From Deltaproteobacteria bacterium (GTDB taxonomy: Bacteria; Desulfobacterota; GWC2-55-46), in NCBI GenBank assembly GCA_016177845.1, contig JACOUO010000030.1:1-37648 (forward strand): DNA of 37,648 nt, in the 5' to 3' direction. The stretch's first letter is position 1; each line of letters begins with the position of its first letter. A program made the position numbers and the translations under genes. Below, piece by piece: positions 1-37,648 of this stretch. Below the pieces are notes generated by a model, which saw nothing but the letters and a program-made list of their open reading frames with translations, made no database searches and was not told where the DNA came from.

Positions 1-121
1 ATCCCTTTGAACTGAGAACCCTTGTGATGGCGGCTGTCAGCGAGGTCTTACCGTGGTCAACGTGTCCGATTGTGCCGACATTGAGGTGCGCTTTACCTCT
101 CTCAAATTTAGCCTTGCTCAT
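1..121 (-). CDS. tuf: elongation factor Tu, N-terminal fragment (runs off window)
   Basis: Only the first 40 codons are inside the window. They read [20 protein letters not shown] and continue [13 protein letters not shown], which is the EF-Tu N-terminus with the G1 P-loop [10 protein letters not shown]-Tu is the GTPase that carries aminoacyl-tRNA to the ribosome. The ATG at 119-121 follows GGAGGATAAA, a strong ribosome binding site. It lies just downstream of four tRNA genes on the same strand, the same arrangement as thrU-tyrU-glyT-thrT-tufB of E. coli. It is therefore probably co-transcribed with the tRNAs from the promoter at 821-849. The rest of the gene is beyond position 1. Confidence 0.97.
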
Positions 122-180
122 TTTATCCTCCGGTAATATTGATTAGGTCTGATATTTTAGTCGGCCAACGGCTTTAGACC

Positions 181-256
<76 letters not shown>

Positions 257-318
257 AAAAAACCGTTTTTGCCGGGCGCGTTGTTAACAACGCACAATTT
301 TCTTGTATACTTATATCA

Positions 319-392
319 TGGAGCGGGTGATGGGAATCGAACCCACGCATCCAGCTTGGAAGGCTGGAGTTCTACCATTGAACTACACCCGC
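319..392 (-). tRNA. tRNA-Gly (anticodon TCC)
   Basis: This is a 74-nt minus-strand cloverleaf. The acceptor arm is GCGGGTG/CACCCGC, the anticodon stem CCAGC/GCTGG encloses loop CTTCCAA with anticodon TCC, the T arm contains GGTTCGATTCC, and CCA is encoded at 319-321. It occupies the position of glyT in the E. coli tufB operon. Confidence 0.97.
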
Positions 393-442
393 ATATCCAC
401 ATTCCAAAAAAAGAGCCGGAAAACCGCCCTGCAGCAATCAAA

Positions 443-527
443 TGGTGGAGAGGGGAGGATTCGAACCTCCGTAGGCTGCGCCAGCAGATTTACAGTCTGC
501 CCCCTTTGGCCCCTCGGGTACCTCTCC
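443..527 (-). tRNA. tRNA-Tyr (anticodon GTA)
   Basis: This is an 85-nt minus-strand tRNA with a long variable arm, as expected for bacterial tRNA-Tyr. The acceptor arm is GGAGAGG/CCTCTCC, the anticodon loop CTGTAAA carries GTA, the T arm contains GGTTCGAATCC, and CCA is encoded at 443-445. It occupies the position of tyrU in the E. coli tufB operon. Confidence 0.97.
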
Positions 528-567
528 ATGCCGAACAAAACCAAGTTTCAAAAAGCCCTTAACCGGC

Positions 568-594
568 CTGTAAAAATAATTGGGGATTTTACAG
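568..594. repeat. inverted repeat in the tRNA-Thr/tRNA-Tyr spacer
   Basis: CTGTAAAA at 568-575 is the exact reverse complement of TTTTACAG at 587-594, with an 11-base loop. It sits in the 140-base spacer between tRNA-Tyr and the upstream tRNA-Thr, the longest gap in the tRNA cluster. It could be a processing stem in the precursor RNA or a protein site. There is no adjoining T-run that would make it a terminator. Confidence 0.4.
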
Positions 595-667
595 TTTGAA
601 CTCAAGTCGGGGTATATATATTTTTAAACAGGCGTGCAAACAGAAGGAAAATGCGCCTGAAAAAAGC

Positions 668-743
668 TGGAGCTGGCGATGGGACTCGAACCCGCAACCT
701 GCTGATTACAAATCAGCTGCTCTACCGATTGAGCTACGCCAGC
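668..743 (-). tRNA. tRNA-Thr (anticodon TGT)
   Basis: This is a 76-nt minus-strand cloverleaf. The acceptor arm is GCTGGCG/CGCCAGC, the anticodon stem GCTGA/TCAGC encloses loop TTTGTAA with anticodon TGT, the T arm contains GGGTTCGAGTCC, and CCA is encoded at 668-670. It is the first gene after the promoter at 821-849 and corresponds to thrU of the E. coli tufB operon. Confidence 0.97.
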
Positions 744-820
744 GAAAAACCTGATAAATTCAGAGAAAATAGAAAATTACAGCAGCCGCTTCTTTCATAG
801 GGGCGGAAACTGAATTTAAA

Positions 821-849
821 TATATAAAACACAACTATACGTTTGTCAA
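821..849 (-). promoter_or_regulatory. promoter of the tRNA-tuf operon
   Basis: On the minus strand a perfect -35 box TTGACA (849-844) is followed after exactly 17 bases by TATATA (826-821). It lies about 75 bases upstream of tRNA-Thr(TGT) and is the only strong sigma-70-type site in the gap. It should drive the four tRNAs and probably tuf. Confidence 0.85.
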
Positions 850-1017
850 GCTTTTTTTAGGGAGAAAATGCAGGATTAAAACGGAGATTCCTACAGAAAT
901 CTGACAAATACCCCGATCCTTCTTACAAACTTCATCCTCAACCTTGTAATTATATATCAGATTCCATCCGAAAAGGGAAAAATTATTTTTTAAAAATTAA
1001 AATACCTTGCGTATAAT

Positions 1018-1037
1018 CCCCGCCATTTATGGCGGGG
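1018..1037 (-). terminator. possible terminator after prfB
   Basis: CCCCGCC and GGCGGGG pair across a 6-base loop ten bases past the prfB stop codon. The minus strand continues ATTATACGC, a weak T-tract, so termination would be inefficient or aided by another factor. Confidence 0.4.
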
Positions 1038-1047
1038 CAACCGAATT

Positions 1048-2164
1048 TCAAGCGGTTTTTGATTTATTTTCGCTCTCGATTAAAAGATATCCCTCGATGA
1101 ACATATCGAGATTGCCGTCAAGCACAGGGTCGACATTGCCTGTCTCGATACCGGTCCTATGGTCCTTTACAAGCCTATAGGGCTGCATTACATAGGACCT
1201 TATCTGGCTTCCCCACGCAATATCCCTTTTTTCTTTATTGAACTCCTCCATTTTCTCTTCCTGCTCCTTAAGCTTAAGCTCATAGAGTCGAGCCCTCAGG
1301 AGTTTCATCGCGACCGCCTTGTTCTTGTGCTGGCTTCTCTCGTTCTGGCACTGCACGACTATCCCGGTAGGCATATGGGTTATCCTGATGGCCGAGTCGG
1401 TCTTATTTACATGCTGGCCGCCTGCACCGCTGGCCCTGAACGTATCCACCTTAAGGTCAGCCTCGTTTATATCTATCTGTATGGTGTCGTCTACTTCAGG
1501 ATATACAAAGACAGAGGCAAAAGAAGTATGCCTTCTCTTATTGGCGTCAAACGGGGATATCCTCACAAGCCTGTGCACCCCTCTCTCAGCCTTGAGATAG
1601 CCGTAGGCAAACTCGCCCGAGACCGTGAAAGTAACGCTCTTGACGCCCGCCTCCTCACCCGGCTGATAATCGAGGGTCTCTGTTGAGAAGTTCTTCCTCT
1701 CAGCCCACCTGAGATACATCCTTAGAAGAATGCTCGCCCAGTCCTGAGCCTCTGTTCCGCCTGCTCCCGGATGGATTGAGACTATTGCGTTTAACTTATC
1801 GTGCTCGCCTGAGAGCATTTTACGGACCTCAGCGGTCCTCATTGCCTCTTTAGCCTCACCGAGCTTGTCTTCAGCCTCTTTGGCTGAAGCGCTGTCATGA
1901 GCCTCATCAGCAAGCTCAATCAGTATCTCCGCTTCTTCCAGAAGGTTTTCGATCTTGACAAGGATCTCCATCCCTGAGGTGATCTCAGCCTTTCTCTTCA
2001 TGAGCTTCTGCGCTTCTTCCTGGTTCTCCCAGAGGGAAGGCTCAGCTATGCGGGCCTCTATTTCCCTTAATTCCTCAAGCTTGGTTTCCTGGTCAAAGAA
2101 AGCTCCGAAGATCGTCAAATTTTGTCCTTAAATTATTAAGGCCTTCTTTTATCTCTTCAAACAT
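1048..2164 (-). CDS. prfB: peptide chain release factor 2 (programmed +1 frameshift)
   Basis: RF2 reads UGA and UAA stop codons and hydrolyses peptidyl-tRNA. The gene starts at ATG 2164-2162 after GGAGGATTTAAA, within 2 bases of the lnt stop. It is open for 23 codons, then meets an in-frame TGA at 2095-2093 in the context CTT TGA C. A +1 shift at CTT continues at GAC (2094) to the stop at 1048, giving about 371 residues. Key motifs are SPF near 203-205, which reads the stop codon in RF2, and GGQ near 248-250, the hydrolysis loop. A CGGAGC stretch three bases before CTT mimics the Shine-Dalgarno stimulator of E. coli prfB. Without the shift the frame could only start at a TTG (2118) that lacks a ribosome binding site. 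It is the last gene of the phoH-to-prfB run. Confidence 0.95.
2092..2098 (-). promoter_or_regulatory. prfB +1 recoding site CTTTGAC
   Basis: The minus strand reads CTT TGA C at codons 23-24 of prfB, the conserved autoregulatory frameshift site of RF2 genes. When RF2 is scarce the ribosome pauses at UGA and slips +1. The upstream CGGAGC has the same spacing as the stimulatory AGGGGG of E. coli. Confidence 0.93.
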
Positions 2165-2165
2165 T

Positions 2166-3698
2166 TTAAATCCTCCGACGCCTTATGCTTAAAATTATGA
2201 ATATACCTGAGATTATGATGCAACCGTAAGCGAATACATCGCCGTACTTTGAATAAAAAGTGAGCGGGCCCCTTCTTAAGCTGATTGTATCTACAAGCGC
2301 CGCCTTCTCAAAAAGCTTTGTCCTCTTTTTTATCTTGCCTATCGGGTCTATGACGGCGCTTATGCCTGTATTTGCCGCCCTTAAGAGATATGCCTTATTC
2401 TCTACTGCCCTGAAGATAGCCATATCAAAATGCTGGTAAGGGGCGGATGTCTTGCCAAACCAGCCGTCGTTGGTGATATTGACCAGGACTGTTGCCCCGT
2501 TCTTTACCGACCTGCCCGCTATTTCAGGGAATATGGACTCATAACAGATAAGAGCGCCAATGCCGCCTCCCTCAAAGTCAATAGGGACCGGACCAATGCC
2601 GGTTGCAAAATCCCCTATGCCTGTCGTAAGCTTTTTTATGAACGGGAGAAATCTTTTTAAAGGCACGTACTCGCCAAAAGGCACAAGGTGTATCTTGTCA
2701 TACCTGCCAAGGGTATCGCCTGAAGGCGAGAGCAGGAAAGCGCTGTTGTAATATTCAATGCTTTCGGTCTGCTGATTATATTTATAAGAGGGGCTGCCGG
2801 TCAACAGATAACTTCCTGTTTCTCTTGTGATATCACCGACAAAACCGCTTTTTATCTCATCTGAATCAAAATAAAAAGGAACCGCTGTCTCAGGCCAGAT
2901 TATCAGGCGCGCCCCTGCCCTGCCCGCGTTGATGGTAATCGCCTTATATATCTCAAGCGTCCTCTGCCTGAAAGTCGCGTCCCATTTCGCGCCTTGGTCA
3001 ATTGAGCCCTGCGCAACCCCTGCCTTTATGCTCGTCCATAGAGGCATCTCTTTTCTTATGAGACTTATCCTTAAAAAACCGTAAGAGACTACCGAAATTA
3101 TAACAGCGAGAGTAACGGCGGCTTCCTTCAACGGGAACTTTGAATCCTTTTTCAGTAAGTACCTAAGGCTGAAATAAAGAGCCGTGTTTACAAGGACCAC
3201 AATAAACGACACGCCCCATACGCCTGTTACATCAGCTATCTGGATAATGGGAAGGAAATGGGTCTGGGTATAGCCTGCAAGCACCCATGGGAAACCTGTA
3301 AAAAGATAGCCCCTGAGGTATTCAAGAGTAACCCAGGCAGCAGGCATGATGACGAGCTGTGCTATTTTCCCATGGCCTGTAAAGAAAGGGAATAATGCCC
3401 CGAATACTGCGGGATAAACGCTTAAATACAGCACAAGAAGGAGCATCACGAAGACACTTATGTATATGGGCACACCGCCGTAGAAATACATTGAATGGAT
3501 TACCCAATAGACAGTGCCCAGAAAGAATGTGAAGCCAAAGACAATCCCGATGAGAGCGCCTTTCCTTCTGCCGAGTCCGTCAAGGGAATAAAAGAACGGA
3601 ACAAAGGCAAAAAACGCAAGCCAGTCCTGTCCGAATGGCGCGAACGAAAGGATCAGGAGAATGCCTGATATGATTGCACCGAGAAATCGTTTTGTCAT
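2166..3698 (-). CDS. lnt: apolipoprotein N-acyltransferase
   Basis: Lnt adds the third acyl chain to the N-terminal cysteine of lipoproteins in the inner membrane. The 510-residue protein has several membrane helices in residues 1-210, followed by a carbon-nitrogen hydrolase (nitrilase-type) domain. The catalytic triad is visible: E270 in IIWPETAVPF, K335 in RYDKIHLVPFGEYVP, and C385 in GALICYESIFPE. Length and domain order are normal for the family. Its ATG overlaps the stop of the upstream dgkA-PAP2 gene (ATGA), and its own end carries the ribosome binding site of prfB, so it is translationally coupled on both sides. The predicted lipoprotein in the phage-like cluster (16301-16966) would be one of its substrates. 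Confidence 0.95.
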   Translation of the reverse strand: MTKRFLGAIISGILLILSFAPFGQDWLAFFAFVPFFYSLDGLGRRKGALIGIVFGFTFFLGTVYWVIHSMYFYGGVPIYISVFVMLLLVLYLSVYPAVFGALFPFFTGHGKIAQLVIMPAAWVTLEYLRGYLFTGFPWVLAGYTQTHFLPIIQIADVTGVWGVSFIVVLVNTALYFSLRYLLKKDSKFPLKEAAVTLAVIISVVSYGFLRISLIRKEMPLWTSIKAGVAQGSIDQGAKWDATFRQRTLEIYKAITINAGRAGARLIIWPETAVPFYFDSDEIKSGFVGDITRETGSYLLTGSPSYKYNQQTESIEYYNSAFLLSPSGDTLGRYDKIHLVPFGEYVPLKRFLPFIKKLTTGIGDFATGIGPVPIDFEGGGIGALICYESIFPEIAGRSVKNGATVLVNITNDGWFGKTSAPYQHFDMAIFRAVENKAYLLRAANTGISAVIDPIGKIKKRTKLFEKAALVDTISLRRGPLTFYSKYGDVFAYGCIIISGIFIILSIRRRRI

Positions 3699-4426
3699 TT
3701 CAGAGTCATGAAAAAGATACGGTAAACAAGGAGGGTCAAGCCGAAGCCGAGGAGCCCGCCCAGAAATATCTCCATCTTGGTATGTATGCCGCCAACGAGC
3801 CTTGAATGGCTTACCATTATGGCGAGCGCAAAGGCCATTATAGCCACTATCGGGTTAAGAGTCAAAAGGGAGATTGATGTAAACAGGGAAAAGGCTACAG
3901 CCGCATGCCCGCTCGGCATGCCTCCGTGCAAAGGAGTCCCCTTGCCGTGCGTAGCCTTAAACACCACGACAGCAATAAGGACCAGCAGAAGAGCTATTAT
4001 TGCGATATGGCCAGCAAACATTCTTGCCTCCCTGAGAGCAAGTCCCATGGGCTCATAAACATACTTCGAAAATATCATGTAAACCATTATAGCCACGCCT
4101 ATGGAGGATATCAGCACAGCACCCGCTGAAACATCCTTGGCATTTTTGGCTAATATATGGTGCTTGTCCTCAATAAGGTTTACAGCCTCTTCTATAGCGG
4201 TGTTCATCATCTCCGCAAACAGGAGTATTACAATGGACATCGAAAAGAGTACGAACTCAATCATCGGGAGCTCAAGGAACAGGCTTAAGAAAAGGGCTGC
4301 AGCCGCTATTACATAATGATACCTTATGTGCCTTTGCGTTTTGAAGGCAAAAATGACGCCCTCTATCGCGTAATTGAGGCTTTCAAACCAGTTCTTGGGC
4401 TTTACTACTTCTTTTGGCTTTTCCAT
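3695..4426 (-). CDS. diacylglycerol/undecaprenol kinase fused to PAP2 phosphatase
   Basis: This 243-residue membrane protein has two enzyme halves. Residues 10-120 match the DgkA family: a membrane helix leads to EMMNTAIEEAVNLIED (72-87), the acidic and NTAIE active-site region. Residues 135-240 match the PAP2 phosphatase family: K157, PSGH at 171-174, and SHSRLVGGIHTKME at 206-219, where the usual final Asp is Glu. The first half phosphorylates a lipid alcohol (diacylglycerol or undecaprenol), and the second removes phosphate from a lipid phosphate or pyrophosphate. Which lipid is used cannot be told from sequence. It sits between a Yip1-like gene and lnt, with an ATGA overlap to lnt. Two single-domain genes is the more common arrangement. 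Confidence 0.88.
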   Translation of the reverse strand: MEKPKEVVKPKNWFESLNYAIEGVIFAFKTQRHIRYHYVIAAAALFLSLFLELPMIEFVLFSMSIVILLFAEMMNTAIEEAVNLIEDKHHILAKNAKDVSAGAVLISSIGVAIMVYMIFSKYVYEPMGLALREARMFAGHIAIIALLLVLIAVVVFKATHGKGTPLHGGMPSGHAAVAFSLFTSISLLTLNPIVAIMAFALAIMVSHSRLVGGIHTKMEIFLGGLLGFGLTLLVYRIFFMTLK

Positions 4427-4440
4427 TATACTGAAACCTT

Positions 4441-4959
4441 TTATCCGAAAAAACCTATTGAGTACAAAATCCCCATGGCAATGAGCATCATAATGGAGAT
4501 TATGGTTACAGCCTCAAGCCTCTTGAGCTTATGCACATTTTCAAGTATGACAATATTTACCGGTATGCTCCAGATACTGACCAGGGTTCCTATGAGCGGC
4601 ACCACCTGCGCCCATGTGATAACGGAGCCGAACACAGCTGCCCTGTAATATTCCATAAAGCCTGCCTGCCCGCCGAGTATCTTTGCAAGCACATGAAAAA
4701 TGCCCAGGAAAAAAGAGAAAAACACAACGTTCAATATGGGCGTAAAAAGAAGAAGTACGATGACCTCTGCCGAATGCAATGCCCCTGTAGTGAATAAAAG
4801 GCCAAGCGCGCTTGCAAACCCGCCTATAGCAAGGATAATAAGACCTGGCACAAACGCCTTTTCATCTTTTGATATCTCTATTGCAGCCGAACCTTTTAAT
4901 TTAAGTATCTCAAAACTTTTGCCAAGATATTTTTTAAATTCAATTTTTTCGCCGCTCAA
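4441..4959 (-). CDS. Yip1-domain-like small membrane protein
   Basis: This 172-residue protein begins with about 35 polar residues and is then mostly hydrophobic, with about four or five membrane helices (38-60, 65-95, 105-130, 145-170). The pattern, including helix-loop segments such as FHVLAKILGG followed by YYRAAVFGS, resembles bacterial Yip1-family proteins of unknown function. The start is TTG (4959-4957), one base after the ybeY stop, with AAAGGG upstream. It ends 14 bases before the dgkA-PAP2 start, so it belongs to the same operon. I assign no function beyond membrane protein. Confidence 0.75.
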   Translation of the reverse strand: MSGEKIEFKKYLGKSFEILKLKGSAAIEISKDEKAFVPGLIILAIGGFASALGLLFTTGALHSAEVIVLLLFTPILNVVFFSFFLGIFHVLAKILGGQAGFMEYYRAAVFGSVITWAQVVPLIGTLVSIWSIPVNIVILENVHKLKRLEAVTIISIMMLIAMGILYSIGFFG

Positions 4960-4960
4960 T

Positions 4961-5383
4961 TTAGAAAAACCCTTTCTCTTTTAAGCCTGACATCAATTCA
5001 TCTTCTTTGGCCCTCATCTTCTTTGCCTGATGGCCGCCTTTTACATGGTCATACCCTAACAGATGCAGGAGCCCGTGAACAAGGAGCCTTGAAAGTTCCT
5101 CATCAAGGCTGACTTTAAAACTTTCTGCCTGAGCCTTTGCCGTATCCATTGAAATTACGATATCACCGAGCAACTGCTCATCATCCATCGGAAAACTTAA
5201 TACATCTGTCGGCTTGTTTTTGTTGCGGTAGGTTTTATTGAGTTCCTGTATCCTGTCATCATCCGTAATGAGGACACTTACTTCCCGGCCTTTAAATCCC
5301 AAGTCTTTTAAGGCGCTCCCTGCTATCTTCTTTATCAGTGAGCCCTTTTTCGTCTTTGTTTCGTCCTGCACCAGCACCTTCAA
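4961..5383 (-). CDS. ybeY: endoribonuclease YbeY (rRNA maturation factor)
   Basis: YbeY is a zinc-dependent RNase used in 16S rRNA 3'-end maturation and ribosome quality control. The metal motif HGLLHLLGYDH supplies H103, H107 and H113, and NKPTDVLSFP (57-65) is the other family signature. The length of 140 residues is normal. The best start is TTG at 5383-5381, with AAGGAG seven bases upstream. This overlaps the 3' end of the HD-domain gene by 92 bases in a different frame. The order phoH, 7TM-HD, ybeY is widely conserved. Confidence 0.95.
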   Translation of the reverse strand: MKVLVQDETKTKKGSLIKKIAGSALKDLGFKGREVSVLITDDDRIQELNKTYRNKNKPTDVLSFPMDDEQLLGDIVISMDTAKAQAESFKVSLDEELSRLLVHGLLHLLGYDHVKGGHQAKKMRAKEDELMSGLKEKGFF

Positions 5384-7028
5384 GCTCTTTCTCCTTTATG
5401 TACGCGGGCTCCGGATAATCTATTCTCTGGTGGTATATGCCGGCAAATACCCTGTTGAAGCTCTTTGTAATCGAATGCAGGTCTTTTAGCGTAAGCTCGC
5501 ATTCATCAAGCTGCCCGTCAGTGAAAAATTTGTTCACGATCTTCTGCGTGAGCCACTGTATCTTGTCCGGGTTCGGGTCAGGTATTGTCTTGCTTGCGGC
5601 CTCTATCGCGTCAGCAAGCATAACAAGGCCAGCCTCTTTTGTCTGGGGCTTGGGGCCTGGATACCTGAACTCTGATTCATCGATCTCATGCACCTGGGGC
5701 TCTTCCTGCGACTTTGCCTTCTGATAGAAATAAGTAATGAGAGATGTGCCGTGATGCTGGCTTATTATATCGGTAATCTCCTGTCCCACCCTGTATTTCT
5801 TCGCAAGATCAACGCCCTCTTTAATGTGATTGGTCAGTATGAGAGAGCTCATTGAGGGGGTCAGCTTATCATGCCTGTTCTCGCCTGAGATGTTCTCTAT
5901 AAAATATGCCGGCATCTTTAGCTTGCCGATGTCATGATAATAGGCTGCAACACGCGCAAGCAAAGGATTCGCGTTTATCGACTCAGCCGCAGCTTCGGCA
6001 AGCGTGCCTATCACTATTGAGTGATGATGCGTGCCTGGCGCGCGCATGGCAAGTTCTTTCAGCAGAGGATGGTCCATCCTTGATAATTCAAGGAGCCTGA
6101 TATTGGTAGTGTACTGAAATGCTATCTCAAGCACAGGCGCAATGCCTACGGCAAGTATGGCTGTTATCAAGCCGTTAACAAGCCCTGCAAGGATTATATA
6201 GAACGGCTCTGCCAGTGAGGCCCCGCCTTTTATGGCGGCGATACTTAAAAGCGTCACTATGTTTGCTGCGCCAAGGATTATGCCTGCCTTTATTACAATC
6301 GAACGATGGGTGCAATGGCGCACCCCCATTGCCCCCACAGCGCTGCCGATAAGCGCATAAGCCGCCATCTCAAGGCTTCCGCCTGTGAAATAGCCGACCA
6401 TTATGGAAGTTATCGCCGCAAATACAAGGGCTGTCTCCGAATTCAGGATAAGCCTTACAAGCATAGGGCCTATTGCAACAGGTATTATGTATTTATAAAA
6501 TGAAGGAGGAGCAGGGAATATCTCTTTCAATACAATCCCGGCAGCTTCGGAAACCCTTATAAGGAAAAGAACGCCAACAAAAACCACCCCCATTAGGAGA
6601 AGGTCTTTGGGATGAGTTGAAAACTTCCTGATATTCCAGCCCGCGAAGAGATAGCTCATTGAAAGGAGCACTGCCGTAAGCCCGAAAAAGCCTGCTACGG
6701 ACAAAATCGAACGCCTCTCTTTTATGGCGGCCTCTACGAGGTCGAACTTTCTTATGTCGGCATCCGTTACTATCTGGCCGTCCCTGATGACAATCTCGCC
6801 TTTTTTTATGGTGACATCCAAGCCGGTTATCTCAACCGGAGATTTCACATCCATTATGGCGACATCACCGGGCTTATAAGAAAATCCGAGAAAGGTAAGC
6901 GAAGGGAAATACAAAACTGTACAAACCGCGCTGATGGCGAAAAGCAATACGAGTTTTTTTATCCCAAAATCAAAAAGACGGCTTTTAGCCGAAAAGGACT
7001 TCAGGGAGCCGGGAATCGAATTCGTCAT
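5292..7028 (-). CDS. 7TM-HD family phosphohydrolase (PgpH-like)
   Basis: This 578-residue membrane protein has an N-terminal helix, a short extracytoplasmic region (about 45-105) with the 7TMR-HDED-type phrase [15 protein letters not shown], then about seven helices (110-310) and a cytoplasmic HD domain. The HD metal site is visible as HHHS (334-337), YYHDIGK (364-369, H365 and D366) and QHHG (424-427). Characterised relatives such as PgpH of Listeria hydrolyse cyclic di-AMP. That substrate is inferred here, and no c-di-AMP cyclase gene is in the window. The extracytoplasmic part looks shorter than in Listeria PgpH. The start overlaps the phoH stop by ATGA, and the end overlaps ybeY by 92 bases. 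Confidence 0.9.
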
Positions 7029-8017
7029 GCCTGCTCCAGAATAGCGCTCTTTTTCTTATTTTCCATCTTCTCAAAAGCCTTAACGACCTTCTGGACAAGA
7101 GGATGCCTTACAACATCAGACTCTGTGAAATGGATAAAATCTATTCCCTCAACATCCCCAAGTATCTTCTGCGCCTCTACAAGCCCTGAAGGTTTGGCAA
7201 AGGGGAGATCTATCTGTGTTATATCGCCCGTAATCACTGCCTTAGAGCCGAAACCCAGCCTTGTAAGGAACATCTTCATCTGCTCTATTGTCGTATTCTG
7301 CGCCTCATCAAGAATAACGAACGAATCATTGAGCGTCCTTCCCCTCATGAATGCGAGTGGGGCGACTTCAATGGTGCCGCGCTCAAGAAGCCTCTGCGTG
7401 CGCTCAAAATCAACCATGTCATGGAGCGCGTCATAAAGCGGCCTTAAATAAGGGTCAACTTTAGCCGCAAGATCTCCGGGCAGAAACCCCAGCTTCTCGC
7501 CTGCCTCAACAGCAGGCCTGGTAAGGATTATCCTGTCGACTTCCTTGCTTGTGAGAGCGGCAACCGCCATTGCCATAGCCAGATATGTTTTGCCTGTTCC
7601 CGCAGGCCCTATGCCAAAGACAATGTCATACTTCCGTATGGCGTCGATATATTTCTTCTGGGTAGCGCTTTTAGGGGCTATTACCTTCTTACGGTAGGAC
7701 ACATAAACAGTATCAGTAAATACGTCCGCGATATGGGTTTCCTTATCGGCAACAACCATTCTCAGGGCATATTCAAGGTCATGGAAGGAAAGCGGATAGC
7801 CTTTTTCAAGGAGTGTGTAAAGTTCGGAGATAAGGCGTTCGGCCAAATCTACTTTGTCGGGCTCACCTGTTACGGTTACAAGAGACCCTCGTGTATTGAG
7901 CGATACGCCCAGTTTTTTCTCAAACCTTCTGAGGTTCTCGCCATTCTCGCCGAAAAGGCGCATTGCGAGCGTATTGTCCTCCAGATTTATCTGTCGTGTT
8001 ACTTTATCGTTTTCCAA
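7025..8017 (-). CDS. phoH: PhoH-like ATPase with N-terminal KH-like domain
   Basis: This 330-residue P-loop ATPase has an N-terminal KH-like segment (about 15-70), Walker A GPAGTGKT at 137-144 and Walker B FVILDEAQ at 233-240, with [16 protein letters not shown] as a family signature. PhoH-like proteins are linked to RNA metabolism and sit next to ybeY in many genomes. The only in-frame start close to the family N-terminus is TTG at 8017-8015, two codons after an in-frame stop, with a weak GGAA upstream. It is the first gene of the operon, read from the promoter at 8106-8134. Confidence 0.93.
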
Positions 8018-8105
8018 TTTTTATCAGTTCCGGCTGATATCAGATGCCGGATCGCTATTCCCTTTCAGGGTTCAATTGGTTCTTCACATAAACACTTATA
8101 TAAAA

Positions 8106-8134
8106 ATATTAACATAATACAGCTATTTTTGCAA
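8106..8134 (-). promoter_or_regulatory. promoter of the phoH-ybeY-lnt-prfB operon
   Basis: On the minus strand TTGCAA (8134-8129) is followed after 17 bases by TAATAT (8111-8106). It lies about 90 bases upstream of phoH and just downstream of the lpxC terminator, where a promoter for the next operon is expected. Confidence 0.75.
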
Positions 8135-8170
8135 TTGACGGTTCAGGTTATAAAGAGTATTTTTTCCAAT

Positions 8171-8197
8171 AAAAAAAGCCCCTTCAAAAGGGGCTTT
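8171..8197 (-). terminator. rho-independent terminator of lpxC
   Basis: AAAGCCCCT (8175-8183) pairs with AGGGGCTTT (8189-8197) across a 5-base loop. On the minus strand the hairpin runs into seven T's. It lies 24 bases past the lpxC stop. Confidence 0.92.
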
Positions 8198-8220
8198 AGG
8201 TATTGTGTTTTATTAAAAGA

Positions 8221-9171
8221 CTATATGGTAGCCATCTTCTCCAGAAGGAGGTGTCCTGCCTTTGAAAAGCTGGGCTTTGAAAAGGCATCAGTCAACTCCC
8301 ACCTGCTAGTCCTTTTCAGGACTTCCTGGGCGAGCATATGGTTCATTGCGTGGCCCGACCTGTGTGCAATGATATGGCCGATGATAGGCGCACCGATAAG
8401 GGATATATCCCCCATCAGGTCAAGGACCTTATGCCTTACAAACTCATCAGGGTACCTGAGGCCGCCAGCATTAAGTATTTCGGTATCGCTTATTACTATG
8501 GCATTGTTTAAAGAGCCGCCTTTCGCAAGCCCGTTCGCCCTGAGCATCTCAATATCACGGAGAAAACCAAAGGTTCTGGCCTTCCCGACATCCTTCCTGA
8601 ACACATCCTTTGAAAACAGCTTTGAGAATTTCTGCTTCTTGAGGAAAGGATGGGAAAAATCAATGCTGTAGTCTATCGTGAACTCGTCCTCTTCTGAGGG
8701 CAGGAGAAGAACATACTTGTCACGGTCAGCAACCTTGATTGGCTTTTTTACAACAAGATACTTTTTAGGGGCACAGAGTATCTGAAGCCCGACTTCCTCA
8801 ATCATTTCAATAAATTGCAAGGCACTTCCGTCCATAATCGGGACTTCAGGCCCGTCAAGCTCAACAACTGCGTTATCAACTCCAAGCCCGTAAAAGGCTG
8901 CCATAAGATGTTCGATCGTTGAGATTGTAACCCCTTTTGAGCCAAGGGATGTGGCATAGCTCGTGGCTACAACATTGGCTGCTTCAGCCTTGATTACGGG
9001 AGAACCGGGAATATCCTTCCTTATAAAGGTAATTCCGGTATCTTCACCTGAAGGAATAATCCTTACCTTGACATCAGCCCCTGTATGGAGCCCAATGCCT
9101 GAGAACTCTATTCTGTTTTTAATGGTCTGCTGCATCTTCATGCTTCTATATTGAAGCAATATATGTGCCAT
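8221..9171 (-). CDS. lpxC: UDP-3-O-acyl-N-acetylglucosamine deacetylase
   Basis: LpxC is the zinc amidase that commits UDP-GlcNAc to lipid A synthesis in the cytoplasm. The 316-residue product shows IEFSGIGLHTG (21-31), the metal His in STIEHLMAAFYGLGVDN (H88), LDGPEVPIMDGSA, the second metal pair in RHKVLDLMGD, and the catalytic His in HRSGHAMNH. The frame opens at ATG 9171, but most LpxC proteins begin near MQQTIKNRIEF, so the true start may be an internal ATG about 10-12 codons later. Neither has a strong ribosome binding site. A TATAAT at 9232-9227 upstream lacks a convincing -35. It is a strong marker of a lipid A-bearing Gram-negative cell. Confidence 0.96.
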   Translation of the reverse strand: MAHILLQYRSMKMQQTIKNRIEFSGIGLHTGADVKVRIIPSGEDTGITFIRKDIPGSPVIKAEAANVVATSYATSLGSKGVTISTIEHLMAAFYGLGVDNAVVELDGPEVPIMDGSALQFIEMIEEVGLQILCAPKKYLVVKKPIKVADRDKYVLLLPSEEDEFTIDYSIDFSHPFLKKQKFSKLFSKDVFRKDVGKARTFGFLRDIEMLRANGLAKGGSLNNAIVISDTEILNAGGLRYPDEFVRHKVLDLMGDISLIGAPIIGHIIAHRSGHAMNHMLAQEVLKRTSRWELTDAFSKPSFSKAGHLLLEKMATI

Positions 9172-9271
9172 ATTCCAATCCTATTAAAATCAGATAGTTA
9201 GCTATTGAACAGGTTTCCAACTGTGTATTATAAATGCCACACGGAATAGGAAAGTCTCTTTTTTACAACAA

Positions 9272-9475
9272 TCAGCGGCGGAAGATGTAGAAAATCACAG
9301 AAAGAATGATGCTTACTATTATTGAAGTGGCCAGAGGAAAGTAGAAGGTAAAATTATCTCTTTTAATATAAATATCCCCGGGGAGCTTCCCAAGGAACGG
9401 TATTTTAGGCGCAACCATGAAAACAAGCCCAATTATTACAATGATTATACCTATTATTACAAGCGACTTGCCCAT
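9272..9475 (-). CDS. DUF2905 family small membrane protein
   Basis: This 67-residue protein has two membrane helices (5-25 and 45-65) separated by PKIPFLGKLPGDIYIKRDNF, the conserved loop of the DUF2905 family. Its function is unknown. The ATG has AGGAG 11 bases upstream and lies 23 bases from a strong -10 box. It precedes lpxC by 100 bases without an intervening terminator, so some lpxC transcription may begin here. It is the last host gene before the phage-like cluster. Confidence 0.88.
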   Translation of the reverse strand: MGKSLVIIGIIIVIIGLVFMVAPKIPFLGKLPGDIYIKRDNFTFYFPLATSIIVSIILSVIFYIFRR

Positions 9476-9497
9476 GAAACAACAAACTCCTAAAACA

Positions 9498-9527
9498 ATT
9501 ATAGGCTTCGATTTCCAAATATGTCAA
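9498..9527 (-). promoter_or_regulatory. promoter of the DUF2905 gene (and possibly lpxC)
   Basis: A perfect TTGACA (9527-9522) and TATAAT (9503-9498) are spaced by 18 bases on the minus strand, with the -10 box only about 23 bases from the ATG. It lies between the phage-cluster terminator and the host gene, so the host gene is transcriptionally independent of the phage cluster. Confidence 0.85.
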
Positions 9528-9635
9528 ATAACCCATACTGAATACATTTTTTATACAGGAATAAGCCTCGATTGGCAAGGGCAGAAAAAAGACTGTACGC
9601 CTCAAAGAGAGTTGATTAAGTATATCGGCATCTTT

Positions 9636-9665
9636 AAAAAAGCGGGCTTTTGGCCCGCTTTTTTT
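9636..9665 (-). terminator. terminator at the downstream end of the phage-like cluster
   Basis: GCGGGC (9642-9647) pairs with GCCCGC (9653-9658), extended by an A-run on one side and a T-run on the other, so it can work in both directions. It begins at the stop codon of the holin-like gene and closes the late operon. Confidence 0.88.
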
Positions 9666-10089
9666 ATTTACCCCAAACTATTCCTGCCGCTTTCTCAATC
9701 GACCTGCCGCCAAAGTAGAATATGATTACCGTCTGCATGATTTCCTTGTGTATATCAGTTAAAGGAATCTGCGGATAACCGAGATACGGGGCAAATATTG
9801 TCCACGAAAAGATAGCCAGCATCAGAAAAGACCATATGGGCCTGTGCGTAACTGTCAACACCCTTGTCCAACCCAAAGCGCCTTCCGATTCCTTTGCCGC
9901 CAGTTCCCTTGCCCCCTGAAAGCTCGAGGCTACGGTCTTATATTCCTCAACGGCAAGCCTTTGACCTTCAAGCCTCATCTCTTCACGTTCTTTTTCACTT
10001 AATGAAGCCGGCAGATATCTATCCGAAAGCCTGTCGATCACCTTACCGACAGTACTCTGCAGTACATCCCCGATTATTGGTGTAGCCAT
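9664..10089 (-). CDS. 3-TM holin-like protein
   Basis: This protein of about 141 residues has an amphipathic N-terminal segment (1-25), a charged central region (32-75) and two or three membrane helices near the C-terminus (about 85-100, 105-112, 118-132). The layout, with THRPIWSF before the first helix, resembles the 3-TM holin family first named from gene transfer agents. That assignment is by pattern only. The start chosen is ATG 10089, six bases after AAGGAG. A longer upstream frame lacks such a site. It follows the M15 endolysin and ends at the cluster terminator, as expected for a lysis gene. Confidence 0.7.
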   Translation of the reverse strand: MATPIIGDVLQSTVGKVIDRLSDRYLPASLSEKEREEMRLEGQRLAVEEYKTVASSFQGARELAAKESEGALGWTRVLTVTHRPIWSFLMLAIFSWTIFAPYLGYPQIPLTDIHKEIMQTVIIFYFGGRSIEKAAGIVWGK

Positions 10090-10100
10090 CTTAAACTCCT

Positions 10101-10460
10101 TTACTCGCCGCACTCGAAATGATTTGAATCCCAGCCTACTTCTTTCGTGTAGTTCTCAGGACTTACCCCAAACCTTCCTCCCCATCTGCCCCCCAGCTGC
10201 TCCCACCTCTCTCCAAGCATTTTGTACTTCTCCTTATCGGTGAGATAGACTCCGTTCCTGAAGAGGTTGAAATCAACGGCAAGCCTGTCCCTGTGCTTTG
10301 AGTTCATTGTCTTGCTGCGGCCCGACTCCACATAGATCCTCTGCTGTTCCTCTGTCCTGTACGCCTCTCCAAATGTCAGTTCGTATCCATTGCCATAAGC
10401 GAACTGCACAAGCTCAGCTATCATCAGAGGAAATTTTCTCTGCTTCTCTCCTAAAGACAT
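10101..10460 (-). CDS. M15-family peptidoglycan peptidase (endolysin)
   Basis: This 119-residue enzyme has the M15 metallopeptidase pattern. EAYRT is followed by SKHRDRLAVDFN, with zinc ligands H56 and D63, and WDSNHFE supplies H114. Phage M15 enzymes cut the L-Ala-D-Glu or D-Ala links of peptidoglycan to release particles. Two in-frame ATGs exist. The one at 10460 has GGAG six bases upstream, while the one at 10472 overlaps the upstream stop and has no site, so 10460 is preferred. No signal peptide is seen, so it would need a holin. The flanking membrane proteins fit that role. Confidence 0.87.
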   Translation of the reverse strand: MSLGEKQRKFPLMIAELVQFAYGNGYELTFGEAYRTEEQQRIYVESGRSKTMNSKHRDRLAVDFNLFRNGVYLTDKEKYKMLGERWEQLGGRWGGRFGVSPENYTKEVGWDSNHFECGE

Positions 10461-10471
10461 CTCAGACTCCA

Positions 10472-10696
10472 TTATTTAAAAGTAAGGTGCCCTATCAAAT
10501 AGATATAGGCATCTTTTATAATCCAGAGCGCGAGCGCTCCGCATAACCACAGAAAGGCCTTTACGGCGTTCTTTTTTGTCCTGATCAGGTCTTTTACAGC
10601 CTCCTGCTCCTCTTGCGAGAGGCTGCATGCACCCTGTATCTTTACCAGCCGCTCTGCAATGAGTACGGCCACTGTCTCAAGTTCTTTTTCATTCAT
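10472..10696 (-). CDS. small one-TM protein of the lysis cassette (holin-like)
   Basis: This 74-residue protein has an acidic N-terminal helix and one hydrophobic helix (about 47-68: AFLWLCGALALWIIKDAYIY). The start is ATG after AGGATTACCC. It lies directly upstream of the M15 endolysin, with a one-base overlap to that frame's first ATG. The size, single helix and position suggest a second holin or an antiholin, but no family signature proves it. Confidence 0.6.
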   Translation of the reverse strand: MNEKELETVAVLIAERLVKIQGACSLSQEEQEAVKDLIRTKKNAVKAFLWLCGALALWIIKDAYIYLIGHLTFK

Positions 10697-10725
10697 TGGG
10701 TAATCCTAATTCAAGGTGCGCCGGC

Positions 10726-11076
10726 TCAGGCCTTGCGTTCAAGACCCCTTATTTTCATTCCGAAAGGCAGCGATAATCCCTGCGGAGGGATTATATCCAG
10801 TGTTAGATCTGCTTTAAAATTATTCATGATATACTCAGCCCTGTCGATATGCACCATAACAGGCTGTTGCGTTGCAGGGTCGATTGCAGCCTTATCTCCG
10901 CTGCCTGCTTCCACTTCCATTGCCGTAACTGTGTCGACATTTATTCTTGCCTGCTCGCATCCGAAAGGGATCTGCTCATAGCGGACAAGAGGCAAACTGC
11001 TCTGTATTGGCAGAGTATCCGCGCAGTAGCAGGCCATTATATTTCCATTTGAATCATGCAGCACTTCTATAAACAT
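10726..11076 (-). CDS. hypothetical phage protein
   Basis: This 116-residue protein starts at ATG after TTAGGAGGAATCGA, a strong ribosome binding site. The sequence opens with a beta-rich stretch (MFIEVLHDSNGNIMACYCAD) and has no membrane helix. I do not recognise the family. It lies between a fibre-like gene and the lysis cassette with short gaps, so it is a late gene, probably a minor tail or fibre-associated protein. Confidence 0.7.
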   Translation of the reverse strand: MFIEVLHDSNGNIMACYCADTLPIQSSLPLVRYEQIPFGCEQARINVDTVTAMEVEAGSGDKAAIDPATQQPVMVHIDRAEYIMNNFKADLTLDIIPPQGLSLPFGMKIRGLERKA

Positions 11077-11086
11077 TCGATTCCTC

Positions 11087-11566
11087 CTAATTTGTATGGT
11101 ACTGCCAGGTTACTGTCACACTGCCGTCAACAGTCGACCCGTTCAGATTGAAATACTGGCCTGAAGGCGAAATGCCCGACCAGCTTGCAGCAAAGCTTAT
11201 TGGATTACTAACATTAGTGCCTGTAATCTTTGGAAAGTGCGCGTAATCGTCTCCCATTGACACATAGAGATTTCCCGACCAAGGCCCGGTGATCACATAA
11301 CTGCCCTGAGCCAACTTAAGTTTAGCCAGCGTCACATTCGCATCCGCAAGTTTGGCTGTGATTACGACACCATCAGCCAAAACCACGCTTTTACTGTTTA
11401 TGCCGTCGTGGTCATGGTCCTGCGCCGGTGTGAAGCTATTTCCAACCCACTCCTTTAGGTGGACAAGATTCTGCCGTATGCCTTCCATGAGTGTGGAGTC
11501 TATCGGGCTTTCAGCGTCTGTCTGCGAAGCAAGAATGCTGTTCCATAAATATGTAGGGCCTGCCAT
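11087..11566 (-). CDS. putative tail fibre / minor structural protein
   Basis: This 159-residue protein starts after GGAGGTTTTTAA. An N-terminal helical part (1-45) is followed by FTPAQDHDHDGINSKSV, a His/Asp-rich linker often seen in phage fibre proteins. A Ser/Gly-rich beta C-terminus follows, with NGSTVDGSVTVTWQYHTN at the end. It follows the tail hub gene and would be a small fibre or tip protein. The function is inferred from position and composition only. Confidence 0.68.
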   Translation of the reverse strand: MAGPTYLWNSILASQTDAESPIDSTLMEGIRQNLVHLKEWVGNSFTPAQDHDHDGINSKSVVLADGVVITAKLADANVTLAKLKLAQGSYVITGPWSGNLYVSMGDDYAHFPKITGTNVSNPISFAASWSGISPSGQYFNLNGSTVDGSVTVTWQYHTN

Positions 11567-11589
11567 TTAAAAACCTCCGTCTTAAAAGA

Positions 11590-13320
11590 TTACCAGATTA
11601 AATAACCGTCTTCCGTGCCGTTGTTGACCTTTCCTGCCGCGCTGCTTACGAAAGCAAACTCTTTTTGAGTAACTGATGCAGCAGTATAATCAGGCGTGCC
11701 GGAAGGAGAGATAAAACCATATCTCCTGTACATCTTTGTTTCTATCGCTTCGATGCTGATCTTATTATTTGTGAAGTCAGGCCTGACGCTTGTGATCATC
11801 ACGCGTTCTTTCTGCCATGAGCCAACCCCTTTTTCAAAGGCTTCGGAGGTGGTGATATCCTTTAAATCCGTAGGCTTTATAAAACGCGAATCATAGGCAA
11901 CATTATTAATATCTATCTCAAGCGATACTGTTGCCGCGGGTTGGCAATACCTGTTCAGAAGCTTTGAAGCAAGCGCTATTGCCGATTCTTCGCCCTTAAT
12001 TAAAGTGAACACTATGCTATCCGACGCGTCAAATAAAGGCAGTTCCGCTGTTGTGGCTATTACCCTTATATATTTCGTCTTATCAGCATCGAAGAGTTGG
12101 TACTTGCCGTCCTTTGATAAGACCACAACTTCGCCAATGCTCCCGTTAGGCGCTGTCCACTGGAGAGTATTTGCGGCTTTGTTAAAGGTAATCGTGCCTG
12201 AACCCGTCCCATTTGTCCTTGATGCGTGATATATTTTGATGCCCGTCAGATTGACCGGCAGAGTATATGTGCGGGTCCTGATCCATTTGCTCTTTATTGT
12301 CTTTGTGCTTATCTCATTCCATTGAGACACATCCTGAGACGCCGTATCCGCGGCTATTACGGCAGCCTCAAAATTCGACTCTTTTTCATCGCCCGACTCA
12401 TCGTAATCAAAGTACACGATAATCCGATTATAAAAATTATCTTTGTACCCGCTTTTCATACTCAAAGAGCCGTCAAGAATATTGTGATTCTCCGTCCATT
12501 CCTCCACCGATTGCCCGGGGACAGGCGGGGCAAAGACTTTAAAGGTAATTTTCTCGCCGTCATGCACAATGAATGAATTGGTCTCTATCTGCAGCTCATT
12601 AAGGTACTCATTAGCTTCTTTCGGCTCTGTTATGATCCTGTCGAATAACCAGCCGCTCAGCCACAGGTCTCGCTCAGCCGTAAACGCTGACATATCAATA
12701 TACGCCGCATCTATTCCAAGCTGGTTTGAGAGCATATCCATTATGATGTCTACAGGGTTCATATTCCTGTAGTCGAGATACTGCGTCCCTGACGCATTCT
12801 CTACAGGGATTTTTGTTGACCCGTCCTTCAGGTCATCTGCTACCGTTATTGTAAGCTCATCACCTTTTCTGGACCAATCAAGTATCTTTCCGGTAAATGT
12901 CGGCGCGTAATCCAGATAAGTAAATCCAGGAGCTATAAAACCGTCTTTCCTGACTACCCTACGGTTTTTCAGGAACTCATCATTGATTAATTTTTTAAAG
13001 CTTTCCCTTCCTGTGACCACAAAGCTCTGCTGGCCTCTTGTGGAATATCCGCTTTTTGTATCAACCTTATTCTGGAGAGATGATACGGATTTTAGTACCG
13101 GCCGTATATTGAAGGCTTCCAGTTGGTCGCTCCCGACAGCGAATATTCCACCTGCAACGCAAGATCCATCAGCCCTGAAAGCAGTTCCCGGGAATCCGTT
13201 ATTCCTGTGATAACCGAAACAAATAACTCCGCTGTCGAGTTCAGCCTCAATTATTACATTGGGCGTATTTACGGCTTTCTTAATTTCATCGAGGTATTTT
13301 TGTGTAAGCGCAATGGCCAT
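11590..13320 (-). CDS. putative tail hub / receptor-binding tail protein
   Basis: This 576-residue protein starts ALTQKYLDEIKKAVNTPNVI and continues with beta-rich repeats typical of siphovirus distal tail or tail-associated proteins: RGQQSFVVTGRE, TYLDYAPTFTGKILDW, and a long loop with ITEPKEANEYLNELQIETNS. The central part resembles the hub proteins that close the tail tube and carry the fibres, although no catalytic motif is visible. It lies downstream of the tailspike gene and upstream of the fibre gene. The family assignment is by context and overall pattern, not by a signature. Confidence 0.65.
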   Translation of the reverse strand: MAIALTQKYLDEIKKAVNTPNVIIEAELDSGVICFGYHRNNGFPGTAFRADGSCVAGGIFAVGSDQLEAFNIRPVLKSVSSLQNKVDTKSGYSTRGQQSFVVTGRESFKKLINDEFLKNRRVVRKDGFIAPGFTYLDYAPTFTGKILDWSRKGDELTITVADDLKDGSTKIPVENASGTQYLDYRNMNPVDIIMDMLSNQLGIDAAYIDMSAFTAERDLWLSGWLFDRIITEPKEANEYLNELQIETNSFIVHDGEKITFKVFAPPVPGQSVEEWTENHNILDGSLSMKSGYKDNFYNRIIVYFDYDESGDEKESNFEAAVIAADTASQDVSQWNEISTKTIKSKWIRTRTYTLPVNLTGIKIYHASRTNGTGSGTITFNKAANTLQWTAPNGSIGEVVVLSKDGKYQLFDADKTKYIRVIATTAELPLFDASDSIVFTLIKGEESAIALASKLLNRYCQPAATVSLEIDINNVAYDSRFIKPTDLKDITTSEAFEKGVGSWQKERVMITSVRPDFTNNKISIEAIETKMYRRYGFISPSGTPDYTAASVTQKEFAFVSSAAGKVNNGTEDGYLIW

Positions 13321-13380
13321 TTCATAATCCGTCTAATTTAGAATTTGCTTCATTTGTATTTCAAAGTTGAACAAAGCTAT

Positions 13381-15312
13381 TTAAGCCTTGGCATAATAAG
13401 GGAGCACATATTCACTTCCAGCTATCCTCAAAGTTACATAGCCTGTCGGGTTGGCAGGCAAAGCGGCAGCGCTTCCGGCAAACCCTACCGTAGTCTGCGT
13501 AGAACCAAATCCTGCGCTTGTCCCATCGGTATCTGATATAGGCGCGGAATTCTTTTTCAGGAGCTTACCATCGGCATCAACCCAGGTATAAGTTCCGTCA
13601 TACCTGAAAACCCCTCCGTTCCATGTGCCGTCTACTTTTATGCTGTCGCCTGTCTCCGCCTGCAGCAGGTTGGCAGCTCCTCTATAAATACCCGCGTCTC
13701 CTGCGGCAGTGCCATCGCCTAATATTATTCCTCTCGGGGTTATTGCCAGTCTTGGGTAGGCTTCTCCTGTTACAAAATACTTCATGAGCTGGGTGGTTGA
13801 GGCAGCCCCTGTAAGTTCCAAACTCGCAAGTCGCGCTTTTTTAGAGCCTGCCCTTGCTATGCAGGAGTAAGCCGTGGAAGGGTATGCCCCGTTTTCATCC
13901 ACGATTAGACCATCAGGAGTGGTCACGGTTGTCTGTCCCGCGTCCATCTCCAGATAGACATCTCCTGAGGTTGAGTTCTGCTCAACAAGGGCATAATCGC
14001 CCGGCCTGTCAGGATTTACGGAAAGAGCCGCAGAGGTCATCAGGACTTTATCAATGAATGTCCTTAAGCCTTTATTCCGCAGGAGCCTTCTGAAGTGCCC
14101 GTTCTGAGGGTAGCGGATATTATGGAAGGCTATGCCATTACAGTTATTTGAAAGTATGTCTATGAGCGGGATCTGCCTTATGCCATTGGCGGTTACGGTT
14201 GCCGAGTCAATTGATTCGAACCAGCAGTCATTAAGCATATTGGCATAGGCGCGTTCAATGGTGAGCTCGCTTCCCTTGAAAGATTGCTGGAAGGCCGTGC
14301 CGTAGAACCTGTTTCCGTTGGATCTCTCTATATATCCGCCGTAGTCGTTTCTACTGAAGACACTCTTGACTAAAACCATGTCCGTACAGCTTAAGGAATC
14401 CCTGTTGTACGACATGGCAAGCCCCATCTCGTTGTACGCAACATCAGCATTTGATACAATTCCCTGCTGTGCCATGTGCAGGCTAAGCCCAACCGCAAGA
14501 TGAGAGATTGCCCCATTGGTCACTGTAGCCGTGGCAGGCCTTGACACTGTTATGTTTGTGCCTGATATGGCTGTAATGCAGTACCAACCATCAAGACCGG
14601 TTATCTTTATGAACTCATTAACAAACATTCCAACAGCGGATGAAACTGTAAGGGCCGTTGTGCCTGAAGTAATAGAGCCTGTGGCAGTGCCATTGGCAAA
14701 GGGCCGTCCCGTTACCCTGTAAATCCTTGGGTTGCGTATATCGATAAACTGAGTAGTCTCGGCGAGTATTCCTGCCGCGGCCTTATCCGCACCGTCAAAA
14801 GTAGGATTTTCAAGGATTATATTGCCCTGTCCGTACGAGGCCACTACGGGCTCGCTGTTGCCATTGGAAGGGGTTCTGAGCATAATCATTCCTGTAGTAC
14901 CTGCGACAAGCATTGCGCCCCTGTTGAACTCAAGATGAGTGCCGAGATATGTGATGAGCCCTGTATTTATCAGATATCTGCCTTTCGGAAAATATACGGT
15001 CGGCTGTCCGTTTACCCTGCCGAAGTATGCGCCTCCAAGGGCTGGGGAAATAGCTTCCTGATAGGTTCTTGCCAAATCTATTGCGGCCTGAATCGCCGTT
15101 GAGGAATCCGCAACTCCTGTCGGGTCTGCCCCAAAGTCAGCATGAGTTACATCTATTCTCGGTAATCTTGTTTTAATATTATCTGCGTTTATGATTGTAT
15201 GGGTTCCGTCATTATCATGTTCGACAAGTGAGAGCCTGTTGAGCGTATCGGGAAGCCCCGGGTGCCCAGCTCCTACCATTTTCTCAGTATATTGAATTCT
15301 CTGGTCAGTCAT
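13381..15312 (-). CDS. tailspike with pectate-lyase-type beta-helix
   Basis: This 643-residue protein has a short particle-binding N-terminus, then VTHADFGADPTGVADSSTA (55-73), the classical entry motif of the pectate lyase 3 / tailspike beta-helix superfamily. The region to about residue 430 repeats short beta turns such as GNIILENPTFDG and FIDIRNPRIYRV. A C-terminal part (540-643) with repeated GTWNGGVFRYDGTYTWV is trimer-like. Such spikes often bind or cleave surface polysaccharide, but active-site acids cannot be assigned from sequence. An insert near 213-273 resembles a module in the spike at 22693-24831. The start follows AAGGAGCATAA. Confidence 0.85.
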   Translation of the reverse strand: MTDQRIQYTEKMVGAGHPGLPDTLNRLSLVEHDNDGTHTIINADNIKTRLPRIDVTHADFGADPTGVADSSTAIQAAIDLARTYQEAISPALGGAYFGRVNGQPTVYFPKGRYLINTGLITYLGTHLEFNRGAMLVAGTTGMIMLRTPSNGNSEPVVASYGQGNIILENPTFDGADKAAAGILAETTQFIDIRNPRIYRVTGRPFANGTATGSITSGTTALTVSSAVGMFVNEFIKITGLDGWYCITAISGTNITVSRPATATVTNGAISHLAVGLSLHMAQQGIVSNADVAYNEMGLAMSYNRDSLSCTDMVLVKSVFSRNDYGGYIERSNGNRFYGTAFQQSFKGSELTIERAYANMLNDCWFESIDSATVTANGIRQIPLIDILSNNCNGIAFHNIRYPQNGHFRRLLRNKGLRTFIDKVLMTSAALSVNPDRPGDYALVEQNSTSGDVYLEMDAGQTTVTTPDGLIVDENGAYPSTAYSCIARAGSKKARLASLELTGAASTTQLMKYFVTGEAYPRLAITPRGIILGDGTAAGDAGIYRGAANLLQAETGDSIKVDGTWNGGVFRYDGTYTWVDADGKLLKKNSAPISDTDGTSAGFGSTQTTVGFAGSAAALPANPTGYVTLRIAGSEYVLPYYAKA

Positions 15313-15336
15313 TTATGCTCCTTTTAGTGCCTTCTA

Positions 15337-16119
15337 TTATTCCTTGCGGCCTGTAAGCCGCAGAGTTATATCTCTATAGACTCCCCCGTTTTTGAAGGGG
15401 TTTGAGAATTTTGTATCAGGCCTCATCAGAAAGACATCTTCAGGATTATTTGCCGTATCCCAGGCAACAAAGAAATTTTTTAAACCGCTTGTATCCCACC
15501 AGTTTTTCACCTTTTGATAAAGCTCGGCATCAGCATCATTAAAGGCGATGCTCATGGACCTCTCTACATATTTATTATGGATACCTGCGATATAGCCGCT
15601 GTAGCTTAAGTTAACGCTCGCCTTGGCGTCCTGCTCATGCGGGTCAAAACCTACGGTTGCATAGTCAAGCTCTGTCTTATTTCCCCAGATGCATATGGCT
15701 ATGAAGACAGCCTCACTGATATTGGTAATCTTCAGCCGCCAATACCTGCTGGCAAGCGCGCCTGAAAATTCCTTCAAGATCACAGAGTCAGCTGTCGGAG
15801 AAAATGGAGTGAATGCGTCATTTATATCCGAAATGAAATTATCACTTGAATACTGAAGGGCAATAGCCGCTCCGCAGGATTTAAGATTATGTCCGATTAC
15901 CGCGAGGTAATCGGCAGATTTCAGATTACCCTCTCCCGCGTCATATGTTATGTACTGCGGGCTTACGGCATTTTCAGACCTCCAGCAATTTGTCTCAAGC
16001 ATATTAAACAGGTAATGCACATCATAATCGCCAAGCCCTGTCGTAGACGCTGTAAGAGAGGAGTTGCTGCTGCCAAGCATTGTCTCCCAAAAAAATTTTA
16101 TCTTAGCCCATGTAGCCAT
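15337..16119 (-). CDS. putative distal tail protein
   Basis: This 260-residue protein is rich in beta strands, with a discoidin-like middle section (about 60-135: SADYLAVIGHNLKSCGAAI, then SRYWRLKI) and a C-terminus ending YRDITLRLTGRKE. It starts at ATG after GCAGGAGTTATGA. It follows the tape measure gene, apart from the lipoprotein insertion, and precedes the tailspike, the usual place of the distal tail protein that ends the tube. The function is inferred from order. Confidence 0.65.
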   Translation of the reverse strand: MATWAKIKFFWETMLGSSNSSLTASTTGLGDYDVHYLFNMLETNCWRSENAVSPQYITYDAGEGNLKSADYLAVIGHNLKSCGAAIALQYSSDNFISDINDAFTPFSPTADSVILKEFSGALASRYWRLKITNISEAVFIAICIWGNKTELDYATVGFDPHEQDAKASVNLSYSGYIAGIHNKYVERSMSIAFNDADAELYQKVKNWWDTSGLKNFFVAWDTANNPEDVFLMRPDTKFSNPFKNGGVYRDITLRLTGRKE

Positions 16120-16300
16120 TCATAACTCCTGCCTGTTCTATTTTAAAAAAATAAGCTCACTTGCCTGAAAAAGGGCAGACCTCTCCCATTAATGCGTAAA
16201 TAGCATTTTTAGAAGCCTTATTCGATTTTGACGATTTTCAACAGAGTGCGGTCTCAGCCCTCAATGCATCCTTAATTGAGAACCGGTCTATAACTTCAAT

Positions 16301-16966
16301 CTAAGGCCTAACCACTTCCTTGACCTCTTTTTTCCATTTGACCAGGATGCCGTCCTCAAAATAACAGACAATATCTCTGAAACTTAACTTCTCAGCAACG
16401 CCTTTACCGGTCACGACATCAACTACTTTAGGCACACTGCTCTGCCAGCCAAGTGCAAGTCTTACCTGCTCCATATTCATGCCTATCTTTAACTCGTGGG
16501 CGAACGCCGACTTTTTCATTTCATCTGTCCACGGAGCGGCGTCAATTGCCTCTCTCCTCTTCTCTTCAAGCTCTTTGAATTTTTTGAACCCATCCGAGTC
16601 CGCCAGATATTCAGAAAGCCCGGGGAAGAAATATCTCGCATTTACAAACCCTTCTTCACCTGATTTGAATTTAACCTTATAGAATGCTACAGCCGCGTTC
16701 TGCGGAAAACTGCGCGCCCCTGCAAGGCTGGTCCAGCAGGATGCTTTGCTTATACCCTCAGCGCAGGCAACATCTTCGATTATGAATTCCTGCAAATCCC
16801 TGCTCAAAAACCCTTGGCTTTGCAGAGAAGGGCTATTATGCACAATGACCTTTTCAGCGGTGATTACGCCAAAGCTCTTTCCGACCCTGATATCTTTAGC
16901 AGGCCCTGTAGCACAAGATGCGCTTAAAAACAATATCGCTACCGAAAACAATGCAAGTCTCTTCAT
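16301..16966 (-). CDS. lipoprotein with SH3b-like and BamE/SmpA-like segments (moron candidate)
   Basis: This 221-residue protein has a signal peptide MKRLALFSVAILFLSASC with a lipobox-like cysteine at 18. Residues 30-115 resemble a bacterial SH3 domain: VIVHNSPSLQSQGFL, then AFYKVKFKSGEEGFVNARYF. Residues 165-215 resemble BamE/SmpA proteins: GMNMEQVRLALGW and CYFEDGILVKWK. It is an envelope-type protein between the tape measure and distal tail genes. Gaps of 119 and 181 bases surround it, unlike the tight packing of its neighbours. GGAGGAAGCACA precedes the ATG, and a weak TTGTGA-17-TACTTT lies at 17028-17000. This pattern fits a moron gene altering the host surface, for example by excluding other phages, but the role is not shown. 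Confidence 0.8.
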   Translation of the reverse strand: MKRLALFSVAILFLSASCATGPAKDIRVGKSFGVITAEKVIVHNSPSLQSQGFLSRDLQEFIIEDVACAEGISKASCWTSLAGARSFPQNAAVAFYKVKFKSGEEGFVNARYFFPGLSEYLADSDGFKKFKELEEKRREAIDAAPWTDEMKKSAFAHELKIGMNMEQVRLALGWQSSVPKVVDVVTGKGVAEKLSFRDIVCYFEDGILVKWKKEVKEVVRP

Positions 16967-17085
16967 TGTGCTTCCTCCGATGAAAATGTTTTTTCAAAAA
17001 AAGTAACACAAACAAAACAATTTCACAAAGAGTTTATCCGCAGCCTTTCCGAAGCCAGGTTCGCTTTAAAAGCGTGATTGCCTAT

Positions 17086-18126
17086 TTACATATTTCTTAC
17101 ATTTACTGAGATATTCCTGTCTCCCGCATCCTTTAAGGCCGGGATGATATTGTCCTCCACTATCTTCTGCCAATTCTGCTCGGAAAGAGGGTTATATATT
17201 TGCACTGTTATATATTGAGTGGACATTGCGTCCTCTATTCTCTGCGGCACAGGATATGCTGTTGTAGAACCGCCCGAATAAGACGGATTGGCTGTACCGC
17301 TCTCACTGATGGTACCTGTTGCCCCATCCGGCTGAGTCTGCCTTATTGCCTGAAGTTTTGCCATACCCGCCGTTACCACGGCAGCGGCAGCGGCTATACC
17401 GAGCGCAGGACCTACGTAAGGGATACTCGCCATAGCGGCGTACGCGCCCATCGCACCCCTGTAAGTCTGTATTACGGTCTCGGCAATGGCAAAAGACTTC
17501 ATGGCATCAAACATCGCCTTATTCTTGCTTCCCGTTGCCACGAAAAGGTTCTGAAGCGTATTGGACAAGCTCCCGGCAGCCGTTCCTGCCAGACTCAGTT
17601 TATAATCCCAGGTCTCTTTATAAAGCGTTTTCTGTCCGACTGAATGCTCATACTCCATTGCGTTCAGGCTTCTAAGAAATTCCCTGTACTGATTCAGATA
17701 CTGGGGAAGCAAATCAGAAGACAATTGATACTGCCCAGTTGCAGAGGATTCAGCGCCGCTGCCAGCCTGAAGAGGCGCTGCCAAAACCGCTCCGGCGGAA
17801 GATGCTTTTGCGGCTCCGGAGATATAGTTATCAAAAAGCTTTGAATAACCTGCATCCAATTTTTCAGCCTTTGAGAGATTTTCTCCCATAGCCTGAGTAA
17901 GTTCAGAAAAGCCTCCCTTGACAGAACCAGCTGAATTTTCCAAATCCCTGTAATTACCGTTCATCTTACCGGTAGAGGTTTCAGCTTCCTTCTGAGCAGC
18001 GGTTACGCCCTCAAACCCCTCTTTTATTTTCTCGGCTGCCTCATAAGCCTTCCTCTGTGCGCTGCTCATCGGCTCGGAGAATTCATCTCTCGCCCGTATG
18101 ACTATGTCTATGCTTCTTTCAGCCAT
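17086..18126 (-). CDS. tape measure protein
   Basis: This 346-residue protein sets tail length and helps DNA exit. It has a charged coiled-coil-like N-terminal half with Ala/Glu/Lys repeats, then SFAIAETVIQTYRGAMGAY (about 212-230), a family-typical segment. A hydrophobic Ala/Gly-rich run follows (about 231-262). At about 0.15 nm per residue the tail would be near 50 nm, which is short for a siphovirus. It overlaps the end of the chaperone frameshift extension by 8 bases, the canonical position after the G/GT pair. The ATG has AAAGGAAAAAGGC upstream. Confidence 0.85.
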   Translation of the reverse strand: MAERSIDIVIRARDEFSEPMSSAQRKAYEAAEKIKEGFEGVTAAQKEAETSTGKMNGNYRDLENSAGSVKGGFSELTQAMGENLSKAEKLDAGYSKLFDNYISGAAKASSAGAVLAAPLQAGSGAESSATGQYQLSSDLLPQYLNQYREFLRSLNAMEYEHSVGQKTLYKETWDYKLSLAGTAAGSLSNTLQNLFVATGSKNKAMFDAMKSFAIAETVIQTYRGAMGAYAAMASIPYVGPALGIAAAAAVVTAGMAKLQAIRQTQPDGATGTISESGTANPSYSGGSTTAYPVPQRIEDAMSTQYITVQIYNPLSEQNWQKIVEDNIIPALKDAGDRNISVNVRNM

Positions 18127-18894
18127 TGCCTTTTTCCTTTATGCTTTTAATACTTTCGTATTTATATATTTCAAACGCTTCTACAAGCCAGAATGGCTGA
18201 GCTGCCCATCCTCCTTCAAAAAGCAGATTTCCGGTATCTTCTACGAGGTAAACGAGACGGGCAATCTCCAGCGTCTCAGGGCTGATATAGCTCAAAGGGC
18301 ACTCATAGAGCCTTAAGCCGCCTAAGCTGAAAACCTTTCTCGCCCCTTTTCTTCCAAGCTCCTCTTTTACTTCTTCGCTGTATTTTTCAACAGCCCTTGC
18401 TTTGTCGCTTAGCTCCAGGACATTTCCGCAATTCCTGAAGTTCCTCTCCCTTTCACCGCATTCATCGCAATCAAAGGGGCTTCCGTCAGAGGCACGCTGA
18501 TTCCACCGAAAGCCCCCTATCAGTTTTTTCTTTGTCCCTCGGTAAGCTTTGAATGCGACTCCATTGCCTTTATGATCTCGATGACAAGGTCTGTATCGGC
18601 TGTCTCGTAAAACTCTTCGGGCTCAGCTACCTCCCTCGCCCCCACATAAAAACCCTCAACAGATTCGACATTCTCTGTAAATTGCTTCTTCTGTATCTGC
18701 TGGGTAAGCTCAGTCATTTTAAGAGGGTCTGAGACACCTTTACCCCTGGCGGCAATAAGCCTTGAGTAATGCTGCACCCTTGAATAAGGGACAAACTTAA
18801 GCCTTACCACGCATGGCTCCTGACTGTCCCTGTTGCCCCCGTATTCAGGCACATAATCCACTACCGCATCTTTATCAAAGCTGATAATAGCCAT
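18119..18894 (-). CDS. tail assembly chaperone frameshift product (G-T fusion)
   Basis: A -1 shift on A AAA AAC (18529-18523) inside the last codons of the 124-residue chaperone continues at CTG (18523) and stays open for 134 codons to TGA at 18121-18119, giving about 258 residues. The extension has no ATG or GTG start and no ribosome binding site, so it can only be made as a fusion. It contains FDCDECGERERNFRNCGN, a possible zinc knuckle, and ends within the tape measure start. Tail chaperones of phage lambda and many siphoviruses are made this way. The longer form binds the tape measure while the shorter coats it. This stretch would look like a 400-base non-coding gap without the shift. Confidence 0.85.
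18520..18894 (-). CDS. tail assembly chaperone, short form (G-like)
   Basis: This 124-residue protein starts at ATG after GGCAGGAGGGAATGA and ends with TEGQRKN. It is the zero-frame product of the chaperone pair. It lies between tail tube and tape measure, the fixed site of this gene in siphovirus genomes. The sequence is acidic and helical (PLKMTELTQQIQKKQFTENV), with no membrane helix. The A AAA AAC slippery heptamer lies directly before its TGA, so most ribosomes should stop here. Confidence 0.82.
   Translation of the reverse strand: MAIISFDKDAVVDYVPEYGGNRDSQEPCVVRLKFVPYSRVQHYSRLIAARGKGVSDPLKMTELTQQIQKKQFTENVESVEGFYVGAREVAEPEEFYETADTDLVIEIIKAMESHSKLTEGQRKN
18523..18529 (-). promoter_or_regulatory. 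-1 frameshift slippery heptamer A AAA AAC
   Basis: On the minus strand the last sense codons of the chaperone read AGA AAA AAC TGA, giving the heptamer A AAA AAC in the right frame, followed at once by the stop. After a -1 slip the ribosome reads CTG ATA GGG and enters the 134-codon open extension. The adjacent stop codon should lengthen the pause. Confidence 0.85.
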
Positions 18895-18956
18895 TCATTC
18901 CCTCCTGCCTTATTCCCCTGCCAGCCCTCCTTTCAGAGGGCATGGCGAGAGGTATT

Positions 18957-20048
18957 TTAAACCGCCGAAGCGGTATTCTTAAGCATTACTGCGGCAATGT
19001 AGCCGGTAGCCGAGGCATCATAGACGCCTTCGTATTTAAGCGTTATCATCGGGTCTTTATCGAGCTTGTAATCAGGCTCTCCGCCCATTCTCTGCAATTT
19101 AGGCAGGTCAATATAAAGCCCGTGATTATCCCCTGTGCCTGCCTGAGTCCCCGCATCCCAATGGCATAACAGGTTTGCCTGGCCTGAATTGGCTATCCAG
19201 CTATTAAATTCTGAGATCGATGAGAATCCGCTTGCCGGGTCTTCCCAGTCTATTGTAAGTTCGCAAGTGACCTTGAATTGGCCTGCCCTTGTCTTATCCG
19301 GGTAATCAAGGCCCGAAAGCCTTATCGCATCCTCCATCCCGTTCTCTATCTTGATGGATACCTTATCCGGCTTGATGAGTGTTGCCGCTCCGAATGAAAA
19401 ATCCGTATAGTCAGGCGCAGTTCCGACCCTGGTTATATTTCCGGTATAGACCTTCAGATTATTGTAATCGCACCTCAAGTTCTCTGCCGCGAATACGGGG
19501 TTTCCAATCTCTGCGGTTACAGCATCCCTCCTCTGTCCCATAAGCTGGGATGTGACCTTAAGGCTTGAACCTGCCTCCTGCTCAAATGAAATGCTCTTGA
19601 CCCTGCCGCCTACATAAGGCCAGTTTTTCATGACCGCGCCCTCATTTAAATTGAGATTCAATGTAAGCGCCTTTGGCCCGAGGTTGGAGGCTGAGAACGG
19701 GTCAGCTACAGGATAAAACATATGACTATACTGGCCTGTTGCGCCGTTCTGTGCTGTTACAGCCTTTCCGAAAAAATGCTTGAGTATCGTTCCCGCCATC
19801 CCCTTTTGAGCGCCTGCTTCAGTAAAGAAAGGCATCTCAATGGAAGACGACCACCTTTGGCTCATGCGCAGGAAAGCAGAGTTTCCTTTATGCGAATCTT
19901 CGCCCCTGAACTCATTTCTTTTCTTCTCGTCAAATTCGATCTTAGGTATGCCTGTGTTCAGGAGCGCGATATAACCTACTGCGGCTGACTCCTTAACGCC
20001 TCTTTGAGCTTCCTCGCCCAGGGCAAGATAAATCCTGTTTTCCGCCAT
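18957..20048 (-). CDS. major tail tube protein
   Basis: This 363-residue protein begins AENRIYLALGEEAQRGVKES, typical of phage tail tube proteins that open with a long beta hairpin. It has repeated immunoglobulin-like or beta-barrel patterns, such as YVGGRVKSISFEQEAGSSLK and VSIKIENGMEDAIRLSG. It starts after GAATAAGGAGGAATAG, one of the best ribosome binding sites in the cluster, which suits an abundant protein. It is followed by the G/GT chaperone and tape measure. At 363 residues it is longer than many tubes, so it probably carries an extra domain. Confidence 0.78.
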   Translation of the reverse strand: MAENRIYLALGEEAQRGVKESAAVGYIALLNTGIPKIEFDEKKRNEFRGEDSHKGNSAFLRMSQRWSSSIEMPFFTEAGAQKGMAGTILKHFFGKAVTAQNGATGQYSHMFYPVADPFSASNLGPKALTLNLNLNEGAVMKNWPYVGGRVKSISFEQEAGSSLKVTSQLMGQRRDAVTAEIGNPVFAAENLRCDYNNLKVYTGNITRVGTAPDYTDFSFGAATLIKPDKVSIKIENGMEDAIRLSGLDYPDKTRAGQFKVTCELTIDWEDPASGFSSISEFNSWIANSGQANLLCHWDAGTQAGTGDNHGLYIDLPKLQRMGGEPDYKLDKDPMITLKYEGVYDASATGYIAAVMLKNTASAV

Positions 20049-20075
20049 CTATTCCTCCTTATTCTCAGCCTTGAC

Positions 20076-20507
20076 TCAGCTCTCTCTATACCTGATCAAG
20101 GCCTTGCACGCTAATGATGATAAATTCCTGTTATTCTCCGCATCAAATCTTGCTATATATACCCTGGATACATATTTTGAGAACTCAAGAGGGCCGGTAT
20201 TAATAGCGGCTGCGGTAAGCGCGCCCCTTATTTTGTGCGCCCATTTCTGCTGTTCCCTTATCATGTCCTCAGGGTCCCTTTCCGCGAAGATTACCTTTAT
20301 CGCATACTCGGCCTCGATATATGACGGACGCTCCCTGAATTTATTTTCAAAGGATTCGCCCAGGTAAAATATCTGACCGAGCGGCAGCAGGCTTGCCGGG
20401 ATATTCTTTTCACTCTCGAATGAGTGCCTTGAAAAGTGTATTCCCTCTTTTTTTAGTACAGACTGCAGATTATCCGTAATCGCCTGAACCGTCTCGAAAT
20501 TGCTCAT
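20076..20507 (-). CDS. tail terminator-like protein
   Basis: This 143-residue protein has a short alpha/beta pattern (ITDNLQSVLKKEGIHF, then YIEAEYAIKVIFAERDPEDM and ending ACKALIRYRES) like proteins that cap the tail tube. Its position directly before the tail tube gene is that of a tail terminator or tail completion protein. The ATG overlaps the end of the upstream gene. No catalytic motif is seen. The assignment depends on position. Confidence 0.6.
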   Translation of the reverse strand: MSNFETVQAITDNLQSVLKKEGIHFSRHSFESEKNIPASLLPLGQIFYLGESFENKFRERPSYIEAEYAIKVIFAERDPEDMIREQQKWAHKIRGALTAAAINTGPLEFSKYVSRVYIARFDAENNRNLSSLACKALIRYRES

Positions 20508-21388
20508 CTTCTTCCCGCCGTTATGACATTTATGCCTGCGTTGGCCTCAGCCCCCGAGATCAATCCGTCTTCCGAGTAGTCATATTTGAAGTTTATCTGG
20601 TTGAACGCATCGTCTGCCTTCTTCTCATAGTCCTTCCACAACTTCCACCAGAGATTGTCGTTATCGGTAACAAGGCCTTTGCAGACTTCAGCCACTGAAA
20701 AATATATATGCGCTTCCCTCAGATCATACGGATCAAGTATGAGATGGGGCCTCCTGCCAAGCCTTGAGAGCCTCTCCTCGATTTTCTCAAAGGCCCTCTG
20801 TATCTCTTTTGAGAACGAACGAGTCAAAATATATTTCTCATTTGCCGTTATCAGAGAAGAAAACGCTTCTGTGGTCACTGTGCCGGTTGCCGATTCAAAA
20901 TCAATGACAGCCCTTGTTTCATCCTTGTCAACAGAGCATGCAAGCCCGCCGGTGAAGTAATCGTCATCATACCTTTTAAGCTCATTGTCAACTATAGAAG
21001 TGGTTGAGCCGCTCTGCGCAGTTCCTCTTATCTTCCAGCCATTGTCTTTTAGCTGCGGAAGCTCAACAATAATGTCTTCATCGGTCACGACCTTCGAGAG
21101 CCTGGAATTAACAACATCGTAAAAAAGCGTTGAATAAAAAGTCTTTGAATTATGTGTATATGTGATTACCGCCTTGTAGTTGATGCCAAGGGCATTGTTG
21201 TCATTCTGACTTAAGCTGTATGAAAGCGCCCCGTCCGCGCCGATTGACATTGAGGTTGTAGCAATAAGTTCCGCTCCGCCCGGCCTGAAGATATTTATAA
21301 ACGCGGACTGAGGAATGATCCTCCTGTTATTCTCATATATATAAGTCTGAAAATTATCAGCCGTGCTCTTCATGAATTGCTGCTTCAT
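20504..21388 (-). CDS. putative head-tail connector protein with Ig-like N-terminus
   Basis: This 294-residue protein has a beta-rich first 190 residues, including repeated ALSYSLSQNDNNALGINYKA-type strands, and a helical C-terminal part (200-280) with DLREAHIYFSVAEVCKG and LWKDYEKKADDAFNQINFKY. The latter resembles head-tail adaptor proteins. The ATG follows AAGGTAAATAAAAA and overlaps the upstream stop. It is not recognised beyond this. It lies between head-completion genes and tail genes, so connector is the most likely role. Confidence 0.55.
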   Translation of the reverse strand: MKQQFMKSTADNFQTYIYENNRRIIPQSAFINIFRPGGAELIATTSMSIGADGALSYSLSQNDNNALGINYKAVITYTHNSKTFYSTLFYDVVNSRLSKVVTDEDIIVELPQLKDNGWKIRGTAQSGSTTSIVDNELKRYDDDYFTGGLACSVDKDETRAVIDFESATGTVTTEAFSSLITANEKYILTRSFSKEIQRAFEKIEERLSRLGRRPHLILDPYDLREAHIYFSVAEVCKGLVTDNDNLWWKLWKDYEKKADDAFNQINFKYDYSEDGLISGAEANAGINVITAGRR

Positions 21389-21804
21389 TTTTTATTTACC
21401 TTCTGTTCTGAGATTTTATTGACCAGCCCCGCTCTCAAACCCGTTCCATTTCCTATTGACTGCTTATCATCTTTCATATTGAGCTTTTGAAGATTCACTT
21501 CTGAAACCGACTTGTTCACAGTAACGGGTATTTCGTATTTCATCTTAAAGCCGTGCTGTATACTTTTTGTTTGAGCAGTACTGCCTTCCAACTTTGGCAT
21601 CTGCAGGAAGCCCGTTGTTTTCGAAACCTGAGCCGAACAGACAATGCCCGGACCCCCCCTGCGGCTTATATCAAAGGCCACTGCCCTCTCCGTTTTATCC
21701 AGTACGCATATGAAATCATTGAGGATAACGGCTGAATCTGCCCAGCCCCAGAAGGCAACGCTCTTTCCTTCTTCTCCCCAGCCCCATTTAAAGACGGCTA
21801 TCAT
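21385..21804 (-). CDS. hypothetical structural protein
   Basis: This 139-residue protein opens with an aromatic stretch (FKWGWGEEGKSVAFWGWAD) and ends in a basic Lys-rich tail. It is linked by ATGA to the upstream gene and by a 4-base overlap to the downstream one, so it is translated as part of a tight cassette. I do not recognise the family. Position suggests a head-tail or head-decoration role. Confidence 0.6.
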   Translation of the reverse strand: MIAVFKWGWGEEGKSVAFWGWADSAVILNDFICVLDKTERAVAFDISRRGGPGIVCSAQVSKTTGFLQMPKLEGSTAQTKSIQHGFKMKYEIPVTVNKSVSEVNLQKLNMKDDKQSIGNGTGLRAGLVNKISEQKVNKK

Positions 21805-22280
21805 ATTGCCTTTGACCTTGCCTTTGCCGTGTTATCCCAGTTCCATGTCTTAAGCACAGTCGAGTTGTCGTCGTCATAGAGCTTCCATGTGCCTGACGGG
21901 CTCTCCACAAGCCTGTTAAGTATCCACTTGTGGATGAATGAAGGCAGAGCGTCAAGATATACTTCCGAATCATCTTTAATTGCGAGTTCTCCTGACCCTA
22001 TAATCACATCCGCCGAAGGGGACGGAACTACGCCTGCCTGCTTATAAACGGCAACCGTATATCTCCCGTCGCTCCATACAGTCCTGTCCTCGTTTCTTTC
22101 ATACCGGCCTTTGATAATCGTATCCTCAGTAAGCGGCAGATAAAGATTTTCCGGGGCAGGCGTAAAGGCCCCGTCAACGCTGCCCAGAATGAATTTATCC
22201 GATTCACGCCTCACGATGCAGTAGATGCTTTTAGCGGTCTCTGCCCAATCTATTATTATTCTCTTTGAGTTGGCCATCAT
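21801..22280 (-). CDS. hypothetical structural protein
   Basis: This 159-residue protein is mostly beta-strand with a helix (about 108-125: LDALPSFIHKWILNRLVES) and a Trp-rich end (WKLYDDDNSTVLKTWNWD). It shares a 4-base overlap with the 48-residue gene upstream and an ATGA overlap with the gene downstream. I do not recognise the family. The context is the head-completion and fibre module. Confidence 0.6.
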   Translation of the reverse strand: MMANSKRIIIDWAETAKSIYCIVRRESDKFILGSVDGAFTPAPENLYLPLTEDTIIKGRYERNEDRTVWSDGRYTVAVYKQAGVVPSPSADVIIGSGELAIKDDSEVYLDALPSFIHKWILNRLVESPSGTWKLYDDDNSTVLKTWNWDNTAKARSKAI

Positions 22281-22423
22281 TTTATCCCCAGATGGTCAAG
22301 GATGCGTTCAATAGCCTCCTCCTGCTCCTGAGGCGTAAGCTTCTGCCTGGACTTGATCTTGAGGTTTAAGTCTTTAAGCCTCTGCTTATTTGAGTCGCTT
22401 GCAACAACTGCTTTCTTATGCAT
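22277..22423 (-). CDS. small basic helical protein (48 residues)
   Basis: An open frame starts at ATG 22423, overlapping the stop of the upstream gene by 8 bases, and ends in TGA that overlaps the next start (ATGA). The product, MHKKAVVASDSNKQRLKDLN and on to ILDHLGIK, is charged and helical. Its tight coupling on both sides and lack of any other use of these bases support a real gene. The function is unknown. Confidence 0.6.
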   Translation of the reverse strand: MHKKAVVASDSNKQRLKDLNLKIKSRQKLTPQEQEEAIERILDHLGIK

Positions 22424-22682
22424 CTATCGCCTCCTGCCACCCTAAAAGCTCAACTAATTCTCCTGAACTGTTCACGCTGAATTTATTCCTTCCATTGGTA
22501 TCCATGCGCCCCTGCGTAGAGACGATGTCAATACAAAGCCCCTTGTTTGCAGGATCAACTTCATCTATTGCAAGAATCGATACCGGGACTTGAATAGTGT
22601 TATTCCAGGAGAACAGATCTTTTTCATATACAGCCGCAATGATATTAGGGTTCAGACCAGTATCCTGATAATATATTTTCAT
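22416..22682 (-). CDS. hypothetical phage protein (88 residues)
   Basis: This 88-residue protein starts at ATG after AGGAGAGTACGC. It reads MKIYYQDTGLNPNIIAAVYE and ends ELVELLGWQEAIDA, a compact alpha/beta pattern. It sits directly downstream of the large spike gene with a 10-base gap, so it may be the spike's chaperone or partner, but no family is recognised. Confidence 0.65.
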   Translation of the reverse strand: MKIYYQDTGLNPNIIAAVYEKDLFSWNNTIQVPVSILAIDEVDPANKGLCIDIVSTQGRMDTNGRNKFSVNSSGELVELLGWQEAIDA

Positions 22683-22692
22683 GCGTACTCTC

Positions 22693-24831
22693 CTATTGTG
22701 CTATAAAACCGTAGCTTGCCGGGTCAGCGACGACATTTGTCGTGCAGCCTGAAAAAATAACAGTACCCGCCATGTTTACCTGCCCGCCTGTTTGGGCCTG
22801 AAGTCCCACAGTGCAATTCCTGACCCTGGTGGCCCCCTCCAGGCTGAAATTACCTGTGGTCTTTGCTATTGCGTTAGTGCTTATCCTTGTGTAATAGAGG
22901 TTCTCAAAGATGGAACCTATCCATTCCATCATGGAAGCGCCGTCAAAGGTGTGATAACCTACGCCAAGCCCCTGTCCCCTTACTTTTGAATGGTAGTATA
23001 ATGTGTTTGCCCCCCTGCCAGTGCTTACGAGCGGTCTTGAGTTAGATCCCGGATTAGTCAAAAGACAGTCATTGAATGTCGCGTTACCAAGCTGTCTGCT
23101 GAGAAACCAGATATTGTTATTGAGCTTACAGTTATGGAATATGGCCTGAGAATTCGCTTCCATCCATAAAGTCTCCCAGGCTCCGCTCGTTTTATCAAAA
23201 GTAACACCCTGGAATTCAAATCCCGTCTGGCCTGATGTAATCCACAGGCTTGCAAACCTGCCGGTTGTATCGCTTGAGTTTAAAGGCGCGAGGTTCGATT
23301 TTATCGTCGTTGGAAAATCCACTATTGTATATTTTTCACCGCTTAGAGGCGAAGCAGCTATCATTGAGATAAAGGTGAGGCGCGTTGAAGTATTTGAATC
23401 TATCAGATAGAACTTACCCCTTAAGGACGCCGTCTGAGTGTCCGGGGCAAAATACGCCCATTTATCTTTATGCTGGTCCGCCGTCCAGTTCTTATTAGTG
23501 TTATCAACATATCCCTGCGCGGAATTCCAAACGCCTGCTGATCCGCCTGTGGCAGTTGTCTGTGCCTCAATTATTGAAACTGTACCCTTTAATTTAACTC
23601 TGAACGGCCCTGAAAATGATTTGCCCTGTATGACGACATCTTCAGTAAATATCTCCGGGCTTAACTTCAGGTCCGTATCGCAATTGATTACTGATGGGAC
23701 GGCATTTAAAGCTGACCTTACAGTAGAGAAGGCATTCACTATTGTGTAAGTCTCACCGACTGCCATTATATTCGCAGATAACCCCGCCTGTGTTGCAGAA
23801 TCAATTGATGTTATCTTTGCCCAGGTATCATCCGTAGAGTTATAAATAGTTTTACCGAGCATAGAAAGGGTAAAACCTGCGCTTGAGTCAACAAGCTTAT
23901 TCGCAAGCGTCGATGTAGCGGTCCCGCTTGCAACAGGAAGCCCGTCCGCAACACTATCATCACCGCCCAAAGCTGATGTGGCAGCATAAAGCGTATAACC
24001 TTTCGTAATAGTCGAATTTACGCTCGTGATATTCGTCGGGTCATTGCCTACTGATACAGTGCTGTTCTGTATAAGGTTGGCTGAACCCATATAACAATAC
24101 AGCTTTGATGCACCCTGCGTCTGGCACGAATTCCAGGTTATATCAGCCCCATAATAAGTATTTATCCTGCCAGTGAATTTCAGGTTCTTCCATGCGATTC
24201 TCTGCCTGCAGTTTACAGTGCCTGATATTGTTGTGCCCCCGGCTGTATCTCCCTGTATCGTCAAGGAGAGATTTCCAGATGGTGTCTTTCCTATGAAGGT
24301 AACGTCAGCAGTATATGTACCCGGGCTCATTAATATGGTCACATCCGCGTAGAACGGACCCGGTACCTGAGAAAAGGCCTCAGGCAAATTATCCAATGCA
24401 TCGGCAATTTCATAGTCTTTATCCAAAGCCATAATGTCAGCCGATAATGTCAGTTGTGTTGCCGAGTCAATATTGGTTATCTTTGCCCATGTATTATCGA
24501 TTGAATTACGGACTGTCTTATCCAGATAAGAAGCATCGAAATTCGCCGCGCCGTCCACAAGCTTGTTCACAAGCGTCTGGGTAGATTTTCCCGCCCTCTT
24601 TAAAAGCCCCGTTGCCCCCGTAGTCAATGCCCTTCCGCCGAGCGCATTTGTCGCCGCGTAGATACTGAACGGCATTGTGATAGGCTTACCCGCCACCTTC
24701 AGATTCTCATTGAGAGTCCCATTTCCTATATATAAATTCCCTGAATCGGAACACCACCCGAACTCCCCATTATCAAGTGGGTTTGGCAGGTTTGCCTGAA
24801 GCCCGCGCCTTATCTGAATCTTGTTGCTCAA
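22693..24831 (-). CDS. large spike/fibre with Mtd-type N-terminal domain and internal repeats
   Basis: This 712-residue protein starts at TTG 24831, with GGAGG six bases upstream and a 4-base overlap to the upstream stop. Residues 5-43 (IQIRRGLQANLPNPLDNGEF, then YIGNGTLNEN) match the major-tropism-determinant N-terminal domain that anchors phage fibres. Two long repeats follow, about 55-200 and 278-418, both beginning Y-AAT-ALGG and including NKLVD, TWAKIT-IDSATQ and I-G-S-SG segments. A weaker third copy lies near 425-505. The tail to 712 is beta-helix-like (FNDCLLTNPGSNSRPL). It is encoded in the head module, not the tail module, so it may be a head spike. No reverse transcriptase or variable repeat is seen. 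Confidence 0.8.
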   Translation of the reverse strand: MSNKIQIRRGLQANLPNPLDNGEFGWCSDSGNLYIGNGTLNENLKVAGKPITMPFSIYAATNALGGRALTTGATGLLKRAGKSTQTLVNKLVDGAANFDASYLDKTVRNSIDNTWAKITNIDSATQLTLSADIMALDKDYEIADALDNLPEAFSQVPGPFYADVTILMSPGTYTADVTFIGKTPSGNLSLTIQGDTAGGTTISGTVNCRQRIAWKNLKFTGRINTYYGADITWNSCQTQGASKLYCYMGSANLIQNSTVSVGNDPTNITSVNSTITKGYTLYAATSALGGDDSVADGLPVASGTATSTLANKLVDSSAGFTLSMLGKTIYNSTDDTWAKITSIDSATQAGLSANIMAVGETYTIVNAFSTVRSALNAVPSVINCDTDLKLSPEIFTEDVVIQGKSFSGPFRVKLKGTVSIIEAQTTATGGSAGVWNSAQGYVDNTNKNWTADQHKDKWAYFAPDTQTASLRGKFYLIDSNTSTRLTFISMIAASPLSGEKYTIVDFPTTIKSNLAPLNSSDTTGRFASLWITSGQTGFEFQGVTFDKTSGAWETLWMEANSQAIFHNCKLNNNIWFLSRQLGNATFNDCLLTNPGSNSRPLVSTGRGANTLYYHSKVRGQGLGVGYHTFDGASMMEWIGSIFENLYYTRISTNAIAKTTGNFSLEGATRVRNCTVGLQAQTGGQVNMAGTVIFSGCTTNVVADPASYGFIAQ

Positions 24832-25049
24832 AATACCCCTCCGTCTATATCGTTTGTGGCAACATATGTATCCTGAAAAGAGCCGCCGTCTATATCCGTA
24901 GGCAGAAGTATCCTTACTATTCCGCCGCCCATATCCGTTACCGCGCCGTTATTGAAAATAAGCTTGACCACGCTCCCAATCGTCGGAGAGCCGTCATGCT
25001 CCTCTATACTGATTGAACTGCCGCCTGCCGATATCGCCTTACAAAGCAT
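24828..25049 (-). CDS. hypothetical head-module protein (73 residues)
   Basis: This 73-residue beta-rich protein has GGGIVRILLPTDIDGGSFQD and ends ATNDIDGGVF, a short DIDGG repeat. It overlaps the upstream virion morphogenesis gene by 11 bases and the spike gene by 4 bases. Its coupling to the spike suggests a small decoration or spike-attachment protein. I do not recognise the family. Confidence 0.6.
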   Translation of the reverse strand: MLCKAISAGGSSISIEEHDGSPTIGSVVKLIFNNGAVTDMGGGIVRILLPTDIDGGSFQDTYVATNDIDGGVF

Positions 25050-25512
25050 CTTTTAAAACCTCATCAACATGTCTCGTAAAAGAGTCCAGAACCTCTGCCG
25101 CATCCGCTTCACTGAGCTCGAAGAATTCCCTTTTTATCTTTCTTTTGCCTGTGCCTGTTTCCTGCAGGTTGAGAGCCTTTTTTTCGCTTTCCTGATTTTC
25201 AAAATAAATAACTGCTTCGCCTGCTCTGCCATTTGCTTTGATACTGATATCTCTGAGCATCTCTCCGCTCATCCTGAGGTCGACAAGTTCGGCTGATCTG
25301 CCTTTGCTTCTTCTGGCCTTCTTATATTCTTTCGAATAAGGCTCAAAAGCAGCTCCATCCTTGTCCCTGGCTTCGGAGGTCCTCTTAAGCAGATTGCCTT
25401 TCACCGCCTCGGCGCACTCGATGAGCATATCCTCAGAGACAAGCGTCTTTCTGACACTTTCAACCGCGTCATCAAATTCCTTTAAGCCGATTACTTCTAT
25501 ATCCATGCTCAT
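25039..25512 (-). CDS. virion morphogenesis protein (Phage_tail_S-like)
   Basis: This 157-residue protein has the arrangement of the phage virion morphogenesis family. A helical N-terminus is followed by EARDKDGAAFEPYSKEYKK and then ELVDLRMSGEMLRDISI, with a beta end (AVIYFENQESEKKALNLQE). These proteins help join heads to tails. The ATG follows GAAGGTAAAAG and sits 3 bases after the stop of the upstream 50-residue gene. The order within the head-completion genes fits. Confidence 0.7.
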   Translation of the reverse strand: MSMDIEVIGLKEFDDAVESVRKTLVSEDMLIECAEAVKGNLLKRTSEARDKDGAAFEPYSKEYKKARRSKGRSAELVDLRMSGEMLRDISIKANGRAGEAVIYFENQESEKKALNLQETGTGKRKIKREFFELSEADAAEVLDSFTRHVDEVLKDAL

Positions 25513-25515
25513 CTT

Positions 25516-25668
25516 TTACCTTCTATTCTTATCTGCAATTTGAGCCGCTTCTCTTGCCTTTTTCTCAATTGCCTTTGTCTCTTTTGCGTCAGGCAATCTC
25601 CCGGTCCGCTTTAGGCGGTCTTTATATATACGCTCAATAACCTTTTCCACTGCCCTGCGCTCATTCAT
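25516..25668 (-). CDS. small basic phage protein (50 residues)
   Basis: The frame starts at ATG 25668 (MNERRAVEKVIERIYKDRLK) and ends in TAA at 25518-25516. It is rich in Lys, Arg and Glu and predicted as one long helix. It overlaps the stop of the upstream 52-residue gene by 8 bases and ends 3 bases before the next start, in a region with no competing frame. The function is unknown. DNA or capsid-interior binding would fit its charge. Confidence 0.6.
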   Translation of the reverse strand: MNERRAVEKVIERIYKDRLKRTGRLPDAKETKAIEKKAREAAQIADKNRR

Positions 25669-25819
25669 GCCCGTCTACCCTTTTCTCACGCTTTTTTGCC
25701 TTCAGAGGCCTCCAGCCTTTTTCTAAATACTTTTTAATTTCAACTTCGCCTCTCGCGCAGACCGTGATTTTCGTCTTCCCGTCTTCCATCACTTTCCCTG
25801 TATAGAACCAATTCTCCAT
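25661..25819 (-). CDS. small phage protein (52 residues)
   Basis: The frame starts at ATG 25819, overlapping the upstream stop by one base (TGATG), and ends TGA at 25663-25661. The product (MENWFYTGKVMEDGKTKITV, then EIKKYLEKGWRPLKAKKREK) begins with beta strands and ends basic. Gapless coupling on both sides supports it as real. The family is unrecognised. Confidence 0.62.
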   Translation of the reverse strand: MENWFYTGKVMEDGKTKITVCARGEVEIKKYLEKGWRPLKAKKREKRVDGHE

Positions 25820-26295
25820 CAGCGCCCCCGCTTTGCTGTCCGGTAAGATTCAAGCGTATCCCCTTTTATCTCCCCTTCACGCCGCAGTTCGATTTTCTCA
25901 GTGCCTTTTTTCCCAAGATACGCCCTGACCTCAGGCCCAAAAAATTCTTCAGGTATAGGCTCTGTCTTGTTTAAAAATGGAGTATCAGGGAATTTTACTC
26001 TTTCCTTTTTTAAGCCCGGATGCTCCCTCAGGGCCTGCTCCAGACGCCTTAATAAACTCTCATCCGGGCCTTTCAAAGGCACCCAATTGTCTCTCCAATA
26101 CCTTAGTGCCGCATCCTTGATGCTTATCACCCTGATTGTTTGAATATGTTTTATCCCGCCTTCGTACTCGGTATATTTGCCGTTCCACATCCAGAGATCA
26201 TTGATGTAATCTCCCTGCCAGGCAATCCCCGCGTACGAGTTGCAGGCAAGTGGGATATATCCTTTTTTCAGATATGAATTTATTGTAATTGTCAT
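25819..26295 (-). CDS. hypothetical phage protein (158 residues)
   Basis: This 158-residue protein has an aromatic N-terminal third (IAWQGDYINDLWMWNGKYTE) and a charged helical remainder (PLKGPDESLLRRLEQALREH). It lies just after the capsid gene but has no clear ribosome binding site. A GC hairpin (26309-26330) sits between the two. It may be a head-associated protein. I do not recognise it. Confidence 0.65.
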   Translation of the reverse strand: MTITINSYLKKGYIPLACNSYAGIAWQGDYINDLWMWNGKYTEYEGGIKHIQTIRVISIKDAALRYWRDNWVPLKGPDESLLRRLEQALREHPGLKKERVKFPDTPFLNKTEPIPEEFFGPEVRAYLGKKGTEKIELRREGEIKGDTLESYRTAKRGR

Positions 26296-26308
26296 TTTTT
26301 TTAAGGGC

Positions 26309-26330
26309 GGGAAGGGCTAAAGCCCTTCCC
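26309..26330 (-). other. hairpin at the 3' end of the capsid gene
   Basis: GGGAAGGGC (26309-26317) pairs perfectly with GCCCTTCCC (26322-26330) across a 4-base loop, 11 bases past the capsid stop. The minus strand continues with A's, not T's, so it is not a simple terminator. It may protect the capsid message or dampen read-through to the next gene, whose start follows immediately. Confidence 0.6.
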
Positions 26331-26340
26331 TTTGCGATTA

Positions 26341-27204
26341 TTATTCGTGCTTGGTGATTATCTTTACTCCGCCGTTTGCGGCTGTATTTACGCAGCCCTG
26401 GCCGTATACCGCTGTTACCACTATCTCTGTTGCCCTCAGTGACGCGTCTCTCTGAAACTCTGTCTTTGCGCCTGTCTTTAATACATAAGCAAGGCCTGAC
26501 TGATTTCCGAGAGGCATCATTACGCCCTGCCTGTCTGCGTTCACATTTACGGATGGGCAGTTTGTTGACTGCACTATGTCGACTCCGTAGAGACTGCCGA
26601 GGGAACCGACTTCGGCTGCAGGCGCGCTGGGCCCGCCCCATACTGCGCCTGTTGAAGCGGCAATGGCTGTCCTTAAATTGCTTACCTGATAAGGATGAAG
26701 CACTGCCACAAAAGGCCCTTTTGAATTTCCAAGCTCAAGCGCATAGATTGCCGAGAGGAAATTAGCCTCTGTCATGTTCACGCCTGATGTGCCTACTGAA
26801 TTTGTAAAGTCAGCGGCTGAGGCAAGGACATCCGAATCGATCTTATTTGCAAGGGCCTTGCCCAGTTCTGTTGCGAACGGCTCAAGGCCGCCAAGGCCGG
26901 CGCCGTTTAAGAGCATGTCTGTGACGGTAATCATTATGCCGGCCTCATCCGCCGTAACGAGGGTGGAAGTTGTGTTTACGGCGGTGTTGCTCATATCTAT
27001 TGCTTCTGTGAGATCAGAAGCGGAAAGAAGGGGCCACTTCGGAAACTCAACGCTCAATGTCGAGTCCCCGCTGATGTCTGCTACCCTTACGAGGGGCGGC
27101 ATTACCGCTTCCGCGTATGCCGCATCGATTACAAGCCTTGATACTATTTCTGCCGCTACAAGCTCGCCTGCCGCGGCTGCTGCGGTACTTACTTCGTTTG
27201 CCAT
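26341..27204 (-). CDS. major capsid protein
   Basis: This 287-residue protein has the layout of a HK97-fold capsid. An Ala-rich N-terminal helix (TAAAAAGELVAAEIVS) is followed by strands, an E-loop-like region (TADEAGIMITVTDMLL), GPFVAVLHPYQVSNLR as spine helix context, and a C-terminal ATEIVVTAVYGQGC. The start used is ATG 27204 after AAGGAGATTGATTG. A TTG one codon earlier is less likely. It follows a scaffold gene and precedes head-completion genes. No protease domain is visible in the portal or capsid region, so the scaffold may act without one. Confidence 0.82.
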   Translation of the reverse strand: MANEVSTAAAAAGELVAAEIVSRLVIDAAYAEAVMPPLVRVADISGDSTLSVEFPKWPLLSASDLTEAIDMSNTAVNTTSTLVTADEAGIMITVTDMLLNGAGLGGLEPFATELGKALANKIDSDVLASAADFTNSVGTSGVNMTEANFLSAIYALELGNSKGPFVAVLHPYQVSNLRTAIAASTGAVWGGPSAPAAEVGSLGSLYGVDIVQSTNCPSVNVNADRQGVMMPLGNQSGLAYVLKTGAKTEFQRDASLRATEIVVTAVYGQGCVNTAANGGVKIITKHE

Positions 27205-27248
27205 CAATCAATCTCCTTTTCTTAAACTGCTAATGCTGATTTTATTCT

Positions 27249-27920
27249 TTAAACGCCTGTGTGAAACTTCCTCTTGCGTGCTTCTATGAACGGGTTCTTC
27301 ACATCCCTGAATTTATAGTGCTGTCCCGCCGAGCCCTGAACATTCAAGCCTTCCCTGAGTATCCTGTCGAGCTCTTCCCTGGGCATTGTACGCCATACAT
27401 CGGGGTCTGAAAGGTTGTACCTGTGAGCCCCCTGACTGAACCTTGCGCCGTTTGAGCCTGAGCCTGCCGCTCCGTTTGACCTTAAGTGATGAGGCCTTTC
27501 ACTGAGCCAGTGGCTTACATATTCCTCTATTGACATCGGCATGCCTGAATTATTTATCCTTAAAGCTCCGGAGTCCCCGATAACGCTGTAGCCTCCGTCA
27601 TCGCTCATCTTTATTTTTTCCTTGAGGAGGTCTGCAACTTCTTCAGCATCGACCACATTATGCCTTGAGATTGCTTTAAGGAGGGCTGAGGTCTTTTTGT
27701 CCTGTCTGAGGCTCTCTATCTCTACCTTGAGCCTCTCAAACTCTTCTGATGACGACCTGCCCCTCTGCGCCTTGGCGTATGCCTTTTTATATGCCTCATC
27801 GATAAGCTCCTGCACCTTTGCCTGCTGCTCAGGCAGGAATGTTACTTTCGATGATTCCGTACCGAAACCATTATTAAGGCCGTCGCCTTCTGCCGTTTTG
27901 CGTTCGTCAACATGATTCAT
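27249..27920 (-). CDS. capsid scaffold protein
   Basis: This 223-residue protein is highly charged and helical. A coiled-coil region at about 28-85 (EQQAKVQELIDEAYKKAYAK, then EFERLKVEIESLRQDKK) precedes a Gly/Ser-rich C-terminal half with a basic end (FIEARKRKFHTGV). This pattern, and its place just before the capsid gene, are those of phage scaffolds. The ATG is 6 bases after AGGAGG, among the strongest sites in the cluster. It lacks a recognisable protease motif. Confidence 0.72.
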   Translation of the reverse strand: MNHVDERKTAEGDGLNNGFGTESSKVTFLPEQQAKVQELIDEAYKKAYAKAQRGRSSSEEFERLKVEIESLRQDKKTSALLKAISRHNVVDAEEVADLLKEKIKMSDDGGYSVIGDSGALRINNSGMPMSIEEYVSHWLSERPHHLRSNGAAGSGSNGARFSQGAHRYNLSDPDVWRTMPREELDRILREGLNVQGSAGQHYKFRDVKNPFIEARKRKFHTGV

Positions 27921-27993
27921 TTAAAGCCTCCTTTTATCCCCCGTTTATTGTGCGGCATCAACCAGGGGTATGGTTGTGCCATGCCCTTGCGCT

Positions 27994-28263
27994 CTACACG
28001 ATCGTCTTTCTTTCACCTGATAAAAACCCGATAACATTCTTTTTATTCATAAGGGCCTTTACAACAGACTGGCAGACATATGCTCTCTCGCTTAAAGACA
28101 ATCTCTGCCACCCCTCTGTGCCTGTTATTTTAAGGATGCACTTTCTTGCCTCTTCCCAGATAGCCTGCGTCAATTGCAGCGCTGTGGGGAAATCGACATT
28201 GAACTCCGCGCTCAATACCTTTGCCGTATCCCGCGCCTTTGAATTTATATGCATTCCCTGCAT
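27994..28263 (-). CDS. hypothetical phage protein (89 residues)
   Basis: This 89-residue helical protein (MQGMHINSKARDTAKVLSAE, then FPTALQLTQAIWEEARKC) starts after TAGGAGACAACTGA. It sits between portal and scaffold with 11- and 73-base gaps. I do not recognise it. Small head-assembly factors occur here in other phages. Confidence 0.62.
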   Translation of the reverse strand: MQGMHINSKARDTAKVLSAEFNVDFPTALQLTQAIWEEARKCILKITGTEGWQRLSLSERAYVCQSVVKALMNKKNVIGFLSGERKTIV

Positions 28264-28274
28264 TCAGTTGTCTC

Positions 28275-29648
28275 CTATATGCGCATTCCCGAGTTACTGC
28301 CTGCCTCTATCTCTTTGTTGATCCTTGTCTTTAATTCATCATCGAGTTTCGGCAGCACCGAGGCCGCTATCTTTTTCTGCAGCTCTTTTCTGAATGTGGG
28401 CGAGCCTACCTCGGCTGATTGTGCCTGAATGGCATTTTGCAGGTCCCTGTCCAGGTCCCTTACCGAAAAATCATCAGGGTAATCTATCACTCCGTCAAAG
28501 ACCTTTCCCTCCCACTTTGCCCACAGGCTCAGTATCCTGTGCTCCGCGTGCTCGATATTATCCGCCTTTTCACTCAGGGTTGAGTAGAGCTGCTGGTATT
28601 CAAGCTCAAGCGCCACGCCTGACCTTTGCCCTACGAACTCCTCTGCCGCTTTTACGCCTCCGAGCTTTGCAATCCTGTATATCTCTGATACATCCTGTTT
28701 TACCCACTCCCTTATCTCAGTCAGCGATGAATGAGGCGGCTCAAGCCAGTACGGGCGTGAGTTCGGCTCGGACGGGTCAAACTGCAGGATATTGCGCGGC
28801 CCTATCTCTTTTACATCCTTGCCCTCTGCCCTTGCGTACGGGACAGCAAGCATCGGGAATGCGGTATTCTCAATTATTTCCTTTGCGTCGCTGCATAGGT
28901 AATAGATATTTTTATTTATGTCAGCGATATCCTGCAGGTCTGATATCCCTATCATCCTCATGCCTGATTGCTTGTTGTAAAGATTTACCAAAGGCACTTC
29001 TCCAAGCCCGTGCCAGCCCGAGTCAATAAGGCTGACCTCACTGCTTCCCTTGTCCGCTCTCCAGAGTTCCCAGCCGTCCCTGGTCCATATGCGATATAAG
29101 TCCCGTCCTTCTTTTATCTTGACCATATCCAGCATGAACCTGCCTGTGGATGGAACTCTTGCGTATGACCAATCAAGGAGATTTTCAGGCGTAACAAGGG
29201 CGATGTAAGGCCTCAGCCCGTAGCTTTGCGCCTCAGCCCTTGTTGACGCGATAAGCTGCGGTTTATCTACTATGACGGACACCCTTCCATAGACTGATGC
29301 AAACCTCTGCGCCTCTCTAAAAAAATGCCTCAATGAATTCCCTTCGAGATCGGCATCTTTGCAAAATGCGTTGAAGAGAGGGTCTGTGGCAAGAGAGCCG
29401 AAATCCTTTTTTGCCTCTTTCCTGAAAAGGTGCGATACGAAAATATCCACTACAGGGCCGCAGTAATTGCAGTAATAGCTTATTTCCTTGCGGCGGTTGT
29501 AATTAGCGCTGCTCTCAAACGGGTGCTGCAGGAGGTAATTACCCTGTTTGTATATCTGCCCCCCGAAGTATGACCGTATGTAGAACCGCCATTCGTCCGC
29601 GAATGCGTCATAGTCAGGGTGCGTCCTCTCAAGCTCTTCTCTCGTCAT
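28275..29648 (-). CDS. portal protein
   Basis: This 457-residue protein forms the DNA gateway of the head. It begins TREELERTHPDYDAFADEWR and has the pattern of portals: a clip and stem region (about 95-240), NIYYLCSDAKEIIENTAFPM as wing context, and a helical crown near the C-terminus (SEKADNIEHAEHRILSLWAK). The start is ATG after GGAGACAGACCTG, 22 bases past the terminase stop. Terminase-portal-scaffold-capsid is the standard order. Confidence 0.8.
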   Translation of the reverse strand: MTREELERTHPDYDAFADEWRFYIRSYFGGQIYKQGNYLLQHPFESSANYNRRKEISYYCNYCGPVVDIFVSHLFRKEAKKDFGSLATDPLFNAFCKDADLEGNSLRHFFREAQRFASVYGRVSVIVDKPQLIASTRAEAQSYGLRPYIALVTPENLLDWSYARVPSTGRFMLDMVKIKEGRDLYRIWTRDGWELWRADKGSSEVSLIDSGWHGLGEVPLVNLYNKQSGMRMIGISDLQDIADINKNIYYLCSDAKEIIENTAFPMLAVPYARAEGKDVKEIGPRNILQFDPSEPNSRPYWLEPPHSSLTEIREWVKQDVSEIYRIAKLGGVKAAEEFVGQRSGVALELEYQQLYSTLSEKADNIEHAEHRILSLWAKWEGKVFDGVIDYPDDFSVRDLDRDLQNAIQAQSAEVGSPTFRKELQKKIAASVLPKLDDELKTRINKEIEAGSNSGMRI

Positions 29649-29669
29649 CAGGTCTGTCTCCGTTATCCT

Positions 29670-30941
29670 CTATTTATAAAATCTTTTGTGCGGGTCCGGT
29701 TTCGCTATCCTTAACGGGAATTCGTATTCCAGAAAATACCCTACGGCATCCGCCGCGTGTGTCCGTTCAGGTTTTGACTTATCTATTTCTATCCCGTTCT
29801 CTTTCCATTCAACTGTTTCAAAATCTTTTCTGAGCGCTTTGCATCTCGGATGATGGATCAGCTTTACTTCCGCGCTCGCGCTCTCAAGCATTGCATTGAC
29901 CGTATTTACCCTGTCTTTCACGGGAGGATTTGCTTTTTTAATCCTCTGGTCTTTAAGGCCAAGCTCATGGAGCAGCGCATAGTCGCTCTTGCCTGTTGTT
30001 GACCTGCTCATGCCTGCGGCATCGCCGTAAACGATTATCCCTGCCTTATGTGAGCCGTATCTTCTGACAGCCTCCCTGCCCATCTCTATGGTATTGGTAT
30101 TTCTCAGATGTATCTCATCAACTATCACGACCCTGCCCCCATGAACCTGGCAGACCTCCCAAACGCATGTATCCACATTGAAGTCACAGCAGATATTCAC
30201 AGGCAAATTCTGCTTCAGGGTTATTCCTGCGTCTTCGTGTATCTCTGACCTGTATGCGTAGTAGACCCTTCCATTCCTGCCTTCAAAGCTCCCTTCGTAT
30301 TCCTGCCTGAATGTCCTTGGGTCAAGGAGCCTCCTTGCCGCGCTTACCTCTGCCTCAGGCAGGATATCGCTTGAGCGCCAGGAGTAAACTCCCCAGTCCT
30401 GATCAACTCCTGATTTTGCATAGTCCACAAGGTCTTTATAATGATTAAGCCCTTCAGGAACCCCTATGAACCAGCACCACCCTTCTCTGTCCGAAAGCGC
30501 GGGCCTGATATTCTCAGTCCATGCCGCGGCCTTCATGTTTGCGTATTCATCAAGTACCCCGCCATCCCACGGAGTGCCTTCAAGCCTCTGGGGTTTATCA
30601 AGCCCGGCGACCCATATCTCGCTGCCGAACCTTGTCAATACGCACAGGTCGGTTTCATAGATTTTTTTCACCCATGCCTGCGGAACAAGCGCTTTCAAGT
30701 CTTTCCAGAATATTCGTTTCGCCTGGTCCCTTGTGGGGGCAGCGGCAAAATACCTCGGGTCTTTCCATCTCTTTTTGACAGGCAGCACTGAGACAAGCTT
30801 TCTTTTTGCCATCTCAGTCTTGCCGCTTCTTCTGCCTGACGGAACTACGGCAAACCTTTTATTCTCCGTCCAAAGCCTCTTCTGTTCCGAATGGTATTGT
30901 AATTCGTGCCATCTCTCTGGCAATATCCTGCGCTTCATCAT
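29670..30941 (-). CDS. terminase large subunit
   Basis: This 423-residue packaging motor has Walker A SGRRSGKT at 35-42, Walker B GGVLDEY at 127-133 (D131, E132) and nuclease acids D253 (CCDFNVD), D307 (YGDAAG) and D398 (HAADAVGY). All three nuclease positions are present, so it can probably cut as well as pump DNA. The N-terminal ATG overlaps the small-subunit gene by 83 bases. No strong ribosome binding site is seen there, so translational coupling is likely. The family length is slightly short but complete. Confidence 0.9.
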   Translation of the reverse strand: MMKRRILPERWHELQYHSEQKRLWTENKRFAVVPSGRRSGKTEMAKRKLVSVLPVKKRWKDPRYFAAAPTRDQAKRIFWKDLKALVPQAWVKKIYETDLCVLTRFGSEIWVAGLDKPQRLEGTPWDGGVLDEYANMKAAAWTENIRPALSDREGWCWFIGVPEGLNHYKDLVDYAKSGVDQDWGVYSWRSSDILPEAEVSAARRLLDPRTFRQEYEGSFEGRNGRVYYAYRSEIHEDAGITLKQNLPVNICCDFNVDTCVWEVCQVHGGRVVIVDEIHLRNTNTIEMGREAVRRYGSHKAGIIVYGDAAGMSRSTTGKSDYALLHELGLKDQRIKKANPPVKDRVNTVNAMLESASAEVKLIHHPRCKALRKDFETVEWKENGIEIDKSKPERTHAADAVGYFLEYEFPLRIAKPDPHKRFYK

Positions 30942-31329
30942 TTTTTTCGCAATTCTCTTCCAGCCCCCACGCCAGCCGCTCGCCTTTGATTACATTTGAG
31001 AGGACTTCTCCGGCCATTTTCGCCACCTTCAATTCCTCAAGCCCAAGCTTCACATCTTCATTCTGAAGCCCTTTTACGAGCCTTTTCTTAACGCCTTTCC
31101 AAAGGGCCTTGTGGTCATCAAGCACATGGCCTGGCTTTGCATCGCATATTATTTCCGTTGCATCGGAGATTTCGACTTCAACTTCTTTAGCCGCGCATTT
31201 CACCCAGCCATTTATCTTTGACTTTCTCCTGATGCTGCTTTCATCGCACTGATGTTTTCTTGCAAGAGCCCTTATGGAGAGATTTTCGTTTTCAAAAGCT
31301 TTTCTTAATTCCTTCCAATCTATTGCCAC
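30859..31329 (-). CDS. terminase small subunit (HTH)
   Basis: This 156-residue protein has an N-terminal helix-turn-helix (ALARKHQCDESSIRRKSKIN, about 20-39) and an acidic helical remainder, the usual layout of small terminases that pick the DNA end for packaging. The start is GTG 31329, with GAGGG five bases upstream. It overlaps the large-subunit gene by 83 bases. Confidence 0.8.
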   Translation of the reverse strand: MAIDWKELRKAFENENLSIRALARKHQCDESSIRRKSKINGWVKCAAKEVEVEISDATEIICDAKPGHVLDDHKALWKGVKKRLVKGLQNEDVKLGLEELKVAKMAGEVLSNVIKGERLAWGLEENCEKNDEAQDIAREMARITIPFGTEEALDGE

Positions 31330-31366
31330 ATTTACCCTCGAGCTTTATTTCATTCAATCTTCGGGA

Positions 31367-31552
31367 TTAGAATTTATCCAACCCCTCATGGTCCTTGCAT
31401 GACCTTAGAGGGTACAGGCTCAGATAAACCTTATTGCATTCCATGCACCTTTCAGGTTCTCTCAACAGAACTGTGTTCACGGTCTTCCTGCGGTATCCTG
31501 CCAAGTTACCGCTCTTTTTAAAACGGCTTGCAAAGAATTCCAATTCCATCAT
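31367..31552 (-). CDS. small zinc-knuckle protein
   Basis: This 61-residue protein has C36-x2-C39 and C52-x2-H55 (CMECNKVYLSLYPLRSCKDH), a plausible zinc-binding knuckle in an otherwise basic sequence. The ATG is 6 bases after GGAGGT, a near-perfect ribosome binding site, which supports it as a gene. It lies between the terminator at 31692-31718 and the terminase genes. It could be an HNH-like remnant or a DNA-binding regulator, but the motif is too short to decide. Confidence 0.68.
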   Translation of the reverse strand: MMELEFFASRFKKSGNLAGYRRKTVNTVLLREPERCMECNKVYLSLYPLRSCKDHEGLDKF

Positions 31553-31859
31553 GTCTTACCTCCGCGTGCTGTCTATACCCTATGGTGTTTTATTTCTACC
31601 CTTAAGTTTTCATGTCCCTGAATTCATGGAATAAATCCGTCGTAATTATTCTACCCTTCGATGCATTGCCCGCATTTGGCTCTCCTGAAATAAAAAAAAC
31701 CGGCCATTTCTGGCCGGCATTTTTATCATTCAATTTACCCCGCATAATTGACGGGATTTGCAGGTAGTATTTACTTTCATATAGCTCGGCTTTTATCAGG
31801 CCATTAAAGGCCGGATTTTCGCCAAGCACCCGATTTAGATTTTCTTATTTAAATTCAGT
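31553..31859. other. control region between early and late phage genes
   Basis: About 300 bases with no supported gene. It contains the terminator at 31692-31718 and two exact copies of TTCTACCCTT (31649-31658 and 31594-31603), with a related TCTATACCCTAT at 31572-31583, all upstream of the zinc-knuckle and terminase genes. No consensus sigma-70 promoter is seen here. Confidence 0.55.
31692..31718 (-). terminator. terminator after the early phage genes
   Basis: CCGGCCA (31700-31706) pairs with TGGCCGG (31711-31717) across TTTC, and on the minus strand the hairpin runs into eight T's. It separates the regulator genes from the late genes. Confidence 0.9.
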
Positions 31860-32132
31860 TTAAAAACTCTCATCCTCAGTAAGCCAGTTAGACCCATTCT
31901 CAAATGCAGCTTCCATCTGCCTGTTTATCATATTTTCCACTCCGCCCCTGAAACCGTACATTTTAAAGTCATCGAGCATATCGCCCATGGCCTGATATTG
32001 TCTTACAGTCTTGTACTCCACCCAGCTGAGTTTAGCCTCAGAAATCGGGTGAATTATTACATCAAAAGTCCTCCGTCTTTTCCTGTGCCCTTGCAGACGC
32101 GATCTTTTCTTCAGCCCTGTAGAGAATTTCAT
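31860..32132 (-). CDS. small basic phage protein, overlapping the sigma-like gene
   Basis: The frame is open from 32168, but ATG 32132 has GGAGGGCGT just before it and is the likely start, giving 90 residues. The first third is very basic (LKKRSRLQGHRKRRRTFD) and overlaps the 3' end of the sigma-like gene by 71 bases in another frame. The remainder is helical and acidic (KTVRQYQAMGDMLDDFKMYG). The family is unrecognised. The basic part may simply reflect the other frame, so the true start could be later. Confidence 0.5.
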   Translation of the reverse strand: MKFSTGLKKRSRLQGHRKRRRTFDVIIHPISEAKLSWVEYKTVRQYQAMGDMLDDFKMYGFRGGVENMINRQMEAAFENGSNWLTEDESF

Positions 32133-32331
32133 ACGCCCTCCCGAGTGATATTCGATGATTCTCCGCAATCAACTTCATATGAGTGTCCCAGTAATGATAT
32201 TCCGTAAAGATGGCCCTTTCCCTTGGACTTAAGCCTGCAAGAGGCCAGAGAATATCCCTGATCTCAAGGCCTGAGTGCTTAAGCCCTCCGTAAAATGAAT
32301 CAGGGTTTACTTTGGTTTTCTTTTCAGACAA
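32062..32331 (-). CDS. sigma-70 region 4-like regulator
   Basis: This 89-residue protein contains LSPRERAIFTEYHYWDTHMK and continues LIAENHRISLGRAYEILYRA (about 34-72), the helix-turn-helix pattern of sigma factor region 4. It lacks regions 2 and 3, so it cannot be a full sigma factor. Proteins of this type in phages switch on late genes. The only available start is TTG 32331 after an in-frame stop, with a weak ribosome binding site. It is the first gene after the consensus promoter at 32522-32550. Confidence 0.65.
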   Translation of the reverse strand: MSEKKTKVNPDSFYGGLKHSGLEIRDILWPLAGLSPRERAIFTEYHYWDTHMKLIAENHRISLGRAYEILYRAEEKIASARAQEKTEDF

Positions 32332-32521
32332 TAGCGGCTACCAAGTTAAAATGTTCTTCATACGCACATAGCTGGATTAGTGCAGTTACTAAATAAAGAG
32401 GAGTAAAGCGGAACCCTGCAGGAAGTGATTTCCCCTTATAGAAACAGCTTTCACACCAGTTCACATCGCTTCAATTCAATATGAACAGAGAAACAATCGG
32501 ATTGTGTTTTGAGTGACATTA

Positions 32522-32550
32522 ATTATACTTTATATTTATGTGCTTGTCAA
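32522..32550 (-). promoter_or_regulatory. consensus promoter of the phage-like cluster
   Basis: The minus strand has TTGACA (32550-32545), a 17-base spacer and TATAAT (32527-32522), an exact sigma-70 consensus with ideal spacing. Transcription would start near 32515 and run into the sigma-like gene. A promoter this strong needs tight control, which the overlapping palindrome could give. Confidence 0.9.
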
Positions 32551-32555
32551 GCACA
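32539..32555. promoter_or_regulatory. palindromic operator over the -35 box
   Basis: TGTGCTTGACAAGCACA (minus strand) is a perfect 17-bp palindrome with 8-bp arms around one central base. It covers the entire -35 box of the promoter at 32522-32550. Binding of a dimeric repressor here would block RNA polymerase. No matching repressor gene is in the cluster. Confidence 0.75.
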
Positions 32556-32640
32556 CTTCCGGATTAAGCTAATGATGAAGTATTCTCCTGTCCATACAGA
32601 CAGGCTTTTTACTGGTTTATATATGGTCTGTTTGAAAGAT

Positions 32641-32670
32641 AAAAAAAGGTGGCTATCTTGCGATAGCCAC
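32641..32670 (-). terminator. terminator of ychF
   Basis: GGTGGCTATC (32647-32656) pairs with GATAGCCACC (32661-32670) across TTGC, a perfect 10-bp stem. On the minus strand it runs into six T's. It lies 35 bases past the ychF stop and insulates the phage promoter. Confidence 0.94.
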
Positions 32671-32704
32671 CTCAAAGGCTTGATTTTATAACGAGGGCTG
32701 TCTT

Positions 32705-33796
32705 TTAAACATTGAACCTGAAGTGCATTATATCCCCGTCCTTAACGATATAATCCTTCCCTTCGACCCTGAGCAGGCCCTTGTCCTTGCATGCGGCCTC
32801 AGACCCGCACTTCACGAAATCCTCATACGCCATGACCTCCGCACGAATGAATCCTCGCTCAAAATCGCTATGGATTACCCCTGCGGCCTTAGGCGCCTTG
32901 GAATCCCTTTCAACGGTCCACGCCCTTACTTCTTTTTTACCGACGGTAAAATATGTTATCAATCCGAGCAGGCTGTATGCGGCTGCCGCAAGCCTGTCAA
33001 GGCCTGATTCCTTAAGCCCCAGACCGCTTAAAAACTCCGCCCTCTCTTCCTCAGACAGTTCGGCTATCTCAGATTCGATCTTTCCGCAGATTATGACAAA
33101 GCCTGCTCCTTCCTTTTCTGCTATCGCCTTTACAGCCTTTGCCGGCGCGCTCTCCCCGTTCAGGTCGTTCTCGCCTACATTGGCGACATATATTATCGGC
33201 TTTGCGGTAAGGAGATTCAGGTCTTTTACCAGTTCAGCGGTCTCTTTCGTAAGTATGCTCCTTGCGGGCTTGCCAGCTTCAAAGGCGCTCTTTAATGCGT
33301 TATACACGGGCAAGGCCTCTGCCATCAGTTTATCACCCTGTTTTGCCATTTTAGCGGCTTTATCCATTCTTTTGTCAATGGCCTCAAGATCAGAAAGTAT
33401 CAGCTCAGTCTCGATTACCTCGATATCACCAGCCGGGTCCACCTTTCCGTCAACATGGACCACCTGCGGGTCCTCAAAGCACCTTACTACATGGGCTATG
33501 GTATCCACGCTTCTGATATTTCCGAGGAACTGGTTTCCAAGCCCCTCACCCTTGCTCGCGCCCTTCACTATCCCCGCTATATCCACAAACTCTACGGCAG
33601 TAGGCACAACCCTTTCAGGCTTTGCAAGCTCAGCCAGCTTATACATCCTCTCATCTCTGAGTGGGACCATCCCTATATTGGGGTTGATGGTGCAAAAAGG
33701 GTAATTTGACGCCTCAGCCCCTGCCGCGGTCATGGCATTGAATATTGTTGATTTGCCCACGTTAGGCAAACCTATTATTCCGCAATTAAATCCCAT
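32705..33796 (-). CDS. ychF: ribosome-binding ATPase YchF
   Basis: YchF is an Obg-type P-loop ATPase linked to the ribosome and oxidative stress. The 363-residue protein shows the P-loop GLPNVGKST (9-17), the switch GNQFLGN, the altered G4 YVANVGE and the TGS-type C-terminus (KDYIVKDGDIMHFRFNV). Length is normal. It follows hppA and terminates at 32641-32670. In many genomes it follows pth directly. Here hppA lies between them. Confidence 0.97.
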   Translation of the reverse strand: MGFNCGIIGLPNVGKSTIFNAMTAAGAEASNYPFCTINPNIGMVPLRDERMYKLAELAKPERVVPTAVEFVDIAGIVKGASKGEGLGNQFLGNIRSVDTIAHVVRCFEDPQVVHVDGKVDPAGDIEVIETELILSDLEAIDKRMDKAAKMAKQGDKLMAEALPVYNALKSAFEAGKPARSILTKETAELVKDLNLLTAKPIIYVANVGENDLNGESAPAKAVKAIAEKEGAGFVIICGKIESEIAELSEEERAEFLSGLGLKESGLDRLAAAAYSLLGLITYFTVGKKEVRAWTVERDSKAPKAAGVIHSDFERGFIRAEVMAYEDFVKCGSEAACKDKGLLRVEGKDYIVKDGDIMHFRFNV

Positions 33797-33861
33797 TTTC
33801 TTCTTCTCTTATAAGCTTGGCAGCAGAACTGCCTGCTTATCCTTTCTCTATTATTTTCCTA

Positions 33862-33898
33862 TAAAAAATAAGGGCCGGCGCCTTTAAGACACCAGCCC
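33862..33898 (-). terminator. terminator of hppA
   Basis: On the minus strand GGGCTGGTGTC pairs with GGCGCCGGCCC through an 11-bp stem that includes several G-U pairs, followed by an AT stretch with six T's. It lies 30 bases past the hppA stop, so ychF probably has its own promoter or depends on read-through. Confidence 0.75.
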
Positions 33899-33927
33899 TA
33901 TACTTTAAAATAAAACCATGCCCAAAG

Positions 33928-35940
33928 TCAAACAATCAGAGGGGCTATGATTAAAGAAACTATACTCATCAGTTTTATAAGTATATTCATCGCGGGGCCC
34001 GATGTATCCTTAAACGGGTCGCCTACAGTATCCCCGACCACGGCAGCCTTGTGGGCGTCAGAGCCTTTGCCTCCGTAATTGCCTTTTTCAATGTATTTCT
34101 TGGCATTATCCCATGCGCCTCCGGCATTTGCCATAAATACGGCAAGGAGCACTCCTGTAACCGTAGCGCCGGCAAGCATGCCTCCAAGGGCTTCAGGCCC
34201 CAATAGAAAACCGACTGAAACAGGGGCAAACAAGGCCAATAACCCCGGCAGTATCATCTCTTTTAAGGCTGCCTTAGTGCTTATATCAATGCATTTGGCT
34301 GTATCGGGCTTTGCCCCCGGCACGCCTTCAAGGAGCCCCGGTATTTCCCTGAACTGCCTTCTTATCTCCTGCACCATCTTAAAGGCTGCCGTTCCTACGC
34401 TCGTCATGGTGAGAGAAGCTATAAAAGACGGGATAATGCCACCTAAAAGCAGCCCTATTATAACAGAGGGATTTGCCAGTGAAATATCCAAGGGCTGTCC
34501 CATCTTGGCGCTCACAGCCTGGCTAAAGGCGGAAAATAAGGCAAGTGCTGTAAGTGCGGCAGAGCCTATGGCAAACCCCTTGCCTATCGCAGCCGTTGTA
34601 TTGCCAAGCGAGTCAAGGCTGTCGGTTATATCCCTTACATCCTTTCCAAGCCCGCTCATCTCTGAAATCCCGCCTGCGTTATCCGCTATCGGGCCGTAGG
34701 CATCTACACTCATTATTATGCCGACAGTTGCCAGCATTCCGACTGCGGCTATCCCCACCCCATATATCCCGGCAGCGTAATTTGCGATAAAGATGGCCGC
34801 ACAGATAGCAATGAGCGGCAGCGCGCAGCTCTCAAAGCCCACTGCTATTCCTGTGATTATATTTGTGCCTGCCCCGGTCTGCGAAGACTTGGCTATCTTT
34901 TCAACCTGTTTTGCAGAGGTAAAATATTCCGTGACAAGCCCGATTATACTGCCGCTCAGCGTTCCCGCTATCACCGCAAGGTAACACCTCATGTCACACC
35001 CTACCAGTATGGTGACTAAATACCCTAACCCAAGGAACACGGCGGTAGAGATTATTGCCACATACCGAAGCGCCATCGCAGGGTCATACCTGTCCAGTAT
35101 GTTCATTACAAGCATGCCTGCCATTGATGCGACCAGCCCTGCCATTACAAGGACAACAGGATAGGACATAAGAACGGCAGAGGACCCCAGATATCCAAGG
35201 CTGCCTGCTGTTGCGCCAAGCGCAATAGAGGCTACTATCGCACCCACATAGGACTCAAAGATATCAGCCCCGAGGCCTGCCACATCCCCGACATTATCTC
35301 CAACATTATCCGCGATGACACCGGGGTTCCTCGGGTCGTCTTCCGGTATTCCCGCCTCTACCTTTCCTACGAGGTCAGCCCCCACATCAGCGGATTTTGT
35401 ATATATTCCGCCACCTACCCTGGCAAACAGGGCTATTGAAGAGGCTCCCATGGCATAGCCGTTTATTATTGAGGCGGTCTCAGGCTTTCCGTAGAGAATA
35501 AAAAGGACCCCGATTCCAAAAAGCCCAAGGCTGGCAACGGAGATGCCCATTATAGAGCCTCCGAAAAAGGCAATTGAAAGCGCCCTTGTCATACCCGGCT
35601 TATACCTTCTTGCGGCCTCCGTTGTCCTGACATTGGCCTTTGTAGCGCCTTTCATGCCGAAGTAACCGGCTATCATTGAGGAGACCCCGCCAAAGATATA
35701 GGCAAGGGATGTCTCTGTATTCAGAAAGGCCGCCAAAGCAATTGCAACAACTATCAAAAAGACTGCAAGAATAGTGTACTGCCTTTTAAGATAGACCATG
35801 GCCCCTTCGTGTATAAGGCCTGCTATCTCTTTCATTTTTTCATTGCCATCAGGCAGTTTTGAGATATGAAGGTAGATAAAAAGGGCCAAAGCCAATCCGC
35901 TTAAGCCGAGGACTGGGGCAAAGCCGATTAGATTCTGCAT
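33928..35940 (-). CDS. hppA: K+-dependent membrane-bound pyrophosphatase
   Basis: This 670-residue, roughly 16-helix membrane pump couples pyrophosphate hydrolysis to H+ or Na+ transport. The catalytic loops are visible: [14 protein letters not shown] (182-195), [12 protein letters not shown] (211-222) and the C-terminal [15 protein letters not shown]. In [10 protein letters not shown] the position that is Lys in K+-independent enzymes is Ala, so K+ dependence is expected. Whether it moves H+ or Na+ cannot be told here. It begins [16 protein letters not shown] at ATG 35940, with AGGATGG upstream. It has its own promoter (35973-36001) and lies between pth and ychF. Confidence 0.96.
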
Positions 35941-35972
35941 AATCCATCCTGTATCATAAATTTATTAAATGG

Positions 35973-36001
35973 ATTATATCGTAAAAGATTGGAAAGGACA
36001 A
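35973..36001 (-). promoter_or_regulatory. promoter of hppA
   Basis: On the minus strand TTGTCC (36001-35996) is followed after 17 bases by a perfect TATAAT (35978-35973), about 33 bases upstream of the hppA start. It lies in the short gap after pth, so hppA can be expressed separately from prs-rplY-pth. Confidence 0.7.
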
Positions 36002-36026
36002 ACCGATGGGGACTAAAAAAAAGTTA

Positions 36027-36581
36027 TTATGAGTTGAATTTATTCATTGCGGCATCAATGCCTTCGGCGAGTATGGTCTGGAGCGCTTCAGAGCCTTTTT
36101 TCATCATCTCCTCAACCGCTTCGCCCTCCTCAGGCGCGAACGGGCTTAAGACATGGGCGACAATATCGCCATGGTCAGGCCTTCCTATTCCCAGCCTGAT
36201 CCTTCGGAAATCACTGCTGCCAAGATGCTCTATCATTGATTTGATGCCTTTTTGTCCTCCGCTGCCTCCGCCTTTTCTTATTCTTATCTTTCCAAGGGGC
36301 AGATCAACATCGTCAAATGCAGCTATGATGGACTCGGGTTCTATCAAATACTTTGTCTTGAATTCGGAAACAGCCTCCCCGCTCAGGTTCATGAAGGTCT
36401 GCGGCTTTAGAAGTATCACTTCCTTGCCTGCTATGCTGCCCTCTCCGTAAAGGGCCTTTCCGGCTCTTTTAAATTTTATGCCAAAAAAAGAGGACACCCG
36501 GTCTATAAGCATGAAGCCTGCATTATGCCGGGTGTCCTCGTATTCTTTTCCTGGATTTCCTAAACCTACTATGAGCAGCAA
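36027..36581 (-). CDS. pth: peptidyl-tRNA hydrolase
   Basis: Pth frees tRNA from peptidyl-tRNA dropped by stalled ribosomes. The 184-residue enzyme has GLGNPGKEYEDTRHNAGF (N10 and catalytic H19), KPQTFMNLSGEAV, and DDVDLPLGKIRIRKGGG followed by GQKG. Length is normal. The start is TTG 36581, with GAGGA nine bases upstream. It follows rplY with 82 bases between, the typical prs-rplY-pth order. Confidence 0.96.
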   Translation of the reverse strand: MLLIVGLGNPGKEYEDTRHNAGFMLIDRVSSFFGIKFKRAGKALYGEGSIAGKEVILLKPQTFMNLSGEAVSEFKTKYLIEPESIIAAFDDVDLPLGKIRIRKGGGSGGQKGIKSMIEHLGSSDFRRIRLGIGRPDHGDIVAHVLSPFAPEEGEAVEEMMKKGSEALQTILAEGIDAAMNKFNS

Positions 36582-36663
36582 CTAAGCTTTTCCTCAGAGA
36601 AAAAATCAGACTGAAACCAACCTGCCGTTTTAGCAAAGCTGATAAAACAGAAGCTGATTACTC

Positions 36664-37308
36664 CTATTTGCCTTCTTCTTTTTCCTCTACGGCAAAGCTC
36701 TTTGCAAGCTCAGCCTGTACTTCTTCGGCTGTCTTCGGAGCTACTTCAGCTGTCGGGGAGACTACAGAGACGATTGTCATCTCAGGCTCATCAACAATGC
36801 TGACGCCCTCAGGAAGCTTTATATCCCTTGCGTGGAACGAATCACCGATTCCAAGCGGGGTAACATCCACATCGAAGCTGTCGGGTATGCTTGTCGGGAG
36901 GCACTCGACTTTAATTGTCCTGTGCTCCTGCTGTACTATACCGCCGAAAGCGATACCTGCAGCCTTACCGATGATATGGAGCGGAACATCTACTTCGACA
37001 GTATGGTCCATCTGGATCTCAAGGAGGTCAATATGCTGGAGCGTGCCCCTGAGAGGATGGCGTGAGATGCCTTTGAACATCACTGTCCTGTTCTTATCGC
37101 CTTCGATATCAAGGTTTACAAGCACATTTCCGCCTGCGGCAGTGTGAAGAACTTTTTCGAGTTCTTTATTATTGAGCGCAACTGAGAGCGCGCCTTCAAT
37201 GCCTGCACCGTAAAGGATTGCCGGGACCAGGCCTGTATTGCGTAATCTTTTTGCCGGGCCTTTACCGGTCTCTTTCCGCGGCTGGGCCGAGAGATTTATC
37301 TGTTCCAT
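36664..37308 (-). CDS. rplY: 50S ribosomal protein L25 (Ctc type)
   Basis: L25 binds 5S rRNA in the large subunit. The 214-residue long form has an N-terminal L25 domain (RKETGKGPAKRLRNTGLVPA, then ILYGAGIEG) and a C-terminal Ctc beta domain with FDVDVTPLGIGDSFHARDI. It ends in an acidic tail (SFAVEEKEEGK). The ATG follows GGAGGAAGAAA. It lies 48 bases after prs and 82 bases before pth, as in many bacteria. Confidence 0.96.
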   Translation of the reverse strand: MEQINLSAQPRKETGKGPAKRLRNTGLVPAILYGAGIEGALSVALNNKELEKVLHTAAGGNVLVNLDIEGDKNRTVMFKGISRHPLRGTLQHIDLLEIQMDHTVEVDVPLHIIGKAAGIAFGGIVQQEHRTIKVECLPTSIPDSFDVDVTPLGIGDSFHARDIKLPEGVSIVDEPEMTIVSVVSPTAEVAPKTAEEVQAELAKSFAVEEKEEGK

Positions 37309-37356
37309 TTTCTTCCTCCAGTAGTTATCAAAATTTAATATGCAGGAAAACCGATT

Positions 37357-37648
37357 TTACACAAAGAGAGAGCTTACCGATTCTCCGTAATGTATTCTCT
37401 TTATGGCCTCGCCAAGGAGCGGGCCGACTGAGAGCCTCTTTATCTTATCCGAAACAGTACCTTCCCTTTTGGGGATTGTATTCGTTACGACCAATTCTTT
37501 TATCGGGGATTTTTCAAGCCTGTCCATCGCGGGGCCTGAAAGGACTGCATGGCTGCAGCATGCGTATATCTGTTTTGCTCCCTGTTTCTGAAGAGCAACA
37601 GCAGCCTGCGTAATAGTGCCTGCGGTATCTATCATGTCATCGAGTATT
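37357..37648 (-). CDS. prs: ribose-phosphate pyrophosphokinase, C-terminal part (runs off window)
   Basis: Prs makes PRPP from ribose 5-phosphate and ATP for nucleotide, His and Trp synthesis. The visible 96 residues start [19 protein letters not shown], the PRPP-binding motif, and continue [20 protein letters not shown] and on to [12 protein letters not shown], the typical C-terminus. The N-terminal two thirds are beyond 37648. It is the first visible gene of the prs-rplY-pth run. Confidence 0.96.

Follow-up and report, generated by a model that had tools for sequence, protein, structure and literature searches.

To our knowledge, few gene transfer agents (GTAs) are known outside the alphaproteobacteria. 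By definition, their particle proteins derive from caudoviricetes, their genes are fully endogenized and mostly vertically inherited, co-diversifying with the hosts, and their heads, too small for the whole GTA genome, package mostly random host DNA that is delivered to other cells (Kogay et al. 2022, PMC9662315). GTAs arise repeatedly from different phages and are not locatable by homology; a reported correlate outside the definition is a small terminase subunit (TerS) without detectable DNA-binding domain (PMC11841831). The locus described here is a minus-strand cluster of 22.7 kb within a window of 37,648 nucleotides (the whole stretch of DNA analysed, a portion of a 116-kb contig). By description, it resembles the RcGTA-like GTAs (Rhodogtaviriformidae, alphaproteobacteria) in its co-directional head–tail–lysis genes of caudoviricete origin, its lack of replication and integration genes, its order-level vertical inheritance and the sigma-like helix-turn-helix (HTH) of its regulator; it differs in host lineage, in a TerS that keeps an HTH and in a regulator encoded in the cluster leader. 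CcGTA of Caulobacter, controlled by GafY/GafZ and likewise compared by description, shares a sigma-70 promoter with a palindrome, an early terminator in the cluster, a regulator with a sigma-factor-like HTH and dispersed coregulated loci, whereas GafZ is encoded elsewhere and here a 55-bp-spaced bipartite element follows the terminator (PMC11150451). The Dd1 GTA of Desulfovibrio, also deltaproteobacterial, belongs to another lineage and has a TerS reported to lack a DNA-binding domain; it too was compared by description. PBSX of Bacillus subtilis, again taken from its description, is a chromosomally retained cluster of a Gram-positive host, and its phage-like particles package random host DNA (PMC12946183). 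A literature search limited largely to open-access papers outside bioRxiv turned up no GTA in the present host group.

Every gene between 9664 and 32331 is encoded on the minus strand in an open frame, as read from the ORFs of the window (Table 1). Pfam and PHROG profile matches identify holin, M15 endolysin, tail spike, tape measure, tail tube, neck, capsid, scaffold, portal, large terminase subunit (TerL) and TerS, bearing out the intact, one-strand particle-making set of the first-pass annotation; together with phage homologues, these matches establish the caudoviricete origin of the particle proteins. The housekeeping flanks that it had named are also present, lpxC at 8221–9171 and ychF at 32705–33796, and the cluster is endogenized between housekeeping genes both in the 116-kb contig and in the near-complete relatives G029 and G024. 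Its GC content (0.473) equals that of the flanks (0.465 and 0.491). Profile searches of the cluster genes gave no match to any family of integrases, recombinases, repressors or replication proteins. Direct repeats shared by the two flanks reach 8 bp at most, no longer than in shuffles (mean 8.8), so no att-like repeat is present; the hallmarks of an active prophage (a recombinase such as an integrase, att sites and replication genes) were not found. The annotated absence of integration and replication functions stands, but a regulatory gene is present, encoding a sigma-70 region-4-like protein.

The ATPase and nuclease motifs of TerL are invariant or nearly so across 42 homologues. TerS departs from the GTA correlate, with an N-terminal HTH predicted at pLDDT 85–92 for residues 1–40 and HTH Pfam matches in several TerS members (PDB matches were not significant), and provides a natural case in which to study the loss of packaging specificity in GTAs. 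The adhesin module is missing or different in most relatives; a diversity-generating retroelement behind its Mtd_N protein was rejected, as the match covers the N-terminal domain only and no reverse transcriptase occurs among the cluster genes. A tailocin was ruled out, with portal, capsid, scaffold and terminase intact and constrained.

Table 1. Features of the cluster and its control region, in window coordinates.
Feature	Position	Strand	Basis
Promoter P1, TTGACA-17-TATAAT	32522..32550	-	12/12 consensus
Operator-like inverted repeat O1, TGTGC-N7-GCACA, overlapping the -35	32539..32555	.	exact match in window
Operator-like inverted repeat O2, 1 mismatch, directly 5' of first gene	32352..32368	.	
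Sigma-70 region-4-like regulator, 89 aa, first gene	32062..32331	-	Sigma70_r4
Second gene, conserved unknown, true start probably internal	31860..32168	-	40-62% identity across order
Intrinsic terminator t1	31692..31718	-	sequence
Bipartite element	31574..31657	-	GGGTAGAA at 31649-31656 and 31594-31601, spaced 55 bp
Small Zn-finger-like ORF, 61 aa, CxxC...CxxH	31367..31552	-	DNA and reading frame conserved 5' of TerS
Small terminase subunit, N-terminal HTH	30859..31329	-	phrog_1206; AlphaFold2 helices 5-14, 19-26, 30-40
Large terminase subunit	29670..30941	-	Terminase_6N/6C
Portal	28275..29648	-	SPP1_portal; phrog_145 E 1e-77
Small conserved protein	27994..28263	-	27-47% identity, in part of relatives
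Head scaffold	27249..27920	-	phrog_206
Major capsid protein	26341..27207	-	Phage_capsid_4, phrog_544; 75-89% identity across order
Conserved unknown 3' of capsid	25819..26295	-	47-64% in relatives
Tail completion or neck protein	25039..25512	-	phrog_26
Small protein of variable module	24828..25049	-	G006 homologue, 54%
Variable adhesin module: Mtd_N-domain protein (712 aa, 22693-24831) and three small proteins	21385..24831	-	Mtd_N
Conserved head-tail protein, 294 aa	20504..21388	-	51-65% in relatives
Conserved tail protein, 143 aa	20076..20507	-	32-55% in relatives
Tail tube	18957..20048	-	Phage_tube_2
Probable tail assembly chaperone	18520..18894	-	position; 61-81% identity
Short tape measure protein, 346 aa	17086..18126	-	phrog_3336 and others
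Lipoprotein-like gene	16301..16966	-	four tandem copies in G006
Distal-tail-like protein	15337..16119	-	phrog_11633; position
Variable tail spike, pectate-lyase-like fold	13381..15312	-	Pect-lyase_RHGA_epim
Tail hub or fibre protein	11590..13320	-	phrog_11439; 49-62% in relatives
Three small tail or lysis-associated proteins	10472..11566	-	46-65% in relatives
Endolysin, M15 peptidase	10101..10472	-	Peptidase_M15_4
Holin	9664..10113	-	phrog_3427
Closing terminator t2	9635..9658	-	sequence

TerL was detected in 39 of the 48 genomes of the host's order, almost always as a single copy, and in 0/15 from other orders of the class; elsewhere in the phylum only distant portals were found. This order-restricted distribution agrees with the earlier proposal of a separate origin outside the alphaproteobacteria, here in an uncultured deltaproteobacterial order. 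G043 and members of the host family have the cluster at the same ychF junction, usually with lpxC opposite where the contig spans it. Its tree shares 14 of 21 splits with that of the unlinked rpoB (permuted mean 0.2, maximum 3), all nine strongly supported cluster splits are present in the rpoB host tree with no strong conflict, and the two sets of distances are correlated (Mantel r 0.83). Purifying selection is strong: dN/dS is 0.04–0.06 for the capsid, matching rpoB (0.04–0.07), mostly 0.04–0.10 for the portal and about 0.1 for TerL. Shared position, congruence with the host tree and selective constraint, on which the first-pass annotation had staked its reading, were therefore all observed. 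Empty sites, which it had named as contrary evidence, are represented by one clean case at the cluster junction (G025); since carrier genomes surround G025, and since decayed remnants from internal deletion persist at the same place in G042 and G032, the empty and remnant junctions are losses, not patchy gain. It is through order-wide co-diversification that the cluster is recognisable.

The stretch 31330–32705 contains the promoter, operators, terminator, bipartite element and small Zn-finger-like ORF. A P1-class promoter occurs in 29/35 upstream regions (shuffles mean 1.5, maximum 5), O2 with at most two mismatches in 21/35 genomes (mean 1.3, maximum 4), and a terminator at the t1 position in 29/35 gaps (mean 0.07); P1, O2, t1 and the bipartite element are conserved through the order. 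Sigma70_r4 was matched in 27 of 28 regulator homologues, whose alignment has a mean column identity of 73% and 30 invariant columns. PDB sequence and fold searches returned no significant match for the regulator or TerS, an Rfam search of the leader no credible family, and no consistent site for LexA or sigma-54 control was found. TGTGC-N7-GCACA was rejected as a genome-wide regulon operator, its few sites outside the cluster being near background. The 55-bp-spaced bipartite element, in which the second GGGTAGAA copy (31594–31601) is followed by AACACCATAGGGTA, is novel and a candidate late promoter or activator site. It also lies 5' of other host loci, many of them pairs of a peptidoglycan hydrolase and a secreted, immunity-like partner, and leaderless hydrolases with shared C-terminal tags are among the genes downstream of its copies. 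We disfavour a role as pac site bound by TerS, since the element is constant where the TerS HTH varies, and since it also precedes unrelated host genes. The cluster brings to light its control sequences and, with them, sites distributed across the host.

Caudoviricete-derived proteins, endogenization and mostly vertical inheritance, all part of the GTA definition, are found here, and the cluster probably represents a GTA-like particle of independent evolutionary origin under host control, not an infecting prophage. With a probability of about two in three, we read it as a domesticated operon for tailed-phage morphogenesis and lysis that entered the order's ancestor in a single capture, has been vertically inherited since and works as a GTA. 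Junction, trees, selection and distribution support the domesticated particle cluster of the first-pass annotation; gene transfer is only its most likely function. The operon would produce short-tailed siphovirus-like particles whose packaged DNA is most likely the host's, because no replication module remains to make phage genomes; released by holin–endolysin lysis, they would thus act as a GTA. P1 and its operator would drive the regulator and its partner gene, with transcription ending at t1; the regulator would then act at the bipartite element 3' of t1, or let polymerase through t1, and switch on the 21-kb late operon. Packaged DNA, delivery and the pairing of protein with site are inferred. 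ComEC, present in 41 of 47 genomes, is a weak pointer since it is widespread. Tentatively, the regulator and bipartite element may also control the dispersed hydrolase toxin/immunity-like pairs, which share C-terminal tags; independently evolved GTA-like particles and an antibacterial arsenal would then be fired together, and the particles might carry the tagged enzymes or be released along with them.

Such coregulated loci suit an antibacterial role too and were counted against the GTA reading. A PBSX-like particle that packages random host DNA and kills other strains by adsorption or injection damage, without gene transfer, is nevertheless unlikely: hypervariable spikes at two sites, lipoprotein arrays adjoining the tape measure gene, and peptidoglycan hydrolases at other loci that are coregulated and paired with secreted, immunity-like proteins, all agree with it, as does the evenly dispersed 13.4-kb host DNA packaged by PBSX (PMC12946183), yet head, portal and packaging motor are under strong purifying selection, costly for killing alone. 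Killer and GTA are not separable by sequence.

Among named phages, the closest homologues are the Pelagibacter HTVC phages (portal 38%). In the phage cousin L219 (IMGVR_UViG_3300041402_000316), Erf-like, replication-initiation and Holliday-junction genes adjoin the same head genes; L219 and Pelagibacter phage HTVC026P have homologues of TerL, portal, scaffold and capsid in matching order but carry extra modules (replication genes in L219), and the bipartite element was not found in the phage cousins. The tape measure is 649 aa in HTVC026P and 791 aa in phage DSL-LC06, versus about 280–363 aa in this cluster family. Slower evolution of TerL and the major capsid protein (MCP) than of their phage homologues is another reported correlate of GTAs; in the TerL and MCP trees here, branches are short in the order clade and longer in phages, but phages are sparsely sampled and deep nodes poorly supported. 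Some phage sequences group within the clade of the order at low support, and capsid identity is about 64% with cousins on contigs of at least 30 kb, so that the head could be large enough for the whole cluster; both observations were counted against the GTA reading.

Together with the HTH retained in TerS and the clean empty site in G025, this capsid relationship would fit a still-mobile prophage or satellite, vertically persisting and replicated or excised by a helper encoded elsewhere. The prospect is slim: the cluster lacks an att repeat, sits as a single copy at a fixed junction with congruent trees, was reduced to remnants in G042 and G032 by internal deletion, and shares its control element with host loci. 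Similarly improbable is a domesticated particle with another host function, for instance controlled lysis or protein-cargo delivery; G032 keeps the regulator and holin without structural genes, and the control element also lies 5' of leaderless hydrolases whose C-terminal tags are shared, but terminase and portal would then be dispensable, yet are conserved. A recently acquired, decaying prophage, the main alternative of the first-pass annotation, could explain the missing lysogeny genes and is refuted by order-wide presence, a host-congruent tree, low dN/dS and intact frames. The cluster also suggests that viral databases list pieces of the cluster as viruses.

The genes of the cluster all lie on the minus strand, in one block flanked by lpxC and ychF, and their GC content is that of the flanks. 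Profile searches identified holin, M15 endolysin, tail spike, tape measure, tail tube, an Mtd_N-domain adhesin, neck, capsid, scaffold, portal, TerL and TerS, with a sigma-70 region-4-like protein (the regulator) encoded by the first gene. None of the matches within the cluster was to an integrase, recombinase, repressor or replication family, and flank-to-flank direct repeats, at most 8 bp long, lie within chance (shuffles mean 8.8), in line with the first-pass annotation, which had described the element as lacking such genes and att repeats.

Among 63 genomes of the class, TerL was found in 39 of the 48 from the host's order and in none of the 15 from the other orders; the portal occurs in 34/48 order genomes, spanning all seven families. 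Almost every genome has one copy; G019 carries a second, divergent one on a short contig that resembles a related phage. Of 395 genomes sampled across the phylum, 10 order members matched a portal profile, and elsewhere there were just five distant matches. Two genomes of a distant family in the same phylum (f34; L228 and L229, in G120 and G083) have portals ~31–32% identical to the cluster portal, which could belong to prophages or another domesticated cluster.

Members of the host family (f1) and G043 of family f4 have identical neighbours at the ychF side and, where contigs reach, lpxC, phoH, lnt and prfB on the other. In G034, G036 and G037 of family f3, lpxC still adjoins the lysis genes; in G018 a break separates it from the cluster. 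On the regulator side, readable f2, f3 and f5 members carry different genes, and the f6 genome (G046) shows no ychF there. Within f1 and f4 the position is thus fixed; further out it is conserved in part. The relatives are mostly draft metagenome genomes, and losses were judged among them with G004, G022 and G045 left out. G025 sits within a genus of carriers and shows a clean empty site, with 543 bp from lpxC to ychF; a stretch similar to that of the small membrane protein gene beside lpxC in the window is also found there. At the same junction, G042 retains holin, a lysis-region gene, TerL (133 residues), TerS and regulator, and G032 retains regulator, bipartite element (described below) and holin beside lpxC. 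No cluster was found beside lpxC in G039 or over 7.5 kb upstream of lpxC in G021, the cluster of G040 is in pieces, and the portal of the carrier G044 is frameshifted.

Vertical inheritance was assessed in 24 genomes by comparing nine concatenated cluster proteins with rpoB, which lies on a different contig from the cluster in the window's genome. The trees have 14/21 splits in common, where permuted labels gave 0.2 on average and 3 at most. Every one of the nine cluster splits with strong support was recovered in the rpoB tree, no conflict was strongly supported, and the distance matrices correlated at r 0.83. Order-wide capsid identity (75–89%) is near that of YchF (67–88%) and RpoB (76–91%). 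Pairwise Nei–Gojobori dN/dS of close pairs, for which, as for the shuffles, controls were simple, was low: 0.04–0.06 for capsid, at the level of rpoB (0.04–0.07), mostly 0.04–0.10 for portal (0.14–0.23 in two very close pairs), about 0.07–0.16 for TerL, and about 0.17–0.35 for TerS, the loosest. TerL ATPase and nuclease residues are invariant or nearly so across 42 homologues. The domestication raised as a possibility in the first-pass annotation is supported by both comparisons.

The closest phage cousin found, the 30-kb viral contig L219 (TerL 57%, portal 51%, capsid 64% identical), has the same morphogenesis block, whereas the cluster lacks the module directly upstream in L219: an Erf-like annealing protein, a replication-initiation protein, a Holliday-junction resolvase and its own TerS. 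Named relatives, Pelagibacter phages HTVC026P and kin and phage DSL-LC06, are more distant. Their tape measures (649 and 791 aa in HTVC026P and DSL-LC06) exceed those of most of the order (~280–363 aa), which suggests a short particle tail. The order forms one clade separate from phages in the portal tree, with weak support (37); a few phages nest within it in the TerL (weakly) and capsid trees. Several IMG/VR contigs catalogued as uncultivated viruses (L004–L008 and L206) group within the order clade and probably represent fragments of the chromosomal cluster. In the phage cousins L118 (G019:C16), L012 and L014, TerL is 725–790 aa; the match to cluster TerL is confined to the C-terminal part and the N-terminal part resembles another kind of terminase, so the packaging enzyme may be chimeric.

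A perfect promoter (P1, TTGACA-17-TATAAT) precedes the first gene; a promoter of this class is present in 29/35 genomes (shuffles mean 1.5, max 5). In the window, an inverted repeat, TGTGC-N7-GCACA, overlaps its -35; a second copy lies ≤130 bp from the regulator in 21/35 genomes (shuffles mean 1.3, max 4). The regulator, a Sigma70_r4 match in 27/28 members, is among the most conserved cluster proteins (73% mean column identity). An intrinsic terminator (t1) follows regulator and partner gene in 29/35 genomes (shuffles mean 0.07), with stem sequences that differ between genomes; terminators after other cluster genes number 0 to 4 of 19 to 31. Downstream lies the bipartite element, two GGGGTAGAA copies 54–56 bp apart in most genomes with both, with AACACCATAGGGTA after the second copy; next come a 61-aa Zn-finger-like ORF and TerS. 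Sigma-70-like promoters are rare in the terminator–TerS interval (1/29), and none of the phage cousins examined has the bipartite element.

From this anatomy we infer a working scheme. A repressor at the operators would hold P1; on release, the regulator would be made and transcription would halt at t1. The regulator would then turn on the late operon, via the bipartite element or by passage of polymerase through t1, and particles would be assembled, filled and freed by lysis. As there are no replication genes, the packaged DNA should be mainly the host's. Read-through has a model in Caulobacter: GafZ, a protein with a sigma-like HTH, works at a palindrome within a sigma-70 promoter and overcomes the terminator that follows the first gene (PMC11150451). 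The location of the bipartite element downstream of t1 and its repetition at other loci favour action at the element.

Matches to the strict bipartite pattern number 33, in 23/47 order genomes, and the reversed pattern gave none; a second pattern recovered further sites. The only strict match in the window's genome is the cluster copy. Outside the cluster, the element precedes signal-peptide-protein or lipoprotein genes, often tandem, then leaderless peptidoglycan hydrolases; one such operon, in G020, sits between hppA and ychF, adjoining the cluster. Hydrolases with different catalytic domains have two kinds of C-terminal segment in common (TLRREGN.VWRI...FISE and HIDF..GTW..DVYLGGKKLG.VDKHN). 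The layout is that of toxin/immunity pairs, a putative function.

Coordinates and loci of cluster-associated features
Feature	Location	Genome
Phage-particle gene cluster (minus strand)	window 9664–32331
Small membrane protein gene between lpxC and holin, presumably DUF2905-like	window ~9265–9530
Strong promoter of that gene, TTGACA-18-TATAAT	window 9527–9498
g16301 lipoprotein, four diverged tandem copies between tape measure and distal tail genes	L102 3312–6510	G006
Leaderless M23/lysozyme-like hydrolases and their secreted or lipoprotein partners, preceded by the bipartite element	L305, L306, L307, L313, L314, L318	G018, G034, G013, G046, G020 (M23 in each; a lysozyme-like one in G020)
MqsR/MqsA toxin–antitoxin genes directly downstream of the element	L309 (C62)	G038
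MqsR-like ORF directly downstream of the element	L317 (C46)	G037

These coregulated hydrolases add weight to the main rival reading, a PBSX-like killing particle. Three of the six defining GTA features (PMC9662315) are found here, the remaining three being matters for experiment. TerS departs from a reported GTA correlate in retaining an N-terminal helix-turn-helix (model pLDDT 85–92, residues 1–40); known GTA small terminases are reported to be without one (PMC11841831). On both counts we call the cluster GTA-like, not a proven GTA.

Two adhesin sites differ between species: the tail spike, and the capsid-to-tail-gene interval, which encodes the Mtd_N protein in the window and lacks it in many relatives. 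Lipoprotein-like genes occupy the stretch from tape measure to distal tail protein, and the tandem lipoprotein copies of G006 resemble an immunity-gene array.
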